Counted from the first letter of the stretch, positions 1 through 64,000 are shown. The stretch is 64,000 bases of DNA from Hymenobacter sp. YIM 151858-1 (GCF_025979705.1 NZ_CP110136.1:806001-870000), one strand, 5' to 3'. Numbers and translations: made by a program. The notes: generated from the sequence alone by a model not told the origin.

Positions 1-469
1 CGGGTACGGCGTTGCCTTGGTTGCCCTGCGTGTTCGGAATACCCATTTTCTTCTCGCGGGCTTTCTGGTACTTATCGAACTGCGCGGCCGTCAGCACGTC
101 CTTGAGCGCAGCCATGCGCGACTGGCCAATGTCTTCGATTATCACGTTCAGCTTGCGCAAATCGGCCCGGTGGCGGATGCGGGCTTCCTCTACCTGCCGC
201 ACGCTGCGCAGGTTTATCTGCCGTACTTTTTCTTCCTGCTGCGGGCTCAGGGCCAGGGCTTGCTTCAGGCCTTGCGTAAGGCCGTTGGCTTGCGCCTCAA
301 TTTTGGCATCGTCGAGCTTGGGAGCGGGCGCTGTTTGCGTGGCAGAGCCCCGGGTTTTGCCGGTGGCATCGGCCGGTTTGGGCTTGGTGGTAGCCGTTTG
401 GGCCCAGGCAGTGGGGGCAGCCGCCAGCAGCACGGCGGCCAGCAAAATCGATTTCGTGAGAGTGTTCAT
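1..469 (-). CDS. Exported small helical protein, C-terminus cut off by window edge
   Basis: Reading leftward from the ATG at 467-469 the frame stays open to base 1, so about 156 codons and no stop are visible. The N-terminus is a clear signal peptide (MNTLTKSILLAAVLLAAAP, ending near AWAQ at residue 25). A Thr/Pro/Ala/Lys-rich linker follows to about residue 55, then a charged, Gln/Arg/Glu-rich helical part (ALSPQQEEKVRQINLRSVRQ) that includes the phrase TAAQFDKYQKAREKK. This pattern resembles the small Spy/CpxP-like or DUF4890 periplasmic proteins of Bacteroidota, in which a TxxQ..KY motif recurs. The family assignment is inference; export is well supported. No partner gene is visible because the window ends here. 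Confidence 0.7.
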   Translation of the reverse strand, partial: MNTLTKSILLAAVLLAAAPTAWAQTATTKPKPADATGKTRGSATQTAPAPKLDDAKIEAQANGLTQGLKQALALSPQQEEKVRQINLRSVRQVEEARIRHRADLRKLNVIIEDIGQSRMAALKDVLTAAQFDKYQKAREKKMGIPNTQGNQGNAVP

Positions 470-655
470 CGCGTTCGGTAAGCAAAGGGGCCAACGCTTG
501 GCGTTGGCGCGCAGCACTGCGAAAATAGCGTGCCAGAGTTCTTTCGGTTGCTAAACGCTGCCGAGGCCGCATTTATTCCCAAGCTCGGCCACAAGTTGGG
601 GCAGTTCGCCCTAGGTGCCTGTAACCTTTCGGGTAGCTAAGCAATAGAAGGAAGC

Positions 656-1708
656 ATGAAGCAGCAATCCTCCCGCAATACCTGGCTCAAAGCCGCCGGC
701 ATAGGTGCCGCCGTAGCAGCCGCTGCCCTTTGGGCCAACCGCCGTGGTTCGTACGACTTGCGCGGCAAAGTAGTGCTGATAACCGGCGGTTCGCGCGGCC
801 TCGGGCTGGTACTGGCCCGGCAGGCCGCCGCCGAGGGTGCCCGCGTGGCCATCTGCGCCCGCGACGCCGACGAGCTGGAGCGCGCCCGCAAGGAGCTGCT
901 GGCCGAGGGCACCGAAATTCTGGCCCTGTCGCGCGACCTCAGCGACGAAACCGAGGTGCGCACCATGGTGGCCGAGGTGCGCAACGAGTTGGGCCCGATT
1001 GACGTGCTCATCAACAACGCCGGCATCATCACGGGCGGCCCGCTCGAGCACATGGATGTGCGCGACTACCAGGAGTCGATGGACATCCACTTCTGGGCCG
1101 CGCTGCACGCCATGTACGCCGTGCTACCCGACATGAAGCGCCGCCGCGAAGGGCGCATCATCAACATTGCCTCGGTAGGAGGCAAGGTAGCCGTGCCGCA
1201 CCTGGCGCCTTACTGCGCCAGCAAATTTGCTTTGGTGGGCTTGTCCGAAGGCTTTCGGGCCGAGCTACTGCGCTACGGCGTGTACGTTACTACCGTGTGC
1301 CCGGGCCTGATGCGCACCGGCTCGCCGCGCCAGGCCATCGTGAAAGGGCAGCACTTGCTGGAGTTTGCCTGGTTTATGGTGGCCGACTCGCTGCCGGTGC
1401 TTACCGTAAGCGCCCAGTACGCGGCCCGGCAAGTGTGGAATGCGGCCCGCCGCGGCGACGCGGAGCTGATTCTGGGGATGCCGGCCAAAATCATTTCGTT
1501 GCTCCACGGCATCGCGCCGGGCACCGTGGCCAACGTGCTCAGCATGGCCAACCGGAGCCTGCCCGGGCCCACCGGCGAGGCGGGCAACGAGCGGCGGCGC
1601 GGGTTCGAGAGCGAATCGGCTGTTACCAGATCGTGGCTGACCACGCTTACGCGCAAGGCCGAACGCGAAAACAACGAGCTGAACAACCACTCGCCGTATC
1701 CGGCTTAA
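656..1708 (+). CDS. SDR family oxidoreductase with N-terminal membrane anchor
   Basis: A 350-residue short-chain dehydrogenase/reductase. Residues 12-27 form a hydrophobic Ala-rich segment that probably anchors the protein in the inner membrane. The Rossmann cofactor motif TGGSRGLG is at residues 43-50, NNAG at 120-123, the catalytic Ser at about 173, and YCASK (Tyr186, Lys190) completes the active site. The family reduces or oxidises carbonyls and alcohols with NAD(P)H; the substrate cannot be told from the sequence. The tail after residue 260 is longer than in classical SDRs of about 250 residues and ends in a basic, polar stretch. The gene stands alone, 187 bp after the divergent gene at the left edge. 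The start is the ATG following GAAGGAAGC. Confidence 0.9.
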   Translation: MKQQSSRNTWLKAAGIGAAVAAAALWANRRGSYDLRGKVVLITGGSRGLGLVLARQAAAEGARVAICARDADELERARKELLAEGTEILALSRDLSDETEVRTMVAEVRNELGPIDVLINNAGIITGGPLEHMDVRDYQESMDIHFWAALHAMYAVLPDMKRRREGRIINIASVGGKVAVPHLAPYCASKFALVGLSEGFRAELLRYGVYVTTVCPGLMRTGSPRQAIVKGQHLLEFAWFMVADSLPVLTVSAQYAARQVWNAARRGDAELILGMPAKIISLLHGIAPGTVANVLSMANRSLPGPTGEAGNERRRGFESESAVTRSWLTTLTRKAERENNELNNHSPYPA

Positions 1709-1776
1709 AGCGCAGATCCTTACCTCGTCAGAAAAAAAATAGCCGGGTTTGCGTTTCAATCCGGCAAAACTCTTCC

Positions 1777-1784
1777 CATCTTTA
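1777..1784 (+). promoter_or_regulatory. Weak candidate -7 element before the Tyr-rich leader ORF
   Basis: CATCTTTA lies 5 nt before the ATG at 1789 and is a degenerate match to the Bacteroidota TAnnTTTG box. If real, the transcript would begin at or near the leader ATG, making it leaderless. No convincing TTG -33 box is seen at the right distance. Confidence 0.25.
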
Positions 1785-1788
1785 CCCC

Positions 1789-1893
1789 ATGCACCTGTTC
1801 AGCCAGTCGTACTATTATTATTACCCGACCTGCCAGCCCTCCGGCTTCGGCAACGGTCGTGTATGTACGACGGCATCCGAGCAGACTTACTAA
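1789..1893 (+). CDS. Tyr-rich 34-residue putative leader peptide before phhA
   Basis: An ATG-initiated ORF of 34 codons (MHLFSQSYYYYYPTCQPSGF, then GNGRVCTTASEQTY). It carries five consecutive Tyr codons (tac tat tat tat tac) at positions 8-12 and ends in Tyr. TAT is rare in the surrounding high-GC genes. The stop lies 26 nt before an intrinsic terminator (1920-1950), and phenylalanine hydroxylase, whose product is tyrosine, starts at 1981. This arrangement resembles amino-acid attenuators, where a ribosome stalled at codons for the pathway product prevents termination. The order and codon content are seen directly; the regulatory role is inference. The ORF could instead be chance, since no strong antiterminator pairing was found by eye. 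Confidence 0.5.
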   Translation: MHLFSQSYYYYYPTCQPSGFGNGRVCTTASEQTY

Positions 1894-1919
1894 CGTCTCC
1901 GCGAAACCGCTTCATACCG

Positions 1920-1956
1920 CCCCCGTCCGATAGCCGGACGGGGGCTTTTTGTTTTT
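1920..1956 (+). terminator. Intrinsic terminator in the phhA leader (possible attenuator)
   Basis: A perfect 10-bp GC-rich stem, CCCCCGTCCG (1920-1929) with CGGACGGGGG (1935-1944), has a 5-nt loop and is followed by CTTTTTGTTTTT. It stands between the Tyr-rich ORF and phhA on the same strand, so it either ends the leader transcript or acts as an attenuator for phhA. Confidence 0.75.
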
Positions 1957-1980
1957 ACCCCACTTCAAACCCTAGGTGCC

Positions 1981-2724
1981 ATGCAAGCCCCCCTCCAACA
2001 ACACTACGACCAGTACACCGCCGAAGACCGCCAGGTGTGGCAACTGCTCTTTGAACGCCAGCTGCAAGCCTTGCCGGGCCGCGCTGCCCCGGAGTTTATG
2101 GAAGGCCTGGCGCGCATCGGCTTCACCGCCGACCGCATTCCGGATTTTCGGCAGGTAAATCCGTTGCTCCGTCGCCTCACGGGCTGGGAGCTGGTAGCCG
2201 TGCCCGGCATTGTGGACGATGCCGCGTTCTTTGGCATGCTGGCCGCCAAGCAGTTTCCGGCCACCACCTGGCTGCGCAAGCTTTCGGAGCTCGACTACCT
2301 GGAGGAGCCCGATATGTTTCACGACGTGTTCGGCCACGTGCCCTTGCTCACCAACGCCGAGTTTTGCCGCTTCTTGCACCAGCTAGGCCACATTGGGCTG
2401 CGCCACGCCTCCGACCCGGCTGCCGTGGAGCTGCTGGCGCGCCTGTACTGGTTTACGGTTGAGTTCGGCCTGATTCGCGACGCGGGCAGCGGCGAGGCGC
2501 GCATCTACGGTGCGGGTATTCTGTCGTCGGCGGGCGAAACGCGCTTCAGCCTCGGCGAGGAACCCCTGCGCCTGCCTTTCAGCGTGCCCACCGTGCTCGA
2601 TACCGCCTTCCGCAAAGACGAGTTCCAGACCAACTACTTCGTGCTGGAGTCGCTCGATCAGCTGTACGCTACCCTGCCGCAGGTGCAACAGGTTCTGCGC
2701 GAAGCCATTGTAACCGAAGCCTAG
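1981..2724 (+). CDS. phhA: Phenylalanine 4-monooxygenase
   Basis: A 247-residue single-domain pterin-dependent hydroxylase that converts phenylalanine to tyrosine with tetrahydropterin, oxygen and non-haem iron in the cytoplasm. The iron ligands are visible: His114 and His119 in FHDVFGHVP, and Glu161 in WFTVEFGL. The length fits bacterial PhhA, which lacks the eukaryotic ACT regulatory domain. The ATG at 1981 directly follows a CCTAGGTGCC motif with no strong Shine-Dalgarno, as is common in this phylum. Upstream lie the Tyr-rich ORF and terminator described separately, suggesting control by tyrosine supply. The gene is followed by its own terminator at 2748-2787, so it is monocistronic. Confidence 0.95.
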   Translation: MQAPLQQHYDQYTAEDRQVWQLLFERQLQALPGRAAPEFMEGLARIGFTADRIPDFRQVNPLLRRLTGWELVAVPGIVDDAAFFGMLAAKQFPATTWLRKLSELDYLEEPDMFHDVFGHVPLLTNAEFCRFLHQLGHIGLRHASDPAAVELLARLYWFTVEFGLIRDAGSGEARIYGAGILSSAGETRFSLGEEPLRLPFSVPTVLDTAFRKDEFQTNYFVLESLDQLYATLPQVQQVLREAIVTEA

Positions 2725-2747
2725 CCGCCTTCATTGGCCGCTAGCAA

Positions 2748-2787
2748 AGCCGCCCCCAGGTGTTTCCGAACCTGGGGGCGGCTTTTT
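2748..2787 (+). terminator. Terminator of phhA
   Basis: A 14-bp perfect stem, AGCCGCCCCCAGGT (2748-2761) with ACCTGGGGGCGGCT (2770-2783), has an 8-nt loop and is followed by TTTTTG. It lies just after the phhA stop codon. Confidence 0.9.
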
Positions 2788-2817
2788 GTTGGACCGGCAC
2801 CTAGGGAAACCGGAAAA

Positions 2818-2851
2818 CAAAAAAACGCCCGACCGCGCAGCGGTCGGGCGT
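2818..2851 (-). terminator. Terminator of the minus-strand lipoprotein gene
   Basis: An 11-bp stem, ACGCCCGACCG (2825-2835) with CGGTCGGGCGT (2841-2851), is preceded on the plus strand by a run of A, giving a T tract on the minus strand. It lies 43 bp past the stop of the lipoprotein gene. Confidence 0.85.
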
Positions 2852-2893
2852 CCCCGTTGGGTGGAGCCAACGGGACTTGGAAAATCGTTAAGC

Positions 2894-3394
2894 TTAGTGA
2901 GCGAAGGTGCTCACGTAGCTGGTGGCGTTGGCACCTTCGCCTTCGGTCATTTTCAGGCGGAGGGTGTTAGCCGAAAGTTCTTCTACTGCGAACGTGCGCT
3001 CCGAGTCGCCAACCTTTACGGTCAGGGTCTTGGCATCTTCGCTGAGCGTGTACGAGCCGGACTTTTGTTGGTCGGCCTGGGGGTTGGCTTTGGTAGCACC
3101 CTCGTCGAGCACGTAGCGGCCGTCGGTGGTAAACTGGGTAAGGTTGTCGCGCAACGTGGTTTTCATGTGCGCAAACATGCTGGTGGTTACAGCCTCTTTG
3201 GCCCCAGCCGGGGTCGAAACGGTGGCAAGGTCCGTCATATGCCATTGTCCTGCTGCAAGTAATTGCTGCGGGGTCTGCTGCACCTGTGCTTCGGCTTTAG
3301 CGGTGGGCTGCGCTACTTCTTCCAATTCTTTCTCACACGATGCCAAGCCAGTAAGGGCCAGCGCCAAGCTCAGGTAAACGGGCAGTTTCTTCAT
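2894..3394 (-). CDS. Lipocalin-like lipoprotein of unknown function
   Basis: A 166-residue protein starting at MKKLPVYLSL, chosen because a lipoprotein signal begins there; a longer frame to 3463 exists but precedes the signal. The lipobox LTGLASC places the lipidated Cys at residue 20. The mature part has a Glu/Ala/Gln-rich spacer (residues 21-55), then an all-beta-like domain with phrases such as GQWHMTDL, DGRYVLDE and ANTLRLKMTE. These match the GxW...F..DG....G.Y......L.L pattern of lipocalin-like lipoproteins common in Bacteroidota. A ligand cannot be predicted. It is monocistronic, with a terminator at 2818-2851. Confidence 0.75.
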   Translation of the reverse strand: MKKLPVYLSLALALTGLASCEKELEEVAQPTAKAEAQVQQTPQQLLAAGQWHMTDLATVSTPAGAKEAVTTSMFAHMKTTLRDNLTQFTTDGRYVLDEGATKANPQADQQKSGSYTLSEDAKTLTVKVGDSERTFAVEELSANTLRLKMTEGEGANATSYVSTFAH

Positions 3395-3630
3395 GAAAAC
3401 AGGTAATGGGTTTGGTGAAGAAAAATGAGCAACTACACTCAGGCTTTTTTGCATTCTGTACACTTTCCAACTTCTCGCCTCAAGGGGTTTCTACCGCCCT
3501 TCGTCGCCGTTGACAATGCTAAACTAGAAAACGTTTTTCAGACTTTCGCGGAAAAAGCCAATAATTCAAACATTATGTTCGGAAAGTGCCATACTATTTT
3601 ATATTGTACTTTATTACGTCCGTAAAATAC
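3395..3630. other. AT-rich gap with no gene
   Basis: This stretch between the lipoprotein start and the mutM terminator is clearly more AT-rich than its surroundings. It must carry the promoter of the minus-strand lipoprotein gene, but no convincing TTG/TAnnTTTG pair was identified. No ORF of quality is seen. Confidence 0.4.
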
Positions 3631-3664
3631 AAAAGCTGCCAGCGTAAAACGCTAAGCAGCTTTT
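3631..3664 (-). terminator. Hairpin terminator of mutM
   Basis: AAAAGCTGC (3631-3639) pairs with GCAGCTTTT (3656-3664), and an inner stem AGCGT/ACGCT closes on an AAA loop. The symmetric A and T runs could serve both strands, but only mutM ends here. Confidence 0.7.
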
Positions 3665-3692
3665 GGTTAAAGGCTGTTTGTAAACTTACGCC

Positions 3693-4508
3693 CTAGGTGC
3701 CTTTTTGGCAAATAGGGCAGAAGTAGGTAGCACGCCCGCCTACATACTTTTTTACTATTGTAGTTTGGTCGGTGGGGCAGCGCTTGTAATCGTCGGAATT
3801 GGGTACGGGGTAGGGCTGCCACTCACGGGCATGTATAATAAAAGAAAGAGGGAAGCGTTGGTAGCTGGCTTCGTGCCCGATGGCCGTGCGCAATACCAGC
3901 TGTATGGCCGCGTGCAGGCGGGTTACTTCAGCGTGGGACAGGGAGGCCGCCACTCGCTCGGGGTGGATGCCGGCCTGAAACAAAACCTCATCGACAATCC
4001 AGTTGCCGAGGCCGGCGGTAAGGCGCTGATCGAGCAGCACGGGTTTGATCAGGGTTTTCTTACGGGCCAAGGCCGTGGCCAACTCGTCGGGCGTCAGGTC
4101 GAGGGCATCGGGCCCTAGGTGCTTTTCGCGCTGGTAGGCGGCCACGCTGCTGGCCACCCGGATACGGCCGAACTTGCGCGGATCGATAAAGGCCACGCGC
4201 AAGCCGTCGGCCAGGTGCAGGGCTACGCGGGTAAACCGCGGCCGGTCGTGCTGGTCGCGGTAGGCGCCTACGTCGCCCGTCATGCCAAAGTGCAGCACCA
4301 GCGCCTGCCCGTTCGAAAGCTCCAGGAAGCAGTTTTTACCCAGGCGCCGCGTGGCCGTGACGGTGGCGCCTACCACGGCGGCGCGCAGGTCGTCCTCCTT
4401 CACGGCCAGCACTTTGGCGTCGAGCACCTCCAGGGCAACAACGCGCTGGCCCACGACAAGCTCATCCAGAAAGCGGCGGTAGGTTTCTACTTCGGGTAAC
4501 TCGGGCAT
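3693..4508 (-). CDS. mutM: Formamidopyrimidine-DNA glycosylase (Fpg/Nei family)
   Basis: A 271-residue base-excision repair enzyme that removes oxidised purines such as 8-oxoguanine and nicks the abasic site. The start is MPELPEVETYR, since the catalytic Pro2 and Glu3 must be exposed after Met removal; the 15 upstream codons are therefore not used. The length equals the family norm. A helix-two-turn-helix region (about 140-190) with LDQRLTAGLGNWIVDE contains the usual GxGNxxxDE signature. The C-terminal zinc finger is odd: it reads CPTD, then about 17 residues later CPIC, so the second of four usual Cys ligands is Asp (see findings). Neighbours are unrelated. Confidence 0.93.
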   Translation of the reverse strand: MPELPEVETYRRFLDELVVGQRVVALEVLDAKVLAVKEDDLRAAVVGATVTATRRLGKNCFLELSNGQALVLHFGMTGDVGAYRDQHDRPRFTRVALHLADGLRVAFIDPRKFGRIRVASSVAAYQREKHLGPDALDLTPDELATALARKKTLIKPVLLDQRLTAGLGNWIVDEVLFQAGIHPERVAASLSHAEVTRLHAAIQLVLRTAIGHEASYQRFPLSFIIHAREWQPYPVPNSDDYKRCPTDQTTIVKKYVGGRATYFCPICQKGT

Positions 4509-4652
4509 ATGAATCGGTTGTCGGTACAGCGAGGTAGGAGCCGGAGCACACAAGGCGCTCCAAGCCCGACCTTATACACTACCAACGCAGCGCGCAAAGT
4601 GTTCCGCAAAGCTCAACTGCGCGCGCAACCGGCTTTCAGCCAGCGCGTTCGA

Positions 4653-4685
4653 AACTGACAACTGACAACTGACAACTGACAACTG
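4653..4685. repeat. Short tandem repeat (AACTGAC) x 4.7
   Basis: Four to five direct copies of the heptamer AACTGAC lie in the gap between mutM and the PhzF gene, ending next to the PhzF stop codon. It is a microsatellite-like tract whose length could vary by slippage; it has no spacers and is not a CRISPR array. Confidence 0.9.
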
Positions 4686-4686
4686 C

Positions 4687-5583
4687 CTACAGCTGAAGCT
4701 GGCCTTCAACCAACACCACGGCAGCTCCGCTGATTTGCACGGTTTCGATGGCCTCGCGGCTGCCCACCACGCGCACTTGCACCGTGCCGGGGCGGTTCAT
4801 CCAGTGGCCTTGCTCGGCTACAAAATCGGGGCCGGGCAGGTGGTTGTAGTGCCAGAGGTAGGCGGCCATGGCGCCGGTGGCCGAACCTGTTACGGGGTCT
4901 TCCATGATATCGGGCGGCGTGCCGAAGTGGCGGGCAAAGGTGCGGCCGGCCGGTGTTGCACCACCCAGGCAAAACAAGTGCGGGCTGAAGAAGTCGCTGT
5001 TGCTCCGGTACTTATTATATAAGTCAGCGTCAGGGGCCTGGGCGCGGCGCAGGGCGTCGTGGTCGCGCAGCAGCACCATGAGTTGCGGCGTGCCGGTGCT
5101 TACCGTTTGGATGGGGGCGCCGGGCAGCACGTCGTCGGGCACTAGGCCAAACAGCGGCATTACCACGGCGGGGTCGTGCACGGCGCCGAACACGGGGCGG
5201 CGCTGCGTCATGGTAACCTGCAGCGGGTGGGTAGCCGAGGCAGGCGTAATGTCGACCCCAATCGGCCCGTCGCGCAGCTCAAATTGCAAGGCTACCGGCC
5301 CGTTGGTGAGGGAGATGCGCCCGGCGTGCACCAGGGCGGCGGCCGTGGCAATGGTAGGGTGGCCGGCCAGCGGTATTTCCTCGGCAGGGGTAAAGTAGCG
5401 CACGGCTACATCGGCCACCGACGAGCGGCGCACAAACGCAGTTTCGGATTGGTTGAACTCGCGCGCCAGCCGCTGCATGGTTTCGGCGGAGAGGTCGTCG
5501 GCATCGAGTACCACGGCGCACGGGTTGCCGCCCATAGGCCGCGTGGTAAAAGCATCGACAAGCAGAAAAGGATAAGCGGGCAT
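4687..5583 (-). CDS. PhzF family isomerase/epimerase-like protein
   Basis: A 298-residue protein starting at MPAYPFLLVDAFTTRPMGGN. PhzF-fold proteins have two similar halves around a central active site with a general-acid/base Glu, here in the phrase NQSETAFV (residues 42-49). Further family marks are AGHPTIATA and, in the second half, EDPVTGSATGAMAAYLW, which forms the phosphate or carboxylate pocket. Characterised members include phenazine-pathway isomerase PhzF and diaminopimelate epimerase-like enzymes, but no phenazine genes are nearby, so the substrate is unknown. A 10-codon upstream extension (MLHLIQTAPH) is possible but lacks family similarity. The gene appears monocistronic. Confidence 0.88.
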   Translation of the reverse strand: MPAYPFLLVDAFTTRPMGGNPCAVVLDADDLSAETMQRLAREFNQSETAFVRRSSVADVAVRYFTPAEEIPLAGHPTIATAAALVHAGRISLTNGPVALQFELRDGPIGVDITPASATHPLQVTMTQRRPVFGAVHDPAVVMPLFGLVPDDVLPGAPIQTVSTGTPQLMVLLRDHDALRRAQAPDADLYNKYRSNSDFFSPHLFCLGGATPAGRTFARHFGTPPDIMEDPVTGSATGAMAAYLWHYNHLPGPDFVAEQGHWMNRPGTVQVRVVGSREAIETVQISGAAVVLVEGQLQL

Positions 5584-5668
5584 ATGCGGAGCGGTTTGGA
5601 TGAGGTGCAGCAATGATAAGCCTCACCGGCCAGATGCTGTGAATTGGGCGCGTTATCCATCGGCCAAC

Positions 5669-5704
5669 AAAAAAGCCAGCCTCTTAGAACAGAGGCTGGC
5701 TTTT
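5669..5704 (-). terminator. Terminator of the metalloprotease gene at 5729-6613
   Basis: AAAAGCCAGCCTCT (5671-5684) pairs with AGAGGCTGGCTTTT (5691-5704), a 14-bp stem with a 6-nt loop. The A run at the left gives a T tract on the minus strand. Confidence 0.9.
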
Positions 5705-5728
5705 GCGGAAAGCAGGAAGACAACGGAC

Positions 5729-6613
5729 CTAGGAAGGATCGGTGAGGAGGCCGATTTGCTGACCCTGCGGGTTGAAAATGCCGCCCTGGGCACTCACGTA
5801 AAGCATACGCTGCTGCACATCAACCAGCACGAAGGGGAAATCGGCGCTGGTGGAGCGGGTCAATCGGCCCACAACAGCGGCCGTGCGCTCCTGCGAGTCG
5901 AGCCGTACCACGTTGAGGTTGCGGGTAACGTAAAGCGGGTCGTTGGGGCTGTTGCGGAAGGTGAGCTTGCCCAAGAAGCCCGTCGAGGCAGGCTGCACCA
6001 CCACGGGGCGCGGCGCGGGCCTACGCGCAGCTACGGCTACCGGCTGGGCCGAGGGCACCGCGCCACGTACGCTGGCCATAATTTGCTGGTTGGCCTGCTG
6101 CCAGCCGCGCCCGATTGCCGTGAGGCGGGTGGGGCGGCCCGGGTGCGTGGGCGAGTCGTAATCCTGAGCAACCATCGACATGGCCGTTTGCGCCTCGGCC
6201 AGGCTGGCGCCCATCTTGCGCAGCACAAACCCCGAAAACTCATCGGCTTCGAGCTCATCGCCCGGGTTGGAGCCGCCGGGCTTCAGGGTGTGCCCGTTCA
6301 GGTGATGGCCCATTTCGTGTGCGATGATGCTGATGCCCGCCCAGTCGGTACGGCCGGCGCGGTTCACGGCGCCCACAAAATTGGGGTTGTATAGCAGGAA
6401 GCGCTTGCCCCCGTACACCACGGCGGCGGCGTTTTCAACTTGCGAAGTAGCACGCAGCTCAAAGCGCGGCTTCAGGCCCACGACGTCCGTGATTTCCCGC
6501 AGCACATCGCGCTGCGGCGCTGGCTGAGCAGCCGTGGCCTGCCCGCCCGAAACGAGGCTCCAACCGAGGAGTAAGCCCGAAAACAAGCGGCGAAAAATGC
6601 GGTTGTGGTTCAT
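5729..6613 (-). CDS. Exported zinc metalloprotease, M48-like
   Basis: A 294-residue protein starting at MNHNRIFRRLFSGLLLGWSL, a signal peptide probably cleaved near ATAAQ (residue 30). The zinc site HEMGHH is at residues 99-104, and the third-ligand region DELEADEFSGFVLRKMG (about 119-135) matches the ExEAD..S pattern of peptidase M48-type gluzincins. A Pro-rich linker (about 205-225) leads to a C-terminal beta-rich segment (VVGRLTRS, FPFVLVDVQQRMLYVS) of unknown role. It probably degrades or processes periplasmic proteins; the target is unknown. A longer frame to 6661 exists, but the signal peptide decides the start. Confidence 0.82.
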   Translation of the reverse strand: MNHNRIFRRLFSGLLLGWSLVSGGQATAAQPAPQRDVLREITDVVGLKPRFELRATSQVENAAAVVYGGKRFLLYNPNFVGAVNRAGRTDWAGISIIAHEMGHHLNGHTLKPGGSNPGDELEADEFSGFVLRKMGASLAEAQTAMSMVAQDYDSPTHPGRPTRLTAIGRGWQQANQQIMASVRGAVPSAQPVAVAARRPAPRPVVVQPASTGFLGKLTFRNSPNDPLYVTRNLNVVRLDSQERTAAVVGRLTRSTSADFPFVLVDVQQRMLYVSAQGGIFNPQGQQIGLLTDPS

Positions 6614-6835
6614 GAAATAGTCCTTTATGCCTGAGGCTGGGTGGTGCAATTTTGCTGCCAATTTTAAATCAGAAGCAGTGTTTCGTACTACCTCAGCTGT
6701 AACGCAGCCTGCCCTGATTTTCGTTTGATTTCGGCTAAAAAAATGCGTGCCGGAATTAAGCTGCGCGGATAGCTGTTTGCCCCGAATCAGTAACCCCGAC
6801 GAGGTATTATCTCGGACAAGTACAAAGCAGCACGT

Positions 6836-8911
6836 ATGACCAAACGCCGACCGTTCGCTTTCTTACTGTTTTCGTTGATGACGGCCGCAGGTGCCGCGCA
6901 AGCACAAGAGACGTGCATGCTTGAGCCGGTTGCATTGAGCCGCCGGGCCTCCGAATCGGCGTTGGTGGTGGAGGCGCGCATTGTGGGCCAGCAGGCCGTA
7001 GCCGATGCGGCCGGGCACATCTACACCATCAGCCAGCTCGAAGTTTACAAGGTGTTTCGGGGGCAGGTGCCGGCCGCCGGTATCCGGCTGGCCGAGCCCG
7101 GCGGTACCCTGGGTTTGCGCCGCGAAGAAGTAAGCGGCACCGCCGGCCTCGAAGTGGGCCAGCAGGGTATGTTCTTTCTGGAGGCCGACCCGGCCGCTCC
7201 GGGCCTAGGTGCGCTTCGGTTGTATGCCGGCCCGCAGGGCTTTGTGCGTTACGATGTGGCCACCCGCGTGGCTGCCGAGCCGTTCGGGCGTTACAACTCC
7301 ATCGAAAACGAGCTGTACCCGGCCGTGGAGCGCCACACCGGCAGGCGCTTTCAGGAGCTGCGGCGCAATGCCGAGCTGACGGCGCCCGTAGTGGTGGCGC
7401 GCGGCGCGGCGGCCCCGGCCGTCAGCAGCTTTTCGCCTAGTACCCTATCCTCCGGCACGGGGGCGGTGCTTACCATCGAGGGCTCGGGCTTTGGAAGTAC
7501 GCGCGGTACCGGCCGGGTAGAGTTTCCGAATGCCGACCAAGGCGGGCTCAGCAAGGTTGCCGCCAACAGCTCGGATTACGTTTCGTGGTCGGATACCAGA
7601 ATTGAGGTGCGCGTGCCTTCGAGCACGGGCAGCGGCGGTGCCGGCTCGGGCAAGTTTGTGGTGTACGCCGATGGCGGGGCCAGCGCCAGCAGCGCTACCA
7701 GCCTGAATATCGTTTTCTCCTACAGCAACATCGGCTCGGTGCCGGCCCGGGCGCGCCTCATCAACAAAGACAAGCAGGGCGGCTACACGCTGCAGTACAA
7801 CGCTACTTTTGCCGACCGGCCCGCGGCCCGCTCGTCGTTTGAGCGCGCCCTGGGTACGTGGGGCGCTGCCACCCGCCTGAGCCGCCGCATTGGCAGCAAC
7901 GTAACCACTTCCACGGCCGTCTCCGACGGCGTAAACGTGGTGCGCTTTGACGTGGGCACCGAGCTGCCGGCCGGCGTGCTGGGCCGCACCACCTCGTACT
8001 ACAGCGGCTGCGCGACCGGGGGCGTCACGTACTGGTCGGTGGCCGAAACCGACTTCACCTTCAACGACGACACGAACTGGAACTTCAGCGCCACGGCGCC
8101 GGCCTTTGCCCAGTACGACTTTGAAAGCGTGGCCCTGCACGAGCAAGGCCACGCCCACCAGCTGGGCCACATCATTCGGCCGGGGGCGGTAATGCACTAC
8201 GCCATTGCCAACGGGCAGCAGTCGCGCACGCTCAGCGCCGAAAGCGACGTAGCCGGCGGCCTGAGCGTGGTCGATTTCAGCCTGAAAAGCCCCAACCCCT
8301 GCGACTTCGCCCTGATTCAGCTGCTGCAGGCACCCACGCCTTTGCCCGTGGAGCTGATTGGCTTTGCAGCCCGCTACGAGCCCGGCCTGCCCGGCACACG
8401 CCTCAGCTGGGCAACGGCAAGCGAGCTGAGCAGCAGCTACTTTGCTGTGCAGGCTGCCGCCGAAGCCAACGCTACCACCTGGCAGGAGGTGGCCCGCGTG
8501 AACGCCGCCGGCCAAAGCAGCATCCGCCGCACCTACGAGGCTACCGATGCCCGCCCCCTAGGTGCCGGGCAGGTGCGCTACTACCGCCTGCGCCAGGTAG
8601 ATACCGATGGCTCAGAGCATTTCTCCTCTCCCGCAGTGGTTACGGGTGCTGGCGCCGTTACGGAACTCCAAACCTACCCCAACCCGGTAGCCGATGTGCT
8701 GCAGGTGCGCGGTCCGCTGGCCTCTCCGGCGTCCACGGTTCGCATTGTGCTCATCGATGCGGCCGGGCGCGTGGTGAAGGAGCTACGCTTGCCTGCGGGC
8801 AGCAGCTCGGCCGAGGTGCCCGTAGCTGGTTTGCGCAACGGATTGTATACCCTGCAGTGGCAGGCCGACGGCGGCAAGCCGTTGAGCCGCCGCGTGCTGG
8901 TGCAGCATTAA
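6836..8911 (+). CDS. Secreted metalloprotease-like protein with IPT/TIG domain and T9SS sorting tail
   Basis: A 691-residue secreted protein. Residues 1-23 are a signal peptide (ending GAAQAQ). An N-terminal domain of about 160 residues (VVEARIVGQQ, YKVFRGQVPA) is followed by an IPT/TIG immunoglobulin-like domain (about 195-290; SPSTLSSGTGAVLTIEGSGF). Next comes a matrixin-like catalytic domain with HEQGHAHQLGH at about 435-445, an HExxHxxxxxH zinc site typical of metzincins. The C-terminus (about 610-691) has the YPNPVAD...VRIVLIDAAGRVV pattern of the type IX secretion signal, which directs export across the outer membrane and often attachment to the surface. It is probably an extracellular protease; the substrate is unknown. 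Confidence 0.88.
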   Translation: MTKRRPFAFLLFSLMTAAGAAQAQETCMLEPVALSRRASESALVVEARIVGQQAVADAAGHIYTISQLEVYKVFRGQVPAAGIRLAEPGGTLGLRREEVSGTAGLEVGQQGMFFLEADPAAPGLGALRLYAGPQGFVRYDVATRVAAEPFGRYNSIENELYPAVERHTGRRFQELRRNAELTAPVVVARGAAAPAVSSFSPSTLSSGTGAVLTIEGSGFGSTRGTGRVEFPNADQGGLSKVAANSSDYVSWSDTRIEVRVPSSTGSGGAGSGKFVVYADGGASASSATSLNIVFSYSNIGSVPARARLINKDKQGGYTLQYNATFADRPAARSSFERALGTWGAATRLSRRIGSNVTTSTAVSDGVNVVRFDVGTELPAGVLGRTTSYYSGCATGGVTYWSVAETDFTFNDDTNWNFSATAPAFAQYDFESVALHEQGHAHQLGHIIRPGAVMHYAIANGQQSRTLSAESDVAGGLSVVDFSLKSPNPCDFALIQLLQAPTPLPVELIGFAARYEPGLPGTRLSWATASELSSSYFAVQAAAEANATTWQEVARVNAAGQSSIRRTYEATDARPLGAGQVRYYRLRQVDTDGSEHFSSPAVVTGAGAVTELQTYPNPVADVLQVRGPLASPASTVRIVLIDAAGRVVKELRLPAGSSSAEVPVAGLRNGLYTLQWQADGGKPLSRRVLVQH

Positions 8912-8931
8912 TCATCAGCCTGATAACAGAA

Positions 8932-8965
8932 CGAGGCCCTGCTAAGCATGCTTAGCAGGGCCTCG
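8932..8965. repeat. 34-bp perfect palindrome between convergent genes
   Basis: The halves CGAGGCCCTGCTAAGCA and TGCTTAGCAGGGCCTCG are exact reverse complements with no loop. It lies between the convergent protease (+) and ABC exporter (-) ends, so it probably acts as a bidirectional transcription stop, but neither side has a T tract. Confidence 0.85.
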
Positions 8966-8988
8966 CCCATTTGCGGGCCAGTCAGCAC

Positions 8989-10812
8989 CTAGGCGGGTTG
9001 CTTGTGAGCGGCAGCTTCCTGGCCGTTCGCGCCACCGGTTTTGGCAGTAGCAGCCGGGCGCTGCCGTTCGCCAATTTGCTGGCGCCACATGGCATAGTAC
9101 AGGCCTTTGCGCTCGAGCAATTCTTCGTGGCGGCCAGCCTCCACGATGCGCCCGCGTTCCAGCACAAAAATGCGGTCGGCGTGCAGGATGGTGCTCAGGC
9201 GGTGGGCGATAAGTATGGTCAGGTGCTGGCGCGTAGCCGAAAGCTCGCGCACCGTGCGGCTGATTTCTTCTTCGGTAAGCGAATCGAGGGCCGAAGTGGC
9301 TTCGTCGAACACCAGCAGGGTAGGGTGGCGCAGCAAGGCCCGCGCAATGCTGAGGCGCTGCTTTTCGCCGCCCGACACTTTCACGCCGCCCTCGCCGATT
9401 ACGGTATCGAGGCCCTGCGGCGCGCGGCGCAGCAAGGAGTCGGCGGCGGCCTGGCGCAGGGCCTGCAGGCATTCGTCGTCGGTGGCGTGCGGGGCTACAA
9501 AGCGCAGGTTGTCGCGGATGGTGCCCGCAAACAGCTGGGCATCCTGCGTTACGAAGCCAATTTGCTCGCGCAGCGCGTCGAGGTCGAGCTCCGAGCCGGG
9601 TACGTCGTTGTACAAAATGCGCCCCTGCGCCGGCGGGTACAAGCCAACGAGCAGCTTAACCAGGGTGGTTTTGCCCGAGCCCGACGGCCCCACGAACGCC
9701 ACGGTTTGCCCTAGGTCGGTGCGGAACGAAATGCCATCGAGAGCGGCCGTGCTGGCCGAGAGGTGGCGGAAGTGCACGTCGTCGAACTCCAGGGTGCGCA
9801 GCTGCCCAATCGACCTAGGGGCCGCGGGTTTCACGTCGCGGGGCGTGTCGAGTATCTGCTGGAAGTTGGCCAGCGACGCCTCGGTTTCGCGGTAGATGTT
9901 GATGATGTTGCCCAGCTCCTGCAGCGGGCCAAAAATGAAGAACGAGTAGATAAACAGCGAGAAGAACTCGCCCACGGTAATGCGCCCGTCGAACACGAGG
10001 TACAGCATCAGCAGCAGTATGCCGTTGCGCAGCAGGTTTACGCAGGTGCCCTGCACGAACGACAACGACCGGATGTAGCGCACTTTTTTCAGCTCCAGGG
10101 CCAGAATGCGGCTGGTGGTATCGTTCAGGCGTTTGGTTTCTTGCTGCGCCAGGCCCAGGCTTTTCACCAGCTCAATGTTGCGCAGGCTTTCGGTGGTAGA
10201 GCCGGCCAGCGCGGTGGTTTCGGCCACAATGGTTTTCTGAATTACCTTGATTTTCTTGCTCAGCACCGACGACAGCACTCCCAGCAGCGGCATGGTCAGG
10301 AAGTAAATAGGGGCGATAAGCCAGTACACCGTAACGGCGTACCCCACCACGAACAAAATGCCCACCAGCGAGGTGAATACCACGTTCACGAACGAGGAAA
10401 TCAGCCGCTCCACATCGGTGCGCACCTTTTGCAGCTTGCCCAGGGTTTCGCCCGAGCGCTGATCCTCGAACACCTGGTAGGGGAGGTCGAGCGAGTGCCG
10501 CAGGCCATCGGAATACAGCTGCGCGCCCAGGCGCTGCGTGATGACGTTGACGTAGTAATCCTGGAAGTTTTTGGCAATGCGCGACACCATGGCCACGCCC
10601 ATGGCCGCCAGTATAAGCAGCCCGGCGCCTTCCATAAAGCCCGTGGCGCCCAGCTCCTGCTTGCGGCCCGGCGGCAGCACCACGTACTGGTCGATTACCT
10701 TCCGGAAAATCCACGGATCGAGCAGCGAGAAAACCTGGTTGACGGCCGCCAACAGCAATGCCAGCGCCAGCAAGCCCCAGTACTGGCGCAAGTACCCATA
10801 CAATAGTTTCAT
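8989..10812 (-). CDS. ABC exporter, fused permease and ATPase (MsbA type)
   Basis: A 607-residue half-transporter starting at MKLLYGYLRQYWGLL; the longer frame to 10845 adds residues unlike the family. The first about 310 residues hold six membrane segments (for example LLALALLLAAVNQVFSLLDP and VFTSLVGILFVVGYAVTVYW). The nucleotide-binding domain follows: Walker A GPSGSGKTT at about 374-382, Q-loop FVTQDAQLFAGT, signature VSGGEKQRLS at about 475-485, Walker B LLVFDEATSALDS and the H-loop IAHRLST. Such proteins dimerise and export lipids or drugs from the inner membrane; MsbA-like lipid flipping is possible but unproven. The tail is low-complexity (Ala/Lys/Gly). The gene stands alone. Confidence 0.93.
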   Translation of the reverse strand: MKLLYGYLRQYWGLLALALLLAAVNQVFSLLDPWIFRKVIDQYVVLPPGRKQELGATGFMEGAGLLILAAMGVAMVSRIAKNFQDYYVNVITQRLGAQLYSDGLRHSLDLPYQVFEDQRSGETLGKLQKVRTDVERLISSFVNVVFTSLVGILFVVGYAVTVYWLIAPIYFLTMPLLGVLSSVLSKKIKVIQKTIVAETTALAGSTTESLRNIELVKSLGLAQQETKRLNDTTSRILALELKKVRYIRSLSFVQGTCVNLLRNGILLLMLYLVFDGRITVGEFFSLFIYSFFIFGPLQELGNIINIYRETEASLANFQQILDTPRDVKPAAPRSIGQLRTLEFDDVHFRHLSASTAALDGISFRTDLGQTVAFVGPSGSGKTTLVKLLVGLYPPAQGRILYNDVPGSELDLDALREQIGFVTQDAQLFAGTIRDNLRFVAPHATDDECLQALRQAAADSLLRRAPQGLDTVIGEGGVKVSGGEKQRLSIARALLRHPTLLVFDEATSALDSLTEEEISRTVRELSATRQHLTILIAHRLSTILHADRIFVLERGRIVEAGRHEELLERKGLYYAMWRQQIGERQRPAATAKTGGANGQEAAAHKQPA

Positions 10813-10884
10813 GCCGCGGAAGGTAGGAGGAAAGACTCCTAACAACTACCCCGGCACCGGTAAGTTTGCCCGCCCGGCGGCTGG

Positions 10885-11208
10885 TCAGGCCTCCGTGTTT
10901 CTGATTTCGGGCCGGGCTTCGGGCGCCACATCGGCAAAGGCGTGCTGCACCTCGGCGTTGGGCTTGCTGAGCACCAGCTTAACCGAGCGGCGGCCCAGGC
11001 GCTTTTGGTAGCGCAGCAGCAAATCGCGGGCGTTGGCCGGGAGGTGGTGCAAACGGCTGCAATCAACCCACACGCTGGTTTTGCCGCTGCGCCAGGCTTG
11101 CAGCAGGCAGCGGGCCAGCGTATCGGCGGCGGTGCCGTTGGCCGATACGGGGCTTTCGGTAAGCAACAGTACGTACCGGTCGGGCAGGATTTCGTGGTAC
11201 ACGTCCAT
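10885..11208 (-). CDS. Small STAS-like single-domain protein
   Basis: A 107-residue soluble protein. The pattern of a short strand (RYVLLLTES), a helix (TAADTLARCLLQAW), a strand with conserved acidic residue (TSVWVDCSRLHHLP), then helix and strand (DLLLRYQKRLGRRSVKLVLS) matches the STAS/anti-sigma-antagonist fold. The typical phosphorylatable Ser after the D..G loop is not obvious, so a signalling role is only a suggestion. It is divergent from nothing close; 75 bp separate it from the start of the ABC exporter gene on the same strand. Confidence 0.6.
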   Translation of the reverse strand: MDVYHEILPDRYVLLLTESPVSANGTAADTLARCLLQAWRSGKTSVWVDCSRLHHLPANARDLLLRYQKRLGRRSVKLVLSKPNAEVQHAFADVAPEARPEIRNTEA

Positions 11209-11406
11209 GGCTGAGCGCAGCGTGTCAGGTGCTGCCGCGCTCTATACGCGCCTAGGTGCCCAAAGGATCAAACGAATCGGGTTTTTTATATAGGGCATTG
11301 CATAACACCTGCATGCGGGCTGATGTTGGGGCCGCAGTGGTAAAATCCGTATTTCTCGCCGGGCAAAATCCGTATCAGTCCTGCCCAAGCCGGTTTTCGG
11401 GCGCCG
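11209..11406. other. Non-coding stretch before the small RNA candidate
   Basis: There is no plausible gene here. It contains an 11-bp direct repeat AAAATCCGTAT (about 11342 and 11366), one GCCTAGGTGCC motif near 11250, and TTG followed 21 nt later by TATTTCTC (about 11323-11352), a possible plus-strand promoter. Confidence 0.4.
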
Positions 11407-11414
11407 TTACTTTG
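11407..11414 (+). promoter_or_regulatory. Candidate -7 box of the orphan small RNA
   Basis: TTACTTTG is close to the Bacteroidota TAnnTTTG box and sits 8 nt before the 5' side of the structured RNA. No TTG is found 19-21 nt upstream, so the promoter call is tentative. Confidence 0.35.
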
Positions 11415-11415
11415 T

Positions 11416-11499
11416 GAGAGTGGGCTGCCTGTCAAATGCGGCAACTGGTACGACTTCAGGTGTGGTGTCGTGCCATGACAGGCGGCCCGCTTTTTTTTT
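11416..11499 (+). ncRNA. Orphan structured small RNA ending in a nine-T terminator
   Basis: An outer stem GGGCTGCCTGTCA (11422-11434) pairs with TGACAGGCGGCCC (11476-11488) with one G-U pair. Nested in it, GGTACGAC (11447-11454) pairs with GTCGTGCC (11467-11474), again with one G-U pair. Nine T follow at 11491-11499. The last plus-strand gene ends at 8911 and the gene just upstream is on the minus strand, so this plus-strand terminator has no protein gene to serve. The simplest reading is an independent transcript of about 85 nt. It lacks the GGAA-loop motif of SRP RNA and is too short for 6S RNA or tmRNA; I do not recognise a family. Confidence 0.55.
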
Positions 11500-11650
11500 G
11501 CCCGGCAACCAAGGCAGCGCCGCATGCCGGCCCTAGGTGCCCGGGCGCCGCGGCCGGCCCAACAGGTGCTGCAGGCCGCTTCGGGGTAAAATTTTCGCTT
11601 TGAGAATCAGTTTCATCAGGCTGCTGACGAGTTTTTTTTGCCGCGGGCTA

Positions 11651-11680
11651 TTGCCTTGAAAAGGCGGCCGGCTATCTTTG
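11651..11680 (+). promoter_or_regulatory. Promoter of tRNA-Glu, Bacteroidota consensus
   Basis: TTG (11651-11653), a 19-nt spacer and TATCTTTG (11673-11680) give a textbook -33/-7 promoter for the housekeeping sigma factor of Bacteroidota, 40 nt before the tRNA. Confidence 0.85.
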
Positions 11681-11720
11681 CATCATCAAACGACAACGGC
11701 GCTGCGCAAGCAACTTAACT

Positions 11721-11792
11721 GGTCCGTTCGTCTAGGGGTTAGGACTGCAGATTTTCATTCTGCCAACAGGGGTTCGATTCCCCTACGGACTA
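11721..11792 (+). tRNA. tRNA-Glu (anticodon TTC)
   Basis: The cloverleaf folds completely. The acceptor stem is GGTCCGT with ACGGACT (first pair G-U) and discriminator A; the anticodon stem GCAGA/TCTGC encloses the loop TTTTCAT with anticodon TTC; the T arm is AGGGGTTCGATTCCCCT. It reads GAA/GAG. The 3' CCA is not encoded and must be added. It has its own promoter (11651-11680) and terminator (11819-11853). Confidence 0.97.
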
Positions 11793-11818
11793 CACCGCTT
11801 GTCGCTTGATACTTTCAA

Positions 11819-11853
11819 AACCCGCCCGGTACCACACCGGGCGGGTTTTTTGC
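11819..11853 (+). terminator. Terminator of tRNA-Glu
   Basis: AACCCGCCCGGT (11819-11830) pairs perfectly with ACCGGGCGGGTT (11836-11847) and runs into TTTTTTG. The end of the T tract overlaps the -33 box of the gap promoter. Confidence 0.92.
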
Positions 11854-11879
11854 TTTTCCCCCGCAGGCGTGTACCTTCG
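11850..11879 (+). promoter_or_regulatory. Promoter of gap
   Basis: TTG (11850-11852), a 19-nt spacer and TACCTTCG (11872-11879), one mismatch from TAnnTTTG, lie about 57 nt before the gap start codon. Confidence 0.65.
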
Positions 11880-11918
11880 CCGCGCATTCTCACTCTGGCC
11901 CGGAGCGCGGGCCACTAA

Positions 11919-12941
<1,023 letters not shown>

Positions 12942-12960
12942 TTTGCCTTAGCCACCGTAC

Positions 12961-12998
12961 GCAACGCCCGCTCTGCCACCCGGCGGGGCGGGCGTTGC
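12961..12998 (+). terminator. GC hairpin after gap, no T tract
   Basis: GCAACGCCCGC (12961-12971) pairs with GCGGGCGTTGC (12988-12998). No run of T follows, so it may protect the 3' end of gap mRNA or weaken read-through into the lipid kinase gene rather than act as a full terminator. Confidence 0.55.
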
Positions 12999-13030
12999 TG
13001 CGTGCGCTGCATCGTGTAACTTGCCCAGCT

Positions 13031-13933
13031 ATGACGCCCGACCTCAGCCGCCTCTGCTTTATTTTTAACCCGATTTCGGGCACCAACCGGCGCTTCGATT
13101 TGCCGGGCTTGCTGGGGCGGCACCTGGGCAACAACCACGGCTTGCACTACGAGGTGTGGCCCACGCAGTACGCCGGCCACGCCGAAGAGCTGGCTCGCAC
13201 GGCGGCCAACCAAGGGTTTGGCGTGGTGGTGGCCGTGGGCGGCGATGGCACCGTGAACGAAGTTGGCCGGGGCCTGCTGGGCACCGGCGCGGCCATGGCC
13301 GTGCTGCCTCGTGGCTCGGGCAACGGCTTGGCCCGGCACCTGGGCATTCCGCTTACGATGCCGGCGGCCATCGATTTGCTGCGGGCACCTAGGGTATTAC
13401 CCATTGATGTAGGCCGGCTGAACGGCAAGCCGTTTTTCTGCACGGCCGGGCTGGGGTTTGATGCGCACGTGAGCCGCTGTTTTGCCGAAGCAGGCACGCG
13501 CGGCCTGGCCACCTATGTCCGCGTGGCCCTGCGCGAGTACGGCCGCTACCGCCCCACGCCCATCCGCATCGAGGTAAACGAGCAGGAGCTGAGCACCAGC
13601 TGCTACGTGCTGGCCTTTGCCAACGCGGCCCAGTACGGCAACAATGCGTACATCGCGCCGCTGGCCAACATCCGCGACGGGCTGCTCGATATGTGCCTGA
13701 TCGACCAAATGCCCCTGAGCCGTGCCTTGCGCGTGGCCTACGGCCTGGCCGCCGGCAACCTGCCTACCTCCGGCGCCGCCACCTACCACACCGCGCACAC
13801 CGTACGCGTAAGCAGCGAACAGCCCTTGGGCTTTCATCTGGATGGCGACTTTGCCGGCGAAGCCACCGACGTAGCCGTAACCCTGGAGCCATTGGCCTTG
13901 CCGGTGGTGGTGGGCACGTCGTTTCAGCAGTAG
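13031..13933 (+). CDS. Diacylglycerol/lipid kinase family protein (YegS/LCB5 type)
   Basis: A 300-residue cytoplasmic or membrane-associated lipid kinase. The nucleotide-binding signature VGGDGTVNE is at about residues 69-77, and PRGSGNGLARHL at about 95-106 is the second conserved motif. The start MTPDLSRLCFIFNPISG is chosen because the P.SG phrase opens the DAGK catalytic domain; the longer frame overlaps gap. Members phosphorylate diacylglycerol or sphingoid bases; Bacteroidota such as Hymenobacter may hold sphingolipids, so either is possible. The C-terminal half is the beta-sandwich common to the family. Confidence 0.9.
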   Translation: MTPDLSRLCFIFNPISGTNRRFDLPGLLGRHLGNNHGLHYEVWPTQYAGHAEELARTAANQGFGVVVAVGGDGTVNEVGRGLLGTGAAMAVLPRGSGNGLARHLGIPLTMPAAIDLLRAPRVLPIDVGRLNGKPFFCTAGLGFDAHVSRCFAEAGTRGLATYVRVALREYGRYRPTPIRIEVNEQELSTSCYVLAFANAAQYGNNAYIAPLANIRDGLLDMCLIDQMPLSRALRVAYGLAAGNLPTSGAATYHTAHTVRVSSEQPLGFHLDGDFAGEATDVAVTLEPLALPVVVGTSFQQ

Positions 13934-13991
13934 CACCTAGGGCCGCGCGTTACGGCGTGCACCTTTCAAACAACTACCTAATTGCCTGACC

Positions 13992-14339
13992 ATGGCTAAG
14001 AACCACCGTAACCGCGACGGAGTGGTGTACTCCACCAACCCCGATTTTGAATACCAGAACGAAGATGCCGGCGGCGAGGCGCAAACCCTGCCGCCGCAGC
14101 AACAGCAGCTGCGGGTACAGCTCGACCGCAAACAGCGCGGCGGCAAGCAGGTAACTTTGATAACGGGCTTTGTGGGCCGCGACGAAGACCTGCAAGCCCT
14201 GGGTAAGCTGCTGAAAACCAAGTGCGGGGTAGGCGGCAATGCCAAGGAAGGCGAAATTCTGATTCAGGGCGACTTCCGCGACAAGGTGCTGGCCGAGCTG
14301 ATCAGCCAGGGCTACAAAGCCAAAAAAATCGGTGGTTAA
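13992..14339 (+). CDS. SUI1/eIF1-like translation factor (YciH family)
   Basis: A 115-residue protein. The first 40 residues are polar and probably flexible; the rest is the eIF1 fold, with [17 protein letters not shown] (basic loop that contacts the small ribosomal subunit), [18 protein letters not shown] and [18 protein letters not shown]. In eukaryotes and archaea eIF1 safeguards start-codon choice; in bacteria YciH-type proteins are sporadic and implicated in initiation fidelity under stress. It lies 58 bp after the lipid kinase gene on the same strand and may be co-transcribed. Confidence 0.93.
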
Positions 14340-14544
14340 GCCCGGGCGTGTAGCTGCAGCAGGAGGGGCAACGTATAGCCAGCTCCCATCCTTCGCCCCG
14401 CATGAAAACCGCCCCGCCCTTACCTCTGTACGCTGGCCCTGTGCTGCCCTGCAAACCAGGCCGGCTTGCCTGCCCACTGCACCCGGTGCGGTTGCACCTA
14501 GGGAGTGTTATGTCCGGTCGTCATCACCTAAAGCAGCCGCGGGC

Positions 14545-14943
14545 ATGAGTGGAAGCTTTGAACTGGTTGAAGGCAATGTGCGGGTGCTGGCGCAATGGCT
14601 AAAGCTTGGCGTAGAGGCAGTTGGCGCCGGCATTATCGGCATTGGGGTGGTAGTGGCCTTGGTGCGGTTGGTGCCGATGCTGTTGCTGCGCCGCCCGGCC
14701 AACTTCACGGCCGTGCGCTTGTTGCTGGCCCGCTACTTAGCACTGGCACTGGAGTTCCAGCTCGGCGCCGACATCCTCTCGACGGCCATTGCGCCTACCT
14801 GGGAGCAAATCGGTCAGCTGGGGGCCATTGCCGTTATCCGGACGCTACTCAACTACTTCTTATCGAAGGAGATGCGCGAGGAGCAGGCCTCAGTGGCCGA
14901 AGAAGTAGTGGAGCAGAAAAGCCAGGCCGGTTCGGCGACTTAG
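14545..14943 (+). CDS. DUF1622 family membrane protein
   Basis: A 132-residue inner-membrane protein from MSGSFELVEGNVRVL. It has a hydrophobic segment at about 25-48 (VGAGIIGIGVVVALVRLVP), a second at about 65-80 (ARYLALALEFQLGADIL) and a third at about 95-112 (LGAIAVIRTLLNYFLSKEM), followed by an acidic tail. The EFQLGADIL..TAIAPTW...G.LA.I..IRT..NYFL pattern is the DUF1622 hallmark. Function is unknown. The frame is open from 14332, but upstream residues do not resemble the family and the ATG at 14545 precedes the conserved part. Confidence 0.8.
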   Translation: MSGSFELVEGNVRVLAQWLKLGVEAVGAGIIGIGVVVALVRLVPMLLLRRPANFTAVRLLLARYLALALEFQLGADILSTAIAPTWEQIGQLGAIAVIRTLLNYFLSKEMREEQASVAEEVVEQKSQAGSAT

Positions 14944-14976
14944 CTGCCGCCACGTAACTGCCTAGGTGCCCAGGTA

Positions 14977-15723
14977 CTAACTGACCTGCTGGAGGTAAGC
15001 CAGCGCCCGGGCTACGTCGTCGGGTGTGTCGATGCCGATGGTTTCGAGCTCGGTTTCGGCCGTGCGAATAGCAAAGCCGTGCGTTAGCCAGCGCAACTGC
15101 TCCAGCGACTCGGCCAGCTCCAGCGGCGCCGGGGCAAGCTGCGTGAGCTGCTCCAACACGCTGGGGCGGTAAGCATATAACCCGATGTGGCGCAGGTAGC
15201 GGTGGTGCTGCAGCCAGTGTTCCTGCGGGTGCTGGCGCAGGTAGGGGATGGGGTGCCGGCTGAAGTACAGCGCCTCGCCCGCGGCCCCCAGCACCATCTT
15301 GGGCAAGTGCGGGCTCAGCAGCTCTTCGTTGTTAACCACGGGCTTTACCAGGGTGGCAATCTGGGTGCTGGCATCGGCAAACAAGGCCAGCAGCGCGTTT
15401 ATTTGCGCCGGGTGCACAAACGGCTCGTCGCCCTGGATGTTCACCACGCAATCGGCCGGGACGCCTAGGTGCTGGTAGGCCTCCCACACGCGGTCGGTGC
15501 CGCTGGGGTGTTCAGGGTGGGTTAGCACGGCCTCGCCGCCGAAGCCCAATACGTGCTCCAGAATGCGCTCATCGTCGGTAGCTACCACCACGCGGCTCAA
15601 ATCGGCCTGCCGGGCCTGCTCTACCACGCGCCGGATCATTGATTTGCCTCCTAGGTCGACGAGGGGTTTGCCGGGCAGGCGGGTAGAAGCGTACCGAGCC
15701 GGAATGATGCCGATGCTTTTCAT
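14977..15723 (-). CDS. kdsB: 3-deoxy-manno-octulosonate cytidylyltransferase
   Basis: A 248-residue enzyme that activates KDO with CTP to CMP-KDO for lipopolysaccharide inner-core synthesis in the cytoplasm. The start MKSIGIIPARYASTRLPGKP contains the nucleotide-binding P-loop-like ARYxSTRLPGKPL motif. DDERI, GTDRVWEA, VVNIQGDEPF and FSRHPIPYLR are further family marks, and the length is as expected. The frame extends upstream to 15864 but the family begins at this Met. It points to a Gram-negative LPS-bearing cell. It is divergent from the LysM gene with a 203-bp shared upstream region. Confidence 0.96.
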   Translation of the reverse strand: MKSIGIIPARYASTRLPGKPLVDLGGKSMIRRVVEQARQADLSRVVVATDDERILEHVLGFGGEAVLTHPEHPSGTDRVWEAYQHLGVPADCVVNIQGDEPFVHPAQINALLALFADASTQIATLVKPVVNNEELLSPHLPKMVLGAAGEALYFSRHPIPYLRQHPQEHWLQHHRYLRHIGLYAYRPSVLEQLTQLAPAPLELAESLEQLRWLTHGFAIRTAETELETIGIDTPDDVARALAYLQQVS

Positions 15724-15842
15724 AAGGGCGCTGAAGGTGAGGAGGAAAACGCAGAACAAGCGGCTGGCAGCCGCCGGGCTTGCCAGGGGCGGTAAAATTG
15801 GCACGATCAATGACAAAATCCCGCTCAGCAGGCATAATTCCG

Positions 15843-15850
15843 TATCTTTC
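15843..15850 (+). promoter_or_regulatory. Candidate -7 box of the LysM gene
   Basis: TATCTTTC, one base from TAnnTTTG, lies about 77 nt before the LysM gene start. No TTG stands at the ideal spacing. Confidence 0.4.
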
Positions 15851-15926
15851 GCCGGCGTAGTCACTCGCGGGCAGCGCCTTATCCCGTCGAATTAGGCTGC
15901 CCCGGGCGCAGCACGACACCCTCCTT

Positions 15927-16952
15927 ATGAGCCGAATTTCGCATACTCTCTCCGCCTTCTTTTTACTCTGCCTACCTGTTGCGGCGCTTGCCAACCCCGT
16001 GCTGCCACCCGATTCGGTGGGCGTGGTTACGCGCCAAAATAAAACGTACGTGCGCCACCGCGTGGCCGCCGGCGAAACCCTCTACGGGCTGGCGCGCCGC
16101 TACCGCGTAAGCGTCGAGGACATTATGGAAGCCAACCCCAGCATCAAGGGGGCGCTGGTTTCGGGGCAGGAGGTGCTGGTGCCGCGCGTGCGGGCCGTGC
16201 TGCCTGCGGCAGCCCCCAAGGCCGCTGCCGCTGCCGATGCCCCAACGGCTGCCGCCCGCAGCCTGCCCACCGATGCCAAAGGCAACCGCGTGTACAAAGT
16301 GCAGCCCGGCCAAACCCTGTTTGCTATTTCGCGCAAGTTTGGCGTGGCGCCGGCCACGCTGCAGCGCTACAACAAGCTGCCCGCCAGCGGCGGCGTAAAC
16401 GTGGGTCAAACCCTTATCATCGTGCCGGCCGGTGGCGCCGCTGCCTCGGCTGCCGAGCCTGCCGTAGCGGCTAAGCCGGTGCCCACGCCGCCCACCGCCC
16501 GCCCCGAGCGCGACGACGAAGCCGAAAAAGAGCGCACGAAAGAGCGCGAGCGGGAAGCCGAGCAGAAGGAGCGCGACGCAGCCAAAGCCAAGGAGGCCGA
16601 AGCCACCCGCGAAAAGGACGTAGCCCCGCCCAGCCCCACCGCAACCCCCGCCGACGAGCCCACCCGCGCCAGCGAAGTGGTGCGCAAGGTTACCGAAAGC
16701 GGCCTGGCCGCGGTAATCGAAGGCGGCAACTCCGAGAAGTACCTGGCCCTGCACAAAACCGCCCCGGTGGGTACCATCATGATGGTGCGCAACATTATGA
16801 ACGGGCAGGTGGTGTACGTACGCGTAATCGGCAAGCTGCCCGACACCGGCGACAACTCCACCGTGCTTATTCGCCTGTCGAAAAAAGCCGTGGCCAAGCT
16901 GAACACGCCCGATCAGCGCTTCCGCGTCGAAACGTCGTACCTGCCCGACTAG
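15927..16952 (+). CDS. LysM peptidoglycan-binding protein with C-terminal DPBB-like domain
   Basis: A 341-residue exported protein with a signal peptide (residues 1-23, ending ALAN). Two LysM repeats follow: YVRHRVAAGETLYGLARRYR (about 36-80) and YKVQPGQTLFAISRKFGV (about 120-165). A low-complexity, highly charged segment (about 190-245; many Glu, Lys, Arg, Ala) probably forms an extended helix. The C-terminal about 90 residues (TAPVGTIMMVRNIMNGQVVY, VRVIGKLPDT) resemble the double-psi beta-barrel of RlpA-type proteins. It probably binds the cell wall in the periplasm; a lytic role is possible but the catalytic Asp was not identified. Confidence 0.88.
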   Translation: MSRISHTLSAFFLLCLPVAALANPVLPPDSVGVVTRQNKTYVRHRVAAGETLYGLARRYRVSVEDIMEANPSIKGALVSGQEVLVPRVRAVLPAAAPKAAAAADAPTAAARSLPTDAKGNRVYKVQPGQTLFAISRKFGVAPATLQRYNKLPASGGVNVGQTLIIVPAGGAAASAAEPAVAAKPVPTPPTARPERDDEAEKERTKEREREAEQKERDAAKAKEAEATREKDVAPPSPTATPADEPTRASEVVRKVTESGLAAVIEGGNSEKYLALHKTAPVGTIMMVRNIMNGQVVYVRVIGKLPDTGDNSTVLIRLSKKAVAKLNTPDQRFRVETSYLPD

Positions 16953-16992
16953 GCTGCCGCGGTGTACCGCCGTGCCCAAACGTTCGTATTTA

Positions 16993-17022
16993 CAGTAAGC
17001 CCGGCCTTTGTCGGGCTTACTG
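16993..17022 (+). terminator. Hairpin after the LysM gene
   Basis: CAGTAAGCCCG (16993-17003) pairs with CGGGCTTACTG (17012-17022); the T run after it is weak (CTTTAC). Its presence argues that the next CDS starts after it, at the GTG at 17046. Confidence 0.65.
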
Positions 17023-17045
17023 CTTTACTACCCGCTGCCCCCCCC

Positions 17046-17804
17046 GTGACGCACGCCCAGCTCGAAGCCCTGCTCAACGACCGATACGACCGCTACGACC
17101 AGCCGTCGTTTATTGCGCCCGATCCGATAAGCCTGCCGCACCGCTTCAGCCGGCTGCAGGATATCGAAATCAGCGGGTTGTTTGCGGCGTTGCTGGCCTG
17201 GGGCAAGCGGAGCATTATCCTGAAAAAAGGCCACGAGCTGCTGGCCCGCATGGATAATGCGCCCTACGATTTCATCCGGAACCACCACGACGACGACTTG
17301 CGCGGGCTGGAGCGTTTTTGCCACCGCACGTTCTGCGACACCGACTTGCTGTACTTTGTGCACTGGCTGCGCTGGTACTACGCGCAGCACGAGTCGCTGG
17401 AAGATGCCTTTCTGCACGGCAGCACCCAGCGCGAGCGGCTCATCGGCTTTCACGACTTGTTCTTCAGCCTGCCCGATGCCCCCGACCGCACGCGCAAGCA
17501 CGTGGCCACGCCCGCCCGCAACTCGGCCTGCAAACGCCTGAATATGTACCTGCGCTGGATGGTGCGCCGCGACCCCCGCGGCGTGGATTTCGGCCTGTGG
17601 CAGCGCCTCTCGCCGGCCGACCTCGTGTGCCCCTGCGATGTGCACGTGGAGCGCGTGGCCCGGCGCCTGGGGTTGCTGCAGCGCAAGCAGCTCGATTGGC
17701 AAGCTGCCACCGAGCTTACCGAAAACCTGCGCCGCTTCGACCCCACCGACCCCGTTAAGTACGACTTTGCCTTGTTCGGCCTAGGTATCGAGGAGCACTT
17801 TTAA
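17046..17804 (+). CDS. TIGR02757 family protein
   Basis: A 252-residue protein of a conserved Bacteroidota family of unknown function. Characteristic phrases are DPISLPHRFSRLQDIEISGL, AWGKRSIILKK, RNSACKRLNMYLRWMVR and VCPCDVHVERVARRLGLL. The helical pattern with H-x-R-V and a helix-hairpin-helix-like PCDVHV suggests kinship with HhH-GPD DNA glycosylases, but the catalytic residues were not checked. The start is taken as GTG 17046 (VTHAQLEALLNDRYD) because a hairpin occupies the upstream part of the open frame; an upstream GTG at 16962 is the alternative. Confidence 0.85.
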   Translation: MTHAQLEALLNDRYDRYDQPSFIAPDPISLPHRFSRLQDIEISGLFAALLAWGKRSIILKKGHELLARMDNAPYDFIRNHHDDDLRGLERFCHRTFCDTDLLYFVHWLRWYYAQHESLEDAFLHGSTQRERLIGFHDLFFSLPDAPDRTRKHVATPARNSACKRLNMYLRWMVRRDPRGVDFGLWQRLSPADLVCPCDVHVERVARRLGLLQRKQLDWQAATELTENLRRFDPTDPVKYDFALFGLGIEEHF

Positions 17805-17822
17805 GCCAGGCAGCCGCTGGCG

Positions 17823-18626
17823 CTAGTTTTGCGGCGACTTCAGAAACTGCTCGATAACCGAAATGGTGGCCACCGGTGCGCTTAGGTGCGGGTAGTGGCC
17901 GGCGGTATCGAGCACGGCCAGGCGGCTGGCGGCCAGGTGGCGGTGCAGGTACTCGCCCACCATTACCGGCACCACAAAGTCGTTGGCCGACTGCACAATG
18001 AGCGTGGGCACGTGCAGCTTAGGCAACTCGGCGCGCGTATCGCTCAAAAACGTAACGCGCCCGAACTGGCGGGCCACTTTCGGGTCGAGGCACAAGTAGC
18101 TGTTGATCAGTTCGTCGGTAAGCTCGGGGCGCTCCACGTTGCCCATTACCAATGGGGCAATGGAGTTCGACCAGGCCTTAAAGTCGCTGTCCAGAAACGA
18201 TAGCAGCTCCTCCACCTCGGCTTGCTCGAAGCCCCCGGTGTACTGGGCGTCGTTGATGTACCTAGGCGAGGCGCCGATGAGCACCAGCTTGGCAAACCGC
18301 TCGGGCTGCTGCGTGGCCGCCAGCAGGCTAATCATGCCGCCCACCGAGTGGCCCACGCAAATCACGTCGGTTAGCTTCAGCTCGTCGAGCACCTCCAGCA
18401 AATCGTTGGCGTAGCGCTGCAGCGAGTTGTAATGGGTGGGGTCGTAGGCTTGCAGATCGGACTTGCCGGCGCCTACGTGGTCGAACAGCACCAGGCGGTA
18501 TTTGCTGGCAAACGCCGGCGCCACAAACCGCCACGACTGCGTATCGCAGCCAAAGCCGTGCACAAACACCATGGCCTGCTCGCCGCTGCCAAATTGCACC
18601 ACGTTGTTGCGTTTCAAAATATTCAT
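17823..18626 (-). CDS. Alpha/beta hydrolase, RsbQ/KAI2-like
   Basis: A 267-residue hydrolase starting at MNILKRNNVVQFGSGEQAMV. The opening RNNV...GSGEQ..VFVHGFGCDTQSW closely follows the pattern of Bacillus RsbQ and plant KAI2/D14 hydrolases. The nucleophile is Ser in GHSVGGM (about 95), the acid Asp in SANDFVVP (about 216) and the base His in TAGHYPHLS (about 245). RsbQ acts with RsbP in energy-stress signalling; no RsbP-like gene is adjacent, so the role is unknown. No terminator was noted at its end, which is 19 bp from the convergent TIGR02757 stop. Confidence 0.9.
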   Translation of the reverse strand: MNILKRNNVVQFGSGEQAMVFVHGFGCDTQSWRFVAPAFASKYRLVLFDHVGAGKSDLQAYDPTHYNSLQRYANDLLEVLDELKLTDVICVGHSVGGMISLLAATQQPERFAKLVLIGASPRYINDAQYTGGFEQAEVEELLSFLDSDFKAWSNSIAPLVMGNVERPELTDELINSYLCLDPKVARQFGRVTFLSDTRAELPKLHVPTLIVQSANDFVVPVMVGEYLHRHLAASRLAVLDTAGHYPHLSAPVATISVIEQFLKSPQN

Positions 18627-18805
18627 CGCAGAAAACAATACTTAGGTAATGCTAGTCACCTGCACCACAAGCAGGAATGTGCAGGAATACTAATGTATAT
18701 ATTTAAGCCCCAAACGCTACGCCAAAAAGGTAACTCGAGGCCAAATTTTGCGGCCCGCAGGCACTCCGCTGCAGTTCGTGGCCGCGCACTTACCCCAGTC
18801 GACTT

Positions 18806-19246
18806 ATGCAGGCAACCAATCAGGTGTTTTCGGTTAAGTTTTACGACGACGCGCGCTCGTGGTGGGTTACCACTAGCTTGGTGATACTCGGGATGTTCGC
18901 CTTTAATACCTCGGGCATGGAAGTGAGTGGGCTGGCGAAAACCGCCTTTGTTGCGGGGCTGATTGGCTTGTCCGTTTGGTTGGGGTGCAGGCTCGGCAAC
19001 CGCCCGGGCCGGGTAGAGCTTACCGAAACCGAGATTCGCCTGCGGATGGGCTGGCGCCGGGCCCGCGTTATTCAGCGCGCCAACGTCGAAAGCTGCGCCG
19101 CCCGCATTTCCGACGACGGCCTCGCCAAGCTGCAACTGCGCCTGCGCAGCGGGCAGCGCCCCATAATCGTGCTGAACCACTGCCAAGGGGATGCTACCTT
19201 CGCTGCCCTCGCTGCGGCCCTAGGTGCCGATTTGGCGCGGGCATAG
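18806..19246 (+). CDS. Small membrane protein with PH-like tail, unknown function
   Basis: A 146-residue protein with two predicted membrane segments close together (about 21-37, WVTTSLVILGMFAFNTSG, and 45-63, AKTAFVAGLIGLSVWLG) followed by a soluble beta-rich part (RPGRVELTETEIRLRMGWRR, VESCAARISDDGLAKLQLRL). This layout resembles bacterial membrane proteins with a PH-like domain, but no family is recognised with confidence. It lies 97 bp before the mutS2 promoter region. Confidence 0.65.
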   Translation: MQATNQVFSVKFYDDARSWWVTTSLVILGMFAFNTSGMEVSGLAKTAFVAGLIGLSVWLGCRLGNRPGRVELTETEIRLRMGWRRARVIQRANVESCAARISDDGLAKLQLRLRSGQRPIIVLNHCQGDATFAALAAALGADLARA

Positions 19247-19293
19247 CGGCAACCGCCGGCGCCGGGCTCGCACACTTTCGGGCCGCTATCGTA

Positions 19294-19301
19294 TAGCTTT
19301 G
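19294..19301 (+). promoter_or_regulatory. -7 box of mutS2
   Basis: TAGCTTTG matches TAnnTTTG exactly, about 100 nt before the chosen mutS2 start. Confidence 0.5.
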
Positions 19302-19400
19302 TCTGAATCTTTCGGGCCGCTGGCCTGTTAAGGAAGGCTGTCGGTGCCGAGCGCCGCAGCCTTATTTTCTGACAACGGACTACTCAGTACCAGATACCTT

Positions 19401-21818
19401 TTGATTTACCCGCAAACATTCGAGCAGAAGATCGGCTTTCAGCAAGTACGCGAACTGCTGGCCGAGCTGTGCCTCAGCGCCCTAGGTCGGAACTACGTGC
19501 AGAAGATGCAGTTTCAGCCGCGGGCCGACGAGCTCACCAAGCTGCTGCTGCAAACCGACGAGTTCCGGCAGCTGCTGCACAGCGGCGCCGACTTTCCGAG
19601 CCAGTTTTACCACGATGTAACCCCGCACCTGCTGCGGGCGCAGCTGCCGGGCGCGTTTCTGGAGGCTTCGGCCTTCTACGAGCTGAAAATGTCGCTGCGC
19701 ACCATTCGGCAGGCGCTTACCTTTTTCACGCAGGCACCCGAGGGGGCGTACCCCACGCTGCGCCTGCTGGGCATTGGCGTGCAAGCCGACCGCAACCTGC
19801 TGGCCGCCATGGACAAAGTGGTGGACGACGAAGGCCAGGTGCGCGACGATGCCTCGCCGCTGCTGCGCCAGATTCGGCAGGAGCTGATTAACCGGCAGGG
19901 TATTTTGCGCCGCCAGATTGCCGACGTGCTACGCAAAGCCCGCTCCGAAGGCTGGACGCCTGAAGGCGCCGAGCCCACCATTCGGGGCGGCCGCCTAGTG
20001 CTGCCCATTGTGGCCGAGCACAAGCGCCGCATCAAAGGCCTGATTCACGACGAATCGGCCACGGGCCAAACGGTCTACATCGAGCCGGAGGCGGTGTTTG
20101 AGCTGAACAACGACATCAAGGACCTCGAAAACGCCTGGCACCGCGAGCTGGTGCGCATTCTCACGGCCCTTACCGATCAGCTGCGCCCGCACATTCCGGA
20201 TCTGCGCCGCGCCTACCACTTCCTAGGTCTGCTCGACTTTATCCGGGCCAAGGCCCGCTTTGCGCGTCAGCTGGAGGCCACCTTGCCCAAGCTCAGCTCG
20301 CGCCCCCTGCTGAACTGGAAAGCCGCGCGCCACCCCTTGCTGTACCTCAACTTTAAGGAGCAAGGCCGCGAGGTGGTGCCGCTCGATCTGGAGCTGAACC
20401 CCGAGCAGCGCATCCTGGTGATTTCGGGGCCGAACGCCGGCGGTAAATCGGTGGCCATGAAAACGGTAGGCTTGCTGCAGTACATGCTGCAGTGCGGCCT
20501 GCTGATACCCGTGCAGGACGGCTCGGAGGCGGGCGTGTTCGACGATATTTTCCTCGACATCGGCGACGAGCAAAGCCTGGAAAACGACCTGAGCACGTAC
20601 TCCTCGCACCTCACGCACATGAAGCAATTCTTGTTGCTCGCTAACAAGCGCAGCCTCGTGCTGATCGACGAGTTTGGCACCGGCACCGAGCCCGTGCTGG
20701 GCGGCGCCATTGCCGAAGCCGTGCTGAGCGAGCTGAACCGCGTACGGGCGTTTGGCGTCATCACCACGCACTACACCAACCTGAAAAACCTGGCCGAGCG
20801 CACGCCCGGCCTCGTGAACGGCGCCATGCGCTACGACCCCAAGCACCTGCAGCCGCTCTACCGCTTGGAAATTGGCAAGCCGGGCTCGTCGTTTGCCTTG
20901 GAAATTGCCCGCAAAATTGGCCTCCCCAAAAACATTGTGGAGCGCGCCTCGCAGCTGGTGGGCAAGGAAAAAGTGCGCTACGACCGTCTGCTCGAAGAGC
21001 TGGAAGCCGAAAAGGCCCAGCTCGAAAAGCGCAGCGCCGAAGCCGAGAAAAACGAGCGCCGCATGAAGAAGGCCGCGCAGGAGTATCAGGACCTGAAAAA
21101 CCACCTTGAGGAAACCAAGCAGGAGGTAATCCGCGAAGCCAAACAGAAAGCCAAGCTGCTGCTGAAGGATACCAACGCGCAAATCGAAGCTACGATCAGC
21201 GAAATCCGGACGGCGCAGGCCGAAAAGGAGCAAACCAAAGCCGCCCGCCAGAAGCTCGATGCGTTTGTGCAGGCGGAGCTGAAGGTGGAGGCCCCCAAGC
21301 CGCGGGCCCACCGCGAAGCCGCCGACCCCAACGCCCTAAAGCCCGGCGACAAAGTTGCCCTGATAGGGCAGGAGGGCCACGGCGAGCTGGTAAGCGTGAA
21401 GGGCAAAACGGCCGAGGTGCTGTTTGGCGGCCTGAAAACCCTGGTGAAGGTTAATCAGCTGGAAAAACTTACGCGCTCGGAAATCCGGGAACGGGAAAAA
21501 GAAGCTGCGCGCAAAGCACCCGCCACCGAAGCCCGCGCCTCGGGCGGCATGGACGTAACGGGCCGCATGGCCGGTTTCAGCACCACCCTCGACTTGCGCG
21601 GCGAGCGGGCCGAAGACGCCCTGCAGCGCATCATGAATTACGTCGACGATGCCGTGATGCTGGGCGTGCCCGAGCTGAAGTTCATCCACGGGCGCGGCAA
21701 CGGCGTGCTGCGCCAGGTGGTGCGCGACTACCTGCGCTCGGTGCGCTCGGTGGCCAGCGTGGCCGACGAGCACGCCGACCGCGGCGGCGACGGCGTAACC
21801 GTGGCGGTGCTCAAATAA
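19401..21818 (+). CDS. mutS2: Endonuclease MutS2 (MutS family ATPase with Smr domain)
   Basis: A protein of about 805 residues. The start is taken as TTG 19401, giving MIYPQTFEQKIGFQQVRELL, which matches how the family begins; a GTG at 19344 would add 19 unrelated residues. The core has Walker A GPNAGGKSVAMK at about 342-353, DEFGTGTEP (Walker B) and STYSSHLTHM, all MutS ATPase marks. A long coiled coil (about 530-640, rich in Glu/Lys/Ala) links to a KOW-like segment (KPGDKVALIGQEGHGELVSV) and the C-terminal Smr nuclease domain (LDLRGERAED, HGRGNGVLR). In bacteria MutS2 suppresses recombination or rescues collided ribosomes. A strong terminator follows. Confidence 0.95.
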   Translation: MIYPQTFEQKIGFQQVRELLAELCLSALGRNYVQKMQFQPRADELTKLLLQTDEFRQLLHSGADFPSQFYHDVTPHLLRAQLPGAFLEASAFYELKMSLRTIRQALTFFTQAPEGAYPTLRLLGIGVQADRNLLAAMDKVVDDEGQVRDDASPLLRQIRQELINRQGILRRQIADVLRKARSEGWTPEGAEPTIRGGRLVLPIVAEHKRRIKGLIHDESATGQTVYIEPEAVFELNNDIKDLENAWHRELVRILTALTDQLRPHIPDLRRAYHFLGLLDFIRAKARFARQLEATLPKLSSRPLLNWKAARHPLLYLNFKEQGREVVPLDLELNPEQRILVISGPNAGGKSVAMKTVGLLQYMLQCGLLIPVQDGSEAGVFDDIFLDIGDEQSLENDLSTYSSHLTHMKQFLLLANKRSLVLIDEFGTGTEPVLGGAIAEAVLSELNRVRAFGVITTHYTNLKNLAERTPGLVNGAMRYDPKHLQPLYRLEIGKPGSSFALEIARKIGLPKNIVERASQLVGKEKVRYDRLLEELEAEKAQLEKRSAEAEKNERRMKKAAQEYQDLKNHLEETKQEVIREAKQKAKLLLKDTNAQIEATISEIRTAQAEKEQTKAARQKLDAFVQAELKVEAPKPRAHREAADPNALKPGDKVALIGQEGHGELVSVKGKTAEVLFGGLKTLVKVNQLEKLTRSEIREREKEAARKAPATEARASGGMDVTGRMAGFSTTLDLRGERAEDALQRIMNYVDDAVMLGVPELKFIHGRGNGVLRQVVRDYLRSVRSVASVADEHADRGGDGVTVAVLK

Positions 21819-21840
21819 CCCGCCCGAGCCCCCAAATGCC

Positions 21841-21879
21841 AAACGGGCGGCCCCTGCGCAGGGGCCGCCCGTTTTTTAT
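21841..21879 (+). terminator. Terminator of mutS2
   Basis: AAACGGGCGGCCCCTG and CAGGGGCCGCCCGTTT form a 16-bp stem with a 2-nt apex (GC), so the hairpin is an almost complete palindrome, followed by TTTTTAT. It lies between convergent genes. Confidence 0.93.
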
Positions 21880-21895
21880 GCTGCCGACCTAGGGC

Positions 21896-22873
21896 TTACT
21901 TTTTGGCCTTGGGGGCCACGCGGTTTTTCGAATCGGTAATCATCGGCACGGCTTCGGATACCGACGTGCCTTTGGCGTTGGTTGACGACACGCGCACGTA
22001 GTACACCGTGGAAGGCTCGAGGTTGCTGAGCGTGATAACGTGGTCGGTGGTGATGTCGGCGTTGGTGAGCACGCTGCCCAGGTTGGAGCTGGTGCCGTAC
22101 TCCACTTTGGTGTTGCCGGGGTTGATGGTGTTGAAGTGCACCGTAAAGCCGTTTTTGCCGATTTCGGTAGGCACGGGCGTACCCACGATGCTCGGCAGGC
22201 CGCCGTCCACTTCCATATCCGATTTCAGGCGGGGCAGCACCTGGTAGCCCGTGGGTGTGCCACTGGGCGAATGCTGGCCCAGAATGCCAATCAGATCAAA
22301 CTTGCCGGTGGGCGGAATCAGGCCCACCAGGCCGTCGGCGCCGTTGGAGGCCGCGCTTACGCGCACAATGGCGCCAGCTTGCCCGTTGATGAGGTAGTTC
22401 ATGTTGCCGGCGAGCGTGCCCGATACGGGGTTGCCGCCGGTGGTGGTAAGGTTCGTTACGCCTTTGATTTTCACGAGTCGGCCCTCGTGGGCTTCGTTGT
22501 ACACCGAGGTAAGCGAAGCGGCGGGCACCTCAATCATTTTCAGGTTGCGCTTCGAGGCCAGCTTCGATACAGCCGTAACCGGGTCCATCTCAAGCAGGCC
22601 GTTGTAGTTTTTGAGCGTACCCGAAATCTGCACGCTGTCGCCGGCCACCAAGCCCGCAAACTCGGGCAGCTTCGTTGAAAAAGCGGCCAGGCCCGCGTCT
22701 TTGTCTTGAATGTAACGCAACGGCCCCAGCTCCGCACCGTTGACCACAACGCCCCGAACCGTTACGGAAGCCCCCGGGCCCGCCGCCCGGGCGGCCGACA
22801 GGGTTACCACCGTTTGGGCGGTTGCGAAGGTGCTGCTCCCAAGCAGCAGAGCCAAAAGCATAGATGTTTTCAT
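21896..22873 (-). CDS. Secreted protein with OB-fold-like and fibronectin type III domains
   Basis: A 325-residue exported protein; signal peptide residues 1-19 (ending ATAQ). Residues about 25-215 look like a pair of OB-fold-like beta domains (VTVRGVVVNGAELGPLRYIQ, AGDSVQISGTLKNYNGLLEM) of the kind found as DUF5689 or nuclease-associated OB domains in Bacteroidota. Residues about 232-312 form a fibronectin type III domain (FTVHFNTINPGNTKVEYGTS, TLSNLEPSTVYYVRVSSTNA). The Lys-rich tail lacks a T9SS sorting sequence, so it is probably periplasmic. No catalytic site was seen. Confidence 0.75.
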   Translation of the reverse strand: MKTSMLLALLLGSSTFATAQTVVTLSAARAAGPGASVTVRGVVVNGAELGPLRYIQDKDAGLAAFSTKLPEFAGLVAGDSVQISGTLKNYNGLLEMDPVTAVSKLASKRNLKMIEVPAASLTSVYNEAHEGRLVKIKGVTNLTTTGGNPVSGTLAGNMNYLINGQAGAIVRVSAASNGADGLVGLIPPTGKFDLIGILGQHSPSGTPTGYQVLPRLKSDMEVDGGLPSIVGTPVPTEIGKNGFTVHFNTINPGNTKVEYGTSSNLGSVLTNADITTDHVITLSNLEPSTVYYVRVSSTNAKGTSVSEAVPMITDSKNRVAPKAKK

Positions 22874-22999
22874 GCGCGGTGGAAAAGTGACTGTGAAGAG
22901 ACCTTTGGAAGTTGAGCCTTAAATATCCACACTTTCAAGCAAAACCTAAGCAGCCCACTTTCGTAAGAGCAAGATTTGTCGCGCCGAAAATTGCCTGGG

Positions 23000-24025
23000 C
23001 TAGAAAATATTTACCTCGGGGTGCAGCTCGATGCCGAACCGCTCGCGCACCGAGGCAATGATTTGCTGGGCCAGCGCGTGCACCTCGGCCCCGTTGGCGC
23101 CGCCTAGGTTCACGAGCACCAGGGCCTGCTTATCGTGCACGCCGTGCGAGCCGGCGCGGTGCCCTTTCCAGCCGCATTGCTCAATCAGCCAGCCGGCGGG
23201 CACTTTTACGCCGCCGGGCACGGGGTAGCCGGGCAGGTCGGGGTAGTCGGCTTTCAGGCTGTCGTACTTTTGCTGCGACACCTCGGGGTTCTTGAAGAAC
23301 GAGCCCGCGTTGCCGATTTCCTTAGGGTCGGGCAGTTTGCTGCGGCGGATGCTGATAACAGCCTGGCTTACCTGCTGCGGCGTGGGCTCGTCGTTGATGC
23401 CCATGTCTTCGAGGGTGGAGCGGATGGCGCCGTACGACACGTTGGGCTGGTAGCGGCGGTGCAGGCGCAACGCCACGCTCGTCACGATGTACTGGTTTTT
23501 GAGCGGCCCCTTAAACACCGATTCGCGGTAGCCGAAGCCGCATTCTTCGCGCGAAAAGCGGCGCAGCTGCCCGGTGGCAATTTCCATAGCCTCGAGGTGG
23601 TCGAAGGCGTCTTTCAACTCCACGCCGTACGCGCCGATGTTCTGCAGCGGCGCCGCGCCCACCGTGCCGGGGATGAGCGAAAGGTTCTCGATGCCGGCCA
23701 GGCCTTCGCCCAGGGCAAACTCCACCAGGCCGTGCCACGATTCGCCGGCGCCCGAGCGCACGAGGGCAGTTTCGCCATCGGCCTCCACCGTGGTTTCGAG
23801 CCCCCGGATTTCGTTTTTCAGCACCACGCCCCCAAAATCGCGGGTGAAGAGCAGGTTGGAGCCACCACCCAGCACCAGCTTTTCGGCCTGCTGCACCTCG
23901 GGCAGCTGCAGCAGCGCGCGCAGTTCCTCCACGCTGCCAAAGGTGGCGAAGTAGCGCGCTTTTACATCGATACCGAACGTGTTGTAGGGGAGAAGCGAAA
24001 CGTGGTGCTGGAGCTGGGCCGACAT
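23000..24025 (-). CDS. murB: UDP-N-acetylmuramate dehydrogenase
   Basis: A 341-residue flavoenzyme that reduces UDP-GlcNAc-enolpyruvate to UDP-MurNAc with NADPH, the second committed step of peptidoglycan synthesis in the cytoplasm. The start MSAQLQHHVSLLPYNTFGID is chosen because the NTFGID..A motif opens the FAD domain; the frame upstream to 24133 is unrelated. LGGGSNLLFT and GTVGAAPLQNIGAYGVEL are the FAD-binding signatures, YRESVFK carries the Arg/Tyr substrate contacts and the C-terminal GxK...AGWLIEQCGWKG is MurB type I-like. It is followed by the convergent-free gap to the FN3 protein on the same strand. Confidence 0.96.
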   Translation of the reverse strand: MSAQLQHHVSLLPYNTFGIDVKARYFATFGSVEELRALLQLPEVQQAEKLVLGGGSNLLFTRDFGGVVLKNEIRGLETTVEADGETALVRSGAGESWHGLVEFALGEGLAGIENLSLIPGTVGAAPLQNIGAYGVELKDAFDHLEAMEIATGQLRRFSREECGFGYRESVFKGPLKNQYIVTSVALRLHRRYQPNVSYGAIRSTLEDMGINDEPTPQQVSQAVISIRRSKLPDPKEIGNAGSFFKNPEVSQQKYDSLKADYPDLPGYPVPGGVKVPAGWLIEQCGWKGHRAGSHGVHDKQALVLVNLGGANGAEVHALAQQIIASVRERFGIELHPEVNIF

Positions 24026-24083
24026 ACGGAGGTAGAAATAATGCAGCCACAAAGGTAGTGCAACGCGCCGGGCGCCGGACGAA

Positions 24084-24125
24084 AACGGCCGCGCCCGCCA
24101 CCAAATTGGGGCAGGCGCGGCCGTT
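24084..24125 (-). terminator. Hairpin terminator of the sugar MFS gene
   Basis: AACGGCCGCGCC (24084-24095) pairs with GGCGCGGCCGTT (24114-24125) over an 18-nt loop; on the minus strand it runs into TTTTC. Confidence 0.7.
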
Positions 24126-24145
24126 TGGGGCACAGCCCTAGGTGG

Positions 24146-25555
24146 CTAGCGTACGCGGTAACCGCTAAGCGAGTAGTACAGCAGGTAGGCGTAGCACAAG
24201 GCCGGCAGCAAAAATGCTACGCGCAGCCCGCCGCCGTACGTGGCGAGCAGGCCCATGAGCAGGGGCACCACGGCGCCGCCCACAATGGCCATAATCAGGT
24301 ACGAGGAGCCCTGCTTAGTGAACGGACCCAGGCCTTTAATGGCCAGCGGGAAGATAACCGGCCACATAATCGAGTTCATCAGGCCGCAGAGCACAATCAG
24401 CCACAAGGCCGTTTCGCCCTGGGTGGCAATGGAGGCCAGCACGAAGGCCACGGCCGCGGCACACACGGCCACGAGGGCTTTGCGGTCGTTGATGCGGGTG
24501 AGCAGCGGAATGCCCACCACCCGGCCTACCAACGAGCCAAACCAATACGAAGCCACCATTACGGCCCCAACAGCTTTGGTAAAGCCGGCCGTGGTGTCGA
24601 TGGGGGCCGGCGGCTGACCGAGCATTACGGCAATAAAGTTGGTGGCCACGTTAAGTCCGCGTACCAGGCTTTGGGTAAAGTCGCTCAGCTGCGTAATGCC
24701 TTGGGCCTCGCCGTACCGGATCAGGAACGAGCCAAGGCCGACTTCCACGCCCACGTACAGGAAGATGGCCACAACACCTAGGGCCAGGTGCGGAAAGTTG
24801 AGGGCTGAGCGGCGGCCGCTAGTAGCGGCCGTGTTATCGGCCGCGCTTGCGTCGTCGGCTTGCATGCCCTCAATTTCGGGGAGCTTCAGCATGAAGAAAA
24901 CCCCGGCCAACAAGGTCAGAAACACCGCTAGGCCGATGTACGGAGCCTTAACAAGCGTTGCTTCTTCGGCCAGGCGTTGCGCTTCGGGCAGGGCTGCCAA
25001 GCGGGCTTTCAGCGCCACCGAGCCGCCAAACAACAACATGCCGCCCAGCAGCGGCGAAAGCGTACCGCCGAAGTTGTTGGCTACGCCCACAATGCTCACG
25101 CGGCTGGCGGCGCGGCTAGCCGGGCCCAGCACCGATACGTAGGGGTTGGCTGCTACTTGCAGCAGCGTAACACCCGCGCCCAACACGCTCAGGCCCAGCA
25201 AAAACACGCCAAAGGTGCGCGTGTTGGCGGCCGGCACAAACAGCAGTGCCCCGGCGGCCATTACCAGCAGGCCTACCACAATGCCGCGCTTGTAGCCCAG
25301 GCGCTCCAGCACCCGGCCTGCCGGCAGCGACATCAGAAAGTAAGCCCCAAAAAACGCGAACTGCACCAACGACGACTGCAAATCCGTGAGCTGGCACACG
25401 TCCTTGAGGTAGGGCATCAGCACGTCGTTGAAGTTCGTGACGGCCCCGAACAGGAAGAACAGCGACGTCATGGCCGCCATGGGCAGGGCGTAGCTGCGCG
25501 CCGTGGCCGGGCCGGTGGTGGGTGGGGGAGTAGCCTGCGAAACGGGAGTCGCCAT
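24146..25555 (-). CDS. Sugar MFS transporter, FucP/GluP type
   Basis: A 469-residue inner-membrane proton symporter with about 12 membrane segments. It shows the family phrases FFLFGAVTNFNDVLMPYLKD near the N-terminus, AYFLMSLPAGRVLERLGYKRG (the MFS A-motif equivalent) and QVAANPYVSVLGP, as in fucose permease and the glucose/galactose transporter of Brucella. A charged loop near the middle (EGMQADDASAADNTAATSGR) separates the two halves. The substrate is likely a hexose but cannot be fixed. It has no adjacent sugar-catabolic gene. Confidence 0.9.
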   Translation of the reverse strand: MATPVSQATPPPTTGPATARSYALPMAAMTSLFFLFGAVTNFNDVLMPYLKDVCQLTDLQSSLVQFAFFGAYFLMSLPAGRVLERLGYKRGIVVGLLVMAAGALLFVPAANTRTFGVFLLGLSVLGAGVTLLQVAANPYVSVLGPASRAASRVSIVGVANNFGGTLSPLLGGMLLFGGSVALKARLAALPEAQRLAEEATLVKAPYIGLAVFLTLLAGVFFMLKLPEIEGMQADDASAADNTAATSGRRSALNFPHLALGVVAIFLYVGVEVGLGSFLIRYGEAQGITQLSDFTQSLVRGLNVATNFIAVMLGQPPAPIDTTAGFTKAVGAVMVASYWFGSLVGRVVGIPLLTRINDRKALVAVCAAAVAFVLASIATQGETALWLIVLCGLMNSIMWPVIFPLAIKGLGPFTKQGSSYLIMAIVGGAVVPLLMGLLATYGGGLRVAFLLPALCYAYLLYYSLSGYRVR

Positions 25556-25596
25556 GGATAGTAGGAAGCTGACGGGAAAGGAGGCGTTAAAGATAG

Positions 25597-25631
25597 AAAA
25601 AGCCGCGCGCGGGGCCGCGCCGCCCGGCTTG
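25597..25631 (-). terminator. Weak hairpin after the coiled-coil membrane protein gene
   Basis: AAGCCG and CGGCTT bracket a very GC-rich stretch; the AAAAA at 25597-25601 supplies a T tract on the minus strand. The stem is imperfect. Confidence 0.45.
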
Positions 25632-25632
25632 C

Positions 25633-26652
25633 TTACAGCGGGTACTTTTGGCGCAGTTGCTTGTAGCCGGGGTACTCCGTCAGGTCCGTTATCGATTCGA
25701 ACATGCTGATGAGCGTGCGCACGAGCTCGGGGTCGGTGGTGCGCATGGCGCGGGGCTCCGTTACGCTCTCCAGGTTGTACTGACCTAGGAACGTGACCAT
25801 GGCCCGGTAAGGGTTAGCGGCCTTGCTATCGACGCACAAAAAAAGCTGCAGCGGCAAGGTGAGCAAGGTTAGGCAAGGCGGCACTTTGGCCTGCTTCTGA
25901 TCGTCGTGCTCAGCAAACAGCTCAAACGATTCCCGGATTTGCCGCAGCGTGGTGAGGTGCAGGTTTACGTGCTCCAGCCAGGTGGCCTCGGTAAGCGGCT
26001 CGTTGCCCCGGAACTGCATCCACAGACCTAGGATATAGTGGTAGTAGAGCATATTCGACGAAGGCGGCGGGTAGTGCTTCTGGGCTTCGTCGACGGCCAG
26101 GGTGGCCAGGTAAAACTCGCGCGTGTCGTGCGAGCGGAGCAGCAGCTGTTCGTGAATCTGGCCCGTGAGGCCGCGCATTTCGCCCTGGTTGAGCGGCGGC
26201 ACGTGGTATTTCGCATAAAAGGTGCCGATGGAGGCCGTGGGCACCATCACGCCCAGGAACTCGGCCCCCGCCGACTCAGCCAGAAAATCCCGGATTTCCT
26301 TCTGGATGTTGGTAAAGCCCTTGAACAGCTCGCGCGTAGAGTCGGAAATGGTGGTTACGGCCATCCTGATTTGCTCCTCAGCCTGGTTGCTGCTGGCCAC
26401 CAGGCGGCGCGTTTCGTCGGCCATCTGGTGCATCTGCACCAAGGTTTCGTCGGTTTTGCGCGAGGCCGCATCGGCTGCCAGCCAGCTCTGGAAAGCCACA
26501 AACAAGCCCAGAAACGATGCCACGCTGCCAATAATGGAATACTCCACCCCGAGGCTCCGCGCGAATACCACCCCCGCCACGGTAAGCACCACAAAGAGCA
26601 CCAGGTAAAACAGCCGGCTTTTGTTTGGGTCGAAAAAGAAGGGCTTCTGCAT
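25633..26652 (-). CDS. Membrane-anchored coiled-coil protein of unknown function
   Basis: A 339-residue protein with two membrane segments near the N-terminus (about 14-33, LFYLVLFVVLTVAGVVFARS, and 37-57, YSIIGSVASFLGLFVAFQSW). Residues about 65-135 are a probable coiled coil (ETLVQMHQMADETRRLVASS). The remaining about 200 residues are helical and cytoplasmic by the positive-inside rule (YLATLAVDEAQKHYPPPSSN, YYHYILGLWMQFRG). The two-TM plus coiled-coil layout is reminiscent of sensor or scaffold proteins, but I recognise no family and no partner gene. It is unusual in its neighbourhood only for being unassignable. Confidence 0.6.
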   Translation of the reverse strand: MQKPFFFDPNKSRLFYLVLFVVLTVAGVVFARSLGVEYSIIGSVASFLGLFVAFQSWLAADAASRKTDETLVQMHQMADETRRLVASSNQAEEQIRMAVTTISDSTRELFKGFTNIQKEIRDFLAESAGAEFLGVMVPTASIGTFYAKYHVPPLNQGEMRGLTGQIHEQLLLRSHDTREFYLATLAVDEAQKHYPPPSSNMLYYHYILGLWMQFRGNEPLTEATWLEHVNLHLTTLRQIRESFELFAEHDDQKQAKVPPCLTLLTLPLQLFLCVDSKAANPYRAMVTFLGQYNLESVTEPRAMRTTDPELVRTLISMFESITDLTEYPGYKQLRQKYPL

Positions 26653-26678
26653 ATCGGCAGATAATATAGCCTGCCAGG

Positions 26679-27089
26679 CTACCGATTATCCCCTAGGTCC
26701 AGAACTTTCTGGGGGCGTGTGTACCACCAGGCCCAGGCCACCAGCACGCCCTGCAGCGGCAGGCGCGCCCACAGCATCCATTGCGGCAGGCCCAGGCCGC
26801 CGCCGGGCAGGCGGGCCATGTAAATGTTGGCCGGAAACACCGCCACCAGCAGCGCCACCAGCCCCCAGGCCGCCGACCGCCTGGTGGCCCGCGGCAGCAG
26901 CAGCAAACCCAACCCAATTTCGGCCGCGCCGCTGATGGCCACCAGCGCCTCCGGGGCGGGCAGCTGCGGCGGCACGATGCGCTCGAAAGGCCGGGGTTTG
27001 GCAAAATGGAAGATGCCCGCAGTAACAAACAGGGCCGATAAGCCCAGCAGGCCCAGGCGCTGGAGGCGGGAGGTAGGAGGTAGGCTCAT
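26679..27089 (-). CDS. DoxX family membrane protein
   Basis: A 136-residue inner-membrane protein with four predicted segments. The start MSLPPTSRLQRLGLLGLSAL is chosen over an upstream Met at 27146 because the DoxX domain begins here. FVTAGIFHFAKPRPFERIVP and AISGAAEIGLGLLLLPRATR are typical of the DoxX branch with the H-F motif. Members are small quinone-related or redox-associated membrane proteins; the specific role is unknown. It is divergent from recQ, sharing 121 bp of upstream sequence. Confidence 0.85.
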   Translation of the reverse strand: MSLPPTSRLQRLGLLGLSALFVTAGIFHFAKPRPFERIVPPQLPAPEALVAISGAAEIGLGLLLLPRATRRSAAWGLVALLVAVFPANIYMARLPGGGLGLPQWMLWARLPLQGVLVAWAWWYTRPQKVLDLGDNR

Positions 27090-27210
27090 GGAAGTTGCGG
27101 AAAAACCAGCTCGGCCGGTGTGGCAGAAACCCTGTTGCTTACGCACGTTTTTAGTTTTTTGATAGTTTTATTAGCCTGGAACTACCGCCAAACAGCCGTA
27201 TTTTTACCGA

Positions 27211-29457
27211 ATGTTATTTGCTACCGAACCCCTCGCACCTTCGCTCGATTCGGCGCGCCGCGTACTGAAGCAGTACTACGGCTACGACTCGTTCCGGCCC
27301 ATGCAGCAGGACATCATCAAGTCCATCTTGGGTGGGCGCGATACCGTTGTGCTCATGCCCACGGGCGGGGGCAAATCGGTGTGCTTTCAGGTGCCGGCCA
27401 TGGTGCAGGAGGGCGTGTGCGTGGTGGTGTCGCCGCTGATTGCCCTGATGAAAGACCAGGTGGAGGCCCTGAAAGCCAACGGTATTACGGCCGCCTGCAT
27501 CAACAGCAGCATTGGGCAAGCCGAGCAGAACAGCATCGGCAAAGCCTGCCACGCCGGCGCACTTAAGCTGCTGTACGTATCGCCCGAAAAGCTGCTGTCG
27601 GAAGGCTTTTTGTCGTTTCTGAAGCGCATTCGGGTAAGCATGTTTGCCATCGACGAAGCGCACTGCATTTCGTCGTGGGGCCACGACTTCCGGCCCGAGT
27701 ACACCCAGCTGCGGGTGCTGCGCGAGCAGTTTCCCGATACGCCCATCATTGCCCTTACGGCCACGGCCGACCGCCTCACGCAGCGCGACATTCAGCAGCA
27801 ACTGCGCCTGAACGACCCGCAGGTGTTCCTTTCGTCGTTCGATAGGCCCAACCTGTCGCTGAACGTGCGCCCGGGCCAGGACCGCGTAAACGGCATCATC
27901 AACTACGTGAAGCAGCGGCCCACCGAGCCGGGCATCGTGTATTGCCTCTCGCGCAAGCAGTGCGAAACCCTGGCCGGTAAGCTGAAGGAGAAAGGCTTCC
28001 GGGCGGGTTTCTACCACGCCGGCATGACGGACCGTTCGCGCTCCGAGGTGCAGGAGCAGTTCCTGCGCGACGACCTGCAGATTATTTGCGCCACGGTGGC
28101 CTTCGGCATGGGCATCGACAAGAGCAACGTGCGCTGGGTTATTCACTACAACCTGCCCAAAAACATCGAGGGCTACTACCAGGAAATCGGCCGGGCCGGC
28201 CGCGACGGTGCCCCCGCCGAGGCCGTGCTGTTCTACAGCTACGCCGACGTGGCCCAGCTGCGCGACATGATTACCAAGGACGCCGACCCGCGCCTGGCCC
28301 AGCTGAACACCACCAAGCTCGAGCGCATGCAGCAGTTTGCCGAGGCCGCCTCGTGCCGCCGCCGCATTTTGCTGGCGTACTTCGGCGAAGTGCTCGACAA
28401 AGACTGCGGCAACTGCGACATCTGCCGCAACCCGCCCGTTACCTTCGATGGTACCGAGCTGGCCCAGAAAGCCCTTTCGGCCGTGGCGCGCACCCGCGAG
28501 CAAGCCCCGCTCACGCTTATTGCCGACGTGCTCCTGGGCCGCCGCAACCAAGCGGTTATCAGCCGCGGCTACGACCAGATCAAGACCTTCGGGGCCGGCG
28601 CCAACCTTTCGTTTTTGGACTGGCAGAGTTACCTGCACCAGCTCCTCAACGACGGGCTGCTGTACATTGCCTACGAGCAAGGCTACGCCCTGAAGCTCAC
28701 CGACCTGGGTTGGCAGGTGCTGAAGGGCGAGCGGAAGCAGCAGCTCAAGCAGTTTCAGCTGGCCGAAAAAGCGGAAAAAGCCCCCAAGGGCCGCGCCGCC
28801 AAAGCCGCGGCCGCCGGACCGCGCCTCGTGTCGGTTACCGACGACCTGTTCGACCGCCTGCGCCAGCTGCGCAAGCGCATTGCCGATCAGCAGGGCGTGC
28901 CGCCGTATGTGGTGTTTTCGGATACCACGCTGCAGGAAATGGCCATTGAGCGGCCGCGCACGCGCACGGCCATGTTGGCCATTTCGGGCGTGGGCATGAA
29001 GAAGTTCGAAACCTACGGCGAGCAGTTCATCCAGCTCATCAACGAACAGGCCGGTGCCCCCTCGCCCGACGACCTCCCCGACCTAGGCGACGAAGAAGTG
29101 CCCGCTGCCAAAAAGCGCCCCGCACCGGGCAGCACCTTTCTCGATTCGTGGAAGCTGCACCGCCAGGGCCTCAGCGTGGAGCAAGTTGCAGAGCAGCGGG
29201 GCCTCTCGCCCAGCACCGTGAAGTCGCACCTCGAAACGCTGTACGAAAAAGGCTACCAGCTGCGCACCGAGGAGTTCCTGACCATGGACGACTTCGCCCA
29301 AATCAAAATGGCCGTGCAGGAACTGGGGCCGGAGCTGCGCCTGCGCGACTTGTTCGACCACCTACGCGAGCGGTACGACTACTTCCAGCTGCGCATCGCC
29401 CTGATTTACGACAAGCGCATGCGCGGCGAGCTACCCTCGCAACCCGCCGAAGCCTAG
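27211..29457 (+). CDS. recQ: ATP-dependent DNA helicase RecQ
   Basis: A 748-residue 3'-5' DNA helicase for recombination and fork repair. The helicase core has Walker A PTGGGKS (about 50-56), DEAHCIS (about 147-153) and QEIGRAGRDG (motif VI). The RQC zinc site shows a Cys (SCRRR) and a Cys cluster (DCGNCDIC) near 380-408, followed by a winged helix. An HRDC domain follows at about 545-620, and a C-terminal helix-turn-helix (HTH_40-like, SVEQVAEQRGLSPSTVKSHL) at about 645-700, a combination seen in Bacteroidota RecQ. A Lys/Ala-rich linker lies between RQC and HRDC. The gene ends in a CCTAGGTGCC motif. Confidence 0.96.
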   Translation: MLFATEPLAPSLDSARRVLKQYYGYDSFRPMQQDIIKSILGGRDTVVLMPTGGGKSVCFQVPAMVQEGVCVVVSPLIALMKDQVEALKANGITAACINSSIGQAEQNSIGKACHAGALKLLYVSPEKLLSEGFLSFLKRIRVSMFAIDEAHCISSWGHDFRPEYTQLRVLREQFPDTPIIALTATADRLTQRDIQQQLRLNDPQVFLSSFDRPNLSLNVRPGQDRVNGIINYVKQRPTEPGIVYCLSRKQCETLAGKLKEKGFRAGFYHAGMTDRSRSEVQEQFLRDDLQIICATVAFGMGIDKSNVRWVIHYNLPKNIEGYYQEIGRAGRDGAPAEAVLFYSYADVAQLRDMITKDADPRLAQLNTTKLERMQQFAEAASCRRRILLAYFGEVLDKDCGNCDICRNPPVTFDGTELAQKALSAVARTREQAPLTLIADVLLGRRNQAVISRGYDQIKTFGAGANLSFLDWQSYLHQLLNDGLLYIAYEQGYALKLTDLGWQVLKGERKQQLKQFQLAEKAEKAPKGRAAKAAAAGPRLVSVTDDLFDRLRQLRKRIADQQGVPPYVVFSDTTLQEMAIERPRTRTAMLAISGVGMKKFETYGEQFIQLINEQAGAPSPDDLPDLGDEEVPAAKKRPAPGSTFLDSWKLHRQGLSVEQVAEQRGLSPSTVKSHLETLYEKGYQLRTEEFLTMDDFAQIKMAVQELGPELRLRDLFDHLRERYDYFQLRIALIYDKRMRGELPSQPAEA

Positions 29458-29543
29458 GTGCCAGCTTAAGTTAGCGGAAGCGGCAGCTGCGGCTTTGGGT
29501 TACGGCAACGGCTGGAAAGCTTAAATAATTTGGTTGCATCACA

Positions 29544-29580
29544 CCGAGGCCCCGCCAACCCTAGGTTGGCGGGGCCTCGG
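29544..29580. repeat. 17-bp perfect stem-loop with CCTAGG at its apex
   Basis: CCGAGGCCCCGCCAACC (29544-29560) pairs exactly with GGTTGGCGGGGCCTCGG (29564-29580), with loop CTA, so the apex spells CCTAGG. It lies between convergent recQ (+) and purK (-) and probably ends both transcripts, though no T tract flanks it. Confidence 0.85.
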
Positions 29581-29715
29581 CCTGTTTCCCTAGGTCGTCG
29601 GGTTGCCCTTGGAGGTAGGGAGCAGAACAGTATGCTCAGGCTTCACTTTCAGGTAGCTATTCTGAAGCGAGCGACCGGGGCTGTCCGCAGCAGGCCCAGC
29701 AGCAAACAAGCGCGT

Positions 29716-30966
29716 TTAGATACCGTTGAGCCCCGGCAAGCCGAGCAACTCCGCGGCACGACGCGCTACGGTTTGCACACTCGCTACATCGGGCCCGGTG
29801 ATGGTCAGATGGCCCATTTTGCGACCTAGGCGCGCCTCCGATTTGCCGTACAGGTTCAGGTGCGTGCCCGGCAGGCGCAGCACGGCTTGCCAATCCGGCT
29901 CACGCCGCTCGCCGTTGCTATCAAACCACACGTCACCTAGCAAGTTGAGCATGATGGCCGGGGAATGCTGACGCGGCCTGGGCAAGGGCAAGCCCGCCAT
30001 GGCCCGAACCTGCAGGTCGAACTGCGACACGTCGCAGGCATCCAGGGTGTAGTGGCCGCTGTTGTGCGGGCGCGGGGCCATTTCGTTGACCACCAGGCCG
30101 CCGTGCGCGCTGCCGTCGTCCACCACGAAAAACTCGACGCACAGCACCCCCACGTAACCGAGGTGCTGCGCAATGGCCACTGACGCTTCGCGGGCCCGCT
30201 CGGCCAGGGCGTCGGGCAAAGCACCCTCGTAGGCGTGGGTCACGGCCAAAATGCCCGCCACGTGAACGTTGCGCTGCGGCGCGAAGCTGACGACCTGCCC
30301 GTCCCAGCCGCGTGCCACCAGCACCGAGCACTCGGCCCTGAGCGGCAGCATTTTTTCCAGCACGCAGGCCACGCTACCCAGCTCCGCCCAGGCGGCCGCC
30401 AACTCGGCGGCGGTGCTTACGCGCACCTGACCCTTGCCATCGTAGCCCATGCGGGCGGTTTTCAGGATACCGGGTAGCAGATCCGCCCGCTCATCCTGGA
30501 CGGCCTGCAGCTGGGCCGGCGTTTCAATCGCGGCGTAGGGCGCGCAGCTTACCCCCGAAATAGCGGCGCAGGCCGCGAAGTGGGCTTTTTCCTCGATGCG
30601 GTTTTGGGCAATGCCCACCACCGCCGCGCCCGGTGCCACGGGGCGGGCTTGGGCCAGCGTTTGCAGAGCCTGGGCGGGCACGTTCTCAAACTCGGTGGTA
30701 ATGGCTTGGCAAAGGTTGGTTAGCTGCGCCAGCCCGGCCGGGTCGTTGTAACCGGTTCGGATGTGGTGGTGGCTCACCAGGCCGGCGGGGCTTTGCGCGT
30801 CCGGGTCGAGCACGGCGGTAAGGTAACCCAGGCGTTGGGCGGCGTGCACAAACATGCGGCCCAACTGCCCGCCGCCCATTACCCCCAGGGTAGCCATTCG
30901 GCCCTTGGCACCTAGGCTGCCCGGCAAAATCGGGGTCATCGTCGCAACGTCGGCAGTGGCGCTCAT
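29716..30966 (-). CDS. purK: 5-(carboxyamino)imidazole ribonucleotide synthase
   Basis: A 416-residue ATP-grasp enzyme that carboxylates aminoimidazole ribonucleotide with bicarbonate and ATP in purine synthesis. The first conserved part, [20 protein letters not shown] (about 28-47), is the PurK N-terminal fold; MGYDGKGQ is the ATP-grasp glycine loop and [16 protein letters not shown] the PurK signature. The ATG at 30966 overlaps the purE stop codon as ATGA, so the start is supported by translational coupling, although it gives about 24 more residues than typical. Confidence 0.94.
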
Positions 30967-31475
30967 AGGGGCAGTTCCATGGCGCGGGCGGCCGCGGTTT
31001 GTTCCGTGCGAAACGCCTGCAGCTTGGCCGCCAGGTCTGCGTTGTGCAGGGCCAGCATGCTCACGGCGAACAGGGCGGCGTTGGCGGCCCCGGCGTCGCC
31101 GATGGCAAACGTGGCCACCGGCACGCCCTTGGGCATTTGCACGATGCTGTGCAGCGAGTCGACGCCCTGCAGGTGGCGGCTGGCCACCGGTACGCCCAGC
31201 ACGGGCACGGTGGTTTTGGCGGCCATCATGCCCGGCAAGTGGGCGGCGCCCCCGGCCCCGGCAATGATGGCCCGTAGGCCCCGCGGCCCGGCCTGTTCGG
31301 CGTAGGCAAAGAGGTCGTCGGGCATGCGGTGGGCCGACACCACGCGCGCTTCGTGGGCCACGCCAAACTGCGTGAGAATCTGCACGGCGTGCTGCATGGT
31401 GCTCCAGTCGCTGCTGGAGCCCATTACCACGCCCACCAGGGGCTTAGGAGCATTAGAAGGAGAAGAAGTACTCAT
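30963..31475 (-). CDS. purE: 5-(carboxyamino)imidazole ribonucleotide mutase
   Basis: A 170-residue enzyme that moves the carboxyl of N5-CAIR to C4, directly after PurK in purine synthesis. The active-site signature [13 protein letters not shown] is at about 14-26 and SAHRMPD (His base) at about 55-61; [14 protein letters not shown] is the second conserved loop. The start MSTSSPSN is used; the upstream extension in frame to 31532 is unrelated. It is the first gene of the purE-purK operon and overlaps purK by four bases. Confidence 0.95.
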
Positions 31476-31530
31476 CGAAATTATTTGGGCGTCAGGCTGC
31501 GCGAAGTCAAACCGGAGGAAGGCGCAAGCC

Positions 31531-31551
31531 AAGCATCTCTACCGCTTCGTT
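31531..31551 (-). repeat. Left arm of 21-bp perfect inverted repeat around the Imm50-like gene
   Basis: AAGCATCTCTACCGCTTCGTT is the exact reverse complement of 31982-32002. It covers the stop codon and the last codons (TKR) of the Imm50-like CDS. Confidence 0.9.
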
Positions 31552-31958
31552 GGGGTTAGGCTTAACACAAATGCCTCTTCAGCTACTATTGCGAATTCTA
31601 ATCCGGTAGAAGCATTTACTACACACTCGATATTGCCTCTGCACTCTCCGAACTCTAAATCGAGAATGACATTTTGAGAACTGAAAGAATCAAACTTCAA
31701 TTCTTTAATGCCTATGAGTTGAAGTTCAACATCACAATGTTTTGTATGCCTGTGATTGTAGAAACCACTTTCATCTTTCTCCTTCGTTATTTCAAAGGCT
31801 GCTATTACAAAAGTGACTGAGTACCGCCCGGTTGGATGAGTTTCAAAAGTCACTTTGGTAATTTCAGAGTCAAGGAAATCCGGCCAATAACCAAAATGCC
31901 GGAAAACAACTTCATTGTTTATTATGCGGCGGATGGCTCTTATTTCGCTTTCCATCAT
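31539..31958 (-). CDS. Imm50-like immunity protein, probably acquired
   Basis: A 139-residue (or 138 from the second Met) soluble protein. The motif FGYWPDFLDSEITKV near residues 21-35 closely follows the FGYWPSFHDAEV signature of the Imm50 family of polymorphic-toxin immunity proteins; further beta strands (YSVTFVIAAFEITKE, CDVELQLIGIKELKF) fit that fold. The region is about 40% GC by eye against about 65% around it, and it is bracketed by a perfect 21-bp inverted repeat. No toxin gene is beside it, so it is an orphan immunity gene or a decoy. The Imm50 call rests on one motif and general pattern. Confidence 0.65.
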   Translation of the reverse strand: MMESEIRAIRRIINNEVVFRHFGYWPDFLDSEITKVTFETHPTGRYSVTFVIAAFEITKEKDESGFYNHRHTKHCDVELQLIGIKELKFDSFSSQNVILDLEFGECRGNIECVVNASTGLEFAIVAEEAFVLSLTPTKR

Positions 31959-31981
31959 ATCAGCAGGTTGAACGAAGCAAT

Positions 31982-32026
31982 AACGAAGCGGTAGAGATGC
32001 TTCGGCAAGCTCAGCATGACGTTCTT
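31982..32026 (+). repeat. Right arm of the inverted repeat, REP-like dispersed repeat
   Basis: AACGAAGCGGTAGAGATGCT and the next T form the right arm; it continues as TCGGCAAGCTCAGCATGACG, a phrase of the REP-like dispersed repeats common in this group. A related AACGAAGCAATAACGAAGC stands just before it. Confidence 0.7.
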
Positions 32027-32029
32027 GTT

Positions 32030-33349
32030 TTACTCAATAACATTTGTTTTCTCAATAGACTCAACGGCCTCTTCGCGCTCCAGCAGAATTTCCGAACCCA
32101 GAATTACCATATCCACCCGGCCTTGCAGCGTTTGGTTGATGAAGGGTGTGTTCTGGGACTTGGATTTCATGAACTCTTTCGTGAAGGTCGTTTCTGCTTC
32201 GGTATCGAACAAAAGGCAATCGGCTGGTTGGCCCGCTTCGATGGTGGGTACCGGCAGGCCCATCAGGCGGCGCGGCTCGGCGGAGTAGCGCTTCACTACC
32301 AAATCCCAACCGAATTTCTCAGGCCGCACGAAGTAGTGGTACAGCGACACCAGGGCCGTTTCGAGGCCGGTAATGCCGTTGGGCGCGCTAATGAAATCCT
32401 GGGCTTTCTCGAAGGGCGTGTGCGGGGCGTGGTCGGTGGCAATAATGTCGAATACGCCTTCCTTGAGGCCTTCGAGCAGCGCGTCGCAATCGGCCTGCGT
32501 GCGCAGCGGCGGGTTCATCTTGTAGTTCGTGTCGTAGTCGCCGATGTGCTCGTCGGTGAACAACAGGTGGTGCGGGGCCACTTCGGCCGTCACCTTCACG
32601 TCGCCGCGCGATTTCCACCAGCGGATGGTTTCCATGCCCATTTTGCTCGATACGTGCTGGATGTGGATGTGCGCGCCCGCCGCCCGGGCCAGCCGGATGT
32701 CGCGGTCGATGATGATTTCCTCGGCGCAGGCCGGCGAGCCTTTGATGCCGAGGCGGTAGCTCATTACGCCTTCGTTGAGGGCGCGCGGGCCGGCCAGCTC
32801 CGGCACCTCGCAGTGGCTGGCGAAAAACATCCCGAACTCGGTGGCGTACTGCATGGCCCGCAGCAGCACCGCCGGGTCGCCGGTGGTGTCGCCGTCGTCG
32901 GTCAGCATTTTCACCCCGTGCAGGCGCATGCCGTCGATTTCGGCCAGCTCCTTGCCTTCGCGGTTTTTGGTGACGCAGCCGGAGGTATACACCGGAATGC
33001 GCGCCTTGCGCGCGGCGCTTTCGAGCACGGTGGCCACTACCGCCGCCGAGTCGATGGCCGGGCGGGTGTTGGGCATCATGACCACGCCCGTAACGCCGCC
33101 GTTGATGGCCGCCTCGCTGCCCGTGGTAATGGTTTCCTTGTTCTCGAAGCCCGGAGCTCGGAAATGCACGTGGGCATCAAACATGGCCGGCATCAGAATG
33201 CGGCCGCGGGCGTCGATAACGCGGGCATTCGCGGGAGGCGCCAGGTTGCTACCAATTTCCTGAATTTTTCCTTCGGCAATCAGGACGTCGGCTTCGCGGA
33301 GCTCGGGCGAATGTTCGGAGGCGATGCGGGCGTTTTGCAGGAGCAGCAT
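32030..33349 (-). CDS. pyrC: Dihydroorotase
   Basis: A 439-residue zinc amidohydrolase that interconverts N-carbamoyl-aspartate and dihydroorotate, third step of pyrimidine synthesis. The start MLLLQNARIASEH is used; the frame runs upstream to 33700 but that part is shadow of pyrB. The metal site DAHVHFRAPGFENKE, the second zinc region FASHCEVPE, HIQHVSSK and the catalytic-Asp phrase IATDHAPHT are visible. Length and motifs place it in the class I-like branch (about 430 residues) close to allantoinase-type dihydroorotases. It lies 191 bp downstream of pyrB with a hairpin-rich repeat between. Confidence 0.94.
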   Translation of the reverse strand: MLLLQNARIASEHSPELREADVLIAEGKIQEIGSNLAPPANARVIDARGRILMPAMFDAHVHFRAPGFENKETITTGSEAAINGGVTGVVMMPNTRPAIDSAAVVATVLESAARKARIPVYTSGCVTKNREGKELAEIDGMRLHGVKMLTDDGDTTGDPAVLLRAMQYATEFGMFFASHCEVPELAGPRALNEGVMSYRLGIKGSPACAEEIIIDRDIRLARAAGAHIHIQHVSSKMGMETIRWWKSRGDVKVTAEVAPHHLLFTDEHIGDYDTNYKMNPPLRTQADCDALLEGLKEGVFDIIATDHAPHTPFEKAQDFISAPNGITGLETALVSLYHYFVRPEKFGWDLVVKRYSAEPRRLMGLPVPTIEAGQPADCLLFDTEAETTFTKEFMKSKSQNTPFINQTLQGRVDMVILGSEILLEREEAVESIEKTNVIE

Positions 33350-33418
33350 GGGGTGAATTTCGGTAAACGGAAAATGGGGTGGGAGGAGCAGGCTATCGGA
33401 GGCGGACCGAGCAGGGCG

Positions 33419-33527
33419 ACGTGGCGCGGAGTGATGCTCCGCGGGTGGCTGACAGCCGCCATGCGAAACTGCGCAGCCCTGGTTTGGCGCTTTGCGGCGC
33501 CACGCGGAGTGCCACTCCGCGCCACGT
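33419..33527. repeat. Inverted-repeat element between pyrB and pyrC
   Basis: ACGTGGCGCGGAGTG (33419-33433) pairs with CACTCCGCGCCACGT (33513-33527). Inside lie smaller hairpins: GGCTGACAGCC, GGCGC/GCGCC (about 33486-33501) and GGAGTGCCACTCC next to the right arm. It resembles BIME/REP elements and may modulate pyrC expression within the operon. Confidence 0.75.
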
Positions 33528-33540
33528 AGCCGGCTGGCCC

Positions 33541-34512
33541 TTAGCGAACCAGCGGCGCAAACGACCGTTCGAAGGCCGGCTCCGACTTCGGGGCCTCGCC
33601 GCCCGGCGTAAGCCAGTCGAGCACGGCCATGCGCACGGCAATGCCGTTCTCCACCTGGTTGTTGATCAGGCAACGCTCGTAGTCCATCACGGCGTCGCAC
33701 AGCTCCACGCCGCGGTTCACGGGGCCGGGGTGCATCAGGTACAGTCCGCGCTGGCGGATTTCCTCCAGGCGGGTGTTGGTGATGCCGTAGAGGCGGTGGT
33801 ACTCGCGCAGGCTGGGGAAAAACTGCACGTCCTGGCGCTCCATCTGCACCCGGAGCAGGTACACCACATCGGGCGCCCAGGCCATGGCTGCCTGGTAATC
33901 GGTGAAGCGGCGGATGGTGGCCGGGCCGTAGGTGGGCACCAACGAGCCCGGCCCTAGGTAGGCGACTTCGATGCCCAGCTTTTGCAGCAGGGTGCTGGTG
34001 GAGCGCGCCACGCGGGAGTGTAAAATATCCCCAATAATCAGGACCTTTTTGCCCCTAGGATCGGGAAATTTCTCCTTAATAGTAAAGGCATCGAGCAGGG
34101 CCTGGGTGGGGTGCTCGTGCGCCCCGTCGCCGGCGTTAATGACCGATGCTTTGGTTTGGCGCGCAATCATGCCGGGCAGGCCCGAGCGGCTGTGGCGCAC
34201 CACGATGTAATCGGTGCGCATGGCCTGGAGCGTTTCCACCGTTTCGCGAACCGACTCGCCCTTGGTAACGGAGGAATGCGCCACGTTGAAGTTCGTGACC
34301 TCGGCCGAAAGGCGCTTGGCTGCCACTTCGAAGGAAGTGTGCGTGCGGGTGCTGGGCTCGTAGAACAGCATAAGCACCGACTTGCCCTCGAGGGCGGGCA
34401 CCTTTTTCACCGAGCAGGTGAATACTTCCTTAAAGGACGTGGATTGATCGAGCAGGAATTCGATTTCCTCCCGGTGCAGGGATGCGATGTCGAGCAGGTC
34501 TTTACGTGCCAT
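33541..34512 (-). CDS. pyrB: Aspartate carbamoyltransferase catalytic subunit
   Basis: A 323-residue enzyme that joins carbamoyl phosphate and aspartate, the committed step of pyrimidine synthesis. The start MARKDLLDIASLHREEIEFL is supported by the family. The carbamoyl-phosphate loop is YEPSTRTHTSFE (Thr-Arg-Thr-His-Thr, the usual Arg replaced by His in the fifth place), with HSSVTKGES for the second loop and GDGAHEHPTQALLDAFTIKE for the His/Gln ligands. A non-homologous regulatory subunit gene (pyrI) is not present. The tail ends ERSFAPLVR. The 5' leader carries a terminator and competing hairpins (see 34626-34798), suggesting transcription attenuation. Confidence 0.95.
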   Translation of the reverse strand: MARKDLLDIASLHREEIEFLLDQSTSFKEVFTCSVKKVPALEGKSVLMLFYEPSTRTHTSFEVAAKRLSAEVTNFNVAHSSVTKGESVRETVETLQAMRTDYIVVRHSRSGLPGMIARQTKASVINAGDGAHEHPTQALLDAFTIKEKFPDPRGKKVLIIGDILHSRVARSTSTLLQKLGIEVAYLGPGSLVPTYGPATIRRFTDYQAAMAWAPDVVYLLRVQMERQDVQFFPSLREYHRLYGITNTRLEEIRQRGLYLMHPGPVNRGVELCDAVMDYERCLINNQVENGIAVRMAVLDWLTPGGEAPKSEPAFERSFAPLVR

Positions 34513-34625
34513 ACCGAAGTTGAGGAAGTTTCGTGTAGCTAAAACGCACAAATGAGGTCGTATCGGCCGCTATCCAGAACGAGGCAACCGGCTGCAGAGC
34601 AGCTACGGCCGAACCCTCTGGGCAT

Positions 34626-34654
34626 AAAAAAACCGTTTCGGAATCCGAAACGGT
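34626..34654 (-). terminator. Intrinsic terminator inside the pyrB leader
   Basis: On the minus strand ACCGTTTCGG (34654-34645) pairs with CCGAAACGGT (34641-34632) around ATT and runs into TTTTTTTATG. It lies 114 nt before pyrB with no upstream minus-strand gene, so it is a leader terminator rather than the end of a gene. Confidence 0.85.
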
Positions 34655-34798
34655 GGCGGGGCAAAACCCAGAAAAAACAACGGAAATGCCGGAGGCGAAA
34701 TCGGGAAAACCGATGGCGGCGCAGACCTTTCGGTCCATTCGCGGTGCCTGGTCGAGCAGGGCCCCGCGCTTCAGCAACTGATGTTTTGGATGAAGCAC
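34655..34798 (-). promoter_or_regulatory. Structured pyrB 5' leader, candidate attenuator or riboswitch
   Basis: In transcript order: hairpin GTGCTTCA/TGAAGCGC (34798-34791 with 34773-34766); CCTG/CAGG with a CTCGAC loop (34760-34747) inside CGCGG/CCGCG; GACC-GAAA-GGTC, a GNRA-type tetraloop (34735-34724); ATCGG/CCGAT (34714-34700); then the terminator. CCGAAAGGT of the GACC hairpin (34733-34725) can instead pair with ACCGTTTCGG of the terminator 5' arm with one bulged G, so terminator and antiterminator are mutually exclusive. I recognise no known riboswitch class. The alternative pairing is seen; a regulatory function is inference. Confidence 0.55.
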
Positions 34799-34802
34799 GA
34801 CG

Positions 34803-34810
34803 CAAAACTA
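34803..34810 (-). promoter_or_regulatory. -7 box of the pyrB leader transcript
   Basis: TAGTTTTG on the minus strand (34810-34803) matches TAnnTTTG exactly and would start transcription near 34797, just before the first leader hairpin. The -33 box is weak (TGTTAC). Confidence 0.6.
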
Positions 34811-35124
34811 AGGCATTGTTCCGACCCGTAACATTTCCGTAATGTTATCTTTTTGTTCCGCTCGTCGTTGTTGCCCGCCCGGGCTGGCGGCTCTTAAAAG
34901 GCATCGATGACCTAGGGCAAACCGCAACCCCGCTTGCCAAGCAGCGGCGACCTAGGGCGTATTGCTTGCCACTGCACGTTGGGGCAGCGGTTGCAAGCAC
35001 TAAACCGTAACTACGCTTGCACAACGCCGGCTGCCTACCGGACGCGTTTTTTGTTTTTTCGCATTTCGCAACACTGGCGCTTAGCAAATTGCTACTTTGT
35101 GGCATCAAGCAATTGCGGTTCGTC
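34811..35124. other. Divergent intergenic region between pyrB leader and DUF2306 gene
   Basis: No gene is seen. It holds two copies of GACCTAGGGC (about 34910 and 34950), a short T-rich patch (35047-35060) and TACTTTG (35093-35099), a possible -7 box for the DUF2306 gene. Confidence 0.4.
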
Positions 35125-35829
35125 ATGCCTAGGTTTTCGCCCGTTTTCCGCGCCCTGCAGGTACTGGCTGGCCTTGTCGTGCTGCTGTTTGCGGGCCGTA
35201 TGCTGGTGCTCACGGTGCCATACCTGGGGCTGGAGCCGGGCATTGGGTTCCTGACTACGAAATCGGCCGAAACCAACGGCAACCTGCTTTTTCGGATTGG
35301 TTTTTACGTGCACATCACCACCAGCCTGGTAGCCCTGCTGGTCGGTTTGCCGCAGTTTTTCCCGCGCCTGATGCGGCATCGGCGGGCACTGCACCGCCGG
35401 TTAGGCACCGTGTACGTGATTATCATTCTGGCCCTGGCGGCGCCCTCGGGGCTGATTTTGGCCCAGTATGCCAACGGCGGCCTGGTAGCCAAAGCTGGCT
35501 TTACCATGCAGTGCGTGGTGTGGTGGCTGGCCACGTGGCAGGCCTACCGGCTGGCGCGCCGCCGCCAGTGGCAGCCGCACACCGCTTGGATGGTGCGCGC
35601 CTTTGCCGTAACCCTGGCCGCCATGAGCCTGCGCCTCGAAAGCTACTTCATGTACTACTTTTTGGGGACCAAGCCCCTGGAAACCTACCTCACCGTAACG
35701 TGGCTCTCCTGGACGGGCAATTTGCTGGTGGCCGAAGTGCTGGTGCAAGCCGGCGTGGCCCAGCGGCTGTTGCGCGATTTTGCTGCACCCAAACCTTCTC
35801 TCAAAGCTCAGCCCGCCGTACCCGCATGA
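35125..35829 (+). CDS. DUF2306 family membrane protein
   Basis: A 234-residue inner-membrane protein from MPRFSPVFRALQVL. About six hydrophobic segments are visible, for example VLAGLVVLLFAGRMLVLTVP, GFYVHITTSLVALLVGLPQF and LGTVYVIIILALAAPSGLIL. The phrases HRRALHRRLGTVYV and QPHTAWMVRAFAVTLAAMSL match DUF2306, a family related in layout to cytochrome b561-like haem membrane proteins with conserved His; function is unknown. Its stop codon overlaps the next start (ATGA), so it forms an operon with the lipoprotein downstream. The frame extends to 35017 but the first Met of the membrane domain is at 35125. Confidence 0.85.
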   Translation: MPRFSPVFRALQVLAGLVVLLFAGRMLVLTVPYLGLEPGIGFLTTKSAETNGNLLFRIGFYVHITTSLVALLVGLPQFFPRLMRHRRALHRRLGTVYVIIILALAAPSGLILAQYANGGLVAKAGFTMQCVVWWLATWQAYRLARRRQWQPHTAWMVRAFAVTLAAMSLRLESYFMYYFLGTKPLETYLTVTWLSWTGNLLVAEVLVQAGVAQRLLRDFAAPKPSLKAQPAVPA

Positions 35830-36689
35830 AAAAGTATGTGTACCTCCTGGCCGTGGTCGGCCTGTGCCTGGGTGCCTGCCAGCGCCAGCCCGAAGCCAGC
35901 CGCCCCGTGGCCGCTGCCCAGCGTGCGCAGCCGGCGCCGGCTGCGGAGGCGGTAGCCACGAGCAACAAAATGGCCGCCCCGGCGTCGGCTGTTGCCCAAG
36001 CTGTGGCCCCGCTCACGCCCGAAATGCAGGATTTTCTGCGCAAGTACGACCTGACGAAGGTGTGGTGCACGGCCACCCCCGAGGGCCCCGCGACGTACCC
36101 CAACAACGGCTTTTTCGGCGCTGAGCGCTACCGCATCGAGATGGTGTTTCTGGAGATGCACCGCGATGAGCAGCGGCCGGGGCTGATGCGCGTACGCGGC
36201 AAAAGCCGATACAAAAAAATTATTACGCCTTTTGAGGGTACGCTTACCATCAGCGAAATCCGCGACCTCAGGGCCGACCCCGAAATCCTCATCAGCGAAA
36301 GCAACCCGGCGTACTCGGTGGTGGGGCAATTTGAGCTGCGCGAAGACCCCACAACCAAAGGAGCGGGCGTGTACCGCGGCAACTTCGGGCTCGATTTTCA
36401 GCTCGACGGCGACGAGGGCCTGTTGCTGGTTGACGCGGGCCAGGACCTAGCGGCGCGCAACGCGGGCACGCTGTTCGAGGGCGAGTGGGTGAGCAACAAA
36501 ACCGGCAACCGCAAGCCCATTTTGTGGGGGCAGGATTTCACGGCCATCGGCAACGAAATTCTGGAAGAGTTTAGCGTAGGCATGCGCGAGGTGCAGATCA
36601 ACCCCAAATACGTGAAGCTCGGCTGGGATACCTACTGGGAAAACGACGAGTGGTGGGTGGAGGCCGCAAGCCCGACGGCCAGGCTGTAG
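35826..36689 (+). CDS. Lipoprotein, first of two tandem paralogs, unknown function
   Basis: A 287-residue lipoprotein from MKKYVYLLAVVGLCLGACQ, lipobox LCLGAC with Cys18. An Ala/Pro/Gln-rich spacer (about 20-70) leads to a beta-rich domain. The phrases VRGKSRYKK, GTLFEGEWVSNKTGNRKPIL and QINPKYVKLGWDTYWENDEW recur in the next gene (VQGKSRYKS, GTLFEGQWVGPAGTPRRGVR, NISPEYKSRGWGTYYEKAPW), showing both arose by duplication. The ATG overlaps the DUF2306 stop, so they are co-transcribed. No family or catalytic motif is recognised; the cell-envelope location is well supported. Confidence 0.75.
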   Translation: MKKYVYLLAVVGLCLGACQRQPEASRPVAAAQRAQPAPAAEAVATSNKMAAPASAVAQAVAPLTPEMQDFLRKYDLTKVWCTATPEGPATYPNNGFFGAERYRIEMVFLEMHRDEQRPGLMRVRGKSRYKKIITPFEGTLTISEIRDLRADPEILISESNPAYSVVGQFELREDPTTKGAGVYRGNFGLDFQLDGDEGLLLVDAGQDLAARNAGTLFEGEWVSNKTGNRKPILWGQDFTAIGNEILEEFSVGMREVQINPKYVKLGWDTYWENDEWWVEAASPTARL

Positions 36690-36719
36690 CTTTGCCACCC
36701 AAAACCAGCTAAGTAAAAA

Positions 36720-37631
36720 ATGTATATACCAAGGGCCGCGGTGGCGGCCGCCGGCGCCCTGCTGCTGGGCGTGCTTACGTGCCACGCGCAGTCTGGCACC
36801 CGGCCCAGGCCAAGCGCGGCCCCCGCAATGCAGGCAGAGCAGCAAAGCGGCAGCACCGCCCATGACTCGGATGGCTGGGGCGACCCGGAAACGGACAGCT
36901 GGGTAAGGACTATGCAAACCTACCGGCGCCCCCAGTTGCCAGTGGCGAAGGCCATTGAAACCTGGAAGCTGCCAAACCTGCAAGCATTTTTGGCCCGGCA
37001 CAAGCAACTGCCGGGGTTGCTGCCCACAGCCGAAGACGACGCGGATGCTGTGATGAATGGCTTTGGCGATGCTGAAAACACCCGCTACGAGGTGATTTTT
37101 ACCAAAGTACAACCGGTAGATGGCCAGCCGGGTACATGGCAGGTACAGGGCAAATCGCGCTACAAATCCGAAATCAAAACCTTCCGGGGCACCGTCCGCT
37201 GGACGCAACTGTGGGGGTTCAAACCCCAGGATCCGGCTGAAGTAGGACATTTTTCCGACCAGATTGGGGTGCAGGTACCGCTGCCTTGGCACGGCCTTAC
37301 CGGCACGTTCAGCCTGAAAGAAGATGGACCTAACGCAGGGCAGATTGCCGGAACGGTTGCCGCCAACTTCACCATCAGCAACCCTGGCTTCCCGCTGTTT
37401 ATCACGCGGTTTGGGCAAGCCCAGGCCAAGGGAGCCGGCACGCTCTTCGAAGGCCAGTGGGTGGGGCCGGCGGGCACCCCGCGGCGGGGCGTAAGGTGGG
37501 GCCTGCATTTTCTGGATCATGCCGCCACCATAAGCACTGACTTTGAGCGCCGCTTTGGCGGCTACAATATCAGCCCCGAGTACAAGAGCCGCGGTTGGGG
37601 CACTTACTACGAAAAAGCACCTTGGTGGTAA
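36720..37631 (+). CDS. Exported protein, second of two tandem paralogs, unknown function
   Basis: A 303-residue exported protein with a signal peptide (about 1-24, ending CHAQ; a lipobox-like LLGVLTC is present, so lipidation is possible). The mature domain repeats that of the preceding lipoprotein: VQGKSRYKS, GTLFEGQW, and the C-terminal GWGTYYEKAPWW. It lies 30 bp after its paralog, in the same operon as the DUF2306 gene. Sequences have diverged widely outside these motifs, suggesting an old duplication. Function is unknown. Confidence 0.72.
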   Translation: MYIPRAAVAAAGALLLGVLTCHAQSGTRPRPSAAPAMQAEQQSGSTAHDSDGWGDPETDSWVRTMQTYRRPQLPVAKAIETWKLPNLQAFLARHKQLPGLLPTAEDDADAVMNGFGDAENTRYEVIFTKVQPVDGQPGTWQVQGKSRYKSEIKTFRGTVRWTQLWGFKPQDPAEVGHFSDQIGVQVPLPWHGLTGTFSLKEDGPNAGQIAGTVAANFTISNPGFPLFITRFGQAQAKGAGTLFEGQWVGPAGTPRRGVRWGLHFLDHAATISTDFERRFGGYNISPEYKSRGWGTYYEKAPWW

Positions 37632-37688
37632 ATAGCACCCGCCATGCGGAAGCAAACCGGCGAAGTGCAAAAACAGAAAAACTTTTGG

Positions 37689-37701
37689 CTAATTGAATTA
37701 G
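37689..37701. promoter_or_regulatory. Palindromic operator candidate upstream of the LexA/CI-type regulator
   Basis: CTAATT-G-AATTAG is a perfect 13-bp palindrome, extended imperfectly by CTTTT and AAAAG. It lies about 20 nt before a TACCTTCA -7 box (37722-37729), in the place where an autorepressor would bind. Confidence 0.5.
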
Positions 37702-37721
37702 TAAAAGCAATTCCCTGTTGC

Positions 37722-37729
37722 TACCTTCA
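37722..37729 (+). promoter_or_regulatory. -7 box of the LexA/CI-type regulator gene
   Basis: TACCTTCA differs from TAnnTTTG by two bases and precedes the start codon by about 52 nt. No TTG at ideal spacing is present. Confidence 0.35.
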
Positions 37730-37780
37730 CGAGCCGGCAAGCCACTGAGGGCGAATCTTGTTAGCCGGCCACCCCGCCCC

Positions 37781-38620
37781 ATGATTAACACCAACCTGAA
37801 ATTTTGGCGCCGCGAACTGGGACTCACCCAAGCGCAGCTTGCTGATAAACTAGGCATCAAACGCTCCCTGATCGGAGCCTACGAAGAAGGCCGAGCCGAG
37901 CCCAAGCTCACCACGCTGGTGAAGATGGCCCGCTTGTTCGGTATTTCGCTTGATGCCCTGGTAACCACCGATTTCTCGAAGAAGCGCCAGGCCGCGGCCG
38001 TGATGCGCCAGCTGCAGAACGTGCCCGCCCTGGGTGCCACCGGTACCGATGGCGCCGATGTAGCAACCGTAGCCGAAAAAGCCAAAGGCGACAACCTGCG
38101 CGTACTGGCATTTACGGTTGACCAGGACCAGAACGAAAACATCGAGCTGGTGCCCCTGAAGGCCTCGGCCGGCTACCTGAATGGCTACGCCGATCAGGAG
38201 TTTATCGAGGAGCTGCCCAAGTTCCGGCTGCCCATGCTGGGCCAGAACGGCACGTTCCGCGCCTTCGAAATTTCGGGCGACTCGATGCTGCCCATCGCCT
38301 CGGGTACCGTAATCGTGGGCCGCTACGTAGCCGACTGGAACGAGGTGAAAGACGGCACGCCTTGCGTGGTAGTAAGCAAAAAAGAAGGCATCGTTTTCAA
38401 GCGCGTGTACAACCGCCTGAAGGAAGCCGCTTCGCTGACGCTGCACTCCGACAACCCCGTTTACTCGCCCTACGAGATTGACGTGGAGGACGTACTTGAA
38501 ATCTGGGAAGCCAAAAGCTACATCAGCAGCACTTTCCCGATTGCCGACCTCTCGCTCAACCGCCTGGCCAGCATCGTGCTCGACCTGCAAAAGCAGGTAA
38601 CCACCATGAAGAAAGCCTGA
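37781..38620 (+). CDS. XRE-type regulator with S24 (LexA/CI-like) domain
   Basis: A 279-residue transcription factor from MINTNLKFWRRELGL. The N-terminal helix-turn-helix (about 9-60; GLTQAQLADKLGIKRSLIGA) is of the Cro/CI type. The C-terminal S24 domain has SGDSMLP (nucleophile Ser, about 167-173) and the Lys general base in GIVFKRVY (about 207), as in LexA, CI and UmuD. An Ala-Gly bond for self-cleavage was not clearly found. Bacteroidota use such proteins as stress-responsive repressors. A perfect palindrome just upstream suggests autoregulation. No phage genes are near, so this looks chromosomal. Confidence 0.88.
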   Translation: MINTNLKFWRRELGLTQAQLADKLGIKRSLIGAYEEGRAEPKLTTLVKMARLFGISLDALVTTDFSKKRQAAAVMRQLQNVPALGATGTDGADVATVAEKAKGDNLRVLAFTVDQDQNENIELVPLKASAGYLNGYADQEFIEELPKFRLPMLGQNGTFRAFEISGDSMLPIASGTVIVGRYVADWNEVKDGTPCVVVSKKEGIVFKRVYNRLKEAASLTLHSDNPVYSPYEIDVEDVLEIWEAKSYISSTFPIADLSLNRLASIVLDLQKQVTTMKKA

Positions 38621-39145
38621 CCGCGGATTTAGACGGATTCGCCGGATTTCGCGGATTTTTTGGACGATAAACTACAAAGCAGCCCGGCCGTTTGGTCGGG
38701 CTGCTTTCGTTTTCAGCCCAAGCCTAGGTCGCTGAAGTGCCGCGGCGGCTTGGCAGACTGCTCCCTAGGCCGGCCACAGCGCTGGCAACAGCGTTTGCCG
38801 CTTTGGCTGTACTGTACTGATCTGGCACCCTGGCATGTCTGGCGCGAGTCTGGGCCCGCAGGGCGCGACTCGTGCCCAAACATGGAGGGGAGTCTCCAGA
38901 CTCCCGGGCGTTGAACGGCCCATAGTAACCTAGGAAACAGCTTGCTGGCGTCAACTCCTTGGCTTCTGAGCCATCACCGGCACCTAGGCGGCATCGTTCA
39001 CGGCACGGGAGTCTGGAGACTCCCCTCCATGCTGCAACACGAGTCGCGCCCTGCGTGCTAAGACTCGCGCCAGACATGCGCAGCCGTGTATGACGGTTTC
39101 AAAATCCGCGGAATCCGAAAAATCCGCTTGAATCCGTGGTCTAAC
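38621..39145. repeat. Nested inverted-repeat element filling the intergenic region
   Basis: An outer pair of Bacteroidota-type GGATTT/AAATCC repeats (38621-38663 and 39101-39141) encloses two 73-bp inverted arms, 38834-38906 and 39006-39078, that match almost completely (CATGTCTGGCGCGAGTCT..., CATGGAGGGGAGTCTCCAGA...). The 99-bp centre carries two CCTAGG motifs. The left part also holds the terminator of the upstream gene. No ORF of quality is present. Its size and structure resemble a MITE or an extended palindromic REP cluster. Confidence 0.8.
38676..38712 (+). terminator. Terminator of the XRE/S24 regulator gene
   Basis: AAAGCAGCCCG (38676-38686) pairs with CGGGCTGCTTT (38697-38707), followed by CGTTTT. 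Confidence 0.75.
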
Positions 39146-39224
39146 TTTAGCCGGCCGAGCCGCGTATGCGGGGCAGCTTATATTGCATCCTAACCACACA
39201 GGACATCCAAGCCCGACCACGACC

Positions 39225-39944
39225 ATGCTCACTTACATTCCGGCTACCGAACGTTACCACGCCCAGCCCGTTGCCTGGCTCAGCAGCTTCCACCTGTTCA
39301 GCTTTGCCGAGTACTACGACCCCAAGAACATGCACTTTGGGCCGTTGCGCGTGTTCAACGACGACACGGTAGCCCCGAACGCGGGCTTTCCGCAGCACCC
39401 GCACCACGAAATGGAAATCGTGAGCATTGTGCTGGAGGGCGAAATCACGCACGAGGACACGATGGGCAACAAAACGACCATCAAGGCCGGCGAGGTGCAG
39501 CGCATGACGGCCGGCACCGGCCTGGCCCACTCCGAGTACAACCGCACCGACAAGCCGCTGCGCTTTTACCAGTTGTGGTTTATCCCGAACATGAAGGGCC
39601 TTTCGCCGAGCTACGAGCAGAAGGACATTGATTTTCTGGACTCGAAAAACGAGCTGATTCCGCTGGTGTCGGGCCAAAAAGTGCTCGAAGACGTGGTGTA
39701 CATCAACTCCAACAGCACGATTTACTGGAGCAACCTGCGCGCCGAAAAAGAAATCGAATTCAAGACGTTCCCCATCCGCAACACCTTTCTTTACCTGAAG
39801 GAGGGCAGCCTGTTCGTGAACGGCACCGAAATGGGCCCCGGCGACCAGGTACGCGCCACCGACGAGCACGTTATTCACATCCGGGCCGAGCGCGACGCGC
39901 AGTTCATCCTCATCGACCTGCCCGCGGCCGAAGCCAATTATTAA
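39225..39944 (+). CDS. Pirin family protein
   Basis: A 239-residue bicupin from MLTYIPATERYHAQP. The metal site is visible in FPQHPHHEMEIVSIVLEGEI (two or three His plus Glu) and in AGTGLAHSEYN; RVFNDDTV and AGEVQRMTAGTG are further pirin marks. Bacterial pirins include quercetin dioxygenases and regulators of pyruvate dehydrogenase; which applies here is unknown. The frame extends upstream to 39183, but the cupin starts at this Met. It ends in an unusual terminator with CCTAGG in its loop (39979-40005). Confidence 0.92.
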   Translation: MLTYIPATERYHAQPVAWLSSFHLFSFAEYYDPKNMHFGPLRVFNDDTVAPNAGFPQHPHHEMEIVSIVLEGEITHEDTMGNKTTIKAGEVQRMTAGTGLAHSEYNRTDKPLRFYQLWFIPNMKGLSPSYEQKDIDFLDSKNELIPLVSGQKVLEDVVYINSNSTIYWSNLRAEKEIEFKTFPIRNTFLYLKEGSLFVNGTEMGPGDQVRATDEHVIHIRAERDAQFILIDLPAAEANY

Positions 39945-39978
39945 GGAAGATCCGACCTAGGATTTTTACTGTTCAACG

Positions 39979-40005
39979 AAAAGCCGGCCCTAGGTCGGCT
40001 TTTTG
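39979..40005 (+). terminator. Terminator of pirin gene, with CCTAGG in the loop
   Basis: AAAGCCG pairs with CGGCTTT, the inner GGCC-CTA-GGTC completes the apex, and TTTTTG follows. The apex spells GGCCCTAGGTC, so the iterated CCTAGG motif forms part of the hairpin. Confidence 0.75.
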
Positions 40006-40193
40006 CTTTGGCGGCAATCGGCACCCAAGCACTGCCATTGCATAATATACTTACCAGATAGTTGGGGTTAATGCCTGATTGATTAAGGGTTTATCGGGCC
40101 GGAATTACGTGTGGTGCCGCGCAACAGCCGCATGCGCACGTGAGTACCAAGTAGCATTTGCCTGCCCTGGGCACTTGCTAACAACACCAGCCG

Positions 40194-41633
40194 ATGCTGA
40201 CGATAAACCACCTGGCTAAATGGCTCGCGGTGCTGCTTTTGGGAGCCCACCTGCTGGCCTGCTCCGACAAAAAGCCTGCTCCCACGGGGCCACCGCTGCC
40301 TTCGGGCGCGGCGTTGCCAGTTCGGCTGGCCAGCCAAACCCAGCAGAAACCCGTGCGCGTGCAAATACCGCACTACCCCTTGCGCAACGAGAAAGACCTT
40401 GACCGATTAATCCAGCAAATTGGTAATGCGCGGGTGGTGCTGCTGGGCGAGGCCTCGCACGGCACCCACGAGTACTACACCTGGCGCGCGGCCCTGAGCA
40501 AGCGCCTGATTCAGGAGAAAGGCTTCGACTTTATTGCCGCGGAAGGGGAGTGGGCCGACTCCTACCGCGTCAACAACTTTGTGAAAGGGCCTAGGCGCGA
40601 CAGCGCCGCGGCGGTGCAGGTGCTGCGGCACTTCAACCGGTGGCCCACCTGGATGTGGGGCAACTACGAAGTGGCCTCGCTGGTAACCTGGCTCAACCAG
40701 CAAAACCAGCAACGCCCCGCCGCCGACCGCACCGGCTTCTACGGCCTCGATGTGTATTGCCTGTGGGAAGCACTGGCCGACCTGCAGCCGCACTTGCAAC
40801 GCGCCAACCCCGAGCTGTTGCAGGCCGCCCAAAAAGCCCATAAATGCTTTCAGCCCTTTGGCCGCGATGCGCACGAGTACGCCATGGCCGTAGCCCGCGC
40901 CGACAAAACCTGCTACTCCGAAACCAACCGCCTCTGGAAAGGCATGGAGCGGCTGACAGGCGGTGCCGTGCCAAAGGATGAAAGTTTGTTTGTAGCCCAG
41001 CAAAACGCCCTGGTGGCCTACAACGGCGAGCGGTACTACCAAGCCATGACGCGCAGCAACTCCGAGTCGTGGAACATTCGCGATAGGCACATGATGGAAA
41101 CCCTGCGCCGCTTGCTCGAGCTACACGGCCCCGCAAGCAAAGCCATTGTGTGGGAGCACAACACGCACGTGGGCGACGCCCGCTACACCGACATGGCCAG
41201 CAGCGCCGAGGTGAACGTGGGGCAACTCGCACGCCAACAGCTTGGGCGCGAAAACGTGTTCATCGTGGGGTTCGGCTCGTACCAGGGCTCGGTAATTGCC
41301 GCCGATGCCTGGGGCGACCCGCTTAAGCAAATGCTGGTGCCCGAGGCCCAGACAGGCAGCTGGGAGCAGCTGCTTCACGCCGCTGGCCCGACGGATAAAC
41401 TGCTGCTTTCAAAAGACCTGCGCGACATCAGCTTTTTCAAAAAGCGCCTAGGTCACCGAGCCATCGGGGTGGTATACAGCCCGCGCCTGGAGCGATTTGG
41501 CAACTACGTGCCATCCATAATTCCGCAGCGCTACGATGCCTTTATCTACCTGGACAAAACCACTGCGCTGCACCCAATCAATACACCGGTAAAAGGCAAC
41601 GAGCCACCCGATTTATACCCATCGGGGACCTAG
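40194..41633 (+). CDS. Erythromycin-esterase-like lipoprotein
   Basis: A 479-residue lipoprotein; lipobox LLACSDKK gives the Cys at about 23. The domain begins near residue 75 with ARVVLLGEASHGTHEYYTWR, whose E-x-S-H-G-T-H pattern carries the catalytic His and Glu of the erythromycin esterase (Ere) family; KGFDFIAAEGEWADSYRVN and IVWEHNTHVGDARYTDM are further marks. EreA-type enzymes hydrolyse the macrolide lactone, but most chromosomal relatives lack shown resistance activity and are succinoglycan-linked or unknown. The periplasmic-anchored form is typical of Bacteroidota. A strong hairpin at 41672-41716 ends it. Confidence 0.88.
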   Translation: MLTINHLAKWLAVLLLGAHLLACSDKKPAPTGPPLPSGAALPVRLASQTQQKPVRVQIPHYPLRNEKDLDRLIQQIGNARVVLLGEASHGTHEYYTWRAALSKRLIQEKGFDFIAAEGEWADSYRVNNFVKGPRRDSAAAVQVLRHFNRWPTWMWGNYEVASLVTWLNQQNQQRPAADRTGFYGLDVYCLWEALADLQPHLQRANPELLQAAQKAHKCFQPFGRDAHEYAMAVARADKTCYSETNRLWKGMERLTGGAVPKDESLFVAQQNALVAYNGERYYQAMTRSNSESWNIRDRHMMETLRRLLELHGPASKAIVWEHNTHVGDARYTDMASSAEVNVGQLARQQLGRENVFIVGFGSYQGSVIAADAWGDPLKQMLVPEAQTGSWEQLLHAAGPTDKLLLSKDLRDISFFKKRLGHRAIGVVYSPRLERFGNYVPSIIPQRYDAFIYLDKTTALHPINTPVKGNEPPDLYPSGT

Positions 41634-41671
41634 GTTTGCCTGCTTAGTAAAGTATAGCTCCCAATTCCGAA

Positions 41672-41716
41672 GCAAAATAGCGCCGCCCAACAAGCTGTTG
41701 GGCGTCGCTATTTTGC
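41672..41716. terminator. Bidirectional terminator between convergent genes
   Basis: GCAAAATAGCGCCGCCCAAC pairs with GTTGGGCGTCGCTATTTTGC around AAGCT, a 20-bp arm with one mismatch. A and T runs flank both ends, serving the Ere-like (+) and M2 (-) genes. Confidence 0.9.
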
Positions 41717-41739
41717 TTTCGTGCTTAAATGGCCTGGAA

Positions 41740-43590
41740 TTACATCGTGTACTTCCGGCCTTTGTTCTGCTGCTTCAGGTAGGTCATCAGCGGCTCGAAA
41801 TAGGCTACCATGGCGCGGGCCGAGAGGTCTTCGCCGGTTTTCTCGCGCAGGAGTTGGCGCCAGTCGGCCGAGGCGCCGGGGTACATGATGTCGTGCAGGA
41901 ATTTGCCTACTTCCTTGTTGCCGTAGTAGTTGGTGGCGTGCGGGTCCTGCTTCAGGATGTTGCGCGAAATGTGGTCGTGCAGCTGGAACAGGATGACGTA
42001 GCTAAGGGCGTAGTCGTAGTACTGCGCCGGGTCGTCGTTGATGTGGGTTTTGGTGGCGGGGTCGAGGAAGTTCTCGCCGCGCGTGCTGGGCGGCACAATG
42101 CCCTGGTATTGCTTGGCCAGCTCCCACCAGCGGGCATTCAGCTGATCCTGCGACAAGTTATCGGCATAGAAGCTGTTTTCCCACTCGCTCATCACGCCCG
42201 AAGCAAACGGAATGAACACCACGTAGTTGAGTGCTTCCTTGAGCAGCGTCTGCGTTTCGTTGGTCTGGGTTTTGGCATCAACCAGGCCTAGGCCAGCCAG
42301 GAAGGGCTTTTGCGTAGCGGCCAAGCCCATCAGGGAGCCCATGGCCTCGTGGTAGCCGCGGTTGGCGCCGCCGCGCAGCAGCACCGGCACATCGGGGTTG
42401 GTGTAGGTGAGGTAGTAATAAATGTGGCCGAGCTCGTGGTGCGTGGTTTCGTACCACTCGGTGTTGGGCTCCACGCTCATCAGGCTGCGCACGTCCTGGT
42501 TTAGGTCCATGTGCCAGGCCGAGGCGTGGTTGTTTTTCTTGTAGTTGGCGCCGGCTGGCAGCGGGAAGAGGCTGCTTTTGTCGTAGAAGCTTTTGGGCAG
42601 AGCCGGGAAGCCCAAGCTCTGGTAGAAGCGCTCGGCCTGCTGCACCTGCCACTCGGCACCTTTCTTTTGCAGGGTGGCGTCGAGGTTCAGGCCTTTCACG
42701 TCCACCATAGCGCTCCAATCCTGGCCCCAGCGGTTGGGCAGCCAGTGGGCGGGCAGGTAGTCGGGCACCTGTTTCTGGCCGTATTTTTTGGCCAGCTCGT
42801 AGCGAGCGTAGGTGTGCAGCTCGCGGTAAAGGGGGCGCAGCTCCTGGTTGATTTTGCGCACCAGCTGCATCATTTCCTCCCGCGTCATGCCGTAATCGGA
42901 TGCCTGGTAGGTGAAGTAGTCGGGGTAACCTAGGGCCTGCACCACTTGGTTGCGCAGGGTGCGCAGGTTCAGCAGGCCTTCCTTCAGGGTGGGGCCCACG
43001 GCTTTAGAGGCTTCCCAGGCCGCAAGGCGGCGCTGCGGGTTTTTCTCGTCGCGCAGTACGCGGTCGAGGTCGTTGGTGGTTACGGGTTTGCCGTTGTACT
43101 TGTACTCGAAGCCGTACAGCTTCTCGGTTTGCTGGGTTTCGGCCTTGATGCGGCGCTTCACCACCTCGGATACGGTTTGCGGCGAGCCAGCGGCGTTGTA
43201 AAGGGCGGTTTGCAGCTGCTTTACCTGAATGGGCGTCAGCTCGGCTTTGTGCTCCAGCAGCTCGCGGAGGCGGTTGATATTTTCGACCGAGCCGGTGAAA
43301 GCAGCAAGAGCTTCGTTGGCGCGGGCTGTGGCCGCGGCGTTGGTGGTGTCGCCGGCCACAATGCGCGTGTTGGAACGCCACTCAGCCTCGGCCGACTGCG
43401 TGTAAAGCTGCTGGTACTTGGCCGAGTAGGCTTGCAAAAACTGATCGGCTTGCTCGCGCCAGTTTACCGGCGCCGGGGCCGCGGCGGCAGGCGCCGTTTC
43501 GGTGGTCGTGGTGGCCGCTGGGGCCGAAGCTTTCTGCGCGCAGCCTGCCAGAAGCGTAGCTGCGAACAACGGGAGGAGGTGCTTTTTCAT
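41740..43590 (-). CDS. M2 family dipeptidyl carboxypeptidase (ACE-like), lipoprotein
   Basis: A 616-residue lipoprotein from MKKHLLPLFAATLLAGCAQK, lipobox LLAGC with Cys17. An Ala/Thr/Pro-rich spacer precedes the M2 fold. The zinc site HHELGHIYYYL is at about 378-389, in the HExxH form of angiotensin-converting enzyme homologs; the third ligand lies in the downstream helix (RGGANRGYHEAMG). It removes C-terminal dipeptides from peptides in the periplasm. The length is usual for bacterial M2 enzymes. No partner gene is adjacent. Confidence 0.93.
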   Translation of the reverse strand: MKKHLLPLFAATLLAGCAQKASAPAATTTTETAPAAAAPAPVNWREQADQFLQAYSAKYQQLYTQSAEAEWRSNTRIVAGDTTNAAATARANEALAAFTGSVENINRLRELLEHKAELTPIQVKQLQTALYNAAGSPQTVSEVVKRRIKAETQQTEKLYGFEYKYNGKPVTTNDLDRVLRDEKNPQRRLAAWEASKAVGPTLKEGLLNLRTLRNQVVQALGYPDYFTYQASDYGMTREEMMQLVRKINQELRPLYRELHTYARYELAKKYGQKQVPDYLPAHWLPNRWGQDWSAMVDVKGLNLDATLQKKGAEWQVQQAERFYQSLGFPALPKSFYDKSSLFPLPAGANYKKNNHASAWHMDLNQDVRSLMSVEPNTEWYETTHHELGHIYYYLTYTNPDVPVLLRGGANRGYHEAMGSLMGLAATQKPFLAGLGLVDAKTQTNETQTLLKEALNYVVFIPFASGVMSEWENSFYADNLSQDQLNARWWELAKQYQGIVPPSTRGENFLDPATKTHINDDPAQYYDYALSYVILFQLHDHISRNILKQDPHATNYYGNKEVGKFLHDIMYPGASADWRQLLREKTGEDLSARAMVAYFEPLMTYLKQQNKGRKYTM

Positions 43591-43704
43591 GATGGGAGAG
43601 CGTGGGGATGGCAGCCGGGTTGGAGCTGGCTGAGGTGCGTGGGCAAAATAACCATCTGCTGCGGAATCCATTGTAGCGCAGCCTGGAAAGCCCGCGCTAC
43701 ACCG

Positions 43705-44646
43705 CTAGGATTGGGCTTCGGCAACTTCTTCCAGCTGACAGCACTGCTTGAACTTCTTACCCGACCCGCAGGGGCAAGGGTCGTTTCGACCTAGGCGCTT
43801 AGGGGCTTTCTTCAGCAGGCGGCGCGGATCGAAGCGGGCGAAACGCAGGCCGGGGTCCTGGCGGAAGGTGCGCGTGAGCAGTTGGTACAGCTCGGGGTGG
43901 TGGCTTTCCAGCTGCTCGGGCTTCTCGAAGAAGTACTCCAGCACCACGGCAAAGAACTCGGCCGGCGAAGTGCCGGCGTAGTCGCCGATGCTTGATTTGC
44001 CCGCCTGAATTTGCTCCATCTCGGCCTGCATCAGCTGTTTCCACTGCGGTACCAGCTCACGGGGCAGCATCAGCAGCGGTACGCCGTCGATTTGGCCATC
44101 GGCTTCGTCGAGCAGGTGCGCAAACTCGTGAATGCCCACGTTCTGTTTGTCCTTGGCATCGCGGAAGCCCTGCTCCAGCGCGGCTTTGGAAAGGCGCATG
44201 TAGTGGTCGGTCTGGAAGTTTTGCACCGAGCCCAGCAGCGTGCCTTCCAGCGGCGCTACTTCCTTGTCTTTGTCGGCGGGCAGCTGCCAGGCATCCGGAA
44301 ACACCAGCACTTCGCCCAGGTTGTCGTACTCCCAACCGCCCCGGAAGCCGAAAATGGGAATAACGGCCGAAGCAGCCACCAGTAGCCGCGTGGCATCGTC
44401 GATGCGGGTTTTGATGCCCGTAATGCGCGTTTGCGCCAGAAACAGCTGTACTTGTTTTTCGAAGCGCAGCTTCTCAGTGTCGGTAAGGGCCACGTAAAAG
44501 GCTACGCGCTCGGCCAGCATTTCGCGCCAGGCCTCGGGGAAAGGTTTCGCCAAAGCGCGTGCCCGCTCGCGCGTGCCGCTCGTTACGTACCGGTAAATCA
44601 GGAAGAAAATGCCAGCCAACAGGGCCAGGCCAATCAGGTAAGTCAT
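43705..44646 (-). CDS. MtfA-like zinc peptidase fused to a C-terminal SEC-C motif
   Basis: A 313-residue protein. Residues 1-20 form a membrane anchor (LIGLALLAGIFFLIYRYV). The peptidase has the HEFAHLLD zinc site (about 177-184) and the conserved EY/ADAFAVVLEYFFEKP region (about 235), as in MtfA (YeeI), a glucose-uptake regulator-binding peptidase. The last 25 residues (GRNDPCPCGSGKKFKQCC) are a SEC-C zinc motif, not present in Escherichia coli MtfA, which usually contacts ribosomes or SecB-like partners. The fusion is seen directly; its consequence is unknown. It is monocistronic. Confidence 0.88.
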   Translation of the reverse strand: MTYLIGLALLAGIFFLIYRYVTSGTRERARALAKPFPEAWREMLAERVAFYVALTDTEKLRFEKQVQLFLAQTRITGIKTRIDDATRLLVAASAVIPIFGFRGGWEYDNLGEVLVFPDAWQLPADKDKEVAPLEGTLLGSVQNFQTDHYMRLSKAALEQGFRDAKDKQNVGIHEFAHLLDEADGQIDGVPLLMLPRELVPQWKQLMQAEMEQIQAGKSSIGDYAGTSPAEFFAVVLEYFFEKPEQLESHHPELYQLLTRTFRQDPGLRFARFDPRRLLKKAPKRLGRNDPCPCGSGKKFKQCCQLEEVAEAQS

Positions 44647-44678
44647 GTTGCGCTACAACGCGCCCGCCCTAGGTTGGT

Positions 44679-44739
44679 TGCAACGGCCGCGGCCGGTGGA
44701 GCAGCGGGCCAGTGCCCGCCGCCCCACCGGCCGCGTTGC
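44679..44739. repeat. Long GC-rich hairpin between MtfA and the alpha/beta hydrolase
   Basis: GCAACGGCCGCGGCCGGTGG (44679-44698) and CCACCGGCCGCGTTGC (about 44724-44739) form a long stem with internal GCGGGC/GCCCGC hairpin. No T tract is seen. It probably ends the minus-strand hydrolase gene at 44769. Confidence 0.7.
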
Positions 44740-44768
44740 GGGCGCCCGGGGCCCTAGGTGCCTGGGGT

Positions 44769-46169
44769 CTATTTCTTCTGAAGAGCCATTACCCAGGCCC
44801 GGATTTGCTCCTGCGCCGCCGGCGAAAACACCGGCCGCCGCTCGCCCGACACGATGGGCCACTCGGCGGCATCGGCCTGAAAGCCGTGGTTTACGCCGGG
44901 CAGCTTTTTTACCGTTACGGCGTGGTTGCCGCGCAGGCCTTTGCTGAGGGCAGCCAGGTTGGTTTCGGCGTCCACGCTCACGTCGGCGGTGCCGTTGAGC
45001 AGCAGCACCGGGCACTTTACGGCCACCAGCAGCGGGGCCGGGTCGAAACCGAGCAGGAAACGGTAGCGCGGCGAGGTAAGCTCGGCGGCGGCGGCCTGCG
45101 CGGCGGCCGGTTCCAGGGCCGTATTGCTCTGGCGCAGCATGTTCACCACCATGAGCTGGGCCTGCTGGTTGTCGGGCGTTTGCCGAATCACGTCGAGCAT
45201 GAGCTGCTGGCGCTGCACCATGGCCGCCACCTGCGCCGCCTCCAGCCCGATGGACTGCAGCACGCGTTTTTGCTGGGCCACGGCCATTTCCTGGCCGGGC
45301 AGGCCGGCGGCAGCCAGCGCCACCACAAACGTGGGCCCGAGGGCGCGCGCCGCCGATAGCAGCGCCACGTTGCCGCCCTCGCCGTGGCCCAGCACCCCGA
45401 GGCGCGCAAAATCAACCTCGCGGCGGGTGCGCATGTAGTTCAGGGCGGCCTCCACATCGGCCACGCGCTCGGCCAGGGTGGGGTTGGGGCGGCCCTCCGA
45501 GCTGCCCACGCCGCGGGCATCGCAGCGCAGCACGGCAATGCCGCGGCGGGTAAGGTAGTCGGCCAGCGCGCCCATGGGGCGGTACTCGCCCAGGGTGGCG
45601 TCGCGGTCGAGGGGGCCGGCGTCGCTCACCAGCACCACCGCCGGAAACGGCCCGGGACCGGGCGGTACCGTGAGCATGCCCCCGAGGCGCACGGCCGCGG
45701 CGGCGTTGGCAAAGGCCACTTCCTCTTCGCGGTAGGGCGGCGTGAGGCGCACTTTGCCGCCGGGCGCGGTGGCCGGCGGGGCGTAGCGCAGCGTCATGGG
45801 CACCTCGTAGCCGGGCTGGTGCCACTGGCCGATCAGTTGCTGGCCATCGGGGCTGAGGCGGCCGGTAAAGCGCGAGGCGGCTTCTTCGGCAAAAAACACC
45901 ACCGTGTCGCTGCGCACATCCACGTGCACGGCCATGTGGCTAACTTTCTGCAGGGGCACATCGAGGGTGGCAAAGTACTGGCCGCCAGTTAGCTTCACCA
46001 ACCGAAAAATCACTTCGAGCTGGCCGCCGGGCACTTTCAGGGGGCCTTTCCAGAGGCCGTCGAGGGTGCGGGCCGGAGCGGGGGTATCGGCGCAGGGGCG
46101 GGCGGCGCGGCCCGGGCCGGCGAGCAGCAGCAAGCCGCTCAGCAATAAGCAGATAACGCGTAGTTTCAT
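44769..46169 (-). CDS. Exported alpha/beta hydrolase
   Basis: A 466-residue exported protein from MKLRVICLLLSGLLLLAGPG, signal peptide to about residue 22. An N-terminal domain of about 110 residues (LDGLWKGPLKVPGGQLEVIF, GQYFATLDVP) of the DUF3887-like or lipocalin-like kind precedes the hydrolase. The nucleophile phrase is GHGEGGN (Gly-x-Glu/Gly pattern, here H-G-E: the nucleophile Ser is replaced by Glu in this place), which needs checking; the acid Asp is in NGTADVSV and the His in PGVNHGFQ. It resembles secreted dienelactone-hydrolase-like proteins. The substrate is unknown. Confidence 0.8.
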   Translation of the reverse strand: MKLRVICLLLSGLLLLAGPGRAARPCADTPAPARTLDGLWKGPLKVPGGQLEVIFRLVKLTGGQYFATLDVPLQKVSHMAVHVDVRSDTVVFFAEEAASRFTGRLSPDGQQLIGQWHQPGYEVPMTLRYAPPATAPGGKVRLTPPYREEEVAFANAAAAVRLGGMLTVPPGPGPFPAVVLVSDAGPLDRDATLGEYRPMGALADYLTRRGIAVLRCDARGVGSSEGRPNPTLAERVADVEAALNYMRTRREVDFARLGVLGHGEGGNVALLSAARALGPTFVVALAAAGLPGQEMAVAQQKRVLQSIGLEAAQVAAMVQRQQLMLDVIRQTPDNQQAQLMVVNMLRQSNTALEPAAAQAAAAELTSPRYRFLLGFDPAPLLVAVKCPVLLLNGTADVSVDAETNLAALSKGLRGNHAVTVKKLPGVNHGFQADAAEWPIVSGERRPVFSPAAQEQIRAWVMALQKK

Positions 46170-46305
46170 GAAAACGATAAAAACGGACAGGCGCTGCCAG
46201 GCGCCGCCCAATACATAAAGCCGGAAACGAGGGGCGCGGCGGGCGCGCCAGGCCAGGGCCGCGGCGCCCGCCCTAGGTGGCGGGGCGCCGCGGCCCAGTG
46301 GGCAC

Positions 46306-47547
46306 CTAGGGTATCGAGAGCAGGTAGCCGATGGTGAAGTTGGCGTCCCAATCGAACACGAACTCCTGGCAGCCGGTGGCCTGCTGCAGCGCCTGGTAAA
46401 TGTTGAGGCCGGCCAGGTTTTTGGCGCCCGTCAGCTGCGGGTACTCGGTGGCGGCGCGCAGCACGGTGTAGCGCTCCTGGCCCTGGCGCGCGGCCTTGGC
46501 CAGCTCGTAGGGCACTCCGCCGATGATAAAGCAGGTGCCGCGCTGGCTTGCCGGTACTTTGCTGGCTTGCTCGCGCACGCCGGCGGCTACGGCGGCGTCG
46601 GGGGTGTTTTTCTGGTAGTACTTGGCCCCGTAAGTGTCTTCGCTCACGGGGCGCAAACCCTGCAGCCACGAAATTTTGGTGTTGCCCGAGCCCAGGTCGA
46701 CGACGAAGGCGCGGCCGGTGTAGCTGGAGGGCAGCACGGCGTGCAGGCCGTACACGCCCTCTTGCTCGGGCGTAACGGTGGTGGCCACGTAGCCCAAGGC
46801 CTTGAGGCTTTGTACGATGCGCTTGGTGACGTCGGCCATCAGCGCCCCGGAGCTCACCACGAAGTGAATGTCCTGGCCGCGCACGCCGTAGTCGAGCATC
46901 TGGCCGATGTAGCTTTTGAGGCCGCGGCGCACGTCGTCTTCGGTGGCCATATTTTCGAGCACGAGGCTGTTGCCGAACTCCGAGCGTTCCAGCTTCCAGT
47001 TTTTGTCGGCATCCACGCGCACCACAAACGAGTTGAAGCCGCTCGAACCCAGCTCCACCACGCCCTTGAGCTTGCCGTTGCGCGGCGCTACGGGTTGGTA
47101 GGCAAAGCGGGCCGGGGCAGGCTTGGCGGGCTCGGGGGCCACTGCGGGGGCCGGAGCCGGAGCGGGCGCCACCGAAGCCACGGCCTCGGTGGGCTGGGGA
47201 GCGGGGGCGGGCGCGGCAGGCTTGGCCGCGGCCGTAGCAGCGCCGGCGGCGGGCGTAATGGTGCCGTCGAGGCTTACCTGGTCGCCCTCGCGCAGGGCCA
47301 CGCTTTTGCCGTCGGCCAGGGTGGCGGTGCGCGTCTGGTAATCGAGGCGGGTGCCGTTGAGCAGCGTTACGCTTTTGCTGACGGGCTTGTTTTTGCCTTC
47401 GGAGTGCAGCACCAGCACGTTGTTGCGCAGCTCAAACCAGGCAGTGTAGCCGCCACCCGGCGCGGCCGGGGTTTGGGCATAGCTGTGGGTACCTAGGCCA
47501 ATGACTAGCAGCCAGGTAAACAGATGGGTAAGTAAACGTTTATGCAT
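46306..47547 (-). CDS. Exported protein with Ppx/GppA-like actin-fold domain
   Basis: A 413-residue protein with a signal peptide (1-24, ending SYAQ). A small N-terminal beta domain (about 35-85, LRNNVLVLHSEGKNKPVSKS) is followed by an Ala/Pro-rich spacer to about 150. From about 158 the sequence matches the actin-like ATPase fold of Ppx/GppA phosphatases: VVELGSSGFNSFVVRVD (first phosphate loop), FVVSSGALMADVTKRIVQSL and AFVVDLGSGNTKISWLQ (second phosphate loop). Ppx/GppA enzymes are normally cytoplasmic and hydrolyse polyphosphate or pppGpp, so export is unusual. Whether it binds nucleotide is unknown. Confidence 0.7.
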   Translation of the reverse strand: MHKRLLTHLFTWLLVIGLGTHSYAQTPAAPGGGYTAWFELRNNVLVLHSEGKNKPVSKSVTLLNGTRLDYQTRTATLADGKSVALREGDQVSLDGTITPAAGAATAAAKPAAPAPAPQPTEAVASVAPAPAPAPAVAPEPAKPAPARFAYQPVAPRNGKLKGVVELGSSGFNSFVVRVDADKNWKLERSEFGNSLVLENMATEDDVRRGLKSYIGQMLDYGVRGQDIHFVVSSGALMADVTKRIVQSLKALGYVATTVTPEQEGVYGLHAVLPSSYTGRAFVVDLGSGNTKISWLQGLRPVSEDTYGAKYYQKNTPDAAVAAGVREQASKVPASQRGTCFIIGGVPYELAKAARQGQERYTVLRAATEYPQLTGAKNLAGLNIYQALQQATGCQEFVFDWDANFTIGYLLSIP

Positions 47548-47735
47548 CGGTGTGTGGTAAGATTAGAGCACCGCAATGTATACCGGAATTGTCGAGCTTG
47601 CTGCATTTTTCGTTGATTGTAATAGATTGATAAGCCTGATGGTCACATTTCGCCTATAAAGCGCATCATTGGCGGCGGTGCCAGCTCCGCCGCTCGCCAG
47701 CTTCCCTGGCAGTTTGCGCGCAGTAATACCAGCCT

Positions 47736-47791
47736 TAAAAAGCCGCCGCGGGGCTCCCGGGAGAACAGTTCTCCCAGGAGCCCCGCGGCGG
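47736..47791 (-). terminator. Terminator of the DbpA-like helicase gene
   Basis: GCCGCCGCGGGGCTCC pairs with GGAGCCCCGCGGCGGC, and the inner GGGAGAA/TTCTCCC pairs around CAG; AAAAAG at 47736-47741 gives a T tract on the minus strand. One of the longest stems in the window. Confidence 0.9.
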
Positions 47792-47810
47792 CCTGGCTAC
47801 GAGGGTACGC

Positions 47811-49223
47811 TTAGCGTACCTCCGTCACGCGTACTTTCTGGCCTTTGATGCGGGCGCCGGCCATGCTTTGCTGCACGGCTTTGCCGGCTTCGCGCGGCAC
47901 GGTAATGTAGCTGTAGTGGTCGAATATCTCGATTCGGCCTACGTCTTCGCGCTGCAGGCCGGCCACGTTCACCAAGGCGCCAACCAGGTCGTGGGCCGAA
48001 ACCTTCTCCTTGCGGCCGGCCGAAACGTGCAGCGTAACGGTAGTAGGCCGGATGGTTTTCTCAGCGGGCGGCAGCGCGGGCGCGTGCAGCGGCTGCCAGC
48101 GCACGGCTTTCGGTAGTTGCCACCGTTGCACCTGTTGCTGCTCGGCTGGGGTGGCCAGCACGTAGGCGGTACCCGCCGCGCCGGCGCGGGCGGTGCGGCC
48201 GGCCCGGTGCTGAAAGGTGTCGGCTTTGTCGGGCACCTCAAACTGCACAACCGTGTCGAGGTCCTGCACGTCGATGCCGCGGGCAGCCACGTCGGTAGCC
48301 ACCAGGGCCAGGGCCGAGCCGTTGCGCAGTTTCAGCAGGGCTTTGTCGCGCTCGGGCTGGGGCATTTTGCCGTGCAGGGCTTCGGCGGCCACGCCACGGC
48401 TGCTCAGGAAGCGGGCTAGCTCCTCGCAGCGTTGGCGCGTGTTGCAGAAGATGAGCGTGCGGCCGGTTTCGGGCTTTTGGAGCAAATGAAACAGCGCAGC
48501 CGGCTTTTTCTCGGCCGGACCAAACTGGCCCAGCAAGGTCAGCGACTCGGGCAGCGACTCGCCCTCGGCGCCGGCCTGCACGTGGCGCGGGCGGGTGAGG
48601 TTGCGGCGCACCAGCTCCAGCACTTTTTCGGGCATGGTGGCCGAAAACAGCAAGGTTTGCCGGCGGCGCGGCAGGCGCTGCACAATGTTGGCCAGGGCCT
48701 CCTGAAACTTCAGCTCCAGCAGCTTATCGGTTTCGTCGATAACGAGGATCTGCAGCTTGTTGGGGATGAAGGTGCGGCGGTCGAGGTGGTCGAACAGGCG
48801 GCCGGGCGTGGCTACCAGCACGTGCGGCGCCTGGCGCAGGCTCTTGGTTTCTTCCTGAAAACCGTGGCCGCCGTAAAAAGCGGCCACGCGCAAGCCCGGC
48901 AGGTACTTGCCCAGGCGCTTGAGCTCGTCGCGGCCCTGCAGGGCCAGCTCGCGGGCGGGCACCAGCACAATGGCCTGTACGGCATCGAGCTGCAAATCAA
49001 GCTTCTGTAGCAGCGGCAGGCCGTAGGCCGCCGTTTTGCCCGAGCCCGTAGGTGCCTGCCCGGCAATGTCCTGGCCAGCCAGCACCAGCGGCACCACCTG
49101 CTGCTGAATAGCGGTGGGCTGGGTGTAGCCCAGCTCCTGCAGAGCACGCTGCAGGGGCTCGGCCAGGCCTAGGTTGTCAAAGTCGGGGGCGGCGGGGGCA
49201 GGCGTAATCGGAGCGTCGGACAT
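47811..49223 (-). CDS. DEAD-box RNA helicase, DbpA-like
   Basis: A 470-residue RNA helicase. The Q motif phrase is GYTQPTAIQQQ, Walker A is APTGSGKTAAYG (about 57-68), and motif II reads DETD in place of DEAD (IDETDKLLE, about 165). SATMPEKVL (motif III) and HRAGRTARAG (motif VI) follow. The C-terminal about 75 residues (HVSAGRKEKVSAHDLVGALV, IEIFDHYSYITVPREA) match the DbpA RNA-recognition domain, which in Escherichia coli binds hairpin 92 of 23S rRNA and stimulates ribosome assembly. The DETD substitution is conservative for ATPase activity. Confidence 0.92.
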   Translation of the reverse strand: MSDAPITPAPAAPDFDNLGLAEPLQRALQELGYTQPTAIQQQVVPLVLAGQDIAGQAPTGSGKTAAYGLPLLQKLDLQLDAVQAIVLVPARELALQGRDELKRLGKYLPGLRVAAFYGGHGFQEETKSLRQAPHVLVATPGRLFDHLDRRTFIPNKLQILVIDETDKLLELKFQEALANIVQRLPRRRQTLLFSATMPEKVLELVRRNLTRPRHVQAGAEGESLPESLTLLGQFGPAEKKPAALFHLLQKPETGRTLIFCNTRQRCEELARFLSSRGVAAEALHGKMPQPERDKALLKLRNGSALALVATDVAARGIDVQDLDTVVQFEVPDKADTFQHRAGRTARAGAAGTAYVLATPAEQQQVQRWQLPKAVRWQPLHAPALPPAEKTIRPTTVTLHVSAGRKEKVSAHDLVGALVNVAGLQREDVGRIEIFDHYSYITVPREAGKAVQQSMAGARIKGQKVRVTEVR

Positions 49224-49309
49224 CGGCTGAAATTCAAAAGCAGGCCACGAAGGTACGAAACGTTAGTGCTGCTGGCGGAACAGGCTTTAATACCGGGCTG
49301 GCCGGGAAA

Positions 49310-50254
49310 CTAGGCCGCCTCGGGCTCCGCAATGTTTACCAGGCGGTAGCGAACGCCCGAGGGCTTGGGCCGCAGCGGGTGGCCGGTGTACTGGGCGTAT
49401 ACTTTGGTGAAACTGGCGCCGAAGTAAAAAATCATGGCCGAGTAGAACACGAACAGCAACAGCAGCACCACCGACGAGGCCGGCCCGTAGATGGGCCCTA
49501 GGTTGCGCGGGCGCAGCAGCAAGTGCAGCACCTGCTCGCCCATTTCGAACAGCACCCCCGTAAGCAAAGCGCCGCGCCACAGCGCCGGCCAGGGCACGTA
49601 GGCGTGGCTGAGGTTGCGGAACACCAGCCCAAACCACGCCGCCAGGATCAGCAACGAAATAAGGTTGTTTAGCCCCTGCAACAGCATCAGCAACAGGCTT
49701 TGCCCTAGGCCGGCCACCATTTCGCCGAACAAGTGCAGGCCCGAGTCGGCCATTACGGCCACTACCGACAGAAGGGCAGTACCAACCAGAGCACCGCCCG
49801 AGCGGCTCCGCTCGCGCAGTACCCTGCCCAGACGGCCTTTTTGCGGCCGCGGCCTCACCTGCCATAAGTCGTTGAGCGAGTTTTGGATAACTACGAATAA
49901 GGTAGTAGCCACGAACATCAGGAATACAAAGCCGAGGGTGGTCACGATCAGGTTGCGCTCGATGTTGACCATGTTGGTAACGATTTGCGCCAGCAACTCG
50001 GCGCCGGTCGTGCCCACCAGGTCGGCAATTTTGGCCAGCAGCAGCGCGCGTATTTGCGAGGCCGGGTACAAGGCCCCGAGCACGCTGATAAATAATATCA
50101 GGATGGGAGGCAGCGCAAACGTGGTGAAAAAAGCCGTTGCGGCGCCCAACCGCAGCGGGTCGTGGGCCGAAAGCTCGCGGCCGGCGCGGCGCAGCAAAAC
50201 GAGTACATCGGGCCAACGTTGGTGAAGCCGGCCGGTGGGGCGTATTTTTGTCAT
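49310..50254 (-). CDS. YihY/virulence-factor BrkB family membrane protein
   Basis: A 314-residue inner-membrane protein with six predicted segments, for example LGAATAFFTTFALPPILILF, LGFVFLMFVATTLFVVIQNS and LLLLFVFYSAMIFYFGASFT. The GA..FxTxFALPP and YGPASSVVLLLLF phrases match YihY/BrkB, once called RNase BN in error. It may be a transporter of unknown substrate. It lies 86 bp upstream of the helicase on the same strand and could be co-transcribed with it. Confidence 0.9.
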   Translation of the reverse strand: MTKIRPTGRLHQRWPDVLVLLRRAGRELSAHDPLRLGAATAFFTTFALPPILILFISVLGALYPASQIRALLLAKIADLVGTTGAELLAQIVTNMVNIERNLIVTTLGFVFLMFVATTLFVVIQNSLNDLWQVRPRPQKGRLGRVLRERSRSGGALVGTALLSVVAVMADSGLHLFGEMVAGLGQSLLLMLLQGLNNLISLLILAAWFGLVFRNLSHAYVPWPALWRGALLTGVLFEMGEQVLHLLLRPRNLGPIYGPASSVVLLLLFVFYSAMIFYFGASFTKVYAQYTGHPLRPKPSGVRYRLVNIAEPEAA

Positions 50255-50375
50255 AAATAATCAGCCGCGCAGCAACCCTGGCCGGCCACGGCGCGAAAGT
50301 TGTTAGAACGCGGCGGCGGGGTTGGCTGTTACCTGCCAACTCATCCTAGGTACTCGCGCTGCTTTTCTGCCCGGC

Positions 50376-50885
50376 ATGTCATCAGTTGTTACGCCCACCC
50401 GTCCAGGTTTTTTTCGTCGTCGTGTAATCGAGCCGTTGCTCAGCCAGCTGCGGCAAGGGCTTTCGCCCACGCAACTGGCCCTTACCATTGCCCTGGGTAC
50501 GGCCTTTGGCTTGGTGCCGCTGCTTGGGGTTACCAGCGTGCTGGGTACGGCGGTAGCCGTGTGGCTGCGCCTGAACGTGGGCGCCATGCTGCTGATCAGC
50601 CACTTGCTAAGCCCGGTGCAATTGCTGCTGTTGCTGCCTTTGCTACGGCAGGGCGCCAGCTTACTAGGCGGGCCCAGCAGCTCGCAGATAACGCTGGCCC
50701 GGGTGCAATACCTGCTCAGCCACGACTGGGCCGCAGCGTTTCAGCTTTTCTGGCGCGCCGAGCTCGGGGCGCTGATTTTGTGGCTGCTTGGGTCGATACC
50801 GGTGGCGCTGGCCCTCTACGCGGGCTTGCTGCCGGTGCTGCGGCGCGTGGCACGCCGCCAAGCTGCTGCTCAGGTTGCGCAATAG
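50376..50885 (+). CDS. DUF2062 family membrane protein
   Basis: A 169-residue protein from MSSVVTPTRPGFFRRRVIEP. After a basic start, LTIALGTAFGLVPLLGVTSV and LRLNVGAMLLISHLLSPVQL, with two more hydrophobic segments after residue 75, form the DUF2062 domain, found alone or fused to glycosyltransferases. Function is unknown. The frame extends to 50322 but the family begins near this Met. It is divergent from the YihY gene and ends at a strong bidirectional terminator (50902-50942). Confidence 0.85.
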   Translation: MSSVVTPTRPGFFRRRVIEPLLSQLRQGLSPTQLALTIALGTAFGLVPLLGVTSVLGTAVAVWLRLNVGAMLLISHLLSPVQLLLLLPLLRQGASLLGGPSSSQITLARVQYLLSHDWAAAFQLFWRAELGALILWLLGSIPVALALYAGLLPVLRRVARRQAAAQVAQ

Positions 50886-50901
50886 CCCCAAACGTGTATT
50901 C

Positions 50902-50942
50902 AACAAAAAGCCCCGCAGCCTTTTGGCGCGGGGCTTTTTGTT
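50902..50942. terminator. Bidirectional terminator between DUF2062 and sseB
   Basis: AACAAAAAGCCCCGC pairs with GCGGGGCTTTTTGTT around an 11-nt loop. A and T runs on both ends serve the two convergent genes. Confidence 0.93.
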
Positions 50943-50985
50943 GGGTTAGCTCCCGGGCAATGCTTTCGGCCCGGGCACCTAGGGC

Positions 50986-51978
50986 TTAGGCCAGGGTGCG
51001 CTCGTAGAGGGGTTCCTGCTGGTTGAAGTACTGCGTGAGCGGCTCGTTGGGGTCGGGGCTCAGGCGGGCAACGTCCATGGTGTTCTGGTTGGGCAAGTGG
51101 GCCTGCAAAATCGGGCCGAGCTCCTGCAGAAAATCCATGTCTTCGCCGTCGACTTTAAAGGCCAGCAGCATGCGGCTGGGGGCTTCTTCGCCCTCGATGA
51201 GTACGTCGGAGAGGTAAACGGTTTCGATGTGGGGGTGCTGGGCGCAGAAATCCTGCAGCGCGGCTTTCAGCTCGGCGGGGTGCTCGGCCATGGGCACCAG
51301 CTGGGCCTGCGGGCCTTGCTGCTCCTCGGCGGGCGGCGCAAAGATGCGGCCGCTCAGCAGGTCTTCGATTTCGGGCAGCACCAGCAGCTTGCCGTAGGGC
51401 GAGAAAGGGTTGAGCACGCACTCGGCGCCCTGCGTCATGTGCAGGAAACCCTCGCCACGCACCCGAATAAACGCCACTTGCTCGGGCGTAGCGCCGCCTT
51501 CGTAAATGCGCTCCTCCGACGAGAACATCGGAATGCGGCCGTCGTGCAGCACTTGCAGCTGAATTTCGGTGCCTTCCTCAACCGTCATTTCGCCGGGCTG
51601 GCCGCCCTCGGGCACGGCCGTGAGCACCAGCACTTCGGCGTTCAGCAGCTCGTGGTAAAAGGCAAGGCGGTACTGCGGGTCCTGCGAGGCCATCAGCAAC
51701 GCATTCTCCAGGTTATTCTGCGGATCGAAAGGCGGCATGGGCGGCATTTCGGGCATCGGCGGCATCTCCGGAACCGAGGAGAAAGCCGGAGCGGCCGGCT
51801 GCATTTCGGCGGCCGATTTGGCGGCAAAAGCCGGGCGCTGGTAGCGCGGGCCGCCAGCGGTTTTGGTATCCTCCGGCTCGGAAGAAGTGGTAGCGGGCGA
51901 GGCAGCAGGTTGCGCCGGCGCCGGCGTGGCGGCGGCTTCGTCGGCGGGCTTTTTCTTTAGGAAGTCAAACAGACCCAT
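50986..51978 (-). CDS. SseB-like enhanced serine sensitivity protein
   Basis: A 330-residue cytoplasmic protein. Residues 1-70 are low-complexity (Ala/Pro/Thr, with MGLFDFLKKKPADE at the start) and a proline-methionine repeat (PEMPPMPEMPPMPPF) lies near residue 75. The SseB domain follows (NLENALLMASQDPQYRLAFY, PMFSSEERIYEGG), then the SseB C-terminal domain (VPMAEHPAELKAALQDFCAQ). Escherichia coli SseB affects rhodanese or serine sensitivity; the molecular role is unknown. The acidic, disordered N-terminus is longer than in the family norm. Confidence 0.85.
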   Translation of the reverse strand: MGLFDFLKKKPADEAAATPAPAQPAASPATTSSEPEDTKTAGGPRYQRPAFAAKSAAEMQPAAPAFSSVPEMPPMPEMPPMPPFDPQNNLENALLMASQDPQYRLAFYHELLNAEVLVLTAVPEGGQPGEMTVEEGTEIQLQVLHDGRIPMFSSEERIYEGGATPEQVAFIRVRGEGFLHMTQGAECVLNPFSPYGKLLVLPEIEDLLSGRIFAPPAEEQQGPQAQLVPMAEHPAELKAALQDFCAQHPHIETVYLSDVLIEGEEAPSRMLLAFKVDGEDMDFLQELGPILQAHLPNQNTMDVARLSPDPNEPLTQYFNQQEPLYERTLA

Positions 51979-52109
51979 AATTCGGTATGCGGATGAAGAT
52001 GCAAACTAATGAGGTTTGGCCGAACAACCAGCTGCCGAGCCGCTAATCGGCCGAAAAGCTGGGTGCGGCGGGCCTAGGTGGTTCAGCCCTAACGGGATAG
52101 GCAGGGGGG

Positions 52110-52526
52110 CTACTGGCCGTCGGAGCCCTGGCAACGGTCGAGCAGTTCGCTTACTTCCCGGATGGTATACTTTTCGCCCTGGTTGCCCCACGCCGATTGC
52201 ACGTAGTTCAGCAGGTTGGTAATCTGCGAATCGGTGAGGTCTTCGTGGCCAGGCATCACCTGGTTGTAGTGCACGCCATTCACCACGATGGGCCCTTGCT
52301 GCCCGCGCCGGATAAGGCAAGGCAACTCGGCGCGGTACTTGGTGAGGTAATCGGCGCCGGCTACGGGCGGAATGAGGCGGCGCAGGCCCTGGCCCTGGTC
52401 GCCGTGGCAGCTGGCGCAGTGGTTGGCGTACAGCTTCTGGCCCTCGTTCTGGCGGTCGGTGAAGCAGCTGGGCAAAGCCAATGCAACGGCTAGCAGCAAC
52501 ACTGCCGAGCGCCGAAAAGCAGACAT
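52110..52526 (-). CDS. Cytochrome c lipoprotein
   Basis: A 138-residue lipoprotein starting at MSAFRRSAVLLLAVALALPSC, with the lipobox LALPSC. The covalent haem site CASCH is at about 38-42 (YANHCASCHGDQGQG), and the axial Met lies in NQVMPGHEDLTDSQ. Such single-haem cytochromes shuttle electrons in the periplasm. It is the last gene of the lipoprotein-SCO-cytochrome c set on this strand, 120 bp after SCO. Confidence 0.93.
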   Translation of the reverse strand: MSAFRRSAVLLLAVALALPSCFTDRQNEGQKLYANHCASCHGDQGQGLRRLIPPVAGADYLTKYRAELPCLIRRGQQGPIVVNGVHYNQVMPGHEDLTDSQITNLLNYVQSAWGNQGEKYTIREVSELLDRCQGSDGQ

Positions 52527-52646
52527 GGGGCGAGTAGCCATCGGGGTAGGAGTGGGTACGGGTGATGACCATTGCCTTGCAGCGGGCCCTGGGTGGTAAT
52601 GCACCTAGGGCCTGCTGCCAAAAGCATGGGAGCGGCGTTGCCGCGT

Positions 52647-53324
52647 TTACTTAGCCGCGGTGGCCTTGGCCGGCGCCAGCTCGTTGAGCAGCACGGGCAG
52701 ATCCTTCAACAACCGGTCGACTTCCTGCGGGTTGATGCCGTCGTAGAGGCCGCGCACGTGGCCCTGCGGGTCGACGAGGGCGAAGGCGCCGTTGTGCACA
52801 GCGCCGCCGGGGGCGGTTTTGTCGCGCTCCACGGCGGCCATATAATTGCCCGCCAGGCGGTAAATGGTGTCGCGCGGGGCCGTTACGAAGTGCCACTGCC
52901 GGGCATTTTGCACGCCCAGGCGCTGGGCGTAGTCGCGCAATACGGGCAGGGTATCGTGCTCGGGGTCGATGGTGTGCGACACGAAGCTCACGCGCGGGTC
53001 GTTTTTGTACTTCTCGTACACGCGCAGCATCTCGCTCGACATTTTGGGGCAGATGCTGGGGCAGGTAGTAAAGAAGAAGTCGGCCACATACACCTTGCCG
53101 GCAAAGGTGGCGGGCGTAACGGTTACGCTGTCCTGGTTGAGCAGCGTGAAACGCGGAATGCGCGGATACACCGTGTCGCCGGGGGCCACTACTTCCGGCT
53201 CGCCCAGCATGGGCAGGCGGGCGGTAGTGGGGGTGTCGGCAGAGTTAAAGCGGCAGGCGGGCAGTAGCAGGGCGGCCGTAGCCAGGCCCAGCAGCGAGCG
53301 GAAAATCGGGGTGCGAAACATCAT
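52647..53324 (-). CDS. SCO1/SenC family copper chaperone
   Basis: A 225-residue lipoprotein with lipobox LLLPAC (Cys24). The thioredoxin-like domain has the copper site FTTCPSICPKM (Cys-x3-Cys) and a distal His in GGAVHNGAFALVD. SCO proteins deliver copper to the CuA centre of cytochrome oxidase, and SenC forms act on thiols. Its start overlaps the stop codon of the upstream lipoprotein gene (TGATG), so both are co-transcribed; a cytochrome c follows. No cytochrome oxidase subunit is in the window. Confidence 0.93.
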   Translation of the reverse strand: MMFRTPIFRSLLGLATAALLLPACRFNSADTPTTARLPMLGEPEVVAPGDTVYPRIPRFTLLNQDSVTVTPATFAGKVYVADFFFTTCPSICPKMSSEMLRVYEKYKNDPRVSFVSHTIDPEHDTLPVLRDYAQRLGVQNARQWHFVTAPRDTIYRLAGNYMAAVERDKTAPGGAVHNGAFALVDPQGHVRGLYDGINPQEVDRLLKDLPVLLNELAPAKATAAK

Positions 53325-53758
53325 CAGTGGGAAGAAGCAGCGGGCTTGGGCGCCGTACCCAGCAGGGCTCGGGCCGAGTCGATACTCTGTTGCATTAAAA
53401 CACCCACGGAGTCGATCTGGTGCTGCTGACGCTGAAAATATGCCAGCACGCGCTCGTGCCGCACGGTGTCGGCTGGCTTGCGGTACTGGTGCATCCAGCT
53501 CATCATGGCCTGGTCGGCGGCCAGGAGCGAGCGGCGCTGCCGGCCGGCCGCCGCGGTATCGGGCACGGTGGCCAGCTGCTGGCGCAGCTGGTACAGCTCG
53601 CTCATGCGGGCCATCAGGGCATCGTGGCGGGCCATTAGCTGCTGCTCGGCATAGGCCTGTTTCTCTTCGTCGCTCTGAAGCTGCAGGCAGCTCGAGGCCG
53701 CAACGGCCAGCAGCGGCAAGGCCCGCAGCCAGCCTGGGGTGCTACGTCGGGTGTTCAC
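53324..53758 (-). CDS. Small lipoprotein upstream of SCO, unknown function
   Basis: A 144-residue lipoprotein read from GTG 53758 (VNTRRSTPGWLRALPLLAVA, lipobox VAASSC). The rest is helical and charged (KQAYAEQQLMARHDALMARM, LLAADQAMMSWMHQYRKPAD). The start is chosen because a TACCTTTG -7 box at 53771-53764 lies inside the frame of the upstream ATG (53803), so a start before it is unlikely; the transcript would begin at or very near the GTG. It overlaps the SCO start and belongs to the same operon. No family is recognised. Confidence 0.6.
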   Translation of the reverse strand: MNTRRSTPGWLRALPLLAVAASSCLQLQSDEEKQAYAEQQLMARHDALMARMSELYQLRQQLATVPDTAAAGRQRRSLLAADQAMMSWMHQYRKPADTVRHERVLAYFQRQQHQIDSVGVLMQQSIDSARALLGTAPKPAASSH

Positions 53759-53763
53759 GGGTG

Positions 53764-53771
53764 CAAAGGTA
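53764..53771 (-). promoter_or_regulatory. -7 box of the lipoprotein-SCO-cytochrome c operon
   Basis: On the minus strand TACCTTTG (53771-53764) matches TAnnTTTG exactly and ends 5 nt before the GTG taken as the first start codon, which implies a leaderless or nearly leaderless mRNA. Confidence 0.55.
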
Positions 53772-53808
53772 GCCCGCCATTGATTATTTGGTGTGCCCGC
53801 CAAGCAAA

Positions 53809-53835
53809 GCGGGGCTGAGCACCGCCCAGCCCCGC
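53809..53835 (-). terminator. Hairpin after the DUF4112 gene
   Basis: GCGGGGCTG (53809-53817) pairs with CAGCCCCGC (53827-53835) around a 9-nt loop; only a short TTTG follows on the minus strand. Confidence 0.6.
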
Positions 53836-53842
53836 CAAAGGG

Positions 53843-54373
53843 TTAAAAGTTCCAGTGTTGCTCGCCGTACTGCCACAGCCAGGCGGCCACGTGCCAGAGG
53901 CCCCAAGCCACCAACCCGAACATCAGCAGCAAGCCTACGGCCACGGCTGCGATAATGCCGGTGCCGCGGCCCTGGTAGCGCCCCTCGGCGTAGTGGCGGC
54001 GCAGCAGGCGCACGTTGCGTTCGTTGCTCTTGTAGGCGAAATCGAACACGTTGCCGATGATGGGGATGCTGCCGATGAGGGTATCGAGCAGCACGTTGAG
54101 CACCATGAGCACGATAACCTTGCGCGAGGCGCCGTGGCGTACCATCGTCATGATGAGCGTGGCCGACACGGCAAAGGAGCCTAGGTCGCCCACGACGGGA
54201 ATGAGGCCCAGGAGCGGATCGAGGCCGAAGCGAAAGTTAGTGCCGGGCAACCGAAACTGGCTGTCCATGAGGTGGGCTACGTGGTCGACCCAGCGCAGGC
54301 GGGCGTCGGTATCGGGCGGCGAGCCGGTGCGGGTGTGGGCGTAGCGGTTGGGCACGGAAGCGGAAGTAGCCAT
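53843..54373 (-). CDS. DUF4112 family membrane protein
   Basis: A 176-residue inner-membrane protein. The DUF4112 core (about 35-120) has FGLDPLLGLIPVVGDLGSFA and VLLDTLIGSIPIIGNVFDFA, the repeated GxIPxxG phrase that is the family hallmark, plus KSNERNVRLLRRH. A C-terminal membrane segment (GIIAAVAVGLLLMFGLVAWG) follows. Function is unknown. It stands alone between the lipoprotein operon and the DisA_N-like gene. Confidence 0.9.
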   Translation of the reverse strand: MATSASVPNRYAHTRTGSPPDTDARLRWVDHVAHLMDSQFRLPGTNFRFGLDPLLGLIPVVGDLGSFAVSATLIMTMVRHGASRKVIVLMVLNVLLDTLIGSIPIIGNVFDFAYKSNERNVRLLRRHYAEGRYQGRGTGIIAAVAVGLLLMFGLVAWGLWHVAAWLWQYGEQHWNF

Positions 54374-54546
54374 GGGCGCAGGGGCGAGCCAAGGAGCTCA
54401 GCAGTTTACTTGTACGCAAACCCTAGGTGCTCGGATAAACATGCGGCGCGGGCAGCCGCTGGGCACAGCTTCGGTGGGTTAGGGGCGGCGAGCAGGCCTG
54501 CCCCGCCGCGGCGCCGCTCCCGCCGGGCAGGCGCGTGCGGCGGCAC
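54374..54546. other. Gap with CCTAGG motifs and no gene
   Basis: It contains CCTAGGTGC at about 54422 and GCACCTAGG at about 54545, and GC-rich low-complexity sequence. Nothing else is seen. Confidence 0.4.
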
Positions 54547-54651
54547 CTAGGCGCCGATCACCAGGGCCGCCAAAGCCCGGCAGGCGGCCGGCAACAGCAC
54601 GAGCAGCCATAGCAGGCGGTGGCGGGTTGGGTAGCTGATAACGAGTGGCAT
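54547..54651 (-). CDS. Possible 34-residue single-pass membrane peptide
   Basis: An ATG ORF of 34 codons lies between the DUF4112 and DisA_N-like genes on the minus strand. Its product has a basic start (SYPTRHR) and one hydrophobic segment (LLWLLVLLPAACRALAALVI). It ends at the CTAG of a CCTAGG motif. There is no recognised family and no promoter; it is included only as a hypothetical small protein. Confidence 0.2.
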   Translation of the reverse strand: MPLVISYPTRHRLLWLLVLLPAACRALAALVIGA

Positions 54652-54748
54652 AACAAGCTATTTGTCAGTAACCAGTGCAGCCAGGCAGGGCTGAATAATC
54701 GCGCCAAGGTAGCTGGCCCGCTGGTACCGGCAACCACGGCCCGGATGT

Positions 54749-56203
54749 TTACTTCTTCGACGAGAGCAAGTCGATCCAGCCGTCTTCGCTTACTACCACC
54801 GCCAGCGTGGGGTAGCGGGCACTTTCGACGTAGCGCACGGCCGAGTTGTAGCGCGAGCCGCGCGAGGAGTCGCCTTTTTCGGTGGCCAGCCCGTCGAGAA
54901 TGGCCCCAATGGCAAAGCATGTGCCTTGCGGATCGATGAGCACGGCGCCGTCGATGTTGGTGACGAGGCACAGCACCGAGGGCGTGATAAACCTAGGGGC
55001 CACCCGGAAGCTCTGCCGCGTGAGGCGCTTGGCCTCGGCCGCCGCGTTTTCCGAAATAACCAGAATGGTGCCGGTGCGCTGCGTGGTGGCCTTCATGGTC
55101 AGCTCCCAGAGGTTTTCCACGGTGCTGGCGTCGAGGGCAGGCCAGAGGCGCTGAATGGTGGCCGCAAAAAACTGCTCGTTGATGCGCGCCTGCGGCAGCC
55201 GGGGCGTGCCCGATACCACGCGCATCATCAGCTCCTTGTCGTGGCTGAGCTCCCAGTTGTGGTGGGTGGTGAAGCGCACCATAAACAGCGGCTCGTACTG
55301 CTCGTCGGCCGGTTCGGCCAAGTGCCCCAGGCCAAATACCTGGGTGCCATCGGAGATAAGCGAAGTGCGGCCTTCGCTCATTTCGAGCAGCTTGCGCACG
55401 GAGCGGTGGTCGCGCAGGGGCACCGGGGTTTCGAGCGTGAGCACGGGTACCACAGCGGGGTGGTTGCGGCGGGCAATGAGCATGGTGCCTTTGCCCTCGA
55501 TGCCCTCGTGGCGCAGGGCGGCCACGCCGTTGCAGGCGTCGTAGAGGCCGTGGTTGCCGCTGGAGGGGGCGTGCATAAAGCGCCGGCCGGCGGCGCGCAG
55601 CAGCTCGTTGTAGTCGCGGTCGAGAATGGGGCGGTCTTCTTCCTGGTCGAGGTCGGTGCCGCGCAGGGCCTTGCTGCAGTCGAGCAGAAACTCGCGCACT
55701 ACCGCGTGCAGCAGCGACACCGGGCGGGCATCGGGCGTTTTGGGGTTGGCGGGCAGGGCGTAATAGCTGGCAAAAGGCTCGGCCGAAAGCTGCAGCACCG
55801 CCATGATGAGGTAGCCGTTCAGCAGCACCGGCATCGAGCAGAACACGCGGCGGCCCAGGCCCGTGGCTTTGCTTTCGAGCTCCAACTCCACGGCGCGGCG
55901 CAGCAGCAGGTACCAGCGTTGCTTTTCGAGGCGGTCCTGCTCCTCGTGGTACAGGTGGTACACGGGCTCGTAGGTGCCCTCGCGCTCCAGCGAGTTGGCG
56001 CGCTCCTTTACGTGGGCGAAATCGGCGGAGGTGTAGTCGTGCGAGCCGGCCTCGAGGCGCACGGCATCGGGCGATTCGCTGCCCCGCGACACCGCCAGGC
56101 CCACCAAAAACACATCGGGCCGCAGCGTACGATCGAGCAGGTTAAATATGCCCTCGGCGAACAGCTGCGCCGATACCCGGAACAAACTTTGGTATTCCCA
56201 CAT
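54749..56203 (-). CDS. DisA_N domain protein, diadenylate cyclase-like with altered motif
   Basis: A 484-residue protein from MWEYQSLFRVSAQLF. The N-terminal about 390 residues are of unknown fold (WEYQSLFRVSAQLFAEGIFN, DTRPVSLLHAVVREFL-like phrases). The C-terminal DisA_N/DAC domain has NIDGAVLIDPQGTCFAIGAI with DGA at 418-420, and GSRYNSAVRYVESA at 449-462, in place of the GTRHRAA motif of active c-di-AMP synthases; so RHR has become RYN. VVVSEDGWIDLL matches VSEETGxIxL. It could be an inactive or differently specific nucleotidyl cyclase or a nucleotide sensor. The longer frame to 56356 is not used because it has no similarity. No obvious partner. Confidence 0.78.
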   Translation of the reverse strand: MWEYQSLFRVSAQLFAEGIFNLLDRTLRPDVFLVGLAVSRGSESPDAVRLEAGSHDYTSADFAHVKERANSLEREGTYEPVYHLYHEEQDRLEKQRWYLLLRRAVELELESKATGLGRRVFCSMPVLLNGYLIMAVLQLSAEPFASYYALPANPKTPDARPVSLLHAVVREFLLDCSKALRGTDLDQEEDRPILDRDYNELLRAAGRRFMHAPSSGNHGLYDACNGVAALRHEGIEGKGTMLIARRNHPAVVPVLTLETPVPLRDHRSVRKLLEMSEGRTSLISDGTQVFGLGHLAEPADEQYEPLFMVRFTTHHNWELSHDKELMMRVVSGTPRLPQARINEQFFAATIQRLWPALDASTVENLWELTMKATTQRTGTILVISENAAAEAKRLTRQSFRVAPRFITPSVLCLVTNIDGAVLIDPQGTCFAIGAILDGLATEKGDSSRGSRYNSAVRYVESARYPTLAVVVSEDGWIDLLSSKK

Positions 56204-56447
56204 CAGGAGGTAATAAAGCAGGCTGGCCGCAGCACGGCCTCCAACATGAGGCATGGTACGTGCAAAGCGGCCCGAGGTATACGAAAGCCCGGCCGCCGGG
56301 CTTGCCAGCCCGCCGGCAAAGCCCGTAACAATTTGGCTGCAGGCAGGTTGAAGCACTACCCGGGAACCAAGAAGTATTGCGCGCCCCGGGGAATTGCTTT
56401 AACTTGGGTAACAGGCTCCGGCCTTCATTTTTTGGCCCTGCGTTGGT

Positions 56448-56705
56448 ATGCTGGTGGATCTACTTCTTGGTGGGATTTGTGCGTTGATGTGGCTGCCGCT
56501 GGTTACGGGTTATTGTGCCCAAAGCTACGGCCGCTCGTTCTGGTTGTGGTTTGCGCTGGGCTGCTGTTTCCCAATCGTTTCCTTCTTCGTGCTTTTCGGG
56601 CTGATCTACCGCTCCGAGCGCGACCCGGGCAACCATTTGCTGGAAGAAGCACGCCGCATTTTGGCCGAAGCCGAAGCCCACGAAGTGGAGCCCCTGGGCG
56701 AATAA
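56448..56705 (+). CDS. Small two-pass membrane protein, hypothetical
   Basis: An 85-residue protein with two hydrophobic segments (about 2-22, LVDLLLGGICALMWLPLVTG, and 33-52, LWFALGCCFPIVSFFVLFGL) and an acidic tail (HLLEEARRILAEAEAHEVEP). It has no family match. It lies between the DisA_N-like gene and the flavoprotein gene and is read on the opposite strand from both. Confidence 0.5.
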   Translation: MLVDLLLGGICALMWLPLVTGYCAQSYGRSFWLWFALGCCFPIVSFFVLFGLIYRSERDPGNHLLEEARRILAEAEAHEVEPLGE

Positions 56706-56745
56706 CCACACCTTTCCGGCGCACCTGCGGGCCGCTTGCCGCGGC

Positions 56746-57984
56746 CTAGGTGGCCGTGTGCTGCAGCCATTGCGCCATGCCCCGGGCAGCCCAGGCCCCG
56801 GTGCTAAAGCACCCCTGCAGCAGGTAGCCGCCCGTGGGCGCTTCCCAATCCAGCATTTCGCCGGCCACAAACACGCCGGGGCGGCGCAGCAGCATCAGGT
56901 GCTCGTTTACTTCCTCGAAGGGTACGCCGCCGGCCGTGCTGATGGCTTCGTCGAGGGGGCGCAGGGCCGTAATGGGTAGGGGCAGGGCCTGCAATAGTTT
57001 GGCTAGCCGGGCAGTATCGGCCAGGGTGGCCGCGGGGGCCACCTCGCGCAGCAGCGTAGGAATGGGTGGGCCCAGCTTCAGGTGTTGGCGCAGCACATCG
57101 GGCAACGAGCGGCCGCGGCGGGCTTGCTGCAGCCGTTGCAGTACCTCGGCAGGCCCTAGGTCGGGTTTGAGGTTGAGCAGCAGCTGGGCCGGCACTTGGG
57201 CTTGCAGGGCCTCCCGAATGGCGGGCGTAAGGGCGTACACCGGGGTGCCCTCGAGGCCGTATTCCGTCAGCATTACCTCGCCGCGCGCCTCGTGTTGGCC
57301 GCAGCGCAAAAGCACGTTTTTCAGCGGCGTGCGGCCCACCTTCTCCCGAAAAAAAGCCGACCAGGCCACCTCTACCCCGCAGTTGCTGGGCCTGAAGGGC
57401 ACGCTTTGCAAACCCAGGGCCTGCTCGAGTACCGGCAGCCACTGGCCATCGGAGCCGGTTTTGGCCCAACTGGCGCCGCCCAAAGCCAGCAGCGTAGCCC
57501 TGGGCGCCACCGAAAACTCGGTGCCGGTACGCTCGTTGCGCATCAGCAGCCCGCCGCCGGGGCCAAAACCCAGCCAGCGGTGGCGGGTGTGCAGCTGCAC
57601 GCCCAGGTGCTCGAGGCGCTGCAGCCAGGCCCGCAGCAGGTGGGCCGGCTTGTGCTCCTCAAGCGGAAACACGCGCCCGCTGCTGCCCACGTACGTGGCA
57701 ATGCCCAATTGGGCAGCCCAGCGGCGCAGCTCGGCGGGCCCAAAGTGCCCTAGGTACTGCTCGAAGGCTTGCCGCCGATGACCGTAGCGCGGACCGAAAG
57801 CGGCCACCGGCTCGCCGTTGGTGAGGTTGAAACCGCCGTGGCCGGCCACCAGAAACTTCCGCCCCGGCGTGGCCTGCGCCTCGTACACGGCTACGCCTTG
57901 CACCCCGGCCTCGGCCAGGTGTTGGGCGGCCACCAGCCCGGCCGGGCCGCCGCCAATAATGGCTACTGTGGGGTGCTGCTGCAT
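56746..57984 (-). CDS. TIGR03862 family flavoprotein (HI0933-like oxidoreductase)
   Basis: A 412-residue protein from MQQHPTVAIIGGGPAGLVA. The FAD-binding phrase GGGPAGLVAAQHLAEAG is at about 10-26, and LLALGGASWAKTGSDGQW, YALTPAIREAL and PTGGYLLQGCFSTGAWAAR match the TIGR03862 subgroup of the HI0933 family. Members are NAD(P)/FAD-dependent oxidoreductases of unknown substrate. Start at 57984 gives the usual first strand; a longer frame to 58011 is possible. It stands alone. Confidence 0.9.
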   Translation of the reverse strand: MQQHPTVAIIGGGPAGLVAAQHLAEAGVQGVAVYEAQATPGRKFLVAGHGGFNLTNGEPVAAFGPRYGHRRQAFEQYLGHFGPAELRRWAAQLGIATYVGSSGRVFPLEEHKPAHLLRAWLQRLEHLGVQLHTRHRWLGFGPGGGLLMRNERTGTEFSVAPRATLLALGGASWAKTGSDGQWLPVLEQALGLQSVPFRPSNCGVEVAWSAFFREKVGRTPLKNVLLRCGQHEARGEVMLTEYGLEGTPVYALTPAIREALQAQVPAQLLLNLKPDLGPAEVLQRLQQARRGRSLPDVLRQHLKLGPPIPTLLREVAPAATLADTARLAKLLQALPLPITALRPLDEAISTAGGVPFEEVNEHLMLLRRPGVFVAGEMLDWEAPTGGYLLQGCFSTGAWAARGMAQWLQHTAT

Positions 57985-58062
57985 GGGCGTATGGGCTGCA
58001 AACTTAACCATGCCGGGGCCTTATAACCCGCCAAACCCGGCCGGGCTGCGTATGTTGAGCGC

Positions 58063-59253
58063 ATGGGACCGTACTCCATCCTCATTTACCTGAGCGTTGC
58101 CATCATCCTGTCGTACCTGTTCGACATGGCCGCGCGGGCTACCAAAATACCGTCGGTGCTGATGCTATTGCTCACGGGCATAGCCATTAAGCAAGCCGTC
58201 GACTACGCCGGGACGGCCGTGGTGCTGCCCCAGGTTACATTGCAGCTGCTCGGCATTGTGGGCCTGATCATGATCGTGCTCGAGGAGTCGCTCAACCTCA
58301 AAATAAACCCCGAAAAAGGCCCGCTGATCCGGCGCGCGTTTGTGGCCGCCGCCGTGATGCTGCTGGTGCAGGCCCTGACCATTGGTTGGCTGCTGCAGTT
58401 GTACCTAGGGATGCCGTTCCAGACGTGCCTGCTCAACGCCGTGCCGCTGGCCGTTATCAGCAGTGCCGTGGCCATACCCAGCGTGGCGGGCCTCGGGGGC
58501 GAAAAGCAGGAGTTTATCGTGTACGAAAGCACGTTTTCCGACATCCTGGGCATCATGTTTTTCAACTTCGTGGCGCAGGACAACTTCGCGCAGGGCGTGT
58601 CGGTGCTCACCTTCGGCCGCGACATCATCGCGGTGGTGCTGGTATCGGTGCTGAGTACGGTGGTGCTGGCCTTTCTGCTCGATCGGATTCGCCTGCACGT
58701 CAAGTTCTTCCTGATTCTGGCATTCCTGATTCTGATTTACTCGCTGGCCAAAAAGCTGCACTTGTCGTCGTTGCTGGTGGTGCTGGTGTTCGGCCTCACG
58801 GTTAGCAATGCCGAGCTGTTTTTGCGCGGGCCGGTGCGCCGTTGGCTCCGCCTCGAGCGCCTGCAGGAGGAGCTGCATCAGCTGCAAAGCATCACGGCCG
58901 AGTCGGCTTTCCTCATCCGCACGTTCTTCTTTTTGCTTTTCGGCTTCTCCATCACGCTCAGCAACGTGCTCGATGCGCGCCTGCTGCTGCAAGGGGCGCT
59001 GATTGTGGGCGTGCTCACGGCCATTCGCTATGTGTACCTGCGCTACGTATCGCGCTCCAGCCTGGTGCCGGAGGTGTTTATCGCGCCCAAAGGCCTCATT
59101 ACCATTTTGTTGTTTTACAGTATTCCCGAGAAACACCTCATCGAGGGCGTCAGCGAAAACATCCTGTTCGTGGTAATCCTGCTCACCGGCCTGCTGATGC
59201 TCGTCGGGCTTCAGCTGCCCAGCAAAGAGCCCGCCCAGTTGGGGGAATATTAG
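58063..59253 (+). CDS. Cation:proton antiporter (CPA family)
   Basis: A 396-residue membrane protein with about 12 segments, for example ILIYLSVAIILSYLFDMAAR, LGIVGLIMIVLEESLNLKIN and LLTGLLMLVGLQLPSKEPAQ. IPSVAGLGG and YESTFSDILGIMFFN are conserved regions of the Na+/H+ antiporter family where the ion-binding Asp (SDILG) is found. It exchanges monovalent cations for protons at the inner membrane. It has no C-terminal TrkA-N domain. The repeat region after it begins one base past the stop. Confidence 0.9.
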   Translation: MGPYSILIYLSVAIILSYLFDMAARATKIPSVLMLLLTGIAIKQAVDYAGTAVVLPQVTLQLLGIVGLIMIVLEESLNLKINPEKGPLIRRAFVAAAVMLLVQALTIGWLLQLYLGMPFQTCLLNAVPLAVISSAVAIPSVAGLGGEKQEFIVYESTFSDILGIMFFNFVAQDNFAQGVSVLTFGRDIIAVVLVSVLSTVVLAFLLDRIRLHVKFFLILAFLILIYSLAKKLHLSSLLVVLVFGLTVSNAELFLRGPVRRWLRLERLQEELHQLQSITAESAFLIRTFFFLLFGFSITLSNVLDARLLLQGALIVGVLTAIRYVYLRYVSRSSLVPEVFIAPKGLITILLFYSIPEKHLIEGVSENILFVVILLTGLLMLVGLQLPSKEPAQLGEY

Positions 59254-59612
59254 GAGCTTGGGAGTTAAAGAGTTTTGCGTTTAGGAGTTGGGCAGGCTTG
59301 TTATCCTGACGAGGAACCTCACCCCCAACTCCCTCTCCCAAGGAGAGGGGAGCCAGGCGACCTAGGGCCCGGCTGTCATGTCGAGCGAAGCGAGACATCT
59401 GGCGTGCTGTCGTCCGTTAGCATACACTCCCCCTCTCTTTTGGAGAGGGGGCCGGGGGGTGGGGTCCCGGTAGAGCTCTTCGCTTGGCTCAGGATGACAG
59501 GTAGGAACGGTCAGGCCTGGATGTAGTTGGCTCCTATTCCAACTACTCATCAGCTTAACTCTCAAAACCTACCGACTCCTGAACTCAAAACTCGCAAACT
59601 CACCAACTGCAC
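59254..59612. repeat. Cluster of dispersed repeats in the intergenic gap
   Basis: No gene is seen. From outside in: GAGTT/AACTC low-complexity tracts at both ends (59258-59290 and about 59545-59600); two hairpins CTCCCTCTCC/GGAGAGGGGAG (59328-59351) and CCCCCTCTC/GAGAGGGGG (about 59429-59451); and REP-like phrases TGTCATGTCGAGCGAAGC (about 59374) and CTCAGGATGACAGG (about 59490). The arrangement is nested and inverted, as in 38621-39145. Confidence 0.75.
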
Positions 59613-61391
59613 TTACTCGCTTTCCTTGATGAGCTGTTTGCGGTAGCCGGCCAGGATGGCCGATTTGAGCAGGAAGCCAACGTAACGGCCGTTTTTGAGC
59701 ACCGGCAGCGCCCATACGTTGAGCTGCTCCATGCACCGCAAAATGTCGAGCAGGGTATCGTCGACGTTGATGGTGGCGGGGGGCTCGGTCATCAGGTCGC
59801 TTACGCGGGTGGTGTTGTAGTGCTCCTCGTCGAACAGGGCGTCGCGCACCTGATCGAGGGAAATGATGCCGACCAGGGCCCCGTCGTTATCCACCACCGG
59901 AAAGAGGTTGCGGGTGGCATGGCGGAAAATGTCTACCAGTTCACCTAGGGTTGCATCGGGCTGAATGGGCTCGAAATCGGTTTCCACCATTCGCGGCAAA
60001 TCGAGCTGGGCGAGCAGGCCCCGGTCGCGGTCTTGGTGCACATACACGCCGCGCTGCACCAGCTTGCGCGTGTACACCGAGTACGGCTCGAAGTAGCGGG
60101 TGATGATGTAGGAGCAGCTCGTTACGAACATCAGCGGCACAAACAGCGCGTACCCGCCCGTGATTTCGGCGATTAGGAAGATGGCCGTGAGCGGCGCGTG
60201 CACCACGCCGGCCAGCGTGCCGGCCATGCCCAGCACCACAAAGTGCACCTCGGGCACCACAAACAGGCCGCTCAGGTTGATCAGCCGGGCAATGACAAAA
60301 CCCAGCAAGGCCCCCGAAAACAACGACGAGCCGAACATGCCGCCGTTGCCGCCCGCGCCAATGGTAATGCACGTGGCAAACACCTTCAGGAGCATGGAGC
60401 TGCCGGCCACCAGCAGCAGAATCCACACATTTTCGTCGCGGTACACCGAGAAAATACTCGCATCGAGCAAGTGGCTGGGCTCGCCGCTCAGCAACGACTG
60501 CACAATGTTGTAGCCCTCGCCGTAAAGCGTCGGGAACAAAAATACCAGCACGCCCAGGGCCGTGCCGCCGAGCAGCACCTTGCGGTACGAGCCGCGCCAC
60601 CGCTCAAACCACTTTTCGGCCGCGAAGTAAATGCGGATCATGTAGACCGAAAGCAGGGCCGCGCCCAGGCCCAGCAGCAGGTAAAACGGCACCGTATCGA
60701 CGGACCAACTGGTGGTAATCAGCACGAAGGGCTGGCCCGAAAACAGCAGCTTGGACACCAGCGTGGCCGTGGCCGAGGAGATGAGCAGCGGAATGAAAAA
60801 CGGCGCCGACAGCTCGCTCAGCACTACCTCCACCGCAAACAGCACCCCCGCAATGGGCGAGTTAAAGATGGCCGCCACGCCGGCCGCGGCGCCGCAGCCC
60901 ACCAGCAGGCGCCGCTCGCGCCGGCTCACGCGCAGCACGCGGGCCAGGTTGGAGCCAATGGCCGAACCCGTAACCGAAATGGGCGCCTCCAAACCCGCCG
61001 ACCCGCCAAACGTAACCGTCAGGAACGAACTGACCCACTGCGAGTACATGCGCGAGCGGGGTACCACCGAGCCTTGGCGCGCCACCGAGTAGATGATGGG
61101 CCCGATGCCGCGCCCCAATTGCCCGCCCAGCACGTAGCGCGTAAAGAGCACCGTTAGGGCAATGCCGATGATGGGGTACAGAAACAGCGCGAATACCCGC
61201 TTTTGCTCGGGTACCCAGCCGTAGAGCAGCTCCTGGCCCCAGTGCACACTGTTTTTGAGCAGCACGGCCGCCAGGCCGGCCAGCGCACCTACCAAAATGC
61301 TCACCATAATCAGGTATAGCCGGTCGCTTACGTGGCGCAGGCGCCAGAGCAGCAGCGGGCTAAGCAGACGGTGAACAACGTTTTTGGGCAT
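59613..61391 (-). CDS. ClC family chloride channel/antiporter with CBS pair
   Basis: A 592-residue membrane protein from MPKNVVHRLLSPLLLWRL. The pore has FGGSAGLEAPISVTGSAIGS (the GxxGxEGP-type selectivity filter, here GLEAP), and AGVAAIFNSPIAGVLFAVEV; about 10 membrane segments follow. Two CBS domains form the C-terminal about 130 residues (DATLGELVDIFRHATRNLFP and the CBS-2 phrase LLDILRCMEQLNVWALPVLK), probably sensing nucleotides. It conducts or exchanges Cl-/H+ at the inner membrane. It is monocistronic. Confidence 0.93.
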   Translation of the reverse strand: MPKNVVHRLLSPLLLWRLRHVSDRLYLIMVSILVGALAGLAAVLLKNSVHWGQELLYGWVPEQKRVFALFLYPIIGIALTVLFTRYVLGGQLGRGIGPIIYSVARQGSVVPRSRMYSQWVSSFLTVTFGGSAGLEAPISVTGSAIGSNLARVLRVSRRERRLLVGCGAAAGVAAIFNSPIAGVLFAVEVVLSELSAPFFIPLLISSATATLVSKLLFSGQPFVLITTSWSVDTVPFYLLLGLGAALLSVYMIRIYFAAEKWFERWRGSYRKVLLGGTALGVLVFLFPTLYGEGYNIVQSLLSGEPSHLLDASIFSVYRDENVWILLLVAGSSMLLKVFATCITIGAGGNGGMFGSSLFSGALLGFVIARLINLSGLFVVPEVHFVVLGMAGTLAGVVHAPLTAIFLIAEITGGYALFVPLMFVTSCSYIITRYFEPYSVYTRKLVQRGVYVHQDRDRGLLAQLDLPRMVETDFEPIQPDATLGELVDIFRHATRNLFPVVDNDGALVGIISLDQVRDALFDEEHYNTTRVSDLMTEPPATINVDDTLLDILRCMEQLNVWALPVLKNGRYVGFLLKSAILAGYRKQLIKESE

Positions 61392-61475
61392 GCAGGAGGC
61401 GGTACTTGGCAGCGGGCTGAGCACGCCGCAAACATCCGGCCGTTTTGGCTACTCGCATGATACGGATAAAAATCA

Positions 61476-61630
61476 ATGAGTAGCTAAGTAGATGAGCAGA
61501 TGATTGGATGACTTGGATGAGTAGATGAGAGGATGAATGGCTGAGTAGACAACTGCGGGTGCAGAAGCGGCATCAATCCAGCTCTACTCAGCTACTCATC
61601 CACTCATCCGCCCATCCGCCCATCCACTCG
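61476..61630. repeat. Low-complexity inverted repeat (GATGAGTAG-type)
   Basis: A run of ATGAGTAG-like units (61476-61548) is answered by CTACTCA/CATCC-like units in inverted order (61584-61630; CTACTCAGCTACTCATCC). It is a Bacteroidota-type simple repeat between the ClC and MscS genes. No ORF. Confidence 0.7.
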
Positions 61631-61637
61631 TTCACCT

Positions 61638-62477
61638 CTACTGCACGGCCGCCGGCTCGGGGTAGCCCTGCTGCACCAGCTGCTGCCGAATAGCCTGCAT
61701 CAGCTCGCTTTTCAGCTCTTGCGTGCCGCGGCGGTAATCCTCCGAAAAGGTCCAGAAATAGATGTGGAAGGTGGCCTTCGGGCCTTCTGTTTTTTCCAGG
61801 ATGATGTAGGGCGTGTGCGGCTCGTCGCGCTCCACGTCTTTGAAACCGCGCACAAATACCAGCAGCATTTCGCGTACGCGCTCCGGGCCGGGGTCCTGGC
61901 CCACGTCAACGGTTACCTGGAAGTCCTGGCGGATGTGCCCGTCGCGGGTGTAATTGATGAGCGGCTCGCGCAGCACCATGGCGTTGGGCAGGTAAATGTG
62001 CTTGCCGTCGAAGGTTTTGATGAGGGTGGTGCGTAGGTTCAGTGCTTCCACGCGGCCCATCAGCTCCTTGTTATCGCGAATCTGGATGGTGTCGTAAATG
62101 CGAAACGGTCGGTTGAATGCCAGCACCACGCCGGCAAGGAAATTTTCGGCAATGTCTTTCAGGGCAAAGCCCACCACAAAAGCCGTGAGGCCGGCACCGG
62201 CCACCATGCCGCCCACCAAGCCCGTCATGCCCAGTACCTGCAGCACCACCGTGAGGCCCAGCAGGATAAGAGCCCAACGGGTGAGGCGCGTGAGGAACTC
62301 GGCCAGCAGCGGGTCGTGGGAGCGGGCGTGCAGGCGGCCGCCCACCAGGCGGCTGATGCGGTTCGACAGAAAAAGGGCAATAATCAGCAGCACAATGGCC
62401 ACCACGGCCTTGGGCAGCAGCTCGATGAGGTGTTCCCAGTAATGAACAAAGACGCGGTTGATATCGTCGAGAAGCAT
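61638..62477 (-). CDS. Small-conductance mechanosensitive channel MscS family
   Basis: A 279-residue inner-membrane protein from MLLDDINRVFVHYWEHLIEL. Three membrane segments (VVAIVLLIIALFLSNRISRL; LTRWALILLGLTVVLQVLGM; VGGMVAGAGLTAFVVGFALK) lead to the pore helix and the MscS beta domain (FRIYDTIQIRDNKELMGRVE, DGKHIYLPNAMV). It opens under membrane tension to release solutes on osmotic downshift. The length equals that of MscS. It lies 191 bp downstream of the deaminase gene on the same strand. Confidence 0.94.
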   Translation of the reverse strand: MLLDDINRVFVHYWEHLIELLPKAVVAIVLLIIALFLSNRISRLVGGRLHARSHDPLLAEFLTRLTRWALILLGLTVVLQVLGMTGLVGGMVAGAGLTAFVVGFALKDIAENFLAGVVLAFNRPFRIYDTIQIRDNKELMGRVEALNLRTTLIKTFDGKHIYLPNAMVLREPLINYTRDGHIRQDFQVTVDVGQDPGPERVREMLLVFVRGFKDVERDEPHTPYIILEKTEGPKATFHIYFWTFSEDYRRGTQELKSELMQAIRQQLVQQGYPEPAAVQ

Positions 62478-62668
62478 AAAACGGAGTTCGGTGGAAGAAA
62501 GCGGCTGGCTGGTAGCCGGGCGCTGGCAGCTGAACCTACGCATCAACCTGTCCGCAGGGTTTTTGGGCTGGTTGAGCGGTGGGGCTGGCCCGCCCGCAAA
62601 CGCAGCGCCCGCGCGGCCTACTGTTGTAAGCCGGCGCGGGCGCTGCGGTGAGCAAACCGGTTCCTGGG

Positions 62669-63100
62669 TTACTCGGCGATGTCTTCGTTCCAGAGCGTGG
62701 GCTCGGCGGCGATGAAGTCTTCCATCATCTGCACGCACTCGGGCAGGTCGAGGTCGATAACTTCCACGCCGTGGCTTTCCATAAACTCGCGGGCCCCGTC
62801 GAAGGTGCGCGATTCGCCCACAATCACCTTCGGAATTTTGAACTGCACGATGGTGCCGGCGCACATGTAGCAAGGCATCAGGGTGCTGTAAATCACGGTG
62901 TCGCGGTAGGTACTTTGGCGGCCGGCGTTGGTGAGGCAGTCCATTTCGCCGTGCTTGATGGCGGAGCCTTCCTGCACGCGCTTGTTGTGGCCTTTGGCTA
63001 CTATCTGGCCGTTGCGTACCAGCACCGAGCCAATCGGAATACCACCCTCGGAGCGGCCCAGGCGGGCTTCGTCGATGGCGGCTTGCATGAATTCGTCCAT
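62669..63100 (-). CDS. Cytosine/nucleoside deaminase of the fungal Fcy1 type
   Basis: A 143-residue zinc deaminase. The catalytic HGEMD (about 49-53) and PCYMCAG (about 76-82) hold the zinc ligands and the proton-shuttle Glu. The pattern EGGIPIGSVLV, KGHNKRVQEGSAIKHGE, YSTLMPCYMC and the C-terminal WNEDIAE resemble yeast cytosine deaminase (WFEDIGE tail) more than tRNA-adenosine deaminase TadA. It would convert cytosine to uracil for pyrimidine salvage; the substrate is inferred. It is monocistronic. Confidence 0.9.
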   Translation of the reverse strand: MDEFMQAAIDEARLGRSEGGIPIGSVLVRNGQIVAKGHNKRVQEGSAIKHGEMDCLTNAGRQSTYRDTVIYSTLMPCYMCAGTIVQFKIPKVIVGESRTFDGAREFMESHGVEVIDLDLPECVQMMEDFIAAEPTLWNEDIAE

Positions 63101-63227
63101 GGGAAAGAAATAGGTTTTGTGGCCGCAAAGGTAGCAGCTAGCCCACCGTTGCGCGGCCGACAGCCCTAGGTGATGCCGGCCGAGTAGCCGGCCGGGAGCA
63201 ACGGCAGAAGCGCAGTAAGCAGCTGGG

Positions 63228-63596
63228 CTAAAATGCCTGCCCGCGGGCCCAGTCTTCGGCCGACTGCTTTTGCTGCGGGGTAAAGTGCTTGATGAGGGCC
63301 GGCGTGAGGCTGGTGCCCAACCCCACGGCGGCGTTTACCAGGGCGCTATCTTCGGTAATCACGGCCACGCGGTTAAAATCTTTGTAGTGCTTGATGTCCT
63401 GCCGGATTTCCTCCCACAGCGCCCGCAGCGAAATGCCGTCGAAATGGCGCACTTCCACGCACACGTTCACCTTGTTCCAGCGGGCAATTTTCTGCTCCAG
63501 CACGGGCACCACCTGGTCGTAATCGGCCCGCGAAATGGGCCCGTTGATGATGAACGTGAGGAGGTTGTGGTCGGGATGATCAACGGCTCGGAGCAT
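63228..63596 (-). CDS. SpoIIAA-like (STAS/DUF3478) protein
   Basis: A 122-residue cytoplasmic protein from MLRAVDHPDHNLLTFIINGP. The pattern of GPISRADYDQVVPVLEQKIA, VNVCVEVRHFDGISLRALWE and YKDFNRVAVITEDSALVNAA matches the SpoIIAA-like/DUF3478 family, a STAS relative that may bind lipids or act in signalling. The start MLRAVDHPDH is used; the frame extends to 63785 but that part is unlike the family. The partner is unknown. Confidence 0.82.
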   Translation of the reverse strand: MLRAVDHPDHNLLTFIINGPISRADYDQVVPVLEQKIARWNKVNVCVEVRHFDGISLRALWEEIRQDIKHYKDFNRVAVITEDSALVNAAVGLGTSLTPALIKHFTPQQKQSAEDWARGQAF

Positions 63597-63658
63597 GGCC
63601 TTGGCAATTATTAGTACTGCATTGGTTACGCGTTGGTGGCCACAGGGTTGATTCTTCG

Positions 63659-63979
63659 CTACGAGAGGAAGTAGCGCGACCAGAACACCCAACCCCAAAG
63701 GAGCGGAAATACGAATGGGCTGACAATCAGGCAGCCGTATAGTATTGCTGGGAGCTGATCGTGGTGAGCAACCGAGGAAAAGCACATGCCTAGGTACAGC
63801 ACAGTCTGAACAGCCAAGGTTGCGCTACCTGTCGCCGCAAAAAAGGACGAATATGGGCGTTTGCGTTTAGCAGGTGTAGCACTCCTCCTTAAGAAACCGG
63901 CTAAGCAAGCTGTTGCCAACAGGCCAATAAGTCCTGGGCACAAGTAAAGCAATGCGTATTGCTGAAGCGCCGCTAGCAT
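63659..63979 (-). CDS. Small membrane protein, hypothetical
   Basis: A 106-residue protein with about three hydrophobic segments (LLYLCPGLIGLLATACLAGF, ATGSATLAVQTVLYLGMCFS and AILYGCLIVSPFVFPLLWGW) and a basic loop (RRSATPAKRKR). The GC content is lower than in its neighbours, and no family is recognised. It is the last gene in the window, ending 62 bp upstream of the SpoIIAA-like start on the same strand. Confidence 0.5.
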   Translation of the reverse strand: MLAALQQYALLYLCPGLIGLLATACLAGFLRRSATPAKRKRPYSSFFAATGSATLAVQTVLYLGMCFSSVAHHDQLPAILYGCLIVSPFVFPLLWGWVFWSRYFLS

Positions 63980-64000
63980 CCTTTCCTACCTAGCGCAGAT

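Follow-up and report, generated by a model that had tools for sequence, protein, structure and literature searches.

An oriented CCTAGG word fills a Hymenobacter chromosome, working like HIP and uptake sequences yet failing defining tests of each

What causes a genome to be filled with copies of one word has been a standing question since HIP1 was described, and the stretch of Hymenobacter sp. YIM 151858-1 DNA analysed here (64,000 bases, the window) raises it again. An earlier note had counted by eye about 78 copies of CCTAGG and about 25 of an extended nine-mer. An exact recount returned the same figures: 78 CCTAGG (21.4 expected from base composition) and 25 nine-mers (11 GCACCTAGG and 14 CCTAGGTGC; 0.8 expected). 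Markov models of orders 1, 2 and 3 expect 13.2, 9.3 and 13.6 CCTAGG, and the Poisson probability of 78 or more given 13.6 is 3e-33. Order 4 expects 67.7, near the observed count, but this expectation is circular because the window has 108 CTAG and 78 of these lie within a CCTAGG. An external control settles the excess as real: five genomes of the same genus hold 123-249 CCTAGG in 4.9-6.3 Mb, compared with 5,325 in the 4.62 Mb of the window's genome (1.15 per kb). Absence from the rest of the genome, which the earlier note had named as fatal to its claim, is contradicted by the same 5,325 copies.

The label of palindrome, in contrast, did not survive. At 72 of the 78 window sites (Table 1) there is either a T after the hexamer or an A before it, not both ([CGT]CCTAGGT on one strand), while five sites have neither flank and one has both; the motif is therefore the oriented 8-mer SCCTAGGT. 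Across a 424 kb sample, [CGT]CCTAGGT accounts for 467 of 509 sites, ACCTAGGT for just 8 and CCCTAGGG for 6. The 12-base palindrome GCACCTAGGTGC has only 4 copies genome-wide, so the extended form is one-sided. The chromosome carries some five thousand SCCTAGGT, with orientations near balance genome-wide (2,561 forward, 2,535 reverse), and GGATCC, the hexamer reversed, has 75 copies in the genome. The word exceeds its Markov expectation 77-fold (439 vs 5.7). One-letter variants of the core come to 726 against 635 expected (1.14 times in sum), being about twofold at core position 1 (43 vs 20) and near one elsewhere. Coordinates in the earlier note were correct or 1-2 bases off (its 609, 44754 and 50980 are 610, 44753 and 50978).

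Table 1 The 78 CCTAGG sites of the window (1..64000). Strand is the orientation of CCTAGGT; the last column gives sequences of relatives at the same places, and context.
Motif	Position	Strand	Relatives and context
CCTAGGT	610..616	+	also in G010
CCTAGGT	1971..1977	+	also in G010
CCTAGGT	2799..2805	-	
CCTAGGT	3692..3698	+	also in G010
CCTAGGT	4114..4120	+	also in G010
CCTAGGT	5727..5733	-	also in G010
CCTAGGT	7204..7210	+	not in G010
CCTAGGT	8557..8563	+	also in G010
CCTAGGT	8987..8993	-	
CCTAGGT	9710..9716	+	not in G010
CCTAGGT	9813..9819	-	also in G010
CCTAGGT	11251..11257	+	also in G010
CCTAGGT	11532..11538	+	
CCTAGGT	13387..13393	-	not in G010 or G025
CCTAGGT	13935..13941	-	also in G010
CCTAGGT	14496..14502	-	
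CCTAGGT	14961..14967	+	also in G010
CCTAGGT	15464..15470	+	also in G010, G025
CCTAGGT	15650..15656	+	also in G010, G025
CCTAGGT	17780..17786	+	also in G010, G025
CCTAGGT	18260..18266	-	also in G010, G025
CCTAGGT	19219..19225	+	also in G010
CCTAGGT	19481..19487	+	also in G010, G025
CCTAGGT	20222..20228	+	also in G010, G025; G035 CCTGGG
CCTAGGT	21887..21893	-	also in G025
CCTAGGT	23103..23109	+	also in G010, G025; G035 CCGTGG
CCTAGGT	24137..24143	+	also in G010
CCTAGGT	24776..24782	-	also in G010, G025; G035 CCCAGG
CCTAGGT	25783..25789	-	also in G010, G025
CCTAGGT	26026..26032	-	also in G010, not in G025
CCTAGGT	26692..26698	+	also in G010
CCTAGGT	29081..29087	-	also in G010, G025
CCTAGGT	29453..29459	+	end of recQ-like frame 27211-29457
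CCTAGGT	29560..29566	+	apex of 15-pair stem
CCTAGGT	29589..29595	+	
CCTAGGT	29824..29830	-	
CCTAGGT	30910..30916	-	
CCTAGGT	33953..33959	+	
CCTAGG, neither flank	34054..34059	.	
CCTAGGT	34910..34916	-	
CCTAGGT	34950..34956	-	
CCTAGGT	35128..35134	+	also in G010, G025
CCTAGGT	38723..38729	+	
CCTAGG, neither flank	38764..38769	.	
CCTAGGT	38928..38934	-	
CCTAGGT	38982..38988	-	
CCTAGGT	39955..39961	-	
CCTAGGT	39989..39995	+	loop of 8-pair stem, then T's (terminator-like by eye); also in G025
CCTAGG, neither flank	40590..40595	.	G025 ACCTAGG
CCTAGGT	41447..41453	+	also in G025
ACCTAGGT, both flanks, the window's only one	41628..41635	.	
CCTAGG, neither flank	42287..42292	.	G010 CCTAGG
CCTAGGT	42928..42934	-	also in G010, G025; G035, G030 CCCAGG
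CCTAGGT	43789..43795	-	G010, G025 CCTAGG; five relatives CCGAGG or CCCAGG
CCTAGGT	44668..44674	+	also in G010
CCTAGGT	44753..44759	+	also in G010
CCTAGGT	46272..46278	+	not in G010
CCTAGGT	46304..46310	-	also in G010
CCTAGGT	47491..47497	-	G010 CCCAGG
CCTAGGT	49168..49174	+	G025 opposite orientation; G010 CCAAGG
CCTAGGT	49497..49503	+	also in G010, G025; five relatives CCGAGG, CCCAGG or CCCAAG
CCTAGG, neither flank	49704..49709	.	G010 CCTAGGT; G025 CCGAGG
CCTAGGT	50345..50351	+	also in G025, not in G010
CCTAGGT	50977..50983	-	also in G010
CCTAGGT	52073..52079	+	also in G010, G025
CCTAGGT	52603..52609	-	also in G010, G025
CCTAGGT	54180..54186	+	also in G010, G025
CCTAGGT	54422..54428	+	also in G010, G025
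CCTAGGT	54545..54551	-	
CCTAGGT	54991..54997	-	also in G010, G025; five relatives GCGCGG
CCTAGGT	56745..56751	+	G010 opposite orientation
CCTAGGT	57155..57161	+	also in G010, G025
CCTAGGT	57749..57755	+	also in G025, not in G010
CCTAGGT	58403..58409	-	also in G025; four relatives CCTGGG
CCTAGGT	59360..59366	-	
CCTAGGT	59943..59949	-	also in G010, G025; four relatives CCCAGG or one letter off CCCAGG
CCTAGGT	63165..63171	+	also in G010, G025
CCTAGGT	63789..63795	+	G025 CCGAAA

The most likely single explanation, which we put forward tentatively, is that SCCTAGGT serves recombination of the chromosome, or uptake, as a mark of self-recognition. It would be a lineage-specific, non-palindromic word that marks the chromosome as self and is read by a putative DNA-binding protein of a recombination process, either Chi-like break repair or a route, independent of type IV pili, for taking up related DNA. 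Point mutations favoured by this process would spread the word wherever the sequence tolerates them. The prevalence of the one-sided form and the balance of orientations both count for self-recognition.

Coding DNA carries 0.87 sites per kb (293 sites), compared with 2.5 for intergenic DNA and gene edges (193 and 23 sites). Convergent gaps reach 4.25 per kb, and these gap densities also favour a self-recognition mark. What had been described as sites just past stop codons is an intergenic enrichment that is strongest over the 50 bases following the stop (18, 16, 4, 14 and 18 in bins of ten, then 5, 8, 9 and so on), with no single sharp position. The hairpin apices noted earlier, at 29560 and 39989, are both real. 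Over the 424 kb sample, arms of at least 8 pairs surround 6 of 192 intergenic sites (control 9 of 3,840) and none of the 293 coding sites.

Within genes, 260 of the 293 sites share a single frame (xxC CTA GGx), as might be expected if the excess arose from codon usage, base composition or repeats. This explanation is already refuted and retains hardly any probability: CTA makes up 46% of C-Leu-GG contexts but 2-7% of Leu codons without GG after them, intergenic density exceeds coding density, and the five congeners have no excess. The eligible synonymous positions are nearly saturated: on the chromosome, Leu-Gly contexts whose flanks fit take the otherwise rare CTA codon in 242 of 354 cases (68%), and those with neither flank in 17 of 203 (8%). 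Conversion of eligible Leu contexts is even across genes of the sampled chromosome (chi2 175, df 195).

The sites persist in two relatives, G010 and G025, at about 86% identity. Window sites in Leu-Gly contexts are kept in 21 of 27 cases in G010 and 19 of 22 in G025, compared with 34 of 129 and 25 of 99 for the window's other Leu-Gly hexamers. At the corresponding positions motif-free relatives vary widely (CCGAGG, CCCAGG, CCTGGG, GCGCGG), so a CCTAGG site arose through substitutions of many kinds; this variety and the conservation count for self-recognition. The trait is patchy across the family: CCTAGG exceeds 5,000 in 9 of 204 genomes, numbers 1,209-2,331 in 4 and is at 888 or fewer in 191. 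Absence in relatives, the other outcome that the earlier note thought damaging, is half borne out: five congeners lack the excess, two relatives have it, and in the family it is scattered. Other Hymenobacter carry different words at 0.3-2.3 per kb, which supports self-recognition, and the five congeners have no comparable word, which counts against it.

Of the secondary contigs of G000 and G010, all five are nearly without the motif. Eligible Leu contexts are converted in 1 of 29 and 0 of 17 cases on those of G000 (chromosome 242 of 354) and in 0 of 3 and 0 of 12 on those of G010, where one contig has none eligible. This contrast and the even conversion on the chromosome count for self-recognition. 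The lack of sites on the G000 plasmids may reflect no more than a recent arrival, since these carry transfer genes or have close kin in a different host. This caveat and C2, where 16 CCTAGG in 158 kb is some threefold above the congeners' rate, speak against self-recognition.

Unmarked secondary contigs would also be expected if the word were bound by a protein that organises the chromosome and weak selection favoured it at each site separately. The uniform spread over the sampled chromosome is consistent with this, as is the scarcity of close neighbours, as if these hinder one another (4 site pairs less than 25 bp apart vs 15 expected; conversion in 3 of 11 contexts less than 50 bp from a neighbouring site). 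We nevertheless consider such a protein unlikely, since the word is swapped among related species and absent in five congeners, changes that would come at a cost if its role were structural, and there is no clear polarity along the chromosome (orientation counts of 136/112 in one half of the contig vs 103/116 in the other, P = 0.096).

Beyond 50 bp, conversion is independent of the distance to the next site. This disfavours a drive by uptake, which should saturate at about fragment length, and so counts against self-recognition. It is as expected of a HIP-type drive acting site by site, in which, following Elhai's model for HIP1 and the alternate HIPs, a word-knowing DNA-modifying or repair enzyme would bias nearby mismatch repair, creating and restoring the word, and the sites themselves would need no function. 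This is a possible though doubtful cause. Like the HIPs, SCCTAGGT is a short GC-rich word whose density, about 1 per kb, lies within their range of about 0.5-2.5 per kb genome-wide; its hexamer core is all-or-none, as with an enzyme, and its distribution is patchy with swapped words, much as other words replace HIP1 in some cyanobacteria described by Elhai (2015, PMC4390886). The words of G058, G031 and G049 are palindromic, as a HIP unit is. The word of this genome is not, and it belongs to another phylum, with CTAG at its core where HIP1 has GATC. One-letter variants, hardly enriched here, are about 11-fold for HIP1, and the account of Bakkali (2007, PMC1939737) describes such enrichment for uptake sequences and Chi as well, a difference that also counts against self-recognition. 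The spared secondary contigs of G000 and G010 also argue against a HIP-type drive, unless all arrived recently. The suggestion that the word marks methylation found no support in a survey of two methylase families, C5 (PF00145) and N4/N6 (PF01555), in 13 marked genomes: no common methylase emerged, both families being absent from five (G010, G156, G184, G195 and G199), which also weighs against a HIP-type drive.

SCCTAGGT resembles DUS and USS in being non-palindromic and in occurring on both strands, with about one copy per kb, a density similar to that of DUS. It shares with the Neisseriaceae DUS, as described in PMC3630211, a preference for intergenic DNA and terminators and the existence of species dialects; those dialects, however, share a core and follow phylogeny (Frye 2013, PMC3630211), and the Hymenobacter words differ more. 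Unlike DUS, SCCTAGGT is near saturation without a spacing effect, is absent in close relatives and lacks over-represented one-mismatch forms. None of 30 genomes had a match over the cut-off to the pilus-type traffic ATPase PF00437 (G113 gave one weak match), whereas all 14 control genomes matched, 13 over the cut-off; this leaves uptake by the canonical pilus route unsupported and counts against self-recognition. Two reports on Riemerella favour self-recognition: R. columbina, also of the Bacteroidota, is described as preferring its own DNA in transformation (PMC7965970), and a screen in R. anatipestifer, as far as described, has no pilus gene among the essential genes (PMC8459023). Among the top k-mers of R. 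columbina itself, which are runs of A/T, no clear uptake word stands out, and a DUF5689 lead taken from Riemerella came to nothing; both count against self-recognition.

Chi sites, read by RecBCD or AddAB, are oriented and species-specific, as SCCTAGGT is. The PF12705 (PDDEXK_1) domain occurs in 38 of 38 genomes, in long frames that appear to be of AddB size; its presence favours self-recognition, and its equal presence in marked and unmarked genomes opposes it, as does the failure to find a reader gene for SCCTAGGT. The 77-fold excess is unlike that of E. coli Chi, where 1,008 copies stand against the 151 that base composition predicts, about 7-fold (PMC1939737). Nor is there a clear strand polarity. 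Restriction sites are usually avoided in their own hosts, unlike CCTAGG here. The core hexamer is the site of AvrII, BlnI, BspA2I and XmaJI (PMC1939737), and the same source gives E. coli GCCTAGGC as 0 vs 151 expected.

The likeness to HIP1 or uptake sequences drawn in the earlier note is right as a resemblance. SCCTAGGT works like a HIP or an uptake sequence yet fails defining tests of each, and the machineries known to account for words of this kind in other bacteria are not an easy match. We see a nearly even prospect that the Hymenobacteraceae words are genome watermarks of a class of their own, additional to Chi, DUS/USS and HIP: lineage-tied words, often non-palindromic and swappable, with all-or-none recognition, written site by site to about two thirds of eligible synonymous positions, sparing plasmids and needing neither type IV pili nor C5/N4 methylases.

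One bacterial family holds relatives with the word, without it and with a swapped word, plus unmarked plasmids in the same cells, which allows presence of the word to be compared with gene content. The strength of the drive can also be quantified, at 68% vs 8% of matched codons. Should SCCTAGGT prove to be a self-recognition mark, it would point to a means by which Bacteroidota tell their own DNA without pili; should it be a by-product of repair, it would reveal a mutational force that is specific to a sequence and powerful enough to dictate codon choice.

Recounting confirmed both figures first obtained by eye, 78 CCTAGG and 25 nine-mers in the window, and Markov models of order 1-3, which expect 9-14 CCTAGG, bear out the claimed excess; the order-4 expectation of 67.7 is circular, because 78 of the 108 CTAG in the window are CCTAGG. 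Genome-wide, Hymenobacter sp. YIM 151858-1 (G000; 4.62 Mb in 3 contigs, the main one, of 4,362,723 bases, holding the window at 806,001-870,000) has 5,325 CCTAGG vs 75 occurrences of the reversed word. The expectation that the excess would recur across the genus holds in part: among seven other genomes, two have 5,678 and 6,212 CCTAGG, and five have 123-249.

The earlier note had treated the palindrome as the unit, which the flanks contradict: 72 of the 78 window sites are one-sided (T after or A before), 5 have neither flank and 1 has both, and the word is therefore the oriented 8-mer SCCTAGGT. We sampled 424 kb of G000, made up of the window and 18 of 19 slices (loci L001-L003 and L005-L019; L004 was left out because it overlaps the window). 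The 509 CCTAGG found there include 294 of CCCTAGGT and its complement, 140 of the GCCTAGGT type and 33 of the TCCTAGGT type, with ACCTAGGT (8), CCCTAGGG (6) and GCCTAGGC (6) as rare forms; according to a paper on bacterial oligomers, GCCTAGGC is avoided in E. coli (PMC1939737). GC is weakly preferred after SCCTAGGT. In 380 kb, the word itself was seen 439 times vs 5.7 expected, and variants with a single letter changed within the core (positions 1-6) are, when summed, near expectation (726 seen vs 635 expected), with position 1 variants about twofold up (43 vs 20 expected).

Within genes, the word shows in codon choice. A Leu codon between C and GG is CTA in 46% of 562 cases, and Leu codons without the following GG are CTA in 2-7%. 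CTA use depends on the flanks: 143/199 for V...T, 99/155 for A...V, 17/203 with neither and 1/5 with both. Conversion of eligible Leu contexts, that is, use of the CTA that makes the site, is even over genes; beyond 50 bp it is unaffected by how far away the next site lies (below 50 bp, 3/11). With genes called by our own simple dicodon-scoring caller and gene-edge sites counted as intergenic, the density is 2.5 per kb in intergenic DNA vs 0.87 in coding DNA, and reaches 4.25 per kb in convergent, 2.43 in tandem and 2.21 in divergent gaps. Six of 192 intergenic sites lie between arms of at least 8 pairs, vs 9 of 3,840 control places; two of the six are in the window, in agreement with the hairpin apices noticed there at first reading. 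A set-point model, in which spacing would be even, was rejected, as the spacing is near random (CV 0.97). Neighbouring sites less than 25 bp apart number 4 vs 15 expected (424 kb), as if mutually excluding. Orientations are about even and have no clear tie to contig halves (136/112 and 103/116, P = 0.096). An FtsK-orienting role, prompted by the resemblance of GGGTAGGG, a word of the family genome G113, to GGGNAGGG, which we take to be KOPS, was also rejected, the polarity in G000 not being clear.

The sites are kept between species. Over aligned window bases, identity to G000 is 86.5% (52,136 bases) for G010, very probably H. oligotrophus, and 85.9% (40,023 bases) for G025, Solirubrum puertoriconensis. 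Leu-Gly CCTAGG is kept in 21/27 and 19/22 cases respectively, and other Leu-Gly hexamers in 34/129 and 25/99; intergenic sites are kept in 13/18 and 8/13 cases, and other intergenic hexamers in 41% and 35%.

Positions of individual features (C, contig; L, locus)
Feature	Position	Observation
CCTAGG site	window 49168	Core kept, orientation differs between species
CCTAGG site	window 56745	Core kept, orientation differs between species
Intergenic stretch	window 59322-59500	Probably a dispersed intergenic repeat family, because it matches many places in G010 and a few in other congeners
Weak DUF5689 match	window 21896-22861	Another gene
PDDEXK_1 match	G000:C1:869,995-870,906, minus strand	At the window's right edge, six-base overlap; frame of 1,094 aa
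C5 methylase (match in L039) immediately preceded by a PDDEXK_1 match in a frame of 286 aa	G000:C1:3020053-3022109	Looks like a restriction-modification pair

The secondary contigs of G000 and G010 are poor in the word. Those of G000 (158,200 bases; 100,000 of 100,856 bases) hold 16 and 6 CCTAGG, one-sided in 4 and 2 cases, and 1/29 and 0/17 eligible Leu contexts are converted. The three small contigs of G010 hold 2, 0 and 1, with 0/3 and 0/12 converted and none eligible in the third. In G025, a draft in which contig class is judged from the motif alone (five contigs, 12.5-20 kb sampled from each), the marked, word-rich contigs C2, C3 and C7 have 11/16, 18/20 and 14/16 contexts converted and the unmarked C4 and C5 have 0/3 each; parts of C5 match G000:C2 at 79-89% identity. 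In two genomes of group g5, G195:C2 has none in 20 kb and G184:C1 has 3 in 20 kb. Genes for transfer (TraG, coupling protein, relaxase) lie on G000:C2, and a stretch of G000:C3 matches a plasmid of Hymenobacter sp. YIM 151500-1 at 96.8% identity. The G000 plasmids therefore seem mobile, and the scarcity of sites on them may stem from a short stay in the host as well as from being exempt.

Over 204 family genomes, 9 have 5,325-8,806 CCTAGG, 4 have 1,209-2,331 and 191 have at most 888. On a RecQ tree of 22 rows, the CCTAGG trait must have changed two or more times among the named loci: the tree groups the window's species with S. puertoriconensis (RecQ 96%), and H. setariae with BT559. We scanned k-mers in 49 genomes, mostly 20-40 kb each (8.6 to 380 kb), many chosen for their CCTAGG counts; the scans also took in 13 further named loci, which may overlap these. 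CCTAGG-type words overlap between genomes, [CGT]CCTAGGT occurring also in G137, G184, BT559, G079 and G195 at 0.47-1.30 per kb, and other words have carriers of their own.

Words cross-tabulated over 40 rows (rates per kb)
Word	Carriers	Elsewhere	Class
ACCTAGGT/AGCTAGGT	Typical of G079, G195, G156		
CCCTAGGG	Typical of G058, 0.50	at most 0.18	
TGGCCTA	G158, G159, G203, G199, 0.70-1.45	0-0.47	Distinct word
GGCTAGCC	G031, G049, 0.50 and 0.30	at most 0.07	Distinct word
GGGTAGG	G113, G123, G052, H. citatus, 0.85-1.57; G119, 0.60	at most 0.5	Weaker case
GGGGCCC	G055, H. coccineus, 2.25	at most 0.4	Weaker case

The two weaker cases are distinct words as well. A codon effect is possible behind GGGTAGG, because it lies mostly on the strand opposite genes (38/47 coding cases in G113). 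Scans of five motif-free congeners gave no comparable word; TGCGCGA, which ranks first in them (z up to 14), is also raised in marked genomes. CTAG outside CCTAGG is undepleted in g5 slices (G137, G079, G195, G149, G194; about 3-5 per kb) and depleted, at about 0.4-1.7 per kb, in group g1 and in many further Hymenobacter. GATC, the letter-reversal of CTAG, is avoided to an extreme: it is absent or nearly so (0-0.02 per kb, 20-44 kb) in many Hymenobacter genomes, including slices of G071, G093, G021, G031, G049, G052, G073 and G064 and loci L098, L099, L100, L102 and L119, and several family genomes have as few as 0-8 GGATCC each.

Methylation had been suggested at the outset; a search of 30 genomes with profiles for two methylase families does not support it. 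The C5 family (PF00145) occurs in 10/30 genomes and 4/13 of those rich or intermediate in CCTAGG, the N4/N6 family (PF01555) in 16/30 and 5/13; 5 of the 13 (G010, G156, G184, G195, G199) have neither. A Vsr-like or Dcm-type single-substitution origin was rejected as sole cause, because in motif-free relatives, Hymenobacter edaphi (G035) among them, the orthologous places read CCGAGG, CCCAGG, CCTGGG or CCAAGG or differ by several bases, and because PF00145, matched in G000, is absent from G010 and G025. The PDDEXK_1 (AddB-like) domain is present in 38/38 genomes. A HIP-type drive behind SCCTAGGT would account for the all-or-none core and the swapping of words, as expected of an enzyme, but the orientation of SCCTAGGT and the missing common methylases do not fit it; we regard this explanation as possible and only a little less likely than the one we prefer.

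A DUF5689 uptake receptor, a lead from a Riemerella screen, was rejected as driver, being present in unmarked genomes and giving no strong match in several marked ones. Strong matches occur in eight marked genomes, G064 and G059 first, and in 39/204 family genomes on wider search, unmarked ones included; none was found in G000, G010, G025, G058, G159, G203 or G199, and the carrier G064 gave no clear word in its k-mer scan. The DUF5689 frames at L229-L238 resemble lipoproteins, are about 430-480 aa long and stand beside a SusD-like protein (Pfam on one neighbour only). Weak matches belong to a different gene, found in marked and unmarked genomes, which in several loci adjoins what we take to be murB. 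The type IV pilus / type II secretion ATPase (PF00437) exceeded the cut-off in 0/30 genomes, with one weak match in G113.

Our literature searches, outside which most subscription journals lie and within which alone we claim novelty, found nothing joining CCTAGG and Hymenobacter, or DNA uptake sequence, Bacteroidetes and overrepresentation. Nothing relevant to palindromes, over-representation or restriction-modification in Hymenobacter stood among the best 10 of 80 matches, and four marked species searched by name are mentioned, among the matches listed, in other settings only.

Tentatively, and at somewhat less than even confidence, we read SCCTAGGT as a self-recognition mark in chromosomal recombination or uptake. 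A mark of this kind, as in DUS, is not what its sharpness, lack of a distance effect and patchiness, or the missing pili, would suggest, but it does agree with the orientation of the word, its intergenic preference, its occurrence on both strands, the dialects of different species and the plasmids being unmarked. SCCTAGGT behaves like a mark: something would read it and go on writing it.
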